Positions 1 through 64,000 of a stretch of DNA of 64,000 nucleotides are shown piece by piece; position 1 is the first letter of the stretch; the number at the start of each line of letters is the position of its first letter. The notes below the pieces were generated by a model. That model made no database searches and had not been told where the DNA came from. It was given only the letters and a program-made list of their open reading frames with translations. Both the position numbers and the translations under genes were made by a program. Source of the stretch: Terebella lapidaria (Eukaryota > Annelida > Polychaeta > Terebellida > Terebellidae); contig OX424561.1 of the NCBI GenBank assembly GCA_949152475.1, forward strand, positions 2,852,001 to 2,916,000, written 5' to 3'.

Positions 1-43
1 AGGTCATTCATATGGTAATTTGTCAGAAATTTTATCATTTCAG

Positions 44-3000
44 CAAACTTCGAGCACAGCTTGGCCTCAAACCTCTTGATACTGGATCTGGTCCAAAAGG
101 TGATAGCAACATGAAAAAATATTTGTGGCAAATACAGTTTCTAAATGTTGTGGAGACTGAATGTGAGAAATTGTAGCATTGCTAAAAAGGAGTGATTCAC
201 GTGTCAATCAGGTGTCCTTTCACCAATTCCATCATAGTTTCATGTTCGTCCGGGATTCATTACAAGATTCTTAGAATGTTTTGCAGATGAAAGTAAAGCT
301 GATAAGGAAGATGTACATGTCCCTGCGGCAAATCTTTCTGACCTGAAGAAGTCAGAGAATTTGCGACAGAAGATGGCACAACTTAAAGAGAAGAGGAGAA
401 TTAACATGATGCTAGGGTCTGTTGTCAAACTTGTCAATACTTATAATAACCTAAATATCCATCAATTATCCCAAATATGTTGAAGTCTTTGGTACCACAT
501 CATGTATACTTGTATCTGATCAATGACAAAACTGTTCTGAGGCAATGAAATTAGGCACCAAATAACAACAATCATAAAATATTTATGTTATTGACAAATG
601 GTTGAAAATTGCTACAAATGTTTTGTGAATAATTTGTTATGATATGAAGGAAAGTGAAGACACTTGGAGATAGTGACTCTGATGATGACACCGTCGCTTG
701 GGTCAGGAAAAGTAGAGCAGTCGAAGATCAAAAGAAAAAGGCGGAAAAACAGGTTAGCCTCGAATCCATCTGAAAAATTCAGTTCTTACTGCAAAATTAC
801 TTGGAATGTTTGCTTTAAAGGCGTGATGTGACATGATGCTTTTTTTTTTCCTTGACAGGCTAAGATGCTGGAGGAAATGGATGCAGAGTTTGGCATTGGA
901 GATTTGGTCGAGGAAGAATTCAATACAAAAAAGGTGCACAGATAATATAGAGAGAAAAATGCTGTGTGGTCATAGGATTCTTCATGCATGGATATATATC
1001 TCAAGTTCTCAACTTTTTCAGAAGTACACATCCAAAGATTTGAAAGGTTTAAACATTCAACATGGTCAAGAAAACTTCAAGGAAGGAAAGACTGTTGTAT
1101 TAACACTGCAGGATGCAGGTATGTTCTCCAAGCACATTAGTTGTCCAGAAATTCCTGATATATCTTTAATATCATTACACTGAACCTACCGAATAGCTAT
1201 GACATGTCAGCGTGTCTCTATTTCCTAATGTTTCCTGACCCACTATTTTGTAAAGTTTATGGTAATAAAACCTGTCCATAAATCTCCTACCACTATCATA
1301 ACTGTACACTGGACACTGTTTGCTGTTGTTGCAGGAGTACTGGATGAGAAGGCAGAAGACACACTTGTCAATGTCAATATGATCGATGATGAGAAAGCTG
1401 AAAAGAACGTGGAGGTCAAGAAAAAGAAACCTGACTACAATCCGTATGACAATGAGTATGATGAATATGGCGAGGTATGTGGAACTGTGCTTGCTTGATG
1501 AAGCTTGTGTTGTTTTTTCCTGGTCAGTAATAATAGGCCAGCACAAAATTTGCAAGTCAGTTTTCCCCGAAATTTAATTTTGAATTACCCATAATATCAT
1601 GTGCATGTGTTTATTCAGTGTTATTTTCTGTCCATTCAGTTGAAACCGAAGGATATTTTGGAAAAATATAATGAAGAAATTGATGGCGAGAAAAAGAGTT
1701 CATTCAAACTGGGTAAGTAAAGAGACTAACTTACACTGAAAAAAAATTGAGCTGTCAAGAGTTATATTTCTGAAAATGAACATGTCAAGCTTGAAATTAT
1801 GAAAAGCTGGTGGGGACATGGGAATTGGATATTGGGAATTCTTTAGTAGTAAACCATGGTTTAATACTACAAAATTCCCAGTACCCAATTGACCAGTCTC
1901 CATCATATATAAGCCATGGTTTAATACTGCAGAGTTTCCAATATCCAATTTCCATGTCCTCACAACAGAGAGCCGGTAAACCATGGTTTAATACTACGAA
2001 ATTCCCAAAACCCAATTCCCAAGTCTTTATAGTATATGAGATACATGTATTCCATAGTAAACCATGTTTTATTACTGTGGAAGTTCCCAATTCCCATGTC
2101 CCCACCAGCTTTCCGTACCTCACCGGCTTTGCGTAGGAAATACTAACACAGTATTACTTTTGTTTTGGAAAGGTTCTGGGGGTCATTATGACACGCAACA
2201 GGATCGTAGATTGGACGAAATAAAACAGGAACTAAAATCAAGAGCAGTATGTACAATTTTCCAGTATCGATAGTGCTGTGCATTTAATGCTAGGCACTTG
2301 TTTCTAGTCAACTGCCTCCGTACAAGCTTAGCATTGTATAATTTTGTGGAGATGTGCCTGATGTCTCTTTCAGGAGTCCCTGACCCTACCTGCACCCGTC
2401 CTCAGCAGTGAATTCTACACGGAACAGGAGATGTTCTCCTTCAAAAAGGTCAAGAAGAAATCACGCAAGCTCCGCAAGAAACCCAAGGTCATTACCGCTG
2501 ACGACCTGATGCCTCTGGGTAGTGAGTCAGGCAAAGATCTAGGCAGCAGACTCAAGAAATTGTAAGAAATGTATTCAAGGCTACAATGCAGTATAATACT
2601 CTCTACATCGAGGAGTAGGTAGATTTAGTTTACATATAATGACAGCACAGCTGAAGAATCCTGTTGATGAGAGCTGATGTCAGTAGCTCATCGTCTTTCT
2701 GTCGGCAGGAAGCGGGAGGAAGGAGAGCTCGTGGACACCGATATTCCTCGGGAGATGATTGAGAAAACAGGACCTATCCCTGGCCTAGATCTTGTAGACA
2801 TGGACATAGACAAGGCTGACCTTATTGACGATTGTATGTCTACTTTTTTAACCTGTATATCTGCATAACTATATGATGATGATATAAGTGTGTGGTGCAG
2901 GACTTATAATGATGATATAAGTGTGTGGTATAGGACTTATGATGACGATATAAGTGTGTGGTATAGGACTTATGATGATGATATAAGTGTGTGGTGCAGG

Positions 3001-6000
3001 ACTTATGATGATGATATAAGTGTGTGGTATAGGACTTATGATGATGATATAAGTGTGTGGTATAGGACTTATAGTGATGATATAAGTGTGTGGTATAGGA
3101 CTTATGATGATGATATAAGTGTATTGTATAGGACTTATGATGATGATATAAGTGTGTGGTATAGGACTTATGATGATGATATAAGTGTGTGGTATAGGAC
3201 TTATGATGATGATATAAGTGTGTGGTATAGGACTTATGATGATGATATAAGTGTGTGGTATAGGACTTACAATGATGATATAAGTGTGTGGTATAGGACT
3301 TATGATGATGATATAAGTGTGTGGTATAGGACTTATGATGATGATATAAGTGTGTGGTATAGGACTTATAGTGATGATATAAGTGTGTGGTGTAGGACTT
3401 ATAATGATGATATAAGTGTGTGGTGTAGGACTTATAATGATGATATAAGTGTGTGGTATAGGACTTATGATGATGATATAAGTGTGTGGTATAGGACTTA
3501 TAATGATGATATAAGTGTGTGGTATAGGACTTATGATGATGATATAAGTGTGTGGTATAGGACTTATAATGATGATATAAGTGTGTGGTATAGGACTTAT
3601 GATGATGATATAAGTGTGTGGTATAGGACTTATAATGATGATATAAGTGTGTGGTATAGGACTTATGATGATGATATAAGTGTGTGGTATAGGACTTATG
3701 ATGATGATATAAGTGTGTGGTATAGGACTTATGATGATGATATAAGTGTGTGGTATAGGACTTATAATGATGATATAAGTGTGTGGTATAGGACTTATAA
3801 TGATGATATAAGTGTGTGGTATAGGACTTATGATGATGATATAAGTGTGTGGTATAGGACTTATGATGATGATATAAGTGTGTGGTGTAGGACTTATGAT
3901 GATGATATAAGTGTGTGGTATAGGACTTATGATGATGATATAAGTGTGTGGTATAGGACTTATGATGATGATATAAGTGTGTGGTGTAGGACTTATAATG
4001 ATGATATAAGTGTGTGGTATAGGACTTATGATGATGATATAAGTGTGTGGTGTAGGACTTATGATGATGATATAAGTGTGTGGTATAGGACTTATGATGA
4101 TGATATAAGTGTGTGGTATAGGACTTATAATGATGATATAAGTGTGTGGTATAGGACTTATGATGATGATATAAGTGTGTGGTATAGGACTTATGATGAT
4201 GATATAAGTGTGTGGTATAGGACTTATGATGATGATATAAGTGTGTGGTGTAGGACTTATGATGATGATATAAGTGTGTGGTATAGGACTTATGATGATA
4301 TGAGTGTGTGGTATAGGACTTATGATGAAGATATAAGTGTGTGGTATAGGACTTATGATGATGATATAAGTGTGTGGTATAGGACTTATGATGATGATAT
4401 AAGTGTGTGGTGTAGGACTTATGATGATGATATAAGTGTGTGGTATAGGACTTATGATGATATGAGTGTGTGGTATAGGACTTATGATGAAGATATAAGT
4501 GTGTGGTATAGGACTTATGATGATGATATAAGTGTGTGGTATAGGACTTATGATGATGATATGAGTGTGTGGTATAGGACTTATGATGATGATATAAGTG
4601 TGTGGTATAGGACTTATAATGATGATATAAGTGTGTGGTATAGGACTTATGATGATGATATAAGTGTGTGGTATAGGACTTATGATGATGATATAAGTGT
4701 GTGGTATAGGACTTATGATGATGATATAAGTGTGTGGTATAGGACTTATGATGATGATATAAGTGTGTGGTGTAGGACTTATGATGATGATATAAGTGTG
4801 TGGTATAGGACTTACTACTGTCAGAGAGCGTAGAATAGAGAGCTGTCACTCTGCAAATTTCCATTGTCTACCATTTTGTCTCATGGAGCACTGTAATCCT
4901 GGCGGCTGAATGCGCTGTTGTAGTTTGTCGTCCTCAGGAACGATTGTGAGTTACGTCATTTCGTTTTGCTAACATATTCTTTCATTCATAAATTCATGTC
5001 GTAGTAATAGTAGTAAACATTCATTCATAAGGCGCCTTCACCTGCCAGGAGTGCCACCAGTTCAAAATACAAAATGGTGCCAGTGGAGTGACACCTCTCT
5101 GTTCTACACTCTCTGCTACTGTTCAGCAGATAATTTTACTGTTCAAAGTGTGTGAGGTGTTATTACTCATTGAACACAATTTTCACCTTTTAATGTAAAG
5201 TGATAGGATTTCTCGACAGTTACGTCAGGGAGTGATTCTACAAAATATACACATGTAGTTATCATGTCTCCCCTCAGTGAGATCGGATTCCACTAGCAGT
5301 TTCTATTCTGACTGTTACAGCGGAGATTTTGGGACCGGAGGTGGATCTGACAGGAGTTCAGGTGGAGGAAGACACGGCTAAACTAGAGCTCGAGATGTCA
5401 CTCAAAAAAGCTCAGAAACTCAAACGGAAACAGGCCAAGGTTAGTACTGGTTTGAATCGAAGTTATTAAATCAGGACAAGAAATCATATAATTTGCAGTG
5501 AGAATAAATTCAAAGATGGAGTTACATGAATCACATTTTCAACGCTCTGAACATGAGCATGTACTAGATCTGACACTCTTCTCGACAGAGCCAGATTCAG
5601 CGCTTGACGCAGGGTGTCATAGATGAGCCGATGGAGGCTGTGGAGTCCATGACTGCTCCCTCGGTGCCAGGGGGTCAGGGCGGCAACATTGTGCTGGATG
5701 CCACGTCAGAGTTCTGTCGCTCCCTCGGAGAGATTCCCACATACGGCATGGCCGGAAACCGTCCCGAGGACGAGGATGAACTACAGGTAATGAGCATTTA
5801 CATCTGTTGGGAAACTCTTGCTGCCATCGTGATGTTGTCGAAACAATGCTGTCACTGATGCGAGTGACAAGATTTTCCCTATTGCTGTATTTGGCAGGAG
5901 TTTGAGCAGGAGTTGCTGGAGCGACGGCGAGCGATGGAGGAGGCGGACGAGGAAGCACAGCCGGGCTGGCAGTCGGTCCAGATAGATACTCGGCCCGTCG

Positions 6001-9000
6001 AAATCGAGGAAGAGGAAACAGCCGTCCTCGACGACGAACCGATTGTCAGCGAGGGCCTCTCAGCTGCTCTCCGCCTCGCCAACAAGAAAGGTATGCAAAT
6101 TTGTAAACGGTCAGTGTCCTTGTGAGCTGCAGTACAAGATCTGTGGTCATTCACTTTTGATACGTTTTGCAGGTTACTTGGAGAAAGAATACAGAAAAGC
6201 TGTATCAGCCACCATGAACCATGAAATGCTTGACAAGAATTACTCAATTGAGGACAAGCGATACGAGTGAGTATCATTATTTTCATCATTTGTGCATTCA
6301 TCAACAACTCAAATCACACTGTATGATTTGTTTCATTGTATCCCCCGAACAAAGTTCGGCGGATACTATGGATTTACGATCGTCGCGCCGCCGCGTCCGC
6401 AGAAACTTTCTTGTGAACGCGCTGCAGCTTGCAAATCTGAACCGATTTTGATAATATTTTATATGGACATGTCTTATGGTGAGATCACGACACCTATCGA
6501 TTTTGGTTGCCATAGCAACCAAAATAGCCGATTGGCGTAACATTTCGTGCTCAAATTAGCCTGTTGGACACACATGGGTTGTGAACGCTCTACGGGTGGG
6601 AGTTTTCGATGAATGATGATTAAATCGCACAGGCTCAATGAGAAAAACCATCACATGAAACCTATTGTTTTTCAGAATGATCGAATAAATATTAATAAGT
6701 TTGAGAGGTTAACTTATTACGACAATTAAAATACCCACTTTGACATGTGTGATCAATCCAATAACCTGCACTATGAAAGCAAATTGCACTGGATTCTTGT
6801 TCAGAATACAGAACTGATGTTTTTGGTGAAAAAAGAACAATATTACTGAATAAGTTAACATTGGTTTTACTAGTTAAGTCTATTATTGACAATAAAAAAA
6901 GTTAAGACGAGAAACATTTATTATTGAGCTCAACCAGGTAAAGGTTTTGTCCAGTAGAGATTTCACAGGTGTAACCGAATAAGTTAACATTATCTTTACT
7001 GGTTAAGTCTATTATTGACCACAATAAAAATAGTTAAGACAAGAAACATTTATTATTGGGCTCAACAAGGTAAAGCTTCTGTGCAGTAGAGATTTCATGG
7101 CTGTAGCCAAATAAGTTAGCATCATTTTTACTAGTTAAGTCTATTATTGACCTCAAGAAAAATAGTTAAGACAAGAAACATTTATTATTGAGCTCAACAA
7201 TTTAAAAGTCTTGTCCAGTAGAGATTTCATGGGTGTAACCAGATAAGTTAACATTATTTTTACCAGTAAAGTCAATTTTTACTTCGAATTTCAACTTGAA
7301 ACCAAGTTTGGTACATATTATGAATTAAAATATAATTTATGGTGAAAAGTTTGATCTGGCTCCAATTTCGTCATCTTGAAATGCAGTTTTGGTAAACTTT
7401 TACTTGAATTTCAGCTTGAAACCAAGTTTGGCACATATTATGAATTCAAATTTAAATTATGGTGAAAAGTTTGATCTGGCTCCAATTTCGTCATCTTGAA
7501 ATGTAGTTTTGGTCAACTTTTACTTTGAATTCCAACTTGGAACCAAGTTTGGCTGGCGCATAGTCTGAGTTGAAATATAACTTATGGTGAAAAGTTCGAT
7601 CTGGCTCCAATTTAGTCATCTTGAGATGCAGTTTTTGTCAACTTTTGCTTGAATTTCAACTTGGAACCAATTTTTTCAAATATTCTGAGTTGAAATATAA
7701 CTTTAGGAAAACTTTTATCTGGCTGTAATTTCGTTATTTTATCGAACATGTCGAAATGCATTTCGTATGCAGTGATATCATTGGTGATCTTGAATTCGAC
7801 CTTCAATAAGCTTGAAAGATTCCACGGGATGATAGGGCTACGGGGGATACACCCAAGCGGTCGTAGGCGACCGGAAGTGTCTAGTTTGTACATGGACCCA
7901 GTTTATGTTAAAATAACTTCTTGAGAAAGTTTCTTGACTGTCATCTGATATTCACTGTGACTTAGACAAATGAATATTGACCATTCCACAGTGATCTTGA
8001 CCTTTGAATGTCAACCATTTCCCCTTGACCTTCGAATGTCAACCTTTTCACCGTGACCTTGACCTTTGAATGTTGACTTTTTCTCAGGGACCTTAGTCTT
8101 CAAATGTCGACCTTACCACTGTGAAATTATTGTATCCCCCGAACAAAGTTCGGCGGATACTATGGATTTACGATCGTCGCGCCGCCGCCGCCGCCGCCGC
8201 CGCCGCGTCCGCGTCCGCGTCCGCGTCCGCAGACACTTTCTTGTGAACGCGCTGCAACTTGCAAATATGAACCGATTTTGATAATATTTCATATGGACAT
8301 GTCTTATGGTGAGATCTGGACACCTATCGATTTTGGTTGCCATAGCAACCAAAATAGCCGATTGGCGTAACATTTTGTGCTCAAATTAGCCTGTTTAACA
8401 CACATGGGTTGTGAACGCTCTACGGGTGGGAGTTTTCAATGAATGATGATGAAATCGCACAGGCTCAATGAGAAAGACCATCACACGAAACCTATTGTTT
8501 TTCAGAATGATCGAATAAATATTAATAAGTTTGAGAGGATAACTTATTACGACAATTAAAATACCTACTTTGACATGTGTGATCACTCCAATAACCTGTA
8601 CTATGAAAGCAAATTGCATTGGATTCTTGTTCAGAATACAGAACTGATGTTTTTGGTGAAAAAAGAACAATATCACTGAATAAGTTAACATTGGTTTTAC
8701 TAGTTAAGTCTATTATTGACCACAATAAAAATAGTTAAGACGAGAAACATTTATTATTGAGCTCAACAAGGTAAAGGTTTTGTCCAGTAGAGATTTCACA
8801 GGTGTAACCGAATAAGTTAACATTATTTTTACTAGTTAAGTCTATTATTGACCACAATAAAAATAGTTAAGACAAGAAACATTTATTATTGGGCTCAACA
8901 AGGTAAAGCTTCTGTGCAGTAGAGATTTCATGGCTGTAGCCGAATAAGTTAACATCATTTTTACTAATTAAGTCTATTATTGACCTCAAGAAAAATTGTT

Positions 9001-10957
9001 AAGACAAGAAACATTTATTATTGAGCTCAACAATTTAAAATTTTTGTCCAGTAGAGATTTCATGGGTGTATCCGGATAAGTTAACATTATTTTTACCAGT
9101 AAAGTCAATTTTTACTTCGAATTTCAACTTGAAACCAAGTTTGGCACATATTATGAATTAAAATTTAAACTATGGTTAAAAGTTGATCTGGCTCCAATTT
9201 CGTCATCTTGAAATGTAGTTTTGGTCAACTTTTACTTTGAATTTCAACTTGGAACCAAGTTTGGCACATAGTATGAGTTGAAATATAACTTATAGTGAAA
9301 AGTTCGATCTGGCTCCAATTTAGTCATCTCGCAACTTGGAACCAAGTTTGTCAAATATTCTGAGTTGAAATATAGCTTTAGGTGAAAACTTTTATCTGGC
9401 TGTAATTTCGTTATTTTTTTCGAACATGTCGAAATGGAAATTCGAATGCAGTGATTTCACACTCACAATGTACATCAGCAATATATTTGGGGCAACAGGG
9501 ATGATAGGGCTACGGGGGATACACCCAAGTGGTCGTAGGCGACCGGAAGCGTCTAGTCTTTTTAATGTCAACCTTTCCATTATGACCTTCACCTTTGAAT
9601 GTCGACCTTCCAACTGTTACATCGACGATCGAATGTTGACCCTTCACAGTGACCTTAATCTTTGTATTTTGACCTTTCCACTGTGACCTTGACGATCGAA
9701 TGTTGATCCTTTCCACAGTGACCTTGACCTTTGAATGTCGACCTTTCCACTATGACCTTGACGATCTAATGTCGATTTTTCCACAGTGACTTTGACCTTG
9801 AATGCTGACCTTTCCACTGTGACCTCGACAATTGAATGTGGACCTTTCCACAGTGACCTTGACCTTTGAATGTTGACCTTTCCACTATGACCTTGACAAT
9901 CGAAAGTGACCACAGTGACCTTGACCTTGACTGCCGACCTTTCCACTGTGACCTTGACAATCGAATGTTAACCTTTCACAGGGACCTTGACCTTTGAATG
10001 TCGACCTTTCCACTGTGACTTTGACGATCAAATGTTGACCTTTCCATAGTGACATTGACCTTCGAATTCTGACCTCAAGTTTTCACCTCGACTTTGACTA
10101 TCCACAGTGACCTCGATGAGAAATACCGTAAGAGGGACCGCTACGTGGGAGGTGTGGTGTCGGACTTCAAGGAAAAGTCCAACTACAAACCGAACGTGAA
10201 CCTGGAGTACATTGATGAAGGTGGCCGTCTCATGAACCAGAAGGAGGCTTTCCGATATCTCTCACATCGCTTCCACGGCAAGGGCTCCGGTAAAAAGAAA
10301 ACCGAGAAGAGGCAGAAGAAGAAAGAGGAAGAACAGGTATGAGATATTTTGTGGACATCTAGCAAATGGATTTGAAACAAACATGTTCGAGATAATTAAG
10401 GCGAGGACCGAAAAAAAACATTTGGGTACACAGACACCTGCATAAGTGATACACTTGAGGAAAATCCCAAATGTGGCTCATATAGACAGGTTTGACTGTA
10501 GTACTTGTGTGTGTAACAGGGAAAAGTATGTACTGGTAAATGGTGTTGTTTCACACTTGCGCAGCTGATGAAGACGATGAGTTCCACAGACACACCCCTG
10601 AACACCGTGGCCTTGCTCATGGAGAAACAGAAAACGGAGAAGTCACCTTACATCGTGCTGAGCGGTGGCAGCAAGACCGCCACGTATGTATCCTCCCAGA
10701 ACATGTTCCAGCTGTTACTGGGGTGTTTGGGCTCCATGTTTCATTGGTGTGGGTGTTGCAGGAGAAAGCATGGTAGACTTGGATCTTATCTGGTAAAAGT
10801 TTCTAGTCACGTTTTATCAACCCTGCTCATATGCACAAAAACATGTGGCCTAAACTCTTCATATATTGATAGCCTTAATACAACCAGTTGGAATACCGGT
10901 AGTAATATACCGGTCTACAATATATACACTTTCATTTTTTGCAGGCTTTCCAAATGA
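44..10957 (+). CDS. SART1: SART1 (Snu66) tri-snRNP protein, 5' end outside window
   Basis: Spliceosomal protein of the U4/U6.U5 tri-snRNP, needed for tri-snRNP assembly in the nucleus (family knowledge). Exons by GT/AG and phase: 44-99, 287-416, 650-752, 859-933, 1022-1118, 1335-1474, 1640-1712, 2173-2246, 2374-2561, 2709-2833, 5321-5439, 5589-5786, 5898-6090, 6173-6266, 10108-10336, 10565-10683, 10945-10957. They join in frame into 674 residues plus stop. The first visible exon reads [11 protein letters not shown], matching the Hub1-interacting HIND motif. Other family landmarks are [60 protein letters not shown] and [13 protein letters not shown]. The last exon holds only 13 nt and gives the end TLSK, comparable to TITK in human SART1. 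The N-terminal RS-rich part (about 110 residues in human) lies upstream. Introns are repeat-rich; the longest is 6267-10107. Confidence 0.95.
1803..2112. mobile_element. Fold-back MITE in SART1 intron 7
   Basis: The ends are inverted copies: AAAGCTGGTGGGGACATGGG at the left and its complement ending at 2112 on the right, continuing inward for about 27 bp. The interior repeats a ~60 bp word (AAACCATGGTTTAATACTAC and a CCCAATTCCCA-type half) four or five times, partly in inverted orientation, so the whole element can fold. No coding capacity and no clear target duplication were seen. The superfamily is unknown. Confidence 0.7.
2874..4814. repeat. 33-bp minisatellite in SART1 intron 10, ~59 units
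   Basis: A unit built on GATATAAGTGTGTGGTATAG followed by GACTTATGATGAT repeats head-to-tail with few substitutions (TAT/TGT, GAT/AAT). Because 33 is a multiple of three, both strands stay open for over 640 codons: plus strand as an 11-residue [11 protein letters not shown] repeat, minus strand as [11 protein letters not shown]. Both frames are by-products: the array is intronic and the SART1 frame stops before it. Two 30-bp units lie 162 bp apart (near 4300 and 4462) in matching surroundings, showing a higher-order block. The rest of the intron (4815-5320) holds no feature I can support. Confidence 0.95.
6341..7884 (+). mobile_element. Helitron-like repeat, copy 1 (SART1 intron 14)
   Basis: Starts TCCCCCGAACAAAG after an A. 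The first 30 bp form a hairpin (CCGAAC..GTTCGG). Ends with a 16-nt hairpin CGGTCGTAGGCGACCG (7858-7873), 7 nt, then CTAG followed by T. A|TC start, 3' hairpin, CTRR|T end and no TSD are Helitron hallmarks. The interior has about three ~135 bp tandem repeats (TTATTATTGAGCTCAACAAGG type) then about four ~120 bp repeats (CTGGCTCCAATTTCGTCATC type). It has no Rep/helicase frame, so it would be non-autonomous. The second copy at 8135-9556 has the same ends. Confidence 0.5.
7905..8130. repeat. TGACCTTGA-type minisatellite, left part
   Basis: Degenerate repeats mixing 'ccacagtgaccttgacc' with 'tttgaatgtcgacctttcc'. It is the same array as 9557-10107, apparently split by the second Helitron-like copy. 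It holds a splice-acceptor-like TTCCACAG (AG at 7990-7991) and one TGACCTTGA (8054). Confidence 0.7.
8135..9556 (+). mobile_element. Helitron-like repeat, copy 2 (SART1 intron 14)
   Basis: Same ends as copy 1: TCCCCCGAACAAAG after A at the left, and 3' hairpin, spacer, CTAG (9553-9556) and T at the right. The interior matches copy 1 except for fewer internal repeats and an expanded CCG/GTCCGC tract at about 8178-8230. The right flank differs from copy 1 immediately after CTAG|T, which places the true boundary there. It lies inside the TGACCTTGA array. Confidence 0.5.
9557..10107. repeat. TGACCTTGA minisatellite abutting SART1 exon 15
   Basis: A ~65 bp compound repeat alternates CCACAGTGACCTTGACCTTT with CCACTGTGACCTTGACGATC. 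Exact TGACCTTGA words start at 9684, 9719, 9753, 9854, 9888, 9916 and 9949. Several units contain pyrimidines plus CCACAG|TGACC, the same context as the genuine exon 15 acceptor at 10106-10107 (TATCCACAG|TGACC), so the array runs into the exon boundary. Confidence 0.8.
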
Positions 10958-11779
10958 GGCTCCAACTAGCGCCAAATTTAGGAAATGAGCTGTATCAGTA
11001 CAGTTGGTGTCGTACATTTCATAGAATGGACTATGACAACAGCCCACAGGGTTGTTCCCCCGGACTCAAAAAAAATACAACTGAATGGGTTTAGTTGCAA
11101 CAACAGTGGGCCAATGTCAGTGGAGACCTCAAATAGATTGTGATATTGATTGAAACTTGGCGATATCACCGACTGTCAAAGTTACTATGTACATGTACCA
11201 TGAAGAGGCCAGAGCATTTTCTTTCATTAGCTGATTTATCTTTTTGTTTCATGGCTATTTATTCTGCACGTAATGCATATAAAATCTTGTGTTGAAAGTA
11301 ATTGCCAGTGAAAAGCATTTTGTAAGGACAACCTTGTATGGTAATATTGTAGCATTCTGTATAACAATTTGTTATTTGTGAGAACATATAATGTGAAGTG
11401 TGTGCAACTAGCACCCATGATACTTGTGAGAGAATGGACAGAAGGATGAGTAAAAGATAAAGACAACTTCCTTGTTTAGTTGAGATGTATCTTTTCATAC
11501 AGTTTATATCATGTCAAACAATCACATATGTATAAGACACGAAATCAAGCAAGTACTGACAAATATACAATGTTTGTTTTCCAAACTTTGTTGAATCTTG
11601 GCCCTGATTCGACCAGAATGAGTTCTGGTAGTACAATCATCCCTCCGAATACATTGATTGTTGATACATCACAGATAACATAATACTTTTTGTACAAGAT
11701 TAGGGTATTGACCCTATCAGTGTTACAAGTGTCGATGGAAATTCACGACAAGAGCATGACGACAAAATCACACAGAAGA
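10958..11779. other. Tail-to-tail intergenic region SART1 / AMN
   Basis: Holds the SART1 3' UTR and, on the minus strand, the AMN 3' UTR. I found no plus-strand AATAAA for SART1 here and no convincing coding frame. Confidence 0.6.
11258..11263 (-). terminator. Possible AMN polyadenylation signal
   Basis: AATAAA on the minus strand, about 520 nt beyond the AMN stop codon. It is the only canonical hexamer I noticed downstream of the gene; no cleavage-site evidence. Confidence 0.35.
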
Positions 11780-14700
11780 TTAGATCTCACTGTCTTCTTC
11801 CAAACCCTCGGCAGAAAACATCGGGTTCATCTTCAGTGTGGCGTCCAAGTAAGATGTGTCATCCATCTGTCAGGAGACGATAAACAAGATAAATAAATCA
11901 AGCATGAGTGAAACATAGAAAGTTATTAGCTTTATTTCTCATTATATTGATGAACAGATGAGTTCACATCTGTAACCTGCCCACACAAGTTAGTGTGAGT
12001 TTATGTAGTTTACATTATGTTGACATAATGTACTCGGTGACCAGCACATACCTTGGGCATGTTGCTGTAGAGGGGGTTACTAAAGCCCGAGTCGTCTCCC
12101 TTGCGTACAAACGTGGGGTCGGTGACGTCAATGGTACTGATCCCGGCCGCTGTGTTGTTGTTCGTCTGACCAGTGGCTCCCTCGGTGGACTGGCCATTCA
12201 TCTACAGGTGATGGGAGAAAGTGAGACGTTCTAAGTCTGGTCAATACAATAGCGGATATGTTTCGTAACTCACAAAACACAGTAGCATGATGTGGAGGTT
12301 CGTCCAAAAAGACCTAACCCTGGTCTGGCTTCTGTTCTATTCCAGTCTGTCATTCAAAAAGTTGGCCTATAATTTATGTACCAAGATTTATGTCTGGCAT
12401 TTAAAATTTTAACCGCATTCTATGGTCCCATATTATTCTAAACACTGGTTGCTTTTCTGTCATAATGCTGTAAACTTCCTTGAATTGAACTAGACTGAAT
12501 TGGAATAGCTATAGGACATCCATACAAATTTCCGGACGTTATCGGGCTCCATTATGCTACCCCCCCCCCCCCCCCCCCCCCCGCACACACAAACACACAC
12601 ACACCATGTATGGATCTCCCCCGTAGGTCGGATTGTCGAACCCTCGGACGTTCCCGGCCGCCATCGCGCCACCGAAGGAGATGTTGTCTTTGAACCCGAC
12701 CGAGGGACCGAGCTCGAACGTGCGTCGATCCTCGCTGAACCGCCGGAACGGCCACTGCAGGGGAATGTTCAGCTTCATCCGGCTGTGGGCGGACAGTACA
12801 GAGAGTATGGTTGAAAACATTCGTGCCTAGACGGGTAACCATTAAGTCCCTTGCTTTTTGACCTCAAAAAATCGAATGGGGAAGTTCTGTATATATCTGC
12901 TTATATCCTATTGCATGCAATGCATTCTACTAGGTAGGTAATACTAAAGTAAATTGGTCAGCCCTACTATTCTTTCTTTTTTCTCCATTTAACTGAGAAC
13001 ATCTGAAGACAACAAGTATTCCAGAATGCAGTGTCTATACCTGGTGCGGTCCGGCCGCTTTCTATCTATGAAGCAGTACATGACGATCAGAATGATGACG
13101 ATGATCGCGAAAAGAGAAACAACCAAACTGGCAATGCTCCCCGCACCCCATTTATTGGATGAACCTGTTAGGGGGAATATAATACAGAGACATCAGAAAA
13201 CATGTGTAACAGTCAAAATCCTGTAATATGTGTTTGCATTGACTACTGTCGAATGACATGCTTAAACCTGTTTGTTTGTGTGGACTAGTCCCTCCTCCAC
13301 CTGACCCTCCAGCATCTGTGGTTGTCATGGTAACTTTCACAATCCGGTATCGACTGAACCCTGTGTCATCTGGAAGACAGGAGATTTGGATATTTGACAT
13401 TACAACCCAAAATAGAGGTTCTCTCATGAGTTATTTTTCCTGTCTATTGCAGTTGCTAGGCAGCTGTATTACACACCTGGTCGTACTTTCTCCCTGACGA
13501 TGGTTGCTAGGCGCCCAGCAGTTCCTGTCCCATCCAAGTCCTCGATAACGACCTGTATCTCCTCGGACGCCAGGCGAGAGACGACCACGCGTACAGATGG
13601 CTTCATGTCCTTCAGGGACCAGGGTCAACAACATTACACAGATGATCTGGTGATGGGATGAACAAACAACACTTCTCGGCTTGTATTTACAATCACGTTA
13701 CCCTTGAAATGGTTGCATATATAGCATTCTCTAGAGATTTTAACTTGAATCCGGCTCCATACGTCATACGCATAATGACTCCTGCAACACAACAACAAAA
13801 GAAGAAAAAAATTTCACCCCATTTAAGTTGTATCAGTACAACCAACAATATTGCAAAACATTTCTGGATTTCATTTTCAGTTAGATCTATTTCTACAGTT
13901 TTGGAATAAATGGCCTACCACACAGGTGACAGCAGCTACCCTCCGGAATGACGGGGTTGACACAGAGCAGATCTGGGCAGTTCATCCTCTGAGTATCACA
14001 GACCTTCTCCTCTAACTGTCAGGAGGGGAAAACATATATGCACATACACATATGATTGGGCAATGCATTTCTCATTTATGGATGAATAAACATCCTGGTC
14101 ACACAGAGGTCCTCATACCTATCACAAGATGATTTTTTTGTTGGTACACAGATACAAATCTACCATGATCCACCCCTTTCCCGATATCCCCAGCTATTCG
14201 GAGGAGATTTGTTTCCTGTTTAAAATCACAACTACACCGTGCATTCCTTGATTTGATACCCCAGACTCGGGAACCCTCTGAAAACCACTGACCAGCCCAC
14301 CATCGTTGCCACAGGGACAGCCTGTGGGGTCCTGACACACAGAGTCCGCAATGTTCACACTTGTTGCGGCCCCGCCTCCCGACCGCTGGAACGCTGTCCG
14401 TCCCGCCTCCGTCCGTGTGTACGTCTGCAGGCTCCCAGTCGTGTAGTACTGGGGATAATACGTGTATATGGTTAATATCATAGTACACTTTGATTCTCAA
14501 AGTAAAATAACTGAAATAGTTGAAGTGGGTTGAGCTTTAAAACAGCCTTATTTGTCGGAGTGAACAAAGGAGAAACACAAAACTCTCAGTCACTGACAAT
14601 TAAGAAGTTGGATTTTATATATGTAATCTCGAATCTGTTGTACCCTGCCGCCAATAAGCAGCTTGCCGAGGTGGATGTCGACTCCGGACTGGAGGTCCAC

Positions 14701-16712
14701 GAGGAAGGCCCCGAGGTCTGGGAGCACAGCGACGTCGGTCTGACACGGCAACCGCTCCGTGGCGAGTCGGTCCGCGGCCTCTGACATACATGCCCCCTCC
14801 GGACCCGTCACCACGCACCAGTTGTCAGGGTCAAACCAGCTCTTGACAGTCGTCCCCGTGAACTCCATGTCTGTCGGGAATGATCCAGTACATGGTCAAA
14901 AACACAACTTTATTTTTTATTACATTAGGATGAAAATTGTTCAAGAATTTTGTTACATTCTCAATTTTTTTTTTTTTTCCCCCGAAGAAATCTGATTAAA
15001 CTTTAGTAGTCTGTTGGGCTCGTCTGCGTCAGTGCCTGTCTTCTCAATCACTGATTGTGCAAACACTGCCATGATGTCGAGTTCTGTACCTTGTCCCACA
15101 CATGATGCCGAGCTGTCAGCCTCACTGAGAAAACTCCACGACATATAGTCCGAGAGAACCAGCTCACCGTTCAGCGGCAAAACCTGCAACAGTCAGAGGG
15201 ATCGAAACCTAAACTGGTGATCAGCTAAGATGTCTCGTCATCAGAAATCCAATGGAGATACATTTCTGCTGTCATAGTAGACAAAAACAAGAGTGTGTTA
15301 TATCTATGTTATTATTCATTTTCCAAGGCCATACTGTAACTTTATCAGAAAGCCTTTCAATTTTTAATGCAGTATACAATGTATTATGCATGATGCATGT
15401 ATTATCCAGGATGCATGCAATTCTTGTGTATTTTGATTCAGAAATATTGAAGTAGTTCTGCTTCCAGTGTGATAAAATAGAAATTAATACCCATGCACCA
15501 CTAACAAGCTGTTTCCACTTGGTACTCCTATATGTGCATTTCTCCAGTATACATGTACAGTGGATCCTGTGTTAAAGACAACCTGTCATGAGAGACCACC
15601 CTGGTGGGAGATACCAATCTCCTTGGTTTATAGAATTTCTTATTAGGTAAATAAACTTGTTATGAGAGACCGCCTGTCATTTAAAACCACGACACATTTC
15701 TTGGAGGCCCCTTGGGTGGTCTTAAAACACGACCCACTGTACAATATATCCTGTGTCCTAAGGCCAGTGGTATTATAACACTGCCCTACCATCTCCTGCA
15801 TGGTGGAGTTGGTCTGCACGAACACAGATGGAATGGTTTCCGGGAACTTGATGGCATCGTTGGCACACGGGAGTCGGCCCGCATTCCAGTTAGCAGGGTT
15901 GTCGAAGTTAGTGTTAGGCTTCCATTTCTTGAACAACGCTTCACAACCACCTGTTCGACAAATCTTGAGTAGTATACATGCGAAACCAACATCTACATTG
16001 TATGATTATATATGATGACCTATTATGTGCCAAAACAAAACTGTGAAATCATGTTTAATGTTTCCATTGGGAAAAAAAAGTTACAATGACAAATTTTGTT
16101 TACATTCGACCCCTAGAAGCATAGACTTTGCTATCATTGTATACCATGTATACAGATTATTACAGATATACTATATAATATCTGGTCTCGGGAATCGCAA
16201 CAAATCTCATAACCACTTGGTGATGTACAACAGGCGTCACTGTTACCGTTGTTGGTCAGTGCACGAACAGAAGCTTAGGGCCTATATATATATATTGATT
16301 TTGTATGATTTTGTATTCGCGGAAGTTACCATGAAGAGGTAACCTCAATTTGAATTCTGCGACTTATCCCTGACCACATATATATGGGATTAGAAACCCA
16401 TACGATAAGCTCTCTTATGGATTTCTGATGGGATACATGTATATGAACTTCAATAGGGCCCACAAGTTCGAACATCAAGTTCACATGGATGATGTAAACA
16501 GCTGTAAATCTACCAGTTTCATGTACGGTATATAGAGTATATGACGATCTCACAACAAGAATTTTGGCCAACGCATTGTTTCATGCGGCGACCACTTTTG
16601 CTACTCTGGATCCCTGACGTTTACTTGTTTATTTATTACAAGTTCCCTGCGAAATTCAATACCTACCAATGATTAATCCATAGAAGCAGGCACAAATCAC
16701 ATATTTATTCAT
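11780..16712 (-). CDS. AMN: Amnionless, type I membrane partner of cubilin
   Basis: Amnionless carries cubilin to the apical membrane and links the complex to endocytosis (family knowledge). Exons in gene order: 16712-16667, 15950-15790, 15183-15090, 14870-14644, 14448-14293, 14015-13919, 13781-13702, 13609-13477, 13369-13301, 13164-13041, 12782-12605, 12201-12052, 11866-11780. All join in frame to 533 residues (human is about 453). A short signal peptide (MNKYVICACFYGLIIG) is followed by the signature FKKWKPNTNFDNPANWNAGR, PCANDAIKFP, VLPLNGELVLS and WFDPDNWC. A Cys-rich VWC-like cluster (CPCGND to GSCCHLCG), a Gly-rich stretch, one TM helix (SIASLVVSLFAIIVIILIVM) and a tail complete it. The tail carries two FxNPxY signals, GFDNPTY and GFSNPLY, plus KMNPMF. 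Not part of an operon; no shared promoter seen. Confidence 0.93.
12558..12604. repeat. Poly-C / CA microsatellite at the AMN exon 11 donor
   Basis: About 24 C followed by (CA)n on the plus strand. On the gene strand the exon 11 donor ATG|GTGTGT is itself part of the GT run, followed by poly-G. Homopolymer length is likely variable and prone to assembly error. Confidence 0.85.
15558..15739. mobile_element. Mariner/pogo-like MITE in AMN intron 2
   Basis: Ends CAGTGGATCCTGTGTTAAAG and the inverted CTTTAAAACACGACCCACTG-like right end, flanked by TA on both sides (15556-15557, 15740-15741). The near-palindromic interior includes GAGAGACC on both halves. TA target and CAGTGG ends fit Tc1/mariner-pogo non-autonomous elements. 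No coding. Confidence 0.65.
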
Positions 16713-17020
16713 CTTGCTGGTGAGGTTTCCAGGCAAACAACAAACTGATGTTGTTGTTGTGTATTACGGCCCGCCCGTTATCTCGAATGTAGGGGCGGAT
16801 CGATCCAGGGGGCGGATTCTGGATCCTGTCGTATCACAACAGTCGCAGAGATGTATTCATCCGCGCGCGTTGAAATATACTGGTCGTCAAAAGTTTGGAT
16901 TTTAGAATCCGACGATATTCTCACAATCCACCTATAGTGACCTACACGTAGATTAATCCGGCAATGTGTGATATCATGCTTCAAATTTGTCAGGAATGGC
17001 TCTGACAAGGTTCAAATACC
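16713..17020. other. Upstream flank of AMN
   Basis: Contains the presumed AMN 5' UTR and promoter (minus strand). I see no TATA box or other element I can support. Confidence 0.4.
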
Positions 17021-17678
17021 CGGCCACCTGTTTGAGATGGTGGAAATGTGCAATTGATTTCAATTTTCACGTGGTCAATGTTCGATCTATCTAGATACAT
17101 GCCAGCCCCGCTCAGACTCAACCGTGCATAGATATGGCCACTTGAAATAAATGATCTTGTTCACAAATGTTATACCGATTCTCGATGTAAATCGAGTCCA
17201 GGAATGCTAATATAAAACCTTTGTTCGAATGTCCATGCATACAATATACAGATTTGAGAATAAATTAACTAAACGCATTATAGACCCAATTCCGACTTTG
17301 GTTATAGTCCAGCTGTTTATACGCTATGTTTAGGGTGTATATTACTAGATCATTTTATTGAAAAGTGTTTATTTTACAACAAAATTTATTTCAACAATAT
17401 CAGTAATCAAGAACATATAACTTGTAAATGTGGGGTTTGTTCATGCACATAAATATAGGAAGAATACAATTGCCGTGAAATTTGATGTCATACTGAAGTG
17501 TGAATTGCTTATAGTCACGGGCTGATGCCTAGTTGGTAGTTCAATCAGTCAACATGACAGGGGTCTTATTGCAAATCTTTGAAGTGAATTGCTTCCCTTT
17601 TGATCTGTCTATGAAAAACTTTCAATTGGGGATGACAATTATTTTCAAATGTTGGCAGATCTATGATGTCGGTGCCTT

Positions 17679-17686
17679 TATATAAA
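17679..17686 (+). promoter_or_regulatory. TATA box of gene A, copy A
   Basis: TATATAAA, 124 bp before the shared ATG. The surrounding block CTTTATATAAAGCCTGATTG is the same in all four copies. Confidence 0.7.
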
Positions 17687-17802
17687 GCCTGATTGAGAGC
17701 GTGAACGTATTGATCACTTCACGCTATTCGAATTGGCACACATCATCAACAGCAGCTTTCACACTGTTTTGTGCCCACGCCCGAAAACAAGAACCATCCA
17801 AG

Positions 17803-18177
17803 ATGAAGTTGCTCAGACGCTACAATCGCGTGGGTTCCACTCATCTGAATCACACGAACAAAGAAAATCCAACTGACGTGAAATCTGGAGCCATCAGAGA
17901 TCCAATTTCCGTCGGTTCAGTTGCCAAGACAACGAGATGGCGGAGGACAGAGGCTACCAGGAGAGCCGGTAGCTGCAGGCAGAGGACTCCTCCCGTCATC
18001 AGCCGACTGAGGCAGTCCCATCGAACCAAGAAAGTGACCAGGCCCCAGAGAAAAGTGAGGGCCAGTCACCAGACAGACTGGAGTGGACTAGAATCACTAC
18101 TAGAGACTCACGTCAGCACCCTGATGTTTCCCTCCACCCAGAGGCACGTGGAAACCATACAGGACAACCTGACATAG
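17803..18177 (+). CDS. Gene A copy A: unrecognised basic protein, 124 aa
   Basis: Intronless frame starting MKLLRRYNRVGST and ending VETIQDNLT. I do not recognise the family. The start is chosen because AAGATGAAG is common to all four copies, while longer upstream frames are not open in copy C. There is no signal peptide or TM helix; it is rich in Arg, Ser and Thr. The N-terminal half varies between copies; the C-terminal ~65 residues (RQSHRTKKVTRPQRKV, TDWSGLE, STQRHVETIQDNLT) are almost constant. Relative to copies C and D it lacks three residues (EATRRAG versus EATLSTRRAG), an in-frame 9-bp indel. A TATA box lies 124 bp upstream and AATAAA about 63 bp downstream, so the unit looks like a complete short gene. 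Confidence 0.65.
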   Translation: MKLLRRYNRVGSTHLNHTNKENPTDVKSGAIRDPISVGSVAKTTRWRRTEATRRAGSCRQRTPPVISRLRQSHRTKKVTRPQRKVRASHQTDWSGLESLLETHVSTLMFPSTQRHVETIQDNLT

Positions 18178-18239
18178 TGGTGATGATCTTATAGAAGACT
18201 TCAGGCCTACTATCATTGGTGCTGTTTATCGTACGAATT

Positions 18240-18245
18240 AATAAA
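18240..18245 (+). terminator. Polyadenylation signal, gene A copy A
   Basis: AATAAA 63 bp after the stop, in a context (CGTACGAATTAATAAAGAAT) shared with the other copies. Confidence 0.6.
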
Positions 18246-19638
18246 GAATAGAAACTCTAGTTTTTATTACTCTTATAATTTTCTGACAAATTGGTTACTT
18301 CCACATAAAATTATGAATTGGTGTGCAGACAAGAAATGTGGCCTTAGTTTGGACTTTTTCAGCAAACTGTTTCATAGACAAAACTTTTACAGCAACCAAT
18401 TAGTAAATCGCATAGCTAGCTACCATCTAATACTGCGTGAATATCCAAGAGTCCATAGAAGTACAAAATACCTGTACAGGTGTTCTATTCAGGTAAAGTT
18501 AGAATTACTTTACTGTTTGGCTGAGGTAAGACAATTTACCCAGACTTCATCATGCTTTAAAACATTGTGGGTCTTGAAAAAAAAACATTCATTGAGCTTT
18601 GTTGAGTTGAAAACGTAGTAATTTTTCCGTCCCGAAGAAGACGTTTTGGCTGAGCTTCCACCCCACTTCACTCCAACAAGTGGATAAACAATAATCCCAA
18701 ATGTACCAACATACACATACGTAATATATTATTCATGCTCAACATCGGAATACTCTAGTGTTTTTGCTTCCATTGTCATATATTCATCGAGTAAAGCAGA
18801 AATATACTATTCGGCTAAACTATATCTGAGTTCTTTAATAAAGAATGAGTTCATTTGAATTGCACAACAAAGCTTTCCCCAACTCCATTTTGTCCATTAA
18901 AATGTTGGTTTGCTATTCCTTTTAGACAAATAATTTATCAGGAACTTCAACATTCGTTAGATCAAGTTATCAATTGGACGTGTTATCCAGCACATTCTCC
19001 AGCTGGAAGACCTGGATATCGAATGCTGAGGACATGTGTTGGACTTCAAAAGCTAAAACTTTCCTCCAATCAAACACAGGATTGGAGGATCTACTGGGTT
19101 ACGGAACTGAGTTGGTGATGATCAGTTCTGGTCTGTAATTCAGTGAGAAAGTGCAATATGATATGCAATGAAGGGAAATATTATTCACTCAATATTCCCT
19201 CGGGTTGTGACTGAAGCGGAAATCATTATTAAAATCCTTATGAACGGGGTCTCGATGATTTATTTTGACAGTTGCTGAAGCACATTGATCACTGGCTTTA
19301 AGAATAGCTGGCTCAGTCCATGAAGTATGCCGACACGAAAGTCTCATTGTGGTGCTGGTATTTTGTACTTGTTCAACCGAAAAAATGCGTGTATTGCTCA
19401 GGTCATTATAATACCTGCATTAATCATATTGCAGCTTTTCCTCTAATAAACACTCTATCACGCTAGATAAATACAGCTGTAATCACACTCGCTACCATTC
19501 ACACATTTGGGTGGTTTTGTGCTCCATTTTTTCATTATACAGCCTTCGATGTCTTCTAAACGCTGATACACTGGTAGGCCTACGTTGGTAGTACGATTAG
19601 ATGACATACCCACTTATATAAACAACTGTTTACATTAA

Positions 19639-20407
19639 TCACTGTGGTGAGACTGGATGCACTAACGATCGTTAGTGCATCCCGCAATGGCGAACCCACT
19701 CGCGGTTCGTTTGAATGTTCTTCATTTTCCCGATAATTACGATTGTGATCGATACACACATGTATACATCTGCTGATTCTTATGCGCACGAAACAACCGT
19801 TCGTTGCAAATACATGGCGATTTATGTTGGTTTGAGCATGAACAACTCGTCTGAAAAAAAGCCGAAAGATTCCCTAACGATTGTTTTTGTACAATCGAAG
19901 ATTCGCTAACGAACATGTGAAGATTCCCTAACGATCTTTTTTTTTTATTAATTCAAATCTACGTTATTTAAATGTCGAACGTGAAATAGGTTACCAATTG
20001 GCATGTATTGATGTGTACAGATGATCTTCTAGTACAGATTTTCTATTTTTAATGTGGCATTCGCTAATTTATGTCGCATAAATCAACGAATTCACAATGG
20101 TGTATGGTATGGACCTATTACAATATACACGTATTAGGCCTATATCGTTAGGGAATCTCACTTTTGTCGTTGGTGAATCTTATCGCTAATTCTTTTCCTC
20201 AACATATCTAAACAAAAAAGCGTGATCTGCTTGAAATAACCACGCATGTCTTTGACCAAAACACTAAGCTACCTTCAGAGTATCCATTTATCACAACTGG
20301 ACCTATCATTTGCTCAAATACGGTTAAAAACCAAACTGACCGTGTTTACTGTCTGCCATTGCGGGATGCACTAACGATCGTTAGTGCATCCAGTATCACC
20401 ACAGTGA
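19639..20407. mobile_element. TTAA-flanked non-autonomous DNA transposon
   Basis: TTAA at 19635-19638 and 20408-20411. TIRs start TCACTGTGGTGA and run about 50 bp. Each TIR contains a perfect 28-bp palindrome (19655-19682; 20364-20391) centred on CTAACGATCGTTAG. Copies C and D show the uninterrupted site (TTTACATTAATGTTCCATG). The interior (~660 bp) repeats CCCTAACGAT-type words and has no transposase. A TTAA target fits piggyBac or Kolobok. Confidence 0.7.
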
Positions 20408-20411
20408 TTAA

Positions 20412-21600
20412 TATTCCATGCAATTGATCTCAAGTGGTCAATTAGCAATCTGTACAGACGCCAGCCCCGCTTTGCCTTAAGATTGCGTATCGAGTATGAT
20501 CCACGTAATTTCAATAGCTTCATACCATGTGAAATTTTGGTTCACATCTCGGCCGTTTCATAAAAAACTTACATGAAATTTGGAATATATAATCTCTGTA
20601 TATCCGTGAAGCTGACGCGAATAAGAGATACACGAAACATTACATGGTGTAGTTTCTTAAACTACCCTTAAATTTCAAGTATCCCATCGATATTCATGTC
20701 AAATTGATGTGCAAATGTGTATATCTATTGCGATCCCCTGAAAATGTATTGTGCCGCTGGTCAGTGAAGCGCTAAGTACAGATCAGCGGATTATTCGTAT
20801 GTCAAATACCGTCAATGCTCAGCTGTCGAGAACGTTGTACTCAGGAGTGAGATGTTGTTTTGATTCTTGTTCTATACTGCATTTAGAAAATATTGGAGTC
20901 ACTGAATTCTTTATGTAGTTTGCGGCTGAGTTTACAATGCCAACGGATATAAACAATAACAATATTTTTATGAACCGCCTCTGTGGCCGAGTGGATGGGA
21001 CCGGTGGCTCTTGAAGCAACGAAGCTCAGAGGCGGTAGGTGACGCGGGTTCGATCCCCGTCACCGGCACAAAGTAGGTGGTGTTTTCATCCTGGCAACGC
21101 AAAGGTTTCTCCATTCGAATGTGCTTCCCAAATTCTAAATTGTCACCCGACGGGGGATGGGGAAGACAGGCAGAATTGCCTATCATCATGGACCGTCGTA
21201 AAATAAATCTGATTATTATTATTATTATTATATATAGACGTTATTAATGCGATTGACAATGAATTTCTTATGTCCAGTGTATCTTCTATGCGGAAGATAT
21301 ATAACATGCTATTTTAACCATCAAACTCCCATCAAGTGTTGAGGTAAATCCCGAAACAGGCAGTAGGTTATTGTTCTATGATATGTAGTCTAACCATAGT
21401 CAAGAAACTGTACCCTAAAACTGTCTGTTTCCTATGTAAGTTACATTTGATTGGCGGTGTATAACGTTCAGGATCTGTATGAATATCGACTGGGTCTTCA
21501 ATCTGGCAATTGGACAAGCCTTGTAGTCATGTATAGAACCTACGCAACAATTTTCAGCGAAATCTAGTATCAAACTGCAGAGTTATAGGCCAAACAAAAC
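20412..21600. other. Copy B-specific stretch with a SINE
   Basis: The first ~70 bp match the host segment, then an unmatched ~1.1 kb follows before homology resumes near 21560. Apart from the SINE at 20974-21233 I see nothing I can name. Confidence 0.5.
20974..21233 (+). mobile_element. tRNA-derived SINE (Ser/Leu-type head)
   Basis: The head resembles a class II tRNA gene: A box TGGCCGAGTGG, long variable arm, B box GGGTTCGATCCCC, ending CACCGGCA (21068). An unrelated body follows and an (ATT)n tail after AAAATAAATCTG. The acceptor stem does not pair well, so it is a SINE rather than a tRNA gene. Confidence 0.75.
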
Positions 21601-22262
21601 ATACCATAATTCTGCTGATAAGGCATGGATCCTGACTGATAAGCATCCTTAAATAACTGGGCCAGTGACCGTACGTAAAATACCGCATTCACAAATGCTA
21701 CCAATTCGTTATACAGTATGATATAAATCGAGTCAAGGAATGCCAATGAACATTTGTGTGAAATGTTCATGTTTACAGTATAGTATCTGGATTTGAGAAT
21801 AAATTAACTAAAGGGTTACATATTTAATTTAGAGTTAAGTGATAGATGGGATGTACGCTACATTGTTTGCTTATTTCAACAGCAAAGAAATACAGACTCA
21901 ATGGCATGGGCAAAATTAACATGATATGAACGAAAAGTAGTGAAAGGGTCCAGAACAAAGCAACTTCGCCTGGTTACCTGGTTACATCAGCAAATTCATT
22001 TGGATAATATCAGTCTGAAAATATTTGAACATATAACTTGTGAATGTATAGCGCCTATACATGCATTCAAGTGCATAAGGAAAATAATTGCCGTGGAATT
22101 TGATGTCATGCCAAAATGTGAATTGCTTATAGTCACGGGCTGATGCCTAATTGGTAGTTCGATAAGTCAACATGACAGGGGTCTTATTGCAATTCTTTGA
22201 AGTGAATTGCTTCCCTTTTGGTCTGTCTATGATTAACTTTCAATCGGGGACAACATTTTTTT

Positions 22263-23136
22263 GACATTAGAGCGTTGGGGGCGAAGCCCCCAACCCTCTA
22301 CATGTCTATGTGCTGACTTTTTCATGGAGGTTTCATGCCAACCTATCGACGCCCGTTTTGGCATGTAAACGTTTAGAAACCTACTTCAAATGAGAATTTT
22401 CTTCGTCCTTGACATGAAATCTCTCGAATTGATGGTAAACTTTGAATATTCCACACATGTAGAATGCATAAATCGATGTGTTAGGTTTGAGAAAATTACG
22501 CAAAATGCTGAGATTGTTTGGAAAACGTCAAAATGGCGGAGCCGATGGAAATTGACGTTCCCAGAATGCAAAGCAAATTTTACCGCAATGACGCGTATTT
22601 TGGAGCACACAATCTCCTGTGCAGCATCCATGTAAGCTTAGCTTGCGTGTGCCGTGTGGCATTCCTCGGTCTTATGAAGCGAACACAACGATTCGTCTGC
22701 GATGTTACGGCTACATTCACCATAATTTGACGTATTTTATATGTCAAGGTGTTGGGTTTGCGAAGCCTTCAGAAAATCCTTTATATTTTAAACTGGTCTT
22801 TTCATTAGCCCAGTGGGCATATATGTTAATTATCATGATATCAGATGCAGATATTCCTCATAGTTTAAAATATTTTTGAGGATATTTCATTAAGGTTTAA
22901 TACCATTTTAGCAGGAGTATCTGTTTCATTGAGTTCAAAATGAATGTTTACTTATTAGAAAAATATGAATGAAGTAGGCCTTTGCTTTCATCATAATATA
23001 CCATGTATACGGGAATGAATTGGAATCATTTAAGGGAGGATATCATGATGGTAGCATTTTTATTTGGGGGGGGGGGGGTAGAGTAGAATACATTCCGCTG
23101 TCTAGGGTGCTGATGGTGCGCTCGAGCTCTAATGTC
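22263..23136. mobile_element. Insertion with short inverted ends, unclassified
   Basis: Interrupts the host block between CAATCGGGG and GTTGGCAGATCT, which are close together in copies A, C and D. Ends are inverted GACATTAGAGC (22263) and GCTCTAATGTC (23136). Contains a hairpin GTTGGGGGCGAAGCCCCCAA near 22274, a G run near 23068 and an exon-like frame at 22533-22631. No target duplication identified. Confidence 0.45.
22533..22631 (+). pseudogene. Orphan first-exon-like frame in the insertion
   Basis: CAAAATGGCGGAGCC gives a good start context. The frame runs 33 codons (MAEPMEIDVPRMQS to LLCSIH) and ends exactly at CAT|GTAAGC, a strong donor. No following exon is seen. It may be a captured 5' exon of a host gene or the 5' exon of an uncharacterised gene; the family is not recognised. 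Confidence 0.3.
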
Positions 23137-23203
23137 GACTCTCACAGTTAGCTGTATTTTCTTGTTTTTACAAATGTTGGCAGATCTACAGTGTTCGTGC
23201 CTT

Positions 23204-23211
23204 TATATAAA
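23204..23211 (+). promoter_or_regulatory. TATA box of gene A, copy B
   Basis: TATATAAA, 126 bp before the ATG, in the shared block. It survives although an 874 bp insertion ends less than 70 bp upstream. Confidence 0.7.
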
Positions 23212-23329
23212 GCCTGATTGAGAGCGTGAACGTATTAATCACTTCACGCTATTCGAATTGGCACATCGATCATCAACAGCAGCTTTCACACTGTTTTGTG
23301 CCCAAGACCAAAAACAAGAACCATCCAAG

Positions 23330-23704
23330 ATGAAGTTGCTCAGACGCTACAATCGCGTGGGTTCCACTGATCTGAACCACACGAACAAAGAAAATCCAGC
23401 TGACGTGAAATCAGGAGCCTCCAGATATTCAGGTTCCGTCGGTTCCATTGCCGAAACGACGAGATGGCTGAGGACAGAGGCTACCAGGAGAGCCGGTAGC
23501 TGCAGGCAGAGGACTCCGCCCGTTATCAGCCGACTGAGACAGTCCCATCGAACCAAGAAAGTAACCAGGCCCCAGAGAAAAGTGAGGACCAGTCACCAGA
23601 CAGACTGGAGTGGATTAGAACCACTACTAGAGACTCACATCAGCACCCTGAAGTTTCCCTCCACCCAGAGACACGTGGAAACCATACAGGATAACCTGAC
23701 ATAG
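23330..23704 (+). CDS. Gene A copy B: unrecognised basic protein, 124 aa
   Basis: Same family and length as copy A, intact. An in-frame upstream ATG at 23258 would add 24 residues (MAHRSSTAAFTLF...), also possible in copy D but not in copies A or C. Differences from copy A include both silent and replacement changes (for example M to K in STLKFPSTQ). The C-terminal basic segment RTKKVTRPQRKV is unchanged. Gene B downstream is deleted, so this copy stands alone. Confidence 0.65.
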   Translation: MKLLRRYNRVGSTDLNHTNKENPADVKSGASRYSGSVGSIAETTRWLRTEATRRAGSCRQRTPPVISRLRQSHRTKKVTRPQRKVRTSHQTDWSGLEPLLETHISTLKFPSTQRHVETIQDNLT

Positions 23705-23766
23705 TGGTGATGATCTTATAGAGGACTTCATGCGTACTATTATTGGTGCTGTTTATCGTACGAATT

Positions 23767-23772
23767 AATAAA
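23767..23772 (+). terminator. Polyadenylation signal, gene A copy B
   Basis: AATAAA 63 bp after the stop, in the same context as copy A. Confidence 0.6.
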
Positions 23773-23918
23773 GAATTGAAACTCTAGTTTTTATTACTCT
23801 TATAATTTTCTGACAGATTGGTTACTTCCGCATAAAATTATGAAGCTTATATTGTTTGTAGATTATTTGCTTTAGACCGCTCAAAATTCCCGTTCTCTGC
23901 ACTTTGCATACATTACCA

Positions 23919-23989
23919 CAAGTTAACATGGAAACCACAAATCAGGGATCCTCAGCAACGAGCAGAGTTACCATAGTAACAGCCAAGTT
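23919..23989 (+). pseudogene. Remnant of gene B exon 2
   Basis: About 70 bp match gene B exon 2 at 56336-56406 (ACCACAAATCAGGG, CAGCAACGAGCAGAGTT, CATAGTAAC). The flanks are the gene A 3' region on one side and sequence matching 58330 on the other. The rest of gene B was deleted in copy B. Confidence 0.75.
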
Positions 23990-24324
23990 AGAGAAATTTG
24001 AATTGCACAACGAAGCTTTCATGAAATCCATTCTATCCATTAAAATGTTGGTTTGCTATTCCTTTTAGAGAAATAATTGATCAGGAGATAATTCATTAGA
24101 TCAAGTTATCAATTGGACGTGTTATTCAGCACATTCTCCAGTTGGAAGACCTGGATATCGAATGCTGAGGACATGTGTTGGACTTCAAAAGCTAAAACTT
24201 TCCTCCAGTCGCACACAGGAGTGGAGGATCTACATATATTGGGAGTAGGGAATTGAGTCGGTGATGATCAGTTCTGGCCTATTATATTATGTGCTATGAA
24301 GGGAAATCTAGGCCACTCAAATAT

Positions 24325-26103
24325 AATAATAATAATAATGTTTATTCCAACAGAGTGATACACTATCTATAGTGACATTCTAATATTTACACATATGCTG
24401 TTGGGGACAGCACGTAGCCATTGGCTGTCTTCCCGTGATGCCCCTTGAAAAAAAAAAAGTAAATCAGGTGAAGGTAATTAAATTACAGATGAAAGGTATG
24501 CGAAATTAAGAAGTTGAGAACGGAAAGTTGTACTCCAGTGAGTGACCGACCAAGTGCGCCCCCCAGGCCCGGCCCGCGCTAACCCCCCGACACCACTTGA
24601 GAGGCGACCGCCAGCCATGGACAGGAGAACACGAGTAATGGAGTGGAGGCACATGGAGGATAGTTTATACAATAATTTGTGTTAATCGAAAGTGAAAGTG
24701 ATTCCACCATGTGTCTCCACCAACGTGACCGGGATGCTTGTAAATATATCATATAGAAATTGAATCGTAGAAACATGAAATAACTTAACCAAAATTATAT
24801 TTTGTTACATTGATTGCAACCAGGATTCGTACACGTCACAGAGTTAGAATATTGTGAGAGCTTGGCAAACTTAACTTTCCTTTTAAATTCATTTCGTTGG
24901 GTAATGGTTTTAATCGAAAGTGGGAGGTCATTCCAAATTTTGCCGAGTTGGTAGTAAGCAGAGTTTGACGAAAAATTGGTTCTTGGTTTAGCGAGATAAA
25001 GTGAGGCATATTGTCTTGTAGTCATGGTATTACTTTTAGGATTAGGATAAAAATCTGAAAAAGATGTAGGTAGACGTCCGTTTACATAGTCGTGGGTAAA
25101 GAGTGATGCGTGCATGTTATAGAGATCGTGAACTTTGAGGATATTGTGTTGTTTGAAGATCGGGTCAGTGTGTGACCGGTAATGAGCTTTGTTAATAATC
25201 CGCATGGCTTGTTTTTGTAACTTAAATATTTTAGTTAAAGAATTGCTATTGCCCCATGCTAGTATACCGTACAACAGGTGACTATGCACGAGAGAATGAT
25301 ATAGCGTTCTAATAGATTCTCTTGGGAGGCTGTGTTTAACTTTATTCAGAACGTACAATGTTTTAGCTATCTTTGACTTTAGATAGTTAATATGGGAACT
25401 ATACGTTAAATTAGGATCCAGAATTAAGCCCAGGAATTTCACTGCAGGTTTATCGACATTGTTAACACATTGAATAGGTATATTATCGATGTATACTCGG
25501 GAACTTGCCGTGGGATTTAATTTGGTGTTAGACGAGAAGATCATAAACTTTGTTTTCATAATGTTTAATGATAGTTTAATTAGCTTTAGCCAATCAGAAA
25601 TTGAGACTAGTTCTCTATTGACGAGGGGGATAGTAGTTTTTAGGTCGTGACCATTTATGTATAAAGTTGTATCATCGGCAAATGAAAGCAGGTTCAAAGA
25701 AGTGCATTTGGATATGTCATTAATATAGATAAGGAATAATAGCGGACCGAGTATAGACCCCTGAGGAACTCCATATTGAATTAGTGAGCTATGAGATTTG
25801 TTGTCATAAAGTTCGGCGTATTGTGAACGTCCTGTTAGGTAGCTTTCAATCCATTTATTGCAAACGCCACGTATGCCACAATTATTTAATTTATTTAATA
25901 GTATGTCATAAGATAACGTATCGAAGGCTTTACTTAAGTCAATAAAAATGGCTAGAGTGAAATGTTTGGATGATTTATTGTTAGCTTCAGCAATTGATTT
26001 TAGTAAATGAAGTACGGGGTGAATTGTAGAGTGTTTAGGTCTGAAACCATACTGGTGTTCATAGAAGAAGTTATGTTTTTCGAGAAAAGTAAAGATCTGT
26101 GTG
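24325..26103 (-). mobile_element. 5'-truncated LINE with RT domain (CR1/Jockey-like)
   Basis: The minus-strand frame is open from the 5' truncation to the stop at 24795. It reads RT motifs in order: QYGFRPKHST, AIFIDLSKAFDT, GVPQGSILGPLLFLIYIND and FADDT, then thumb-like KFLGLILD and the tail LQKQAMRIINKAHY, CTNPGCNQC. The endonuclease and N-terminal RT are absent. About 470 bp of 3' UTR ends in an (ATT)n tail at 24325. The empty site in copy C (58790-58802, CAAATATATGCCCGCGG) defines both ends; the target duplication is at most 3-4 bp (TAT). The open frame suggests a fairly recent insertion. Confidence 0.88.
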
Positions 26104-26954
26104 TATATGCCCGCGGGTTGTGACTGAAGGGGAAATCATTAGTAAAATCCTTATCAACGGGATTTCTATGATTATTTTCACAGTTGCTGAAGCACATTGA
26201 TCACTGGCTTTACGAATAGCTGGCTCACTCCTTGAAGTATGCCGACACAGTAAGAATCAATGTGCTACTGGTATTATGTACTTGTTCAACCAAAAAAATA
26301 CATGTATTGCTCAGGTCAATACCTGCATTAATTATATTGCAGCTTTTCCTCTAATAAACACTCCATCACGCTGAATAAATACAGGTGTAATCACACTCGC
26401 TACCATTCACTTATTTGGGGGGGTTTGTGCTCCATTTTTTCATTATACAGCCTTCGATGTCTTCTAAACGCTGATATACTGGTACGTTGGTAGTACTTTT
26501 GAATGCACATGCCTCACAAAACTTGTACCGGCGTACCAGTGTATCAGCGTTTAGAAGGCACTGTACAGTTTTAAACGATTACTAGTAGATGACAAACCCA
26601 CTTATATAAACAACTGTTTACGTTATTGTTCCATGCGATTGATTTCAAATGATCAATAAGCAATCTATAAAGATGCCAGCCCAGCTCAGGCAAGATGGAT
26701 ATAGTGAAACGTTCACCTACAATTTAACTGAAATAATTGGGCCAGTGGCCGTTCGTAAAATACAGCATTCACATATATGCTGCCAATTCATTATAGAGTA
26801 TGATGTAAATCGAGTTAAGGAATGCCAATAAACATTTGTGTGAAATGTTCATATCTACAGACTACAGTATAGTATCTAGATTTGATAATAAATTTACGGT
26901 GGCTGATATGTGACAACTGATTTTTTTTGCAGGACACCAATTTAAAAAAATAGC

Positions 26955-27155
26955 ACAATATTCTATTCGTGAATAAAACTATTCTATTCGCAAATAAAAC
27001 ATTCTATTCGTGAATAAAACCATTCTATTCGCAAATGAAACATTCTATTCACGAATAAAACGTTCTATTTGCGAATAAAACATTCTATTCACGAATAAAA
27101 CATTCTATTCGCGAATAAAGCATTATTTTCGCAAATAAAACTATTCTATTCATGA
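26955..27155. repeat. Left subterminal 20-bp repeats
   Basis: About ten units of ATTCTATTCGCGAATAAAAC with variants, each holding a near-palindrome ATTCGCGAAT. Such arrays usually serve as transposase binding sites. Confidence 0.8.
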
Positions 27156-28289
27156 ATAGCAGTCAATGGAAATTTGTATCAAAGGGAGCAGCACAAGGCT
27201 CTCTTCTTGGTCCTTTCGCATTCAATATTCATCTAAACGATCTTTTAAATATGATCAGCGGAATATGTGACGTATTCAACTATGCAGACGATAACACAGA
27301 TTGTTGCTGTGGTAGTGATCCCACACAAATATGTATGAATCTTCAAAGTATTGCACAAATCATGATTTCATGGTTTCGTTTAAATCATCTCAAAGCAAAT
27401 CCTGATAAATTTCAAATGATAATTTTTGATAAAGAATACTGCCCCTACAGTATAAAAATAGACAATTTCACGATCACGGGACAGGAAAAGGTCAAACTAT
27501 TGGGTGTTGAAATAGACAATAAACTGTCGTTCAAAGATCATGTTGCAACCTTATGTAAAAAGGCAGGAAGAAAAATTAATGTTCTAGCAAGACTGGCCTC
27601 TCAACTGAATGTCAGTAGTAAACGAATACTGTTCCATTCCTTCATTATGTCCCATTTTGAATACTGCTCATCAATTTTTCACCTGTGTAGCACTAGTGAT
27701 GCACGCAAAATTGAGAAAATCCAAAAACGAGCATTACAACATGTTTATAAGGATTATAACTGCAGTTATAACAATCTAAGGGAATTATGCAATCTTTCTC
27801 TCATGCATATCAAAAGGATAAGGGGCCTACTAATTCAATTTTACAAAATTATTCATGGAAAAAGTCCGACTTACTTACATGGTTTTGTAACGTTGAAAGA
27901 TATGGTTCATGACACCAGAAATGTACTCCCAGTAGCACTTCCTGACTTCAAGACAATAAGATATGGAAAGAACTCTCTAATTTATCAGGGTGCTCTTTAC
28001 TGGAATAAACTACCATCCGACATCAAAAATAGCTCTTCATTACGTGAGTTTAAAAACAAAATATCCAAATGGGAAGTTCTATGTGTATGTCAAAACTGTT
28101 TAATATGTACTTTGAATAACGTTTGAGTGTGAATCTGTCACTTGTATGTAAATATTATATGACAGCATGATATGTTTTTTCCATCTTTACTTCATCTTGT
28201 ATATACCCACTGTATCTCATATCATGTCGATTACTAGCAGCCAACTGCTAATGTTTTTCGTTCAACCTCCACATCGACGTTTTAAATAA

Positions 28290-28330
<41 letters not shown>
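27152..28330 (+). mobile_element. LINE fragment with RT C-terminus, founding copy
   Basis: A 324-codon frame carries GAAQGSLLGPFAFNIHLND, YADDN, KLLGVEIDNKLSF, RKIEKIQKRALQHVY and YWNKLPSDIK, then CQNCLICTL and stop at 28126. About 200 bp of 3' UTR ends in an (ACTT)n tail. The fingers and endonuclease are missing, so it is a 5'-truncated CR1/Jockey-like LINE. This copy extends 179 bp further 5' than the three downstream copies, identifying it as the original insertion. Confidence 0.88.
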
Positions 28331-31210
28331 GTAAAATATTGTTGTGACGTCACACCATTGTCTGAACAGTGGATTCGCCCGCACGAATCCACCGTTTGCC
28401 CCATACGAATTCATTGGTTCGCTGATGCATGTAATGTCATGTATGTATGTCAATTTCCGTGTACATCAGGAAAACATTTTCCGTCAGATTCACGACTTTG
28501 TTCATAATCAGTAATCGCAAGATCATCTAATGTTGAATTTCCAACATCGTTCAGAATGTTTGCAGCATTAAATGACACCATAGTACTATCCACGGTTTCA
28601 TTTAAAAATGTGTCCAAATTATCTGCGATGTTGAAATTTAATGTCAACCAGTCGATGTCCAGTAACAGAAATGCGAGAATGTATGTGGTATAGGTCACTG
28701 TTTCGCTGTGTTTTGAGTACAATATATTAAAACTCACCATCATCCAATGGAGATGTCCATTGAAACACGTTCCACGTATCACTCTGCTGCTTAATACTAC
28801 TCATCCACTAAATGATTGCATTTAACCCGTGTGCCACCTTCTTAAGATGGTGAAACCCTGCCGATTGTTGGCAGTAAATTTCACGACTTTAGTACCGCAT
28901 ACAAAATATGAGCTTTTGTCATAAAGCTTCTGGTAGTCCGAAGTGCCTTTTTGCAGTTGGAGTGTATAGAGGAGTCATTTTCTTGTTTTAGAAAAATACA
29001 ATCTTCGACATGAAACGTCTGGATCATTCCGGATCATAACGATGAAGTTGGTACATCCGTTCTTAATATCAACCACGTAATCTTTAGAATACATCGACTT
29101 TTTACATAGTGGAGCAGTCAATGTCTATGAGCTGAGAATTACTTTTTGAATTTACCGCCTACATTTGTCACAAAATGCCCGACTGTCTTTGACACATTTA
29201 CGAAACGCGCCATTTTCAAAATATCACGTGGATTTGGACAACACTCAGACCTGAAATATCATCTATTATTTTGATGATTTTCAAAGAATGGCTGACTTAC
29301 TTGGGATTGGTACATCGTAGACTCCATAACGAGCTATCCACAGCCATGTGACAATGCGTTTTTCCCCGTAAAATTGAGTCTGAATATCGGATACTTTCAA
29401 CGTCAGGTGCCACGAAATCGTGTTTACATATTTCCCAGGTCAAAGTTTGATGTATCCTTACGCGAAACTCATCTTTGGTCATGTCGATTTTTGTAATCTG
29501 TATAATCCACTGATCACACCAAATAATCCACTTACTGAATACTGAACGGGACTACGGCGGAAAATGTTCGTAGCACGACACATTGCATTGTGTTTTGTGA
29601 TATCAATTGGTAGCTGTCATCCTCGGAATATTTCCTTCGGTTGTGAAGACCATATTTTGCGACTATGAGATTCGGTAGCTTCGTCTCCAAATGTTTTCCC
29701 GCGAGGCACCAACAGTCCCATGTGTTACGCATGTATATCGGCATATATGACGGAGGCAATCCCAGAAACATGTACATAATCGAAGACATATTAGTTCATA
29801 GACAAATAATCGTTGTAGATCGGGGAATGACAAACACTGAAAACCATGTTTCCAGACCATAACTGACATATCGCTCACCACGTGAGTTTGTATTCGCTCC
29901 GGGGAGAAAGCCGTTGAAATCCGTGCACAGGGTTTTGAGTTCAATGTGAAGAGCAATACTCACCAGCTGCTCAAGTCCCGTCTCGGTCAGTGATAGCATG
30001 GAACCACACGGCAAATCATCGAGCACATGTACTGGGGCGGATTATTAACCCTCTTTCGACCCTTCTTGCACATTGGGAGTTCATTTTCACAAATAGGATA
30101 ATGTAATATTATATTTGTTCAGGTACGTACACATAATTTAAGCGTTCTGTATATTGAAGCCCCGTCTCTATCAAAACTGATCAAGTATATATGAGTACCT
30201 ATTCCATAATTTCGTGGTTAAATACAGGAATGTCGATAACAAAATGAAATTGTATGTAGATGTATCTGTATATGTATGTCAAGAAATTTAAATTAGGAGC
30301 CCTGATTGGCACAAGTATATGATGTGATTATCAATAAGCAGCTATATGAGGTATTCATATCACCAACATGTATATATTTCTCTAAATCAAGAAGTTTACT
30401 TGATTGTAATATTCCAATGATCAATTCAAGGCAATGTGATTGGTATCAGCAACAGAATAGAGTGCCATCTGACAAAACCATCATCTCATATTTTTCTGAC
30501 TCCAGATGACTCCAGATGTTGCTGACAACTCCACATCACTTTCCTGACAGCTCAGCCAGAAGACAACACAACTAGAAGCACCATAAATCCTGGTTCAAGT
30601 CTCAATCAGAAGACAGGCAATAGCAGCTCCACACCACTTGAATGATACCCCCAATGACAGGCACCCAGGAGCAATCACTCAGTTGGCCAACAATATGGAT
30701 GTCAAAACATAACAAAAACTTGTGTTTTAAAGTTTGCACCAATATACACATGAATATTAAAACAATATATATATATAAATTCAAATTAAGTGCATGTTGG
30801 CCATGTTGGATATGTAATTCTGAAACACCTGTACAGAATTGCACACTACCATTTTGGGTATTGTAATGTCACTATAAGACAATTGGATATCTTATACAAC
30901 AGCAATTTTGGGATTCAATGATCAATTAATAATATTTTCATATTTTATATTTTATTGGATAAAGTGGCCAACACATTGTATGTTTCAAAATTTGTTATTG
31001 ATACACATGTGTAGGTCAGAAATACATTATGAAGATTTGAATGGCAGTGTATCAAGTGGCCATGTGCAACATTGTTTGCCAAATATGATAAATTCATAAT
31101 CTTTTTGATTGGTATTATATTTGATTTATTTTGATTGATTTATGTTGTTTACCTTCCATGTACAAACTTTGTAAAATAAACATATACATGCATTAATTGT
31201 ATTCATAATT
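27331..31210 (+). repeat. Tandem unit 1 (~3.88 kb)
   Basis: LINE 3' part (27331-28330) followed by a 2.88 kb module (28331-31210) beginning GTAAAATATTGTTGTGACG. The module carries short minus-strand frames (110 aa at 28450-28782, 97 aa at 29663-29956) that I do not recognise and do not call as genes. There are no splice signals convincing enough to join them. Confidence 0.85.
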
Positions 31211-32168
31211 ATGTATGAATCTTCAAAGTATTGCACAAATCATGATTTCATGGTTTCGTTTAAATCATCTCAAAGCAAATCCTGATAAATTTCAAATGAT
31301 AATTTTTGATAAAGAATACTGCCCCTACAGTATAAAAATAGACAATTTCACGATCACGGGACAGGAAAAGGTCAAACTATTGGGTGTTGAAATAGACAAT
31401 AAACTGTCGTTCAAAGATCATGTTGCAACCTTATGTAAAAAGGCAGGAAGAAAAATTAATGTTCTAGCAAGACTGGCCTCTCAACTGAATGTCAGTAGTA
31501 AACGAATACTGTTCCATTCCTTCATTATGTCCCATTTTGAATACTGCTCATCAATTTTTCACCTGTGTAGCACTAGTGATGCACGCAAAATCGAGAAAAT
31601 CCAAAAACGAGCATTACAACATGTTTATAAGGATTATAACTGCAGTTATAACAATCTAAGGGAATTATGCAATCTTTCTCTCATGCATATCAAAAGGATA
31701 AGGGGCCTACTAATTCAATTTTACAAAATTATTCATGGAAAAAGTCCGACTTACTTACATGGTTTTGTAACGTTGAAAGATATGGTTCATGACACCAGAA
31801 ATGTACTCCCAGTAGCACTTCCTGACTTCAAGACAATAAGATATGGAAAGAACTCTCTAATTTATCAGGGTGCTCTTTACTGGAATAAACTACCATCGGA
31901 CATCAAAAATAGCTCTTCATTACGTGAGTTTAAAAACAAAATATCCAAATGGGAAGTTCTATGTGTATGTCAAAACTGTTTAATATGTACTTTGAATAAC
32001 GTTTGAGTGTGAATCTGTCACTTGTATGTAAATATTATATGACAGCATGATATGTTTTTTCCATCTTTACTTCATCTTGTATATACCCACTGTATCTCAT
32101 ATCATGTCGATTACTAGCAGCCAACTGCTAATGTTTTTCGTTCAACCTCCACATCGACGTTTTAAATA

Positions 32169-32208
<40 letters not shown>

Positions 32209-35088
32209 GTAAAATATTGTTGTGACGTCACACCATTGTCTGAACAGTGGATTCGCCCGCACGAATCCACCGTTTGCCCCATACGAATTCATTGGTTCGC
32301 TGATGCATGTAATGTCATGTATGTATGTCAATTTCCGTGTACATCAGGAAAACATTTTCCGTCAGATTCACGACTTTGTTCATAATCAGTAATCGCAAGA
32401 TCATCTAATGTTGAATTTCCAACATCGTTCAGAATGTTTGCAGCATTAAATGACACCATAGTACTATCCACGGTTTCATTTAAAAATGTGTCCAAATTAT
32501 CTGCGATGTTGAAATTTAATGTCAACCAGTCGATGTCCAGTAACAGAAATGCGAGAATGTATGTGGTATAGGTCACTGTTTCGCTGTGTTTTGAGTACAA
32601 TATATTAAAACTCACCATCATCCAATGGAGATGTCCATTGAAACACGTTCCACGTATCACTCTGCTGCTTAATACTACTCATCCACTAAATGATTGCATT
32701 TAACCCGTGTGCCACCTTCTTAAGATGGTGAAACCCTGCCGATTGTTGGCAGTAAATTTCACGACTTTAGTACCGCATACAAAATATGAGCTTTTGTCAT
32801 AAAGCTTCTGGTAGTCCGAAGTGCCTTTTTGCAGTTGGAGTGTATAGAGGAGTCATTTTCTTGTTTTAGAAAAATACAATCTTCGACATGAAACGTCTGG
32901 ATCATTCCGGATCATAACGATGAAGTTGGTACATCCGTTCTTAATATCAACCACGTAATCTTTAGAATACATCGACTTTTTACATAGTGGAGCAGTCAAT
33001 GTCTATGAGCTGAGAATTACTTTTTGAATTTACCGCCTACATTTGTCACAAAATGCCCGACTGTCTTTGACACATTTACGAAACGCGCCATTTTCAAAAT
33101 ATCACGTGGATTTGGACAACACTCAGACCTGAAATATCATCTATTATTTTGATGATTTTCAAAGAATGGCTGACTTACTTGGGATTGGTACATCGTAGAC
33201 TCCATAACGAGCTATCCACAGCCATGTGACAATGCGTTTTTCCCCGTAAAATTGAGTCTGAATATCGGATACTTTCAACGTCAGGTGCCACGAAATCGTG
33301 TTTACATATTTCCCAGGTCAAAGTTTGATGTATCCTTACGCGAAACTCATCTTTGGTCATGTCGATTTTTGTAATCTGTATAATCCACTGATCACACCAA
33401 ATAATCCACTTACTGAATACTGAACGGGACTACGGCGGAAAATGTTCGTAGCACGACACATTGCATTGTGTTTTGTGATATCAATTGGTAGCTGTCATCC
33501 TCGGAATATTTCCTTCGGTTGTGAAGACCATATTTTGCGACTATGAGATTTGGTAGCTTCGTCTCCAAATGTTTTCCCGCGAGGCACCAACAGTCCCATG
33601 TGTTACGCATGTATATCGGCATATATGACGGAGGCAATCCCAGAAACATGTACATAATCGAAGACATATTAGTTCATAGACAAATAATCGTTGTAGATCG
33701 GGGAATGACAAACACTGAAAACCATGTTTCCAGACCATAACTGACATATCGCTCACCACGTGAGTTTGTATTCGCTCCGGGGAGAAAGCCGTTGAAATCC
33801 GTGCACAGGGTTTTGAGTTCAATGTGAAGAGCAATACTCACCAGCTGCTCAAGTCCCGTCTCGGTCAGTGATAGCATGGAACCACACGGCAAATCATCGA
33901 GCACATGTACTGGGGCGGATTATTAACCCTCTTTCGACCCTTCTTGCACATTGGGAGTTCATTTTCACAAATAGGATAATATAATATTATATTTGTTCAG
34001 GTACGTACACATAATTTAAGCGTTCTGTATATTGAAGCCCCGTCTCTATCAAAACTGATCAAGTATATATGAGTACCTATTCCATAATTTCGTGGTTAAA
34101 TACAGGAATGTCGATAACAAAATGAAATTGTATGTAGATGTATCTGTATATGTATGTCAAGAAATTTAAATTAGGAGCCCTGATTGGCACAAGTATATGA
34201 TGTGATTATCAATAAGCAGCTATATGAGGTATTCATATCACCAACATGTATATATTTCTCTAAATCAAGAAGTTTACTTGATTGTAATATTCCAATGATC
34301 AATTCAAGGCAATGTGATTGGTATCAGCAACAGAATAGAGTGCCATCTGACAAAACCATCATCTCATATTTTTCTGACTCCAGATGACTCCAGATGTTGC
34401 TGACAACTCCACATCACTTTCCTGACAGCTCAGCCAGAAGACAACACAACTAGAAGCACCATAAATCCTGGTTCAAGTCTCAATCAGAAGACAGGCAATA
34501 GCAGCTCCACACCACTTGAATGATACCCCCAATGACAGGCACCCAGGAGCAATCACTCAGTTGGCCAACAATATGGATGTCAAAACATAACAAAAACTTG
34601 TGTTTTAAAGTTTGCACCAATATACACATGAATATTAAAACAATATATATATATAAATTCAAATTAAGTGCATGTTGGCCATGTTGGATATGTAATTCTG
34701 AAACACCTGTACAGAATTGCACACTACCATTTTGGGTATTGTAATGTCACTATAAGACAATTGGATATCTTATACAACAGCAATTTTGGGATTCAATGAT
34801 CAATTAATAATATTTTCATATTTTATATTTTATTGGATAAAGTGGCCAACACATTGTATGTTTCAAAATTTGTTATTGATACACATGTGTAGGTCAGAAA
34901 TACATTATGAAGATTTGAATGGCAGTGTGTCAAGTGGCCATGTGCAACATTGTTTGCCAAATATGATAAATTCATAATCTTTTTGATTGGTATTATATTT
35001 GATTTATTTTGATTGATTTATGTTGTTTACCTTCCATGTACAAACTTTGTAAAATAAACATATACATGCATTAATTGTATTCATAATT
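31211..35088 (+). repeat. Tandem unit 2 (~3.88 kb)
   Basis: Begins ATGTATGAATCTTCAAAG. Nearly identical to unit 1 by eye; the LINE frame (31215-32006, 263 codons) is unchanged. The join to unit 1 is within the LINE, so the tandem arose after the LINE insertion. Confidence 0.88.
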
Positions 35089-36046
35089 ATGTATGAATCT
35101 TCAAAGTATTGCACAAATCATGATTTCATGGTTTCGTTTAAATCATCTCAAAGCAAATCCTGATAAATTTCAAATGATAATTTTTGATAAAGAATACTGC
35201 CCCTACAGTATAAAAATAGACAATTTCACGATCACGGGACAGGAAAAGGTCAAACTATTGGGTGTTGAAATAGACAATAAACTGTCGTTCAAAGATCATG
35301 TTGCAACCTTATGTAAAAAGGCAGGAAGAAAAATTAATGTTCTAGCAAGACTGGCCTGTCAACTGAATGTCAGTAGTGAACGAATACTGTTCCATTCCTT
35401 CATTATGTCCCATTTTGAATACTGCTCATCAATTTTTCACCTGTGTAGCACTAGTGATGCACGCAAAATCGAGAAAATCCAAAAACGAGCATTACAACAT
35501 GTTTATAAGGATTATAACTGCAGTTATAACAATCTAAGGGAATTATGCAATCTTTCTCTCATGCATATCAAAAGGATAAGGGGCCTACTAATTCAATTTT
35601 ACAAAATTATTCATGGAAAAAGTCCGACTTACTTACATGGTTTTGTAACGTTGAAAGATATGGTTCATGACACCAGAAATGTACTCCCAGTAGCACTTCC
35701 TGACTTCAAGACAATAAGATATGGAAAGAACTCTCTAATTTATCAGGGTGCTCTTTACTGGAATAAACTACCATCGGACATCAAAAATAGCTCTTCATTA
35801 CGTGAGTTTAAAAACAAAATATCCAAATGGGAAGTTCTATGTGTATGTCAAAACTGTTTAATATGTACTTTGAATAACGTTTGAGTGTGAATCTGTCACT
35901 TGTATGTAAATATTATATGACAGCATGATATGTTTTTTCCATCTTTACTTCATCTTGTATATACCCACTGTATCTCATATCATGTCGATTACTAGCAGCC
36001 AACTGCTAATGTTTTTCGTTCAACCTCCACATCGACGTTATAAATA

Positions 36047-36078
<32 letters not shown>

Positions 36079-39000
36079 GTAAAATATTGTTGTGACGTCA
36101 CACCATTGTCTGAACAGTGGATTCGCCCGCACGAATCCACCGTTTGCCCCATACGAATTCATTGGTTCGCTGATGCATGTAATGTCATGTATGTATGTCA
36201 ATTTCCGTGTACATCAGGAAAACATTTTCCGTCAGATTCACGACTTTGTTCATAATCAGTAATCGCAAGATCATCTAATGTTGAATTTCCAACATCGTTC
36301 AGAATGTTTGCAGCATTAAATGACACCATAGTACTATCCACGGTTTCATTTAAAAATGTGTCCAAATTATCTGCGATGTTGAAATTTAATGTCAACCAGT
36401 CGATGTCCAGTAACAGAAATGCGAGAATGTATGTGGTATAGGTCACTGTTTCGCTGTGTTTTGAGTACAATATATTAAAACTCACCATCATCCAATGGAG
36501 ATGTCCATTGAAACACGTTCCACGTATCACTCTGCTGCTTAATACTACTCATCCACTAAATGATTGCATTTAACCCGTGTGCCACCTTCTTAAGATGGTG
36601 AAACCCTGCCGATTGTTGGCAGTAAATTTCACGACTTTAGTACCGCATACAAAATATGAGCTTTTGTCATAAAGCTTCTGGTAGTCCGAAGTGCCTTTTT
36701 GCAGTTGGAGTGTATAGAGGAGTCATTTTCTTGTTTTAGAAAAATACAATCTTCGACATGAAACGTCTGGATCATTCCGGATCATAACGATGAAGTTGGT
36801 ACATCCGTTCTTAATATCAACCACGTAATCTTTAGAATACATCGACTTTTTACATAGTGGAGCAGTCAATGTCTATGAGCTGAGAATTACTTTTTGAATT
36901 TACCGCCTACATTTGTCACAAAATGCCCGACTGTCTTTGACACATTTACGAAACGCGCCATTTTCAAAATATCACGTGGATTTGGACAACACTCAGACCT
37001 GAAATATCATCTATTATTTTGATGATTTTCAAAGAATGGCTGACTTACTTGGGATTGGTACATCGTAGACTCCATAACGAGCTATCCACAGCCATGTGAC
37101 AATGCGTTTTTCCCCGTAAAATTGAGTCTGAATATCGGATACTTTCAACGTCAGGTGCCACGAAATCGTGTTTACATATTTCCCAGGTCAAAGTTTGATG
37201 TATCCTTACGCGAAACTCATCTTTGGTCATGTCGATTTTTGTAATCTGTATAATCCACTGATCACACCAAATAATCCACTTACTGAATACTGAACGGGAC
37301 TACGGCGGAAAATGTTCGTAGCACGACACATTGCATTGTGTTTTGTGATATCAATTGGTAGCTGTCATCCTCGGAATATTTCCTTCGGTTGTGAAGACCA
37401 TATTTTGCGACTATGAGATTCGGTAGCTTCGTCTCCAAATGTTTTCCCGCGAGGCACCAACAGTCCCATGTGTTACGCATGTATATCGGCATATATGACG
37501 GAGGCAATCCCAGAAACATGTACATAATCGAAGACATATTAGTTCATAGACAAATAATCGTTGTAGATCGGGGAATGACAAACACTGAAAACCATGTTTC
37601 CAGACCATAACTGACATATCGCTCACCACGTGAGTTTGTATTCGCTCCGGGGAGAAAGCCGTTGAAATCCGTGCACAGGGTTTTGAGTTCAATGTGAAGA
37701 GCAATACTCACCAGCTGCTCAAGTCCCGTCTCGGTCAGTGATAGCATGGAACCACACGGCAAATCATCGAGCACATGTACTGGGGCGGATTATTAACCCT
37801 CTTTCGACCCTTCTTGCACATTGGGAGTTCATTTTCACAAATAGGATAATTTAATGCATCTTTGCTTTGTTCGCGCTGGGTCCCTATTTTCAATAAGGAC
37901 CTATGTGGAGATCCTTATGTTTGTGCGCGGTCTTATTCGATAATGGGGCGATGCATTAAATAGGATAAGGTGCTTGGCGTACGGTCTTTGGCAATAATAA
38001 CACCCTCCGCGCTACGCGCGTCGGGCATTATTATTGCCAAAGACCTACGCCTCGTACCTTATCCTATATATAATATTATATTTGTTCAGGTACGTACACA
38101 TAATTTAAGCGTTCTGTATATTGAAGCCCCGTCTCTATCAAAACTGATCAAGTATATATGAGTACCTATTCCATAATTTCGTGGTTAAATACAGGAATGT
38201 CGATAACAAAATGAAATTGTATGTAGATGTATCTGTATATGTATGTCAAGAAATTTAAATTAGGAGCCCTGATTGGCACAAGTATATGATGTGATTATCA
38301 ATAAGCAGCTATATGAGGTATTCATATCACCAACATGTATATATTTCTCTAAATCAAGAAGTTTACTTGATTGTAATATTCCAATGATCAATTCAAGGCA
38401 ATGTGATTGGTATCAGCAACAGAATAGAGTGCCATCTGACAAAACCATCATCTCATATTTTTCTGACTCCAGATGACTCCAGATGTTGCTGACAACTCCA
38501 CATCACTTTCCTGACAGCTCAGCCAGAAGACAACACAACTAGAAGCACCATAAATCCTGGTTCAAGTCTCAATCAGAAGACAGGCAATAGCAGCTCCACA
38601 CCACTTGAATGATACCCCCAATGACAGGCACCCAGGAGCAATCACTCAGTTGGCCAACAATATGGATGTCAAAACATAACAAAAACTTGTGTTTTAAAGT
38701 TTGCACCAATATACACATGAATATTAAAACAATATATATATATAAATTCAAATTAAGTGCATGTTGGCCATGTTGGATATGTAATTCTGAAACACCTGTA
38801 CAGAATTGCACACTACCATTTTGGGTATTGTAATGTCACTATAAGACAATTGGATATCTTATACAACAGCAATTTTGGGATTCAATGATCAATTAATAAT
38901 ATTTTCATATTTTATATTTTATTGGATAAAGTGGCCAACACATTGTATGTTTCAAAATTTGTTATTGATACACATGTGTAGGTCAGAAATACATTATGAA

Positions 39001-39177
39001 GATTTGAATGGCAGTGTATCAAGTGGCCATGTGCAACATTGTTTGCCAAATATGATAAATTCATAATCTTTTTGATTGGTATTATATTTGATTTATTTTG
39101 ATTGATTTATGTTGTTTACCTTCCATGTACAAACTTTGTAAAATAAACATATACATGCATTAATTGTATTCATAATT
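35089..39177 (+). repeat. Tandem unit 3 with 219-bp hairpin insertion
   Basis: Same unit; the LINE frame (35093-35884) has two replacements (LACQLNVSSER). A compound hairpin at 37850-38069 is absent from units 1, 2 and 4. Confidence 0.88.
37850..38069. mobile_element. Compound hairpin MITE in tandem unit 3
   Basis: Two adjacent palindromes. The first (37851-37959) has ends TTAATGCATC and GATGCATTAA and is bracketed by ATAGGATAA on both sides. The second (37960-38067) has arms including GGTCTTTGGCAATAATA and a GCGCTACGCGC loop region. Units 1, 2 and 4 give the empty site (ATAGGATAATGTAATATT). A 9-bp target repeat would fit Mutator-like MITEs. Confidence 0.7.
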
Positions 39178-40575
39178 ATGTATGAATCTTCAAAGTATTG
39201 CACAAATCATGATTTCATGGTTTCGTTTAAATCATCTCAAAGCAAATCCTGATAAATTTCAAATGATAATTTTTGATAAAGAATACTGCCCCTACAGTAT
39301 AAAAATAGACAATTTCACGATCACGGGACAGGAAAAGGTCAAACTATTGGGTGTTGAAATAGACAATAAACTGTCGTTCAAAGATCATGTTGCAACCTTG
39401 TGTAAAAAGGCAGGAAGAAAAATTAATGTTCTAGCAAGACTGGCCTCTCAACTGAATGTCAGTAGTAAACGAATACTGTTCCATTCCTTCATTATGTCCC
39501 ATTTTGAATACTGCTCATCAATTTTTCACCTGTGTAGCACTAGTGATGCACGCAAAATCGAGAAAATCCAAAAACGAGCATTACAACATGTTTATAAGGA
39601 TTATAACTGCAGTTATAACAATCTAAGGGAATTATGCAATCTTTCTCTCATGCATATCAAAAGGATAAGGGGCCTACTAATTCAATTTTACAAAATTATT
39701 CATGGAAAAAGTCCGACTTACTTACATGGTTTTGTAACGTTGAAAGATATGGTTCATGACACCAGAAATGTACTCCCAGTAGCACTTCCTGACTTCAAGA
39801 CAATAAGATATGGAAAGAACTCTCTAATTTATCAGGGTGCTCTTTACTGGAATAAACTACCATCGGACATCAAAAATAGCTCTTCATTACATGAGTTTAA
39901 AAACAAAATATCCAAATGGGAAGTTCTATGTGTATGTCAAAACTGTTTAATATGTACTTTGAATAACGTTTGAGTGTGAATCTGTCACTTGTATGTAAAT
40001 ATTATATGACAGCATGATATGTTTTTTCCATCTTTACTTCATCTTGTATATACCCACTGTATCTCATATCAGGGGGCCGTTTCTCGAAGCTGACGCAAAT
40101 TTTGAATCTGCGCTGGGTTCTGCGACCGGTCGCAGATAGAATCTGCGTGCGTTTCCCGACGGCCACGCAAACCCCACGCTGAGCCAGTGCATACTGGCAA
40201 AATCTGCGAGGGGTCGCAGGTCATTCCTCACTTGCAAACGAACATGTTTACCATAGAAACTTAAAATATGGTAGGGGAGGGCTATACAGACCTACTCCTC
40301 AGGCATTCTATATGTGTAGGCCGACCAGTCTTCTGAAACAAACACAGGGTAGATATAGGCCTAATCAGTACATTTTTCGACTCCTGTGGCAGAAAGTGAT
40401 TTCACATTTTTTTACGAGAGTAAAAATGTTATGACTAATCACTATCATTAGGCCTACTGGTCAGTCAATCACCCTTGACAATTTCATGTAAAATGACAGC
40501 CCTTGTACACCATACGATCACTCAATTGTGCAGATCCAACAAACGCGCCTATAGATATAATGACACAGTAACTTA

Positions 40576-43500
40576 TGGAGCGTTTTTAGGGTCAATATTC
40601 ATTGTAGATTTTCTTGTTGTGAATGATTAGTTCAATCGCAAAATTCTTTATTCCACATTACTATTTCTAAACTTTCTGTGTCGAATTTACATATTCTTAC
40701 TGGATAGTTCTAATTTCCATCTCCTTACTGCTTATTTCCAAGTTCTCACTGGTACTTTCTCAAGTCTTGATTCATCATGCCAAATTCTAACACCTTTGTT
40801 CATGCAAGCTATTAAAAAACAAATCGCATCTGGCACAATGCATATGGAACTTAGCACATTTCACTTAGAATAAAGCACATCGCACGAAGAACAAAGCACA
40901 ACGAATGAAGCATTTCATGTGCCAAAATTACTACTGCACTATTATGACGACAGACGGCGCTGCGGGTCAAGTGGCCACATTGCGAATGAGAAACTGAAGA
41001 CTCCCGGACGAAGGAACGACCTTGCTTTGATGGACCGCTGGTCCGGTGCTGTATTTTTAGCTTACCGGCACATGGCCCGATAAGCTATTGGCGTGGTTTT
41101 TCGTCCGTCGTCCGTCCGGGAAAACTTCCGGGGTTTAGGGGCTTGAAAAAGCTAAAGATAGCCCCAAAACTCACTTTTTATGAGCAGACGTGTATTTAGG
41201 GGATTAATTTGGGGATAAGGACAGATTTCACTAATTCCCTCGGCTATACAAAACAATGATAAAAAGCCCAAATTCAAGTCTCCATAGCTCCGTCCCAGAA
41301 CAAGATAAACCTTAGCAGCTTATATACAAAGCTAGCCAATTCATTTCCTGATCTCACTATAGTAAGGAAAATATATGTTGATAAATTGGATTTTTTGCTA
41401 CAGCTCGAATTCTGAGGGTACCCCCTCAAAACGACTGATTTTCATGCCTGACAACCCATATATATCGTTCGCCATCAGAGCCGTTCTGTGCGTGCTGTGG
41501 TCTTGAAACTCTTCGTGTGCAATGCCAACCAGCCTGGGTCAACAACCAGCCATAGCAAAATATCCCCCACCATTCTGCGGGGGATCAAGGGCATCCCCCG
41601 TTTTCAAAATAGGGAATTCTCTGATATGACGCAATATCATTGGTGTTGTCATGCCATAAGGGGCTCACACGGGAGAGGAAATTTAACATGGTGAAAGCTC
41701 TTTAATCTAAAAATTTGGTACGTTCGTCCGTCGTCCGTCCGGCAAATAACTTTTTTTGCCTTGATGAATTTTTCTGAAAATTTACTAGAACATTCCTTGG
41801 TCTAATACCCTGAAACTGTGTTTTTTTATCGTTTTTTTTTTTTATTCGATCCTGTTTGCAGATTTGGCAGCCATTTTTTTTATGAAAAGTGGCAAATTTT
41901 GGACTTTGATGGCCTTTTTCTCGAAAATTGTCTGATCAGTTTGAGATTTTTGTTTCAAGACATCTCCCTCATGTACATCAATGGCAAGTTTCATTGCCCT
42001 TGAATTGCCAGTCTGCGTGTGGCAGCGATTTTGATTTTTTCACGTGTCGGCGAAAAAAATATTTTTTGTCCCAAATCGAGCCACTATTCGTTCTGAGCCA
42101 TTTCCAGCAATTTTTTTTTTGGCCATTGAAAAAATTTTTGGGACTTTTGGGGGAAATTTTTGGGGAAATTTCACCCAATCATCTTTCATAATGGGAGCTT
42201 TGCGGGAGTAAACTCTTAGAACTTTTCAAGATAGAGCCTAAGTATTGGCACATTCAAATGGGAAATCATGTATTGCGGTTTGAATGATGGAGGACCTAGA
42301 ATTTGACCTTGAATGACTTTGGAAGGTCAAAACGACCTTATTTTGTCAAAAGAAACGATGATTTTTGTCTTTGGCTGTCATTTTCTCAAAAACTATTGAC
42401 AATTTTCCTCAAAATGCATGAGATCCTCCCTATGTACATTTGTGATGTGTATAAGTTTTGTTGCCTTTGAATTGACGGCCTGTGAATATAGGCCTATGTC
42501 ATTAACGGAAGAAACCTTTCAAGATGTAACTTGATTTCGTATCAATTCCATACAGGAAATGTGTCTTTGGCAACATTTACGAACATGTTTTGACAATAGG
42601 TTTGAAGATCAGTGTAACAATTTATATTTGGGAAAATCAATACACTGTGTAATTCTCATGATCTGCCGGTAAGCTGCAGCACCCTTGGTGCTACATTGTC
42701 TCTTTATGTGGCAAACAGGTAAATAAAATATATATGTTAAATCCAATACAACTACCGTAGCGTAGTACTAGTGTATCTACTGTATACTGTCACGAGTTGG
42801 ACTCGTGCCAAATTAACAGCATGGAGAAATTATGATCTGAGAGATCATCATATTTAGCCTTGAAAGAGATAGTCATCAGTTTCCTGAGAATTTTTTTCAC
42901 ATCTCAATTATCACTGTCCGATCTCAAGTTATGACCATTTTTGTGTGTTAATTTCAGGCCTATGTCATGATAATATCTGCACCTAATTAGCCAACAACAG
43001 TGTATTATATTACAATGGGTATTTATGACATCACATCTAAAATTGATTTCAATGAGCATAGAAATGAGCCAAAAATTCACGTGTCCAATGAAGGGAGGTC
43101 TTAGTTTCTCATACATCATGTGGCTACGCGCGGCCAGCGCCTCCTGTCGTCATAATGTTGCAGTAGAAATTTTGTCCACAACAATTACTACTGTATCATT
43201 ATGACGACAGGCGGCGCTAGCCGCCGAGTGCTTTATTCGTTGTGCTTTGTTCATCCTGCGATATGCTATATTCTAGTTGCAATGTGCTAAATTCCATATG
43301 CATTGTGCCAAATGCGAATTATTTTTGATAGTTTGCATGGACAAAGGTGTTAGAATTTGACATGATGAATTAAGCATTGAGAAAGTACCAGTAAGGACTT
43401 GGAAGTAAGCAGCAAGGAGATGGACGTTAGAACTATGCAATAAGAATATGTAAATTCGACACAGAAAGTTTAGAAACATTAATGTGGAATAAAGAATTTT

Positions 43501-43576
43501 GCGGTTGAAACAATCATTCACAACAAGAAAATCCACAATGCATGTCAATGAATATTGACCCTAAAAACGCTCCATA
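40576..43576. mobile_element. 3 kb element with ~410 bp inverted repeats
   Basis: Arms 40576-40985 and about 43165-43576 are inverted copies: ATGGAGCGTTTTTAGGGTCA at the left end, with the complement ending CGCTCCAT on the right. They also share AACACCTTTGT, GCACAATGCATATGGAA and a GACGACAG..GGCGC block. Flanks AGTAACTT / AGTAACTA are a 7-8 bp duplication. The spacer is mostly a second nested element. Long arms with 7-9 bp duplication suggest a Mutator-like or fold-back element. Confidence 0.75.
41045..42683. mobile_element. 1.6 kb TIR element nested inside the 3 kb element
   Basis: Inverted ends GGTGCTG..AGCTTACCGGCA (41045-41070) and TGCCGGTAAGCTGCAGCACC (42664-42683). The interior has CGTCCGTCGTCCGTCCGG runs near both 41110 and 41730. 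No transposase frame. A related fragment (CAGCTTACCAGGCTATTTGTG) lies in the gene B introns at 55224 and 63206. Confidence 0.6.
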
Positions 43577-43739
43577 GTAACTAGGCCCATACAATCTAAG
43601 TTACATCGATTGACTTTGTGAAAATAAACCAGGTCAATATAGATCTAATATATATGAATAGATATAAAATAGCCAATAATACCTTTGTGTCCTAGTTTAT
43701 TTTGAGCAAATGGATGTATCTAAGCTATAGTCCCTTACA

Positions 43740-46700
43740 CGTCAAAGGCGTTTGATGGAAAATTTTGATGTCAATATTGACAAGTCTGTAGATAGTGTTA
43801 TGAAAATTTCATTGTACCATAAACATACATCATACCAGTTGGTTATTTTTGGGTGCTATGTACCACCTAGCAATTGTACAAGAAGTAGAAATTCTCACGA
43901 TATATTTTCTTACTTGTCCTATTGTCATATTTATGTTGATATAACTGAAGCTGATGCTATTTTTGTATGTGGAGACTTCAATGGAAGGATTGGTAATTTG
44001 TTGGAAGCGATATTTGATGTAGATAACAGTATACCCGACAGAGTAGTTGTTGATGAAACTAAAAATGCACAGGGAGAAGAATTTATTGATTTCTTGCAAG
44101 AAATGAACATGTGTGTTTTGAATGGTCGGTTTGTAAATGACAATTTCACATACATATCCAAAAAGGGCAGATCTGTCGTAGACTACATATGTGTACCTCA
44201 TGATCAAGTGATTCACTGTAAAAATTTCAACGTGTGTACCGTTACTGATTTAATTAGCAAATTTAATATGCAACAAATGGTCTCAGATGTGTGTAGACCT
44301 CCAGATCATTCTGTGATTGTTGTGGATGTTGAGATTGACAGGAGTGGCCACCTAGGAGTACCTCGCCCAGTTTTTAGTAAACAACGTAATACATGTAGTA
44401 AACATGATAATAGAGAACATATCAGTGTGAGTGACAAGCGTAGAAAGTATGATGTAAGAAATATACCAGAAAATTTCATGGCTAATATAAACTGGCGTGA
44501 CGAGGTTAATAAAGTTATTGACAGATTAGAAAGGGAAATATTACATCAAGGTGACATAGATATTTTGTATAAATCACTCTGTACCTGTGTATTTGTAGAA
44601 ATGGACAATTTTTTAAACTATAAGGATGTTGGTGTCCATTGTCGAAAGCAATTCAAATCATACAAACCATACTGGAATCAGCAATTAACAATATACTGGA
44701 AGGATATGTCAGGTAAAGAGAAATTGTATCTTACCGCGAAGAAAAATTGGACTGTGAAAATGTGGTTAAACAGAAAAAGGAAATAATTTATATCTGCTAG
44801 GAATACTTTTGATAAATACCTGAGAAAATGTCAAAAGGGATTACAGAAAAGAACAAATCACCAATATTGAAGCTGTATGTACGGATGACCCTAAGAAATT
44901 TTGGAATTATATTAAAAATCTTGGCCCATCCAAAGATGGAAAAATTCCTGACTCAGTTAGATGTGGTGATAGCTTGTTTGGTGATCCAAATATTGTACAC
45001 AGGGAGTGGTCCAAGGCCTTTGAAAATTATATAATCCTATTCCTTGTAACCATGATGCATCCTTCGTAAAAATGCCACAAACTATGTAAATGATTATGAA
45101 ACATCAATGACAGGTAGCAATGAAATAATCAATTCAGAGATCACATTCAATGAAGTTGTTAGTACAATTAAAAAACTCAAATGTAAAAAAGCTGTTGGTA
45201 TTGATTGTATTCCTAATGAGGTAATAAAATGTCCAGGTATATACTTTGCAATGTATAAATTGTTTAAAACAGTATTCGAAACTATTGTAAATCCTATTCC
45301 AAAGGGGTCTAGTAAAGATCAACATGTACCATTAAATTATAGAGGAATATCTTTGCTGTCGTGTGTATCTAAAGTTTATACATCTATCCTTAATAACAGA
45401 ATTGTGCAGTTCTGTGATGAAACAAATATATTGGTGGAGGAGCAAAATGGTTTTCGAAAGGGAAGATCATGTTTGGATCATGTGTTTACCTTATCTAGTG
45501 TTATACGAAATCGACAGAAAAGTAATCTAAATACCTTTTGTGCTTTTATCGATATGGAAAAGGCATTCGATTGTATTGATCGGACTTTGTTATTCTATAG
45601 GTTATTGTTATATAATATTGATGGGAAGTGTTACAAATCTGTTAAATCATTATACAATAACACAACAGCATGTGTGAGGATAAATAATAATTGTGGTACC
45701 TGGTTCAACACCACTTCTGGTGTGCGTCAAGGTGATTGTTTGTCGCCGACCTTATTTAGTTTGTATATTAACGGTTTAGCACAAGAAGTTCTGCGATCAA
45801 GATTTATCAATTTTATTGTATGCAGACGATATTGTACTGCTTGCTGAAAATGAAGAATATTTACAAAATATGTTGAGCTGTATGTACAGGTGGTGCTTTA
45901 AATGGAAACTGAAGTTAAATATTTTAAAATCTAATGTTGTACATTTCAGGCCGAAACGAAAAGCTCGAACAGAGATTGAATTTCATTATGGTAGTACTAC
46001 TATAGATATATCTGACAGATATAAATATCTTGGTATATTTTTTGATGAATTTCTTACTTTTGAATATTGTGCGAAAATTTTATCTGATTCGGCGGGTAGA
46101 GCCTTAGGTGGTGTGATTTATAAACATCGTGATTTGAAGGATATCGGTTTCAAAACATACCAGAAAATGTACTTTACAGCAGTGTGTTCAATTAGTGACT
46201 ATGGTGCTGAAATATGGGGTTTTAGAAAATTCAAATTTGATGATAATGTTCAGAATCGAGCAATGCGTTACTTTTTAGGTGTTCATAAGTTTGCTCCCAT
46301 AGCAGGTTTGGCTGGTGATGTTGGTTGGCTCACATCCAAGTACAGAAAATATATATGTATGTTGCGTTTTTGGAATAGAATGGTGACTATGAATGAAGAT
46401 AGGTTGGTCAAAAAAAATATTTAATATTGACTATACATTGTGTAGCAAAAATTGGTGCAATGACGTTAAAACTGTTTTTAACTTACTTGGTATGGATGTT
46501 GTATTTGAGGAGAAGCGTATTTGTCGTATTGATGAAGTTAGGGAAATATTAATGCAAATAAATGAAGAAGAATGGCTAGGTGACGTGTCAAATAAACCAA
46601 AGTTACGTACCTATAAATTATTTAAATCTACATTATCTACTGAAGACTATTTAAATTATCACATGCAGAAACGTAACCGTTCTTTGTTAGCCCAGTTAAG

Positions 46701-47190
46701 ATTAGGTATATTGCCAATAGAAATAGAAAAAGGAAGGTTTAAAAATGTCCCCCTAAATGAAAGATTATGTAAAATTTGTGATATGGCAGAAGTGGAAGAT
46801 GAGTATCATTTAGTAATGTCTTGCCCAGCCTATTGTAAATTCAGAAAAACACTTTTTTCTAATGCAGTGAATCTTATATCCCACTTTGAACAGTACAACG
46901 ACCAAGACAAATTTGTAAAACTTGCTTCATCATGTCAGAAATATTTATCTGTATACCTGTGTGAATGTATGAAACATAGAAATTATTTAATATGTAATGC
47001 ATCGTAATGTTATTTGTAAAAAAATACCCTGTCACATTTGCAATATATATAATTTTGTAGTGACTGATAAGCCCTGTGAGGCTGGGAGTACTATGTTTTT
47101 TTTTTTTTGTATTTTGTACTGTGATGATGTTTACGTTATGATGTGCTCTGGTCACTCTAATAAACGATAGAAATCGAATCTAAATCTTTG
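43740..47190 (+). mobile_element. Degraded LINE with AP endonuclease and RT
   Basis: The first frame (43752-44786) has endonuclease motifs FVCGDFNGRIGN, SVVDYICVPHD and PPDHSVIVVDVE. The RT (45107-46424) reads KCKKAVGIDCIPNEV, YRGISLLSCVSKVY, AFIDMEKAFD, GVRQGDCLSPTLFSLYIN and YADDIVLLAENEE. The C-terminal frame (46393-47007) has the zinc-finger-like CKICDMAEVEDEYHLVMSCP and ends NYLICNAS. Frame breaks occur between the endonuclease and RT, at about 45830 just before YADD, and at the A run near 46410. AATAAA lies near 47158. Possibly an I/Nimb-type clade; the assignment is uncertain. Confidence 0.85.
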
Positions 47191-48540
47191 ATGGATATGC
47201 CCTATTGGCCGACCATATAGTGTACCAGGGCAGTCATTCTTGCATCACGTGTTTCAGCGGGATAAAATTTTGAGATTTGGGAAAATGATATTCATTACAA
47301 ACTTGGAACCGATTATTGAAACCGAATAAACATTATTCAAACTTGGAATATTGAATCTATGTATATATTATTTCAACTGGGAAGAAATTATTACAACCGG
47401 TATAGAAAGTATAAAATTATAGGAATCAGAAATGAATATTTTTTTTATTTAACTAATTCATTCTTGGGAATCCCAATTCGTTTCAAAATAAATGAATACT
47501 TCAGATAATAACTTATTGAAACGGGGTAAAACATTAACACCATAACAGAAAGATAGACAATAATTTATTTCTTATTTGAATATTTTTCTCAGTCTAACTT
47601 ATTAGCGGTTTAAAAAATATTTCAGGTTTGAATAATGTTTTCCCGGTTTATATTGTAACTTACTTATTCCCGATTGTTATTATATGTGTACAGCTTTACT
47701 AAGCTAGGTATTTAAAACTGAATAGGCCTAACAGCATGAACAGTAAGAAAGTGCCATATATGCCTAACATGACCCCAGGTCTTTTAATTCTTGCTTGACG
47801 GAGTGTTGTGCCCCATACTCCCCTACCTATACTCACAAACGCTTAAAGCTCAGTGGCAGACGTCAAAACTATTTAGTGTGGTTCAGATCACTGTTCAGAG
47901 ATAGATGTTCAGCTGTGACCCTTTCAAAATGTCTCTTTAAACAAGGTATATGTTAAGCAGCATGGTGCTGCAAAAAATAATAGAATATCTGACTGTATGG
48001 TATAAATTATTAAATACACATATTTAACGTTGAGTACACATATTTAAAATTGAGTACGTGTATTTAGCATTGAGTACGTGTATTTGATATACAAATATGT
48101 ATACGATGATGGTGAGCGGTTTGGTGTTGTTCATTTCTCACATACATTCTACCCTTCTATAACGGGCTCACGTCGTGTAAAATAATGTCATCTATAAAGT
48201 GATATTGGCAGAAAAACTTTTTCTTTTTCTAAGTCAATTACACATATGCCTGTGGTCTCATAAAAATAGGTTAAAAGACAAACTATGCTTGATCAGATGG
48301 ATAAATCAAGCATATGACAGTACCAGCAGCCGCTAGTAGCAGCCGAAATAACAAAAATGCCAGTACGATTCAAATCTGCGCTGGGTTCGATAGCTCTGCG
48401 TGCAGTCCTTTCCACACGCAAGAAATTCTGCGCCTGCGAGGCCTCGCATATCGAGCGTGCGTGTCGAGAAACGGGTTTTTCCCTCTGCGTCGGGTCAGCG
48501 ACCGCTCGCAATGATCTGCGACCGCTCGCAAGGGTTGCGT
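47191..48540. other. Unassigned interior of the 8.5 kb element
   Basis: Noncoding-looking, AT-rich, with degenerate words such as GAGTACRYRTATTTA near 48020-48080. Nothing else I can support until the right-end GC-rich repeats at 48360. Confidence 0.5.
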
Positions 48541-48630
48541 GTGCTTCGAGAAACGGGCCCATGGCATGTCGATTACTAGCAGCCAACTGCTAATGTTTTT
48601 CGTTCAACCTCCACATCGACGTTTTAAATA

Positions 48631-48666
<36 letters not shown>

Positions 48667-51465
48667 GTAAAATATTGTTGTGACGTCACACCATTGTCTG
48701 AACAGTGGATTCGCCCGCACGAATCCACCGTTTGCCCCATACGAATTCATTGGTTCGCTGATGCATGTAATGTCATGTATGTATGTCAATTTCCGTGTAC
48801 ATCAGGAAAACATTTTCCGTCAGATTCACGACTTTGTTCATAATCAGTAATCGCAAGATCATCTAATGTTGAATTTCCAACATCGTTCAGAATGTTTGCA
48901 GCATTAAATGACACCATAGTACTATCCACGGTTTCATTTAAAAATGTGTCCAAATTATCTGCGATGTTGAAATTTAATGTCAACCAGTCGATGTCCAGTA
49001 ACAGAAATGCGAGAATGTATGTGGTATAGGTCACTGTTTCGCTGTGTTTTGAGTACAATATATTAAAACTCACCATCATCCAATGGAGATGTCCATTGAA
49101 ACACGTTCCACGTATCACTCTGCTGCTTAATACTACTCATCCACTAAATGATTGCATTTAACCCGTGTGCCACCTTCTTAAGATGGTGAAACCCTGCCGA
49201 TTGTTGGCAGTAAATTTCACGACTTTAGTACCGCATACAAAATATGAGCTTTTGTCATAAAGCTTCTGGTAGTCCGAAGTGCCTTTTTTGCAGTTGGAGT
49301 GTATAGAGGAGTCATTTTCTTGTTTTAGAAAAATACAATCTTCGACATGAAACGTCTGGATCATTCCGGATCATAACGATGAAGTTGGTACATCCGTTCT
49401 CAATATCAACCACGTAATCTTTAGAATACATCGACTTTTTACATAGTGGAGCAGTCAGTGTCTATGAGCTGAGAATTACTTTTTGAATTTACCGCCTACA
49501 TTTGTCACAAAATGCCCGACTGTCTTTGACACATTTACGAAACGCGCCATTTTCAAAATATCACGTGGATTTGGACAACACTCAGACCTGAAATATCATC
49601 TATTATTTTGATGATTTTCAAAGAATGGCTGACTTACTTGGGATTGGTACATCGTAGACTCCATAACGAGCTATCCACAGCCATGTGACAATGCGTTTTT
49701 CCCCGTAAAATTGAGTCTGAATATCGGATACTTTCAACGTCAGGTGCCACGAAATCGTGTTTACATATTGGAGTGTATAGGTATGTCGATTCTGTATAAT
49801 CCACTGATCACACCAAATAATCCACTTACTGAATACTGAACGGGACTACGGCGGAAAATGTTCGTAGCACGACACATTGCATTGTGTTTTGTGATATCAA
49901 TTGGTAGCTGTCATCCTCGGAATATTTCCTTCGGTTGTGAAGACCATATTTTGCGACTATGAGATTCGGTAGCTTCGTCTCCAAATGTTTTCCCGCGAGG
50001 CACCAACAGTCCCATGTGTTACGCATGTATATCGGCATATGACGGAGGCAATCCCAGAAACATGTACATAATCGAAGACATATTAGTTCATAGACAAATA
50101 ATCGTTGTAGATCGGGGAATGACAAACACTGAAAACCATGTTTCCAGACCATAACTGACATATCGCTCACCACGTGAGTTTGTATTCGCTCCGGGGAGAA
50201 AGCCGTTGAAATCCGTGCACAGGGTTTTGAGTTCAATGTGAAGAGCAATACTCACCAGCTGCTCAAGTCCCGTCTCGGTCAGTGATAGCATGGAACCACA
50301 CGGCAAATCATCGAGCACATGTACTGGGGCGGATTATTAACCCTCTTTCGACCCTTCTTGCACATTGGGAGTTCATTTTCACAAATAGGATAATATTATA
50401 TTTGTTCAGGTACGTACACATAATTTAAGCGTTCTGTATATTGAAGCCCCGTCTCTATCAAAACTGATCAAGTATATATGAGTACCTATTCCATAATTTC
50501 GTGGTTAAATACAGGAATGTCGATAACAAAATGAAATTGTATGTAGATGTATCTGTATATGTATGTCAAGAAATTTAAATTAGGAGCCCTGATTGGCACA
50601 AGTATATGATGTGATTATCAATAAGCAGCTATATGAGGTATTCATATCACCAACATGTATATATTTCTCTAAATCAAGAAGTTTACTTGATTGTAATATT
50701 CCAATGATCAATTCAAGGCAATGTGATTGGTATCAGCAACAGAATAGAGTGCCATCTGACAAAACCATCATCTCATATTTTTCTGACTCCAGATGACTCC
50801 AGATGTTGCTGACAACTCCACATCACTTTCCTGACAGCTCAGCCAGAAGACAACACAACCAGAAGCACCATAAATCCTGGTTCAAGTCTCAATCAGAAGA
50901 CAGGCAATAGCAGCTCCACACCACTTGAATGATACCCCCAATGACAGGCACCCAGGAGCAATCACTCAGTTGGCCAACAATATGGATGTCAAAACATAAC
51001 AAAAACTTGTGTTTTAAAGTTTGCACCAATATACACATGAATATTAAAACAATATATATATATAAATTCAAATTAAGTGCATGTTGGCCATGTTGGATAT
51101 ATTATTCTGAAACACCTGTACAGAATTGCACACTACCATTTTGGGTATTGTAATGTCACTATAAGACAATTGGATATCTTATACAACAGCAATTTTGGGA
51201 TTCAATGATCAATTAATAATATTTTCATATTTTATATTTTATTGGATAAAGTGGCCAACACATTGTATGTTTCAAAATTTGTTATTGATACACATGTGTA
51301 GGTCAGAAATACATTATGAAGATTTGAATGGCAGTGTATCAAGTGGCCATGTGCAACATTGTTTGCCAAATATGATAAATTCATAATCTTTTTGATTGGT
51401 ATTATATTTGATTTATTTTGATTGATTTATGTTGTTTACCTTCCATGTACAAACTTATATATAAA

Positions 51466-51997
51466 CATATACATAAGGAGTATACTACCAAGTACACTAT
51501 TTATTCATGACATTCTTTGTCTGGTATGTTTGATATCATACTTGTGATCCATGTATGTCAAAAGATGAAGGCTTCAATTCATAACTCATGAATTGTACTA
51601 ATAAAATGCTACCATTGTGTGAAATTCACATCAATTATGTTGACACAACCCATGTGCAATAATGATACTTTAATGTCAGTTGTAATAATGATGACAATAA
51701 ATCAAAAGCCTGGTGATATTTACATGTTATTGGGATCAGTATGTATCCTGTATCTAGCTCAGGGTTTGTGTTCTTCGTTTGCATAGACAAAAGCATTATG
51801 CACAATAGGGTCAGTGAATAAATACATGTACTGTTAGTTATTTGATGAACACAGAGTGTTATGAATTATGCCAAATGCAAGAAGATGTTACTTCCCCAGA
51901 AGTTTTAAACTTATAACTGTCACTTTGGAAATACGGGTTATTATTTGCATTGATCAGGTGAATAGAGTAGTGTCATGGCCCAATGCACACAGAAGCA
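51466..51997. other. Unique right part of the 25 kb element
   Basis: AT-rich sequence found once, between the last tandem unit and the right subterminal repeats. No frame or signal recognised. Confidence 0.5.
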
Positions 51998-52140
51998 TTC
52001 GTGAATAGAATGTTTTATTCGCGAATAGAATGTTTTATTCGCAAATAGAATAGTTTTTTTCGCAAATGGAATGTTTTATTCGTGAATAGAATGATTTATT
52101 CACAAATAGAATAATTTTATTCGCGAATAGAATATTTTGC
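51998..52140. repeat. Right subterminal 20-bp repeats
   Basis: About seven units of GAATAGAATGTTTTATTCGC, the reverse complement of the left array at 26955-27155. Confidence 0.8.
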
Positions 52141-52700
52141 TACTTTTTATTTTTGGTGTCATGCAAAAAAAAATTTAGATGTCACATATCAGCCACCGTA
52201 TTAATTAACTAAAGTTACATATTTAATTTAGAGTTTAGTGATAGATGGGATGTACGCTACATTGTTTGCTTATTCCAACAGCAAAAAAATAACAGACTCA
52301 ATGTCATGGGCAAAATTGACCTGATATGAACGAAAAGTAGTGAAACGGTCCACGACAAAGCAACCTCGCCTCGTTACCTGGTTACATCAGCAAATTCATT
52401 TGGAAAATATCAGTCTGATGATATTTGAACATAACATGTGAATGAATAGCGCCTATACATGCGTACAAGTGCAGATAGGAAAAACAATTGCCGTGGAATT
52501 TGATGTCATGCTGAAGTGTGAATTGCCTATAGTCACGGGCTGATGCCTAATTGGTAGTTCAATAAGTCAACACGACACGGGTCTTATTGCAATTCTTTGA
52601 AGTGAATTGCTTCCCTTTTGATCTGTCTATGATTTACTTTCAGTCGGGGATGATGAATCTTTTTTGTCACATGTTGGCAGATCTGTGGTATCGGTGCCTT

Positions 52701-52708
52701 TATATAAA
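52701..52708 (+). promoter_or_regulatory. TATA box of gene A, copy C
   Basis: TATATAAA, 124 bp before the ATG; surrounding CTTTATATAAAGCCTGATTG is conserved. Confidence 0.7.
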
Positions 52709-52824
52709 GCCTGATTGAGAGCGTGATCGTAACAACTATTTCACGCTATTCGTTGTCACTTAGATTATCAACAGCAGCTTTCATACTATTTTGAGCCTAT
52801 GCTGGGAAACGAGAACCATCCAAG

Positions 52825-53208
52825 ATGAAGTTGTTCAGATGCTACAACCGCGTGGGCTCCACTGATCTGGATCCCATAAACACAGAAGATTCAGATGGTG
52901 TGGAATCTGGAGCCTCCAGAGATCCAATTTCCGTCGGTTCCGTTGCCAAGACGACGAGATGGCGGAGGACAGAGGCGACGTTATCTACCAGGAGAGCCGG
53001 TAGCTGCAGGCAGAGGACTCCGCCTGTCATCAACCGATTGAGGCAGTCCCATCGAACCAAGAAAGTAACCAGGCCCCAGAGAAAAGTGAGGGCCAGTCAC
53101 CAGACAGACTGGAGTGGACTAGAACCACTACTAGAGACTCACGTCAGCACCCTGATGTTTCCCTCCACCCAGAGACACGTGGAAACCATACAGGACAACC
53201 TGACATAG
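52825..53208 (+). CDS. Gene A copy C: unrecognised basic protein, 127 aa
   Basis: The most divergent copy at the N-terminus (MKLFRCYNRVGSTDLDPINTEDSDGVESGAS split across the variable region), yet the same length class and the same C-terminus as the others. It carries the 9-bp insertion relative to copies A and B. An upstream in-frame stop (TTTTGA near 52790) excludes the longer start that copies B and D would allow, supporting this ATG for the family. TATA and AATAAA are at the same spacing. Gene B follows 1.6 kb downstream on the same strand. Confidence 0.65.
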   Translation: MKLFRCYNRVGSTDLDPINTEDSDGVESGASRDPISVGSVAKTTRWRRTEATLSTRRAGSCRQRTPPVINRLRQSHRTKKVTRPQRKVRASHQTDWSGLEPLLETHVSTLMFPSTQRHVETIQDNLT

Positions 53209-53262
53209 TGGTGATGATCTTATTTAGGCCTACTGTCACTGGTGCTGTTTATCGTACGAACT

Positions 53263-53268
53263 AATAAA
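53263..53268 (+). terminator. Polyadenylation signal, gene A copy C
   Basis: AATAAA 55 bp after the stop, in the shared 3' context (GAAACTCTAGTTTTTATTAC follows). Confidence 0.6.
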
Positions 53269-53447
53269 GAATAGAAACTCTAGTTTTTATTACTCCTATA
53301 ATTTTCTGACAGATTGGTTACTTCCACATAAAATTATGAAGCCTATATTGTTTGTAGATTATTTGCTTTAGAGTGTTCAAAATTCCCGTTCTCTGCACTT
53401 TGCATACATAACCTATTACAAACTTCATCAACACCTACATCGTTGCC

Positions 53448-53708
53448 ATGGGTAACAAACCCGGTCCACGCGCCGCTGATGCGCGCTCTTCACGTTCAGC
53501 ACTGTTCAGGACTCTAATCCACAAATCACAAAGTATGACATTAGATCGACACTTCCTAAAGAAGATAAGGTTACATCAACACACGGAACACGTGATACCC
53601 ATTCCTCCAATCACAACACAGCAGCTCAAAGTTAGCACACACATTTTCAGACATGACTTTGTAAGTGATGGAGATTTAGCCTTTGGGAAAGGAAACGTGA
53701 TATTATAG
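53448..53708 (+). CDS. Doubtful 86-aa frame between genes A and B
   Basis: Starts MGNKPGPRAADARSS in GTTGCCATGGGT, a good start context. Copy D has the same start near 61426, but its frame is altered and shortened by a ~60 bp deletion. Not recognised; it may be the 3' region of gene A or a decaying small gene. Confidence 0.2.
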   Translation: MGNKPGPRAADARSSRSALFRTLIHKSQSMTLDRHFLKKIRLHQHTEHVIPIPPITTQQLKVSTHIFRHDFVSDGDLAFGKGNVIL

Positions 53709-53918
53709 CATTTTCTAAGATTTCTAATTACATTTACTGATACATATTAACACTGAGAACAATGTTCACGCTTCCAGAAAAAAAATCCAAATCATCATAC
53801 GACAACAGAATATCGTTCTCAAATAATTTTAAACTCGTTTGAGGCGATCTTGAATTGGAATTGCTGAGAAGGATAAGCATCACCACCTCTTCATTCAAAA
53901 TGAAAGTGCTTAAGGGAC

Positions 53919-53926
53919 TATATAAA
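53919..53926 (+). promoter_or_regulatory. Second TATA box in the cassette, copy C
   Basis: TATATAAATGAGT, conserved with copy D (61959-61966). The downstream ~250 bp is similar in the two copies, but the frames (54016-54246 in C) are not kept in D because of a 1-base difference. This may drive a noncoding transcript, the gene B 5' leader or a decayed gene. Confidence 0.45.
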
Positions 53927-54439
53927 TGAGTTCCAATTCACTATTGATTCAGATACAGATTGACTTCAGCAGTAAAGCTCTCTGCATCCACCCTAAGGAC
54001 GAATGATTCGTCCCAATGCACGCAATGTCTCAATGTCTCATGTCTCACGTCGTGTTGGCTTCAAGCAGTCGTCTCTCTTTTGCTGTCGACATTATCGTGT
54101 CAATTACGTGTTGCGCTGGGCGGGAGCCGCGGGACATGAGCTATTCCGAATCATCTAGAGCCCCACGCCCAGTTGCGACGCCTGTGGTCCAGCGGCAGGT
54201 CCCGACCATGCTTGTCCTAAGAACGACATCACAACCTGCTAACTGATGTGGTACTGGTCTTTCCTCAACTCACGCCATTGAATCACCGACTTATATTATA
54301 CCTCCACAAATTTACTCCACTCACCAGATATGAAGCACATTTTTCTCTGCAAAACCAAAGATGGTTAAATCAGGAATGCATGCTCAATGTGAACGAACTC
54401 ATCACGTTTACATGGGATCAAGTACAATCCGGTTCATTA

Positions 54440-54854
54440 CTGTATACGTTCTCTTTAATAATTTATCAGGAAACAATTGTGTTTATTGGATTTCGCTACT
54501 CGTTGGTGATATCATTCAGAATACCAATCTGCCTTGGAAGCCACAGGTATTGAGCTCCATGACAGATAAGGAACAGCTCTACAGCGTTATTCTAGTCGAG
54601 GACGGTCTGTTGGCTGCAGGGACGTTACTTTCTGGCCACTCAGCGCTCACCTATAATTTCATTGACAATGCGTGACATTATATGAAGGTGAAAATCTGTT
54701 TTGTCAAGTCTGAGAGTTGTCATTTGAAGCGAAAATCGTTAGCAGAATCAACATCTTTATGGGCTCTAGGATACATGTATCGAATATGTTCATAGATGGC
54801 AAAACACGCTTGCATTCCGTACGAGGTTCTTATTTGTCTTCTCGTGGACACAAT
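54440..54854 (+). other. Near-identical block upstream of gene B
   Basis: Compared by eye with 62438-62837, only about three differences appear in ~400 bp, far fewer than in the flanks. It contains an open frame ending YNFIDNA at 54675 in both copies (SSMTDKEQLYSVILVEDGLL). No start or exon structure can be defined. Confidence 0.4.
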
Positions 54855-56687
54855 ATGAACTTCTCAGGACTTATTGTGGCATTGTTACTCGGATGTATAC
54901 GGGTAATTTTGGCGGAGTGTTTGTTCGAGAAGCATGTGGGTGTGTCCCTCTCGGCCACTGACGTCTTGGCGAGCTATGACGTGACCACAGAGACCAGGTG
55001 TCTGAGTCTGTGTCTGAGGACCGGATCTGTCTGCCTGGCCACTAATATGGAGTACAACCAACAGAGGGGACTTATCTGTCAGCTGATCTCCAACAGAACT
55101 CTCCTGACAAACCTCGTACACAACCAAATGGCAACGGTCGCCATCAGGAAAGGTCAGGTCTATTTATCATAGAATATATCTTAAACTGCGAGTTCGGTCT
55201 GGCAGGAATGCTCGCCCTTTTTCAGCTTACCAGGCTATTTGTGCAGACAAGCTTTTGTTGTGTTTTACGTCCGACGTCCATCGTTTCTCTGGGTCTGTGC
55301 TCTAATTTCGTCAGAACACAGCTTGGGCCGATATCTAAAGTACATGTAATATTTTTTATTTTTTTAATGACCATTTTTTGGCGACCATTTTAGTGCTGAT
55401 AAATGTCCAATTTGACACATTTTTTTCTCACAATTGACGTGATAACTATTTTTTTATTATTTGTTTACAGGTATGTTATTTTAGGCCAGTTGTAACGTGT
55501 TTTATATAAGGATAATAGAGCCTGAATCATTCGTACGGCCCGAAATGGTGGCCCAAAGGGCCGAACATGGGCCGGAATGCAGAAATTTGCTTCTAGGACC
55601 AGAACGCTGGTGCATAGTGCTTAAGATTGTGAGCACTATCATAAGCTTATTGGGAGCCATACATGGTGGATCTTTTGGTGATCCTAAAATTGACATCGGA
55701 TGAACTTGAGTGGTGAATCTCAAGGTCACATTTGACCTGAAATATAACGCAAGCAGATGGGGCTTAGGTTTGTATCATATGTTGGACCTTTTTGGGAACT
55801 GGAGCTCAGATCTTTTGGGAACTTGACCTCAGATGACATTTAATGGAAAATCTCGAGGTCACATTTCAAAGAAATATATAAATTGACATCTACAGACAGG
55901 ACGGGGACATAAAACCCTTATGTTTGTGATACATAAATATATGCAATGTTAGGTGGATTTTTTGTGACATTGTTGATCCCAGACTACTTAAAGCAATGAA
56001 CAGCACGTTTGAGCTAGTAAGTTTGCTGGTGAGCTAGCTACAGCGCCCTTTTGTGCTATGTTTCTTTTATTCCTCGAAAAATGTCATGTAGGCCCTACTC
56101 ATGGCACTGGTAATATGTATTTCCTAGTCATAACCCTATTGGCACCGATCCTGAATTATGAGCATGCTAAGATACTTAGAAATATCAATGACATTGTGTC
56201 TAATTACCTCGGTATTGTCTCAGACTTCACAGTTGTTCCCTCAACAACACAACCAGTCGGCATGACAACAGCGACAACAACAACAATTGGCGTCACCATG
56301 GCGACCACGAGTCAAGTGCCAGACATTACCACAAGTCAAGTTAATATGGAAATCACAAATCAGGGTTTCTCAGCAACGAGCAGAGTTGCCATAGTAACGG
56401 CCAACATGTCCACAGAGTTCGCGGACCGATCGATCCAGACCTCTGTCAGGTTGACCAGTGAGTCCCCGGACGTGACGACGCCAGGCGGCCCCCAGGACAC
56501 GACACCACCTCCAGGCGCCCTCGTGGTGTGTACTCATGATGGCCAGTACATCAGGGACCCACTGGATTGCTCCGTCTTCTACCACTGCAGTCATGGGACG
56601 CCCTTCCGAAACCAGTGTGCCGGCGGGCAGCACTTCAGCACTGCACACTTGGTTTGTGTGGCCATAGGCGAGACGCCTTGTCCCTGA
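54855..56687 (+). CDS. Gene B copy C: secreted PAN + chitin-binding type-2 protein
   Basis: Two exons, 54855-55152 and 56224-56687 (AAAG|GTCAGG; CTCAG|AC), 253 residues. Signal peptide MNFSGLIVALLLGCIRVILA; then an apple/PAN-like region with CLFEKHVG, TETRCLSLCLRTGSVCLATN and GLICQLIS; then a Thr/Ser-rich mucin-like linker (VPSTTQP to PPPG). It ends with a peritrophin-A/ChtBD2 domain: CTHDGQYIRDPLDCSVFYHC, NQCAGGQHF, LVCVAIGETPC, with the expected six Cys. Expected to be secreted and to bind chitin or glycans (inference). An upstream in-frame ATG at 54717 exists, but this start gives the signal peptide. Possible poly(A) signals are AATAAA at 57304 and 57308 inside a SINE. Confidence 0.72.
55153..56223. 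other. Gene B intron
   Basis: Holds a fragment of the AGCTTACCGGCA-type element (about 55224-55330) and noncoding sequence shared with copy D from 63136 on. Words like TCAAGGTCACATTTGACC occur twice (55720, 55856). Confidence 0.5.
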
Positions 56688-57066
56688 TCCTCGGGAGCGA
56701 TCTATATCGGGTGGAATATCTGAGTGATATAGACTCCGGACAAGTCTACTGTGGATAAGAGGCAAATTGTTCTATGTAATGAATGAAATCAATATGTGTA
56801 ATATGACAATGTTACATTCATGTTAATGTCAATGTTAATGGATGTGTGTAGCTAAGGCATGTGGCTTTATTCTGGACTTTTTCAGCAAACTGTTTCACAG
56901 ACAAAACTTTTACAGCAACCAATTAGTCAATTTAGCTACTGTCTTATACTCTCTGAATACCCAAGAGTCCATACATTTGGAAAAATACCTGTAAAGGTGT
57001 TCTATTCAGGTAAAGTTAGAATTACTTTATTGTTGGCTGAGTTAAGACAATTAAGACAATTACTGG
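56688..57066. other. 3' flank of gene B
   Basis: No further gene. From about 56860 it matches 18350-18540 of copy A (ACTTTTTCAGCAAACTGTTT). Confidence 0.5.
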
Positions 57067-57318
57067 TTGCCCGGTTAGCTCAGTTCGTATGTGGGCTGAC
57101 TTCTCACCAATGCAGTCAGTTTAGGCGCGAGTTTGATCCCCGGCCTCGGCATTATGTGAGGTCGTATGTGGTCGCCAAACCGGGCAAGTGGGTTTTCCCC
57201 AGGTTCTCTGGTTTCCTCCCACACGAATGACCACCCTTGTGCCAAGATCCGAGCCAACAAGAGATGTTAATATAAGCTGATGCTTGTTCATCAATTGTTG
57301 TAAAATAAATAAAGTTTA
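57067..57318 (+). mobile_element. tRNA-derived SINE with V-domain-like core
   Basis: The head GCCCGGTTAGCTCAGTTCGT (A box) and GAGTTTGATCCCCGG (B box) are tRNA-like. The body includes GGGTTTTCCCCAGGTTCTCT and GGTTTCCTCCCAC, resembling the conserved core of V-type SINEs. The tail is AAAATAAATAAAG. Copy A lacks it at the equivalent place (near 18545). Confidence 0.75.
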
Positions 57319-57508
57319 AAGGTTATGTACATGTAATCAGACTTAATAGTGCTTTAAACATTGTGGGTTTTGAATAAATATTGTACAAACATTGACCTTC
57401 GTGGAGGTAAAAACGTAGTAATTTTTCCGTCCCGAAGAAGACGTATTGGCTGAGCTTCCACCCCACTTCACTCCAACATAATAAACAATAATCCCAAATG
57501 CACCAACA

Positions 57509-58178
57509 CACCCTACAAAATGGCATAGAGCATTGGACGACTTTGTTCTTTTGTTTAGGGGTCAGGTCATGTTGTTGTCAACACTGTCGGGCTAACTTTT
57601 TGCGACACAGGGTGAGTAAAATAATTGTTCTGTCAAATATTGACCATATTACCTTAGAATGGGGATTCGATGCAGTGTCCGAGATACCAAATGTGCTCGT
57701 GCTCCGCCTTAGAGTGAAGACCATGTCTTTAGAGCGTTGACACGCCACAAGCGATACAATAATACATTATTGGAGCCCTAATTAGATGGTGTTGCGCATT
57801 TATATCGCTCACGAATGAATTTTGAAATACTTGAAACCTCCAGTTCAAACAGTGTTGCTGTACATTAGTCATAAGTATCGAAAAAATTGTGATTAATGTT
57901 CGGACACTACATATTTGTGGGCAACATCCGTGGGCCAGGGCCTATTTCTGAACAAATCAGACTCATATGGCTAATTGGAGAGCATGCGCTTGTACATTGG
58001 TATCTCGGACACTGCATCAAATCCCCAATCTAGGTAAAATGGTCAATATTTGACATAAAAATTATTTTACTCACCCTATGTCGCAAAAAAGTTAGCCTTA
58101 CAGCGTTGACAACAACATGACCTGACCCCTAAACAAAAGAACTAGGTCGGTCAACGCTCTATGCCATTTGGTTGGGTG
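57509..58178. mobile_element. Chapaev-like fold-back element, 670 bp
   Basis: Inverted ends CACCCTACAAAATGGCATAG and the complement of CTATGCCATTTGGTTGGGTG. Arms of about 180 bp share CTGTCAAATATTGACCAT-type sequence and GTTGTTGTCAACRCTG. Flanking AACA on both sides (57505-57508, 58179-58182). Copy A shows the empty site (CCAACATACAC near 18708). A 4-bp target and CAC ends fit the Chapaev group of CMC transposons. No coding. Confidence 0.65.
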
Positions 58179-58460
58179 AACATACACATATATGTAATAT
58201 ATTAATCATCCTCAACATCGGAATATTCTAGTGTTTTTGCTTCCATTGTCACATATTCATCGAGTAAAAGCAGAAATATATTATTCGACTAAACTATATC
58301 TGAGTTCTTCAATAAAGAATGAGTTCATTTGAATTGCACAACGAAGCTTTCATGAAATCCATTTTGTCCATTAAAATGTTGGTTTGCTATTCCTTTTAGA
58401 GAAATAATTGATCAGGAGATAATTCATTAGATCAAGTTATCAATTGGACGTGTTATTCAG

Positions 58461-58581
58461 TTTAAGGTGCGCTATGAGCACATTAGTGAGCTATGGTATA
58501 TTTGAGTTGGTGCTAGGGGCCTATCTAGCCAATGAGGGGGGTTAGATCACCATGGTGAAAGTCGAATACCGCACCTTACTC
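58461..58581. mobile_element. 121-bp MITE with 9-bp TSD
   Basis: GTTATTCAG is duplicated at 58452-58460 and 58582-58590. Inverted ends AAGGTGCG(C/G)TAT. Copies A and B have the single-copy site (GTGTTATTCAGCACATTC at 24119). A 9-bp duplication suggests a Mutator-like family. Confidence 0.75.
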
Positions 58582-58933
58582 GTTATTCAGCACATTCTCC
58601 AGCTGGAAGACCTGGATATCGAATGCTGAGGACATGTGTTGGACTTCAAAAGCTAAAACTTTCCTCCAGTCGCACACATGAGTGGAGGATCTACATGTAC
58701 TGGGAGTAGGGAATTGAGTTGGTGATGATCAGTTCTGGTCTATTATATCTATTATATCATGATGTGCTATGAAGGGAAATCTAGCCCACTCAAATATATG
58801 CCCGCGGGTTGCGACTGAAGGGGAATTCATTAGTAGAATCATTACAAACGGGATCTCTATGATTTATTTTCACAGTTGCTGAAGCACATTGATCACTGGC
58901 TTTACAAATAGCTGGCTCAGTACACGAAATATG

Positions 58934-59058
58934 GGCCCAAGTATCATATCCTGCGCCTTCCTCTATATTCAATAAGGATTAAAAAGGTCCGAGACGGATT
59001 AAATGGTATGTTTTCAGTGGACGAGTAGTATTAAGGAGCAGTGTACGGTACTTGGGCC
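58934..59058. mobile_element. 125-bp hAT-like MITE with 8-bp TSD
   Basis: GAAATATG is repeated exactly at 58926-58933 and 59059-59066. TIRs are GGCCCAAGTA and TACTTGGGCC. Copies A and B have the uninterrupted GAAGTATGCCGAC. An 8-bp TSD fits hAT. Confidence 0.78.
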
Positions 59059-59226
59059 GAAATATGCCGACACAAAAGTCTCATTGTGCTGCTGATATTT
59101 TGTACTTGTTCAACCAAAAAAATACATGTATTGCTCAGGTCATTATAATACCTGCATTAATCATATTGCAGCTTTTCCTCTAATAAACACTCCATCACGG
59201 TAAATAAACACAGCTGTAATCACACT

Positions 59227-59770
59227 TGTAGCCCGAGGGGCAAGGTTCACCCAACAACTCAACCAGCCGCTTCAAAAGTTTATTGTAACCCAAAGGGTAC
59301 CTGAGAAATATACATGCAGTGTAAAAACAGTGGGAATGACAGACATATAAACACGATTGTGATTTATACAATTAGAAATGAAATGATGATGTTATGATAT
59401 TTACTAGACACTCAAATATGTTCATAACAATAATACTAGTAGAAGGTATATAATTCTAGACACGAATACACTAAATAACCATTATTGAATTACAGTTTTT
59501 ATCGCAGTTTTTACACCTAACACAATATGGTATTTGAACCAGTAAGATACGGAATACCTACCCCCGACAAGCCTGGTGCACCCTCGACTCCACACAACAG
59601 CGACGGCTCTCTCACACCTACAATTGCACGGACCCTTTAATTCCATTGCAACAATAATCGAGACATTCGGAACACGGTATTTCACCTTTAAGTAGTCTTA
59701 CTATATATAAGAATAATGAATAAATGACTAAAGATGACTAAAAGATAAATGTCTAAAGACACAGGTTACA
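59227..59770. mobile_element. Solo LTR fossil (TG...CA), 544 bp
   Basis: Begins TGTAGCCCGAGGGGC and ends GGTTACA, flanked by CACT on both sides (59223-59226, 59771-59774). Copies B and C (19487, 26393) show the empty site. No internal retroelement genes accompany it, so it is a recombined single LTR. A 4-bp duplication is compatible with a Gypsy/Ty3-like origin. Younger than the segmental duplication because it is absent from the other copies. Confidence 0.6.
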
Positions 59771-60668
59771 CACTCACTACCATTCACTCATTTGGGGGGA
59801 TTTGTGCTCCATTTCTTCATTATACAGCCTTCGATGTCTTGTAGACGCTGATTCACTGGTACGTTGGTAATACGATTAGATGACATACCCACTTATATAA
59901 ACAACTGTTTACATTAATGTTCCATGCGATTGATTTTAAGTGGTCAATAATCAATCTGTACATACGCCAGCCCCGCTCAGGCTGGATGGATACAGTCAAA
60001 CGTTCATCTACAATTTTACCTGAAATAATTGGACTGGCCGTACGTAAAATACCGCATTCACATATATGCTGCCCATTCATTATACAGTATGATGTAAATC
60101 GAGTCAAGGAATGCCAATAAACATTTATGTGAAATGTTCATGTCTACAGTATAGTATCTAGATTTGAGTTACATATTTAATTTCGAGTTTAGTGATAGAT
60201 GGGAAGTACGCTACATTGTTTGCTTATTCCAACAGCAAAAAAAAAACAATAATACACACTCCATGTCATTGGTAAAATTGACCTGATATGAACGAAAAGT
60301 ACTGAAAGGGTCCAGGACAAAGCAACTTCGCCTCGTTACTTAGTTACATCAGCAAATTCATTTGGATTCATCAGTCTGAAGATATTTGAACATAACATGT
60401 GAATGTATAGCGCCTACACATGCATACAAGTGCAGATAGGAAAAACATTTGCCGTGGAATTTGATGTCATACTGAAGTGTGAATTGCCTATAGTCACGGG
60501 CTGATGCCTAATTGGTAGTTCAATAAGTCAACACGACACGGGTCTTATTGCAATTCTTTGAAGTGAATTGCTTCCCTTTTGATCTTTCAATGATTTACTT
60601 TCAGTCGGGGATGTTAATTTTATGTCAAGTAGATCTACGTGTTGACAGATCTATGGTGTCGGTGCCTT
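59771..60668 (+). repeat. Tandem host segment, copy D (5' part)
   Basis: Shared header and upstream block without the insertions seen in B and C. It gives the uninterrupted reference for the TTAA site (TTTACATTAATGTTCC) and most of the gene A upstream region. Confidence 0.75.
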
Positions 60669-60676
60669 TATATAAA
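60669..60676 (+). promoter_or_regulatory. TATA box of gene A, copy D
   Basis: TATATAAA, 126 bp before the ATG, same block as the other copies. Confidence 0.7.
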
Positions 60677-60794
60677 GCCTGATTGAGAGCGTGAACGTAT
60701 TAATCACTTCACGCTATTCGAATTGGCACATAGATCATCAACAGCAGCTTTCACACTGTTTTGTGCCCACGACCAAAAACAAGAACCATCCAAG

Positions 60795-61178
60795 ATGAAG
60801 TTGCTCAGACGCTACAACCGCGTGGGTTCCACTGATCTGAACCACGCGAACAGAGAAAATCCAGCTGACGTGAAATCTGGAGCCTCCAGAGATTCAGGTT
60901 CCGTCGGTTCCATTGCCGAAACGACGAGATGGAGAAGGACAGAGGCGACGTTTTCCACCACGAGAGCCGTTAGCTGCAGACAGCGCACACCGCCCGTCAT
61001 CAGCCGACTGAGGCAGTCCCATCGAACCAAGAAAGTAACCAGGCCCCAGAGAAAAGTGAGGGCCAGTCACCAGACAGACTGGAGTGGACTAGAATCACTA
61101 GTAGAGACTCACGTCAGCACCCTGATGTTTCCTTCCACCCAGAGACACGTGGAAACCATACAGGACAACCTGACATAG
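60795..61178 (+). CDS. Gene A copy D: unrecognised basic protein, 127 aa
   Basis: Intact frame with the three-residue insertion (EATFSTTRAVSCRQRTPP). In the last ~175 bp it differs from copy A at four sites, three of them silent, which points to selection on the protein. TATA and AATAAA are conserved. An in-frame ATG 72 bp upstream (60723) is possible but not shared by all copies. Gene B copy D follows 1.66 kb downstream. Confidence 0.65.
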   Translation: MKLLRRYNRVGSTDLNHANRENPADVKSGASRDSGSVGSIAETTRWRRTEATFSTTRAVSCRQRTPPVISRLRQSHRTKKVTRPQRKVRASHQTDWSGLESLVETHVSTLMFPSTQRHVETIQDNLT

Positions 61179-61239
61179 TGGTGATGATCTTATAGATAAC
61201 TTTACCAGTTTATCAGTTGTGCCGATTTTTGTGCGAATG

Positions 61240-61245
61240 AATAAA
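61240..61245 (+). terminator. Polyadenylation signal, gene A copy D
   Basis: AATAAA 62 bp after the stop; the surrounding sequence is more diverged than in A-C but the hexamer is kept. Confidence 0.55.
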
Positions 61246-62837
61246 CAATAGAAACTATTTTTTTTAGTTTTTATCATAATTTTCTGACGGATGGGTTACT
61301 TCTACATAAAACTATGAAGCCTATATTGTTTGTGGAATATTTACTTCAGACGGCTCAAAATTCCCGTTCTCTGCACTTTGCGTACATAGCCTATTACAAA
61401 ATTCTTCAACGCCTACATCGTTGCTATGGGCAACAAACCCGGTCCACGCGCCGATGATGCGCACTCTTCACGTTCAGCACTGTTCATGACTCTAATTCAC
61501 AAATCACGAAGTATGACCTTAGCTCGACACTTCCTTGACAATGTGTTAGCACACACATTTTCAGACATGACTTTGTAAGTGATGGAGATTTAGCCTTTGG
61601 GAAAGGAAACGTGATATTATAGCATTGTCTAAGATCTCTGATTACATTTCCTGATACATATTAACACTGAGAACAATGTATACATTTGTGGAGCATTCCT
61701 GGCTGATAGGAAAATGATTGTTCTTCAATACAATTGAGTTATTGACGCTTTGCATTTGTTCGTTCAGCAAACACACAGAGGTCCAGAAAATCCCATGTCC
61801 AGAAAGTTCACGCTTCCAGAAAAAATCCAAATCATCATGCGACAACAGAATATCGTTCTCAAATAATTTTAAACTCGCTTGAGGCGATCTTGAATTGGAA
61901 TTGCTGAAAAGGATAAGCATCACCATCTCATCATTCAAAATGGAAGTGCTCCAGGAACTATATAAATGAGTTCCCATTCACTATTGGTTCAGATACAGAT
62001 TGATTTCAACAGTAAAGCTCTTTGCATCCACCCTAAGGACGAATGATTCGTCCCAGTGCACTCAATGTCTAACGTCATGTTCGCTCCAAGCAGTTGCCTC
62101 TCTTTCTCTGTCGACATCATCGTGTCAACTACGTGTTGCGCTGGGCGGAGTCGTGGGACACGAACTATTGCGAATCATCTAGAGCCCCACGCCCAGCTGC
62201 GACGCCTGTGGTCCAGCGGCAGGTCCCGACCCAGCTTGTCATACCAACGACGACCTGCCAACCTATGTGGTACTCGTCTAACTCACTCCACTCACTCATC
62301 GACTTATATTATACCTCCACAAAGTTACTCCACTCACCAGATATGTAGCACATTTTTCTCTGGAAAAATATGTAGCACACTTTTCTCATTTTTCTACTAA
62401 ATAACAGTAACTGGTACATTACTGTTATTCATTCTCTTTAATAATTTATCAGGAAACAATTGTGTTTATTGGATTTCGCTACTCGTTGGTGATATCATTC
62501 AGAATACCAATCTGCCTTGGAAGCCACAGGTATTGAGCTCCATGACAGATAAGGAACAGCTCTACAGCGTTATTCTAGTCGAGGACGGTCTGTTGGCTGC
62601 AGGGACGTTACTTTCTGGCCACTCAGCGCTCACCTATAATTTCATTGACAATGCGTGACATTATATGAAGGTGAAAATCTGTTTTGTCAAGTCTGAGAGT
62701 TGTCATTTGAAGCGAAAATCGTTAGCAGAATCAACATCTTTATGGGCTCTAGGATACATGTATCGAATATGTTCATAGATGGCGAAAAACGCTTGCATTC
62801 CGTACGAGGTTCTTATTTGTCTTCTCATGGACACAAT
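61246..62837. other. Gene A - gene B interval, copy D
   Basis: Matches 53269-54854 of copy C. Differences are a ~60 bp deletion near 61535, a ~110 bp extra stretch near 61680-61800 and rearranged sequence near 62350-62430. The TATA-like box at 61959-61966 is kept. No frame is preserved between C and D except the block ending at 62657. Confidence 0.55.
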
Positions 62838-63135
62838 ATGAACTTCTCAGGACATATTGTGGCATTGTTACTCGGATGTATACGGGTAATTTTGGCGGAG
62901 TGTTTGTTCGAGAAGCATGTGGGTGTGTCCCTCTCGGCCACTGACGTCTTGGCGAGCTATGACGTGACCACAGAGACCAGGTGTCTGAGTCTGTGTCTGA
63001 GGACCGGACCTGTCTGTCTGGCCACTAACATGGAGTACAGCCAACAGAGGGGACTTATCTGTCAGCTGATCTCCAACAGAACTCTCCTGACAAACCTCGT
63101 ACACAAGCAAAAGGCAACGGTCGCCATCAGGAAAG
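62838..63135 (+). CDS. Gene B copy D, exon 1 (rest beyond window)
   Basis: Signal peptide and PAN/apple-like exon, 99 codons plus one base, ending at the same donor AAAG|GTCAGG as copy C. Replacements against copy C are few (L to H in the signal peptide, S to P, N to S, N to K, M to K). The Thr-rich/chitin-binding exon is expected about 1.07 kb downstream, just outside the window. Confidence 0.68.
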
Positions 63136-64000
63136 GTCAGGTCTATTTATCATAGAATATATCTTAAACTGCGAGTTCGGTCTGGCAGGAATGCTTGCCC
63201 GTTTTCAGCTTACCAGGCTATTTGTGCAGACAAGCTTTCGTTGTGTTTTTCGTCCGTCGTCCATCGTTTCTCTGGATTTGTGCTATAATTTCGTCAGAAC
63301 AAAGCTTGGGCCAATATCTAAAATAGTATTTTTTTAAAAAATTTTAATGAATATTGTTTTGGCAATTTTGGCGACCATTTTAGTGCTGATAAATGTCCAA
63401 TTTGACACAATTTCGAACTTTTCGAATAATTTTCTCACAATTGACGTGATAACTATTTTTTACTAATTGTTTACAGGTATGTTATTTTAGGCCAGTTGTA
63501 AAATGTTAGAGCCTGAATCACTCGTACGGCCCGAAATGGTGGCCCAAAGGGCCGAACATGGGCCGGAATGTAGAAATATGCTTCTAGGACCAGAAGGCTT
63601 GTGCATAGTGCTTAAGTTTTTGAGCACTATTATAAGCTCATTGGGAGCCATACATGGTGGATCTTTTGGTGATCCTAAAATTGACATCGGATGAACTTGA
63701 GTGGTGAATCTCAAGGTCACGTTTGACCTGGAATATGTAAATTGGCCTCTGCAGACAAAACGCAAGCAGATGGGGCTTAGATTTGTATCATATGTTGGAC
63801 CTTTTGGGAACTGGAGCTCAGATCTTTTGCGAACTTGACCTCAGATGACATTTAATGGAAAATCTCGAGGTCACATTTCAAAAGAAATATGTAAATTGAC
63901 ATCTACAGGACGGGGACATATAACCCTCATGTTTGTGATACATGAATATATGCAATGTTATATGTTGGATTTTTTTGTGATATCGAAGTTGACCCCAGTA
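63136..64000. other. Gene B copy D intron, partial
   Basis: Aligns with 55153-55990 of copy C, including the AGCTTACC-element fragment near 63206. No other feature. Confidence 0.5.

Follow-up and report, generated by a model that had tools for sequence, protein, structure and literature searches.

Four small intronless frames in Terebella lapidaria are probably a diverged branch of a larger gene family

A 64,000-nucleotide stretch of the Terebella lapidaria genome (contig OX424561.1, positions 2,852,001 to 2,916,000; here called the window) contains four similar short open frames, copies A to D (Table 1), which an initial annotation made from the letters alone described as a four-member family of intronless proteins. 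The locus raises the question of whether these frames are genes and, if so, to what they are related. Translation bears out the annotated frames, with 124, 124, 127 and 127 codons and no internal stop in any of the four.

Table 1. Features of the window (positions counted from its first nucleotide).
Feature	Position	Strand	Basis or remark
Copy A ORF, apparently single-exon, 124 aa	17803..18177	+	translation; relatives found by genome and profile searches
Copy B ORF, 124 aa	23330..23704	+	translation
Copy C ORF, 127 aa	52825..53208	+	translation
Copy D ORF, 127 aa	60795..61178	+	translation
Putative TATA box, copy A	17679..17686	+	sequence; 1 variable site in the 30 nt counted, four copies
Putative TATA box, copy B	23204..23211	+	sequence
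Putative TATA box, copy C	52701..52708	+	sequence
Putative TATA box, copy D	60669..60676	+	sequence
Putative poly(A) signal, copy A	18240..18245	+	sequence
Putative poly(A) signal, copy B	23767..23772	+	sequence
Putative poly(A) signal, copy C	53263..53268	+	sequence
Putative poly(A) signal, copy D	61240..61245	+	sequence
C-terminal motif common with C6 family, copy A (residues 93-123)	18079..18171	+	hhalign
C-terminal motif, copy B	23606..23698	+	comparison with C6 relatives, hhalign
C-terminal motif, copy C	53110..53202	+	comparison with C6 relatives, hhalign
C-terminal motif, copy D	61080..61172	+	comparison with C6 relatives, hhalign
PAN_1 gene exon, neighbour, not a family member	54714..55172	+	duplicated with C and D; not found beside A and B

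The signals proposed around the frames were found again. The sequence TATATAAA starts 124, 126, 124 and 126 nt before the ATG of copies A, B, C and D, respectively, and AATAAA begins after 62, 62, 54 and 61 nt past the stop (the 55-63 of the annotation, which counted from one); we take these, from their sequence, as candidate promoter and poly(A) signals. Copy C carries an extra ATG 26 nt upstream of its start. The sole in-frame length difference among the copies is, as described, one 9-nt gap separating A and B from C and D, and the indels reported outside the frames are nine gap runs in the flanks (2, 2, 2, 8, 1, 1, 7, 1 and 8 nt), none a multiple of three and four sitting at the ends of the alignment, where similarity between the copies runs out. 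Fourteen stretches were counted for variable sites across the four copies: there is 1 in 30 nt round the TATA box and 10 in 165 in nucleotides 211-375 of frame A, and 17-42% of sites vary in each of ten other stretches.

The last 73 codons of the window frames evolve as protein. Over codons 55-127, 13 of 22 changes are silent in the proposed frame against 6.5 expected (P=0.0022), and the same test in the other five frames gives P values of 0.07-0.99. Pairwise omega in the C-terminal part is 0.12-0.30 (6 pairs), well under 1, although sequence exchange between copies weakens simple omega tests of this kind. The bias to silent sites noticed earlier between A and D amounts to 7 silent and 4 replacement changes (omega 0.17). 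Within the 162 nt that are best conserved, 5 of 10 changes are silent, an excess short of significance (P=0.17), and omega ranges from 0.10 to 0.60 between pairs. In the N-terminal part of the window proteins no significant constraint on coding was seen (omega 0.43-0.90; silent excess P=0.40). As judged by their sequence, the four frames behave as real protein-coding genes.

Relatives occur in an array on another contig, C6, at 13.81-14.44 Mb, and as one stray unit on C9. This set comprises about 80 loci in four classes, apparently single-exon and encoding proteins of 97-132 residues; all four window copies likewise have an uninterrupted frame of about 97-132 codons. The "four-member family" is hence too small a description, since the window copies form a small offshoot, on C7, of a family numbering about 84 loci, which lie mostly on C6. 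The count of about 80 excludes weak matches such as those on C13, C4 and C6 (34.5 Mb), on C14 and C11, on C107 and C2, and on C1, C2, C3 and C11-C13, and it leaves out an 18-residue class 1 scrap at C6:13824823. Two other weak matches were judged to be chance, one at C4:679637 being a repeat read in frame and one at C14:28479050 having internal stops. The C6 units are in tandem with genes on both strands. Counted by hand, the loci on C6 and C9 that are whole and open are 16 of 20 in class 1, 10 of 19 in class 2, 4 of 12 in class 3 and 28 of 29 in class 4.

The feature that joins the two sets is the C-terminal tail. Classes 1-3 have the tail of the window proteins, roughly LExHxSxxxxPxxQ...QD, ending a few residues before the stop; in class 4 it is shortened, and this class is only a probable member of the family. 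An N-terminal YVP(H/Y)VP stretch is present in classes 1, 2 and 4 and absent from class 3 and the window copies. The basic RTKKVTRPQRKV core singled out by the initial annotation is constant in the window copies, but it is not common to the C6 relatives, and the hallmark of the family is instead the last ~31 residues.

The first link between the window and C6 was a weak match (E=2.7 genome-wide), and a genome search with a class 1 query listed all four window copies but at E values of 2-10. A profile made only from C6 tails ranked the window frames 1-4 among 5,359 fragments (158 kb), with E values of 5e-7 to 1e-4 against 0.31 for the next fragment; rescaled to the whole genome, the values are 0.0025-0.58. 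Another profile, built only from the tails of classes 2 and 3, with class 3 members having come from a search with class 1, again placed them 1-4 of 5,359 (E 2e-4 to 7e-3, next 0.79), a test that is not fully independent because class 2 members were first picked by eye for likeness to the motif. Alignment of the window and C6 families with hhalign gave a probability of 92.7%, an E value of 4e-7 (for one comparison) and 48% identity over 31 columns at both C-termini, and identities between window and class 1 proteins fell on family-conserved positions with only P=0.058. Collectively, these sequence comparisons make a family uniting the window copies with the C6 and C9 loci well supported.

The C6 genes also resemble the window copies in constraint and signals. 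In class 1, omega is 0.19-0.54 in the tail and 0.57-0.84 in the rest (8 pairs, chosen among 5 of the 16 open copies). In each of the six C6 genes scanned a poly(A)-signal-like hexamer occurs within 250 nt, and three of the six have a TATA-like sequence; in one class 2 gene (L068) TATATAAG and AATAAA are present by eye.

The window proteins have a pI of 10.8-11.7, with 22-25 lysines and arginines in 124-127 residues. An AlphaFold2 model of copy A (mean pLDDT 52.5) contains a single helix, at residues 97-106 within the motif, which is only suggestive since the model is poor (pTM 0.11).

We consider it probable that the window frames are genuine single-exon protein genes forming a diverged four-copy C7 branch of the C6-array family, and that the following steps hold. 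From its own TATA box each gene would be transcribed into a short mRNA, presumably without splicing, and the product would be a small, strongly basic, probably disordered protein. Its last ~31 residues, which are constrained, probably fold into a short amphipathic helix, which may dock on one conserved partner, and the N-terminal part would be subject to drift or fast adaptation. The family, with its bulk as the tandem array on C6, is probably lineage-restricted. Genes without introns, with TATA boxes and in this number of copies would seem fit for expression in a fast or high burst.

No convincing match to a recognised family was found in Pfam, NCBIfam, PHROGs or the PDB, in agreement with the initial annotation. 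Matches to a PDB topoisomerase (E=0.32), to Pfam Ubiquitin_3 in one of six C6 proteins (E=0.19) and to a PHROG for copy B (E=0.11) were judged to be chance, and two peptides from another frame of copy C had no Pfam match. An origin from the ATPase inhibitor IF1 (PF04568, IATP) was rejected: it scored E=0.004 in copy B alone (residues 12-76), where its 18 bits fell short of the cut-off of 25. Nothing appeared at E<=1 in copies A and C, copy D gave E=0.067, and the genome's best IATP-like exon (L005; 22 bits, also under the cut-off) is unlike copy B by eye. Clustered small intronless genes are familiar from the insect Bearded/E(spl)-complex and plant SAUR families; the likeness is one of the way such genes may work, and Pfam gave no match of that kind. 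The lophotrochin/trochin genes are spiralian-specific and lineage-restricted, with a conserved C-terminal motif, and lophotrochin is reported to resemble DUF4476 (PMC7441323). Our family likewise has a conserved C-terminal motif but no DUF4476 by Pfam, and from this comparison of descriptions lophotrochin was judged a different protein. Titles and abstract openings of papers on mollusc tandem families that are intronless or orphan showed nothing on this family, and no paper was retrieved for the strings IQDRL, YVPHVP and YVPYVP. The family of about 84 intronless copies is apparently undescribed.

Replication-dependent histone arrays are built of units repeated in tandem, in which intronless genes on either strand encode several classes of small basic proteins. 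The C6 and window family is also small, basic and intronless, and its array also has tandem units, both strands and several classes; in contrast to those histones it has poly(A) signals and no Pfam histone match, and the window has no Rfam match. The family might be one of sperm nuclear basic or histone-like chromatin proteins amplified for dosage, as the strongly basic composition would allow. We regard this as unlikely, given that Pfam has no histone or protamine match, that the window has nothing in Rfam at gathering score and so no histone stem-loop, and that the constrained part is the mixed tail and not a basic region. A picture that we offer tentatively, and rate higher, is a counterpart of a histone cluster built from genes other than histones: some eleven repeats of 42-63 kb on one contig, with as many as five single-exon genes apiece, would represent an unrecognised family amplified as a set, with four related classes (three having one C-terminal docking motif), a diverged four-gene outpost on another contig, class-specific N-termini serving different tasks and a single partner common to all.

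A fragment of a mobile element or virus with its own promoter and gene would also be a single exon with a TATA box and many copies in repeat-rich DNA; reverse-transcriptase frames do lie nearby, and one C6-like unit stands alone on C9. We rate this as somewhat less probable than the chromatin-protein reading. The 761.6 Mb genome yielded no further close copies of the window frames beyond these four, all within 44 kb, and the C6 copies stand in a tandem array. Moreover, copy A and class 1 have no viral relatives in IMG/VR, and the window proteins have no mobile-element match in Pfam or PHROGs; the match to a known transposon or noncoding repeat that the initial annotation had named as grounds for refutation was not found.

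Chance or decayed frames, open because the segmental duplications are young and with any transcript noncoding, would fit the 87-93% identity of the four copies over longer blocks that include noncoding DNA, the N-terminal part without a coding signature and the unremarkable absence of new stops (2.06 expected, P=0.12, not significant). We hold this to be quite improbable in view of the frame-specific silent excess over codons 55-127 and of three classes on a different contig that carry a similar tail. As RNA, the conserved part has a slightly better fold than its shuffled versions (11 of 200 as good), but the z score of -1.84 is not significant and Rfam gives no match at gathering score, so that a noncoding RNA reading is not supported. 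Least probable is that the frames belong to the neighbouring PAN_1/CBM_14 gene, as a leader exon or upstream frame, and are no gene of their own. Copies C and D do share its strand, lie ~1.5 kb upstream of it and were duplicated together with it, and a 24-residue scrap of its CBM_14-containing exon is left beside copy B. But the frame is kept in A and B where the PAN exon was not found, each copy has its own putative poly(A) signal ahead of the PAN gene, the DNA examined around two more PAN copies on C7 (L028 and L029) contains no family tail, and at E<=1e-4 neither PAN nor CBM_14 is matched in the C6 DNA examined.

Gene sets easily miss short single-exon frames without a known domain. The ~84 loci match no domain library tried, yet in two separate branches their tail bears the mark of protein-level selection. 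The partner of the tail and the timing of expression would tell whether arrays of small intronless genes are a burst-expression device in this lineage.

Each of the four small frames reported in the window (copies A-D) is present and open as the initial annotation described, with the element TATATAAA upstream of its ATG and AATAAA beyond its stop. The encoded proteins have 124-127 residues and a pI of 10.8-11.7, and because the frames are open we infer that the copies are without introns. Copy C has an extra ATG at window 52799-52801, 26 nt 5' of its start codon; in A, B and D the 100 nt around the start hold no such ATG.

Coordinates of the four frames in the window and distances of the flanking elements
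Copy	Window position	Frame	TATATAAA begins 5' of ATG (nt)	AATAAA beyond stop (nt)
A	17803-18177	without stops	124	62
B	23330-23704	without stops	126	62
C	52825-53208	without stops	124	54
D	60795-61178	without stops	126	61

Variation among the copies was counted in 14 stretches. The TATA stretch varies at 1 of 30 sites and the final 165 nt of each frame (three stretches) at 10 of 165; the remaining ten vary at 17-42% of sites. The reported bias towards silent change is seen in codons 55-127, where pairwise omega (Nei-Gojobori) is 0.12-0.30; it is 0.10-0.60 for the last 54 codons by themselves and 0.43-0.90 for codons 1-54. When the observed changes were re-placed randomly on like bases, codons 55-127 gave 13 silent changes against 6.5 expected in the proposed frame (P=0.0022), with P of 0.55 and 0.99 in the two other sense frames and 0.63, 0.07 and 0.93 in the antisense frames. 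Elsewhere in the proposed frame the test gave P=0.40 for the first part, 0.027 for the whole frame and 0.17 for a narrow core; no new stops were seen where 2.06 were expected (P=0.12). Taken by part and by frame, these tests place the coding evidence in the C-terminal part and show it to be frame-specific, though not overwhelming by itself.

In this genome of 761.6 Mb, where the window spans C7:2852001-2916000, searches with protein C and with a 679-nt DNA segment surrounding A each returned only the four window places at E<=0.001. With copy C at E<=10 there were three further matches, two of which were judged to be chance. The third, C6:13821557-13821709 on another contig (E=2.7), ends near its stop codon, like the window proteins, and is the terminal part of an open frame of 131 codons (class 1). 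The class 1 protein found 20 class 1 loci, 19 on C6 and one on contig C9 (17 rows span the whole query, of which 16 have no stop; a further three loci are in two pieces); it also reached class 3 at E of about 0.002-0.007 and, at E 2-10, all four window copies. Members of the other classes, used as queries in turn, gave 19 loci for class 2, initially noticed by eye (10 whole and open), 12 for class 3 (4 without a stop) and 29 for class 4 (28 whole and open). The other eight class 3 copies on C6 and C9 each carry one in-frame TGA, not necessarily the same one. All 80 loci lie within C6:13.81-14.44 Mb, bar five at C9:4.165-4.178 Mb. Hand counts from the listed rows, which are lower bounds with weak rows elsewhere excluded unread, give at least 84 loci with the four window copies. 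On C6, class 3 genes (11 in all) recur every 42-63 kb, so the array has about eleven repeats. Class 4 is only a probable member, since its link is mainly the N-terminal YVPHVP region (BLASTP, single comparisons: E 2e-5 to class 1, 1e-4 to class 2) and its tail is shorter. At the array edge, among small genes, a C-type lectin-like frame was seen by eye on the minus strand (C6:13814000-13816500).

Because the first C6 match was the best of the whole genome, the relation was also tested with parts that had come to light other than by resembling the window. A profile of the C-terminal tails of classes 2 and 3 was run against 5,359 six-frame fragments (158 kb outside C6), and ranked the window frames 1-4 (E 0.00017, 0.0003, 0.0025 and 0.007; next 0.79), a test not fully independent as class 2 had been spotted by eye for likeness. 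With class 1 added, the window frames scored E 5e-7 to 1e-4 (next 0.31), or 0.0025 to 0.58 when scaled to the genome. Profile-profile comparison gave a probability of 92.7% (E 4e-7, one comparison) with 48% identity across 31 columns. The tail is also the slow part of class 1 (omega 0.19-0.54 vs 0.57-0.84 for the rest; 8 pairs drawn from five of the 16 open copies). Against the relation, identities on family-conserved positions reach only P=0.058, and the YVPHVP stretch is absent from the window branch and class 3. Treating the four copies as an isolated family was wrong; they are outliers within a larger multicopy family.

The way the matching blocks follow one another shows tandem units of an upstream block and frame, to which C and D add, ~1.5 kb downstream, a gene with CBM_14 and PAN_1 matches (the latter 20 bits, slightly below the cut-off of 21.4). 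In A and B the alignment skips from directly 3' of the frame to DNA at or past the end of this gene; the PAN exon was not found beside either, and the CBM_14-containing exon survives beside B as a 24-residue scrap. Site patterns conflict, with 9 sites pairing A with C and B with D, 3 pairing AB and CD, and 2 pairing AD and BC; six of the nine fall inside 27 nt. This conflict fits patchy exchange between copies. The PAN_1 and CBM_14 genes form a local family with a signal-peptide-like start (window 54714-56687 and 62697-64000, and L028 and L029 elsewhere on the same contig, C7); the PAN exon was found in three other C7 copies, at 94-96% protein identity to the first. The window also holds a 33-bp satellite (2872-4814; ~59 copies, 96% match), whose unit length leaves three frames open for >650 codons, and tandem repeats of ~3.88 kb (27324-40071; 99.7% identical) with frames of 265-335 codons, one of which, when tested, matched the reverse transcriptase family RVT_1.

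The proteins had been described as of no recognised family, and this was borne out: searches of window proteins and C6 members gave no convincing match in Pfam, NCBIfam, PHROGs, PDB or IMG/VR, and the larger family is absent from the libraries searched. AlphaFold2, given copy A with the other three copies, returned a mean pLDDT of 52.5 and a pTM of 0.11, with a single helix at residues 97-106, which is consistent with disorder over most of the protein and a short helix in the tail, without proving it. The proposed reading is a small basic protein that may dock via its tail and would be transcribed from compact genes suited to fast or high output, possibly in a burst. The family is new and of a familiar type; its interest lies mainly in the array and the common tail.
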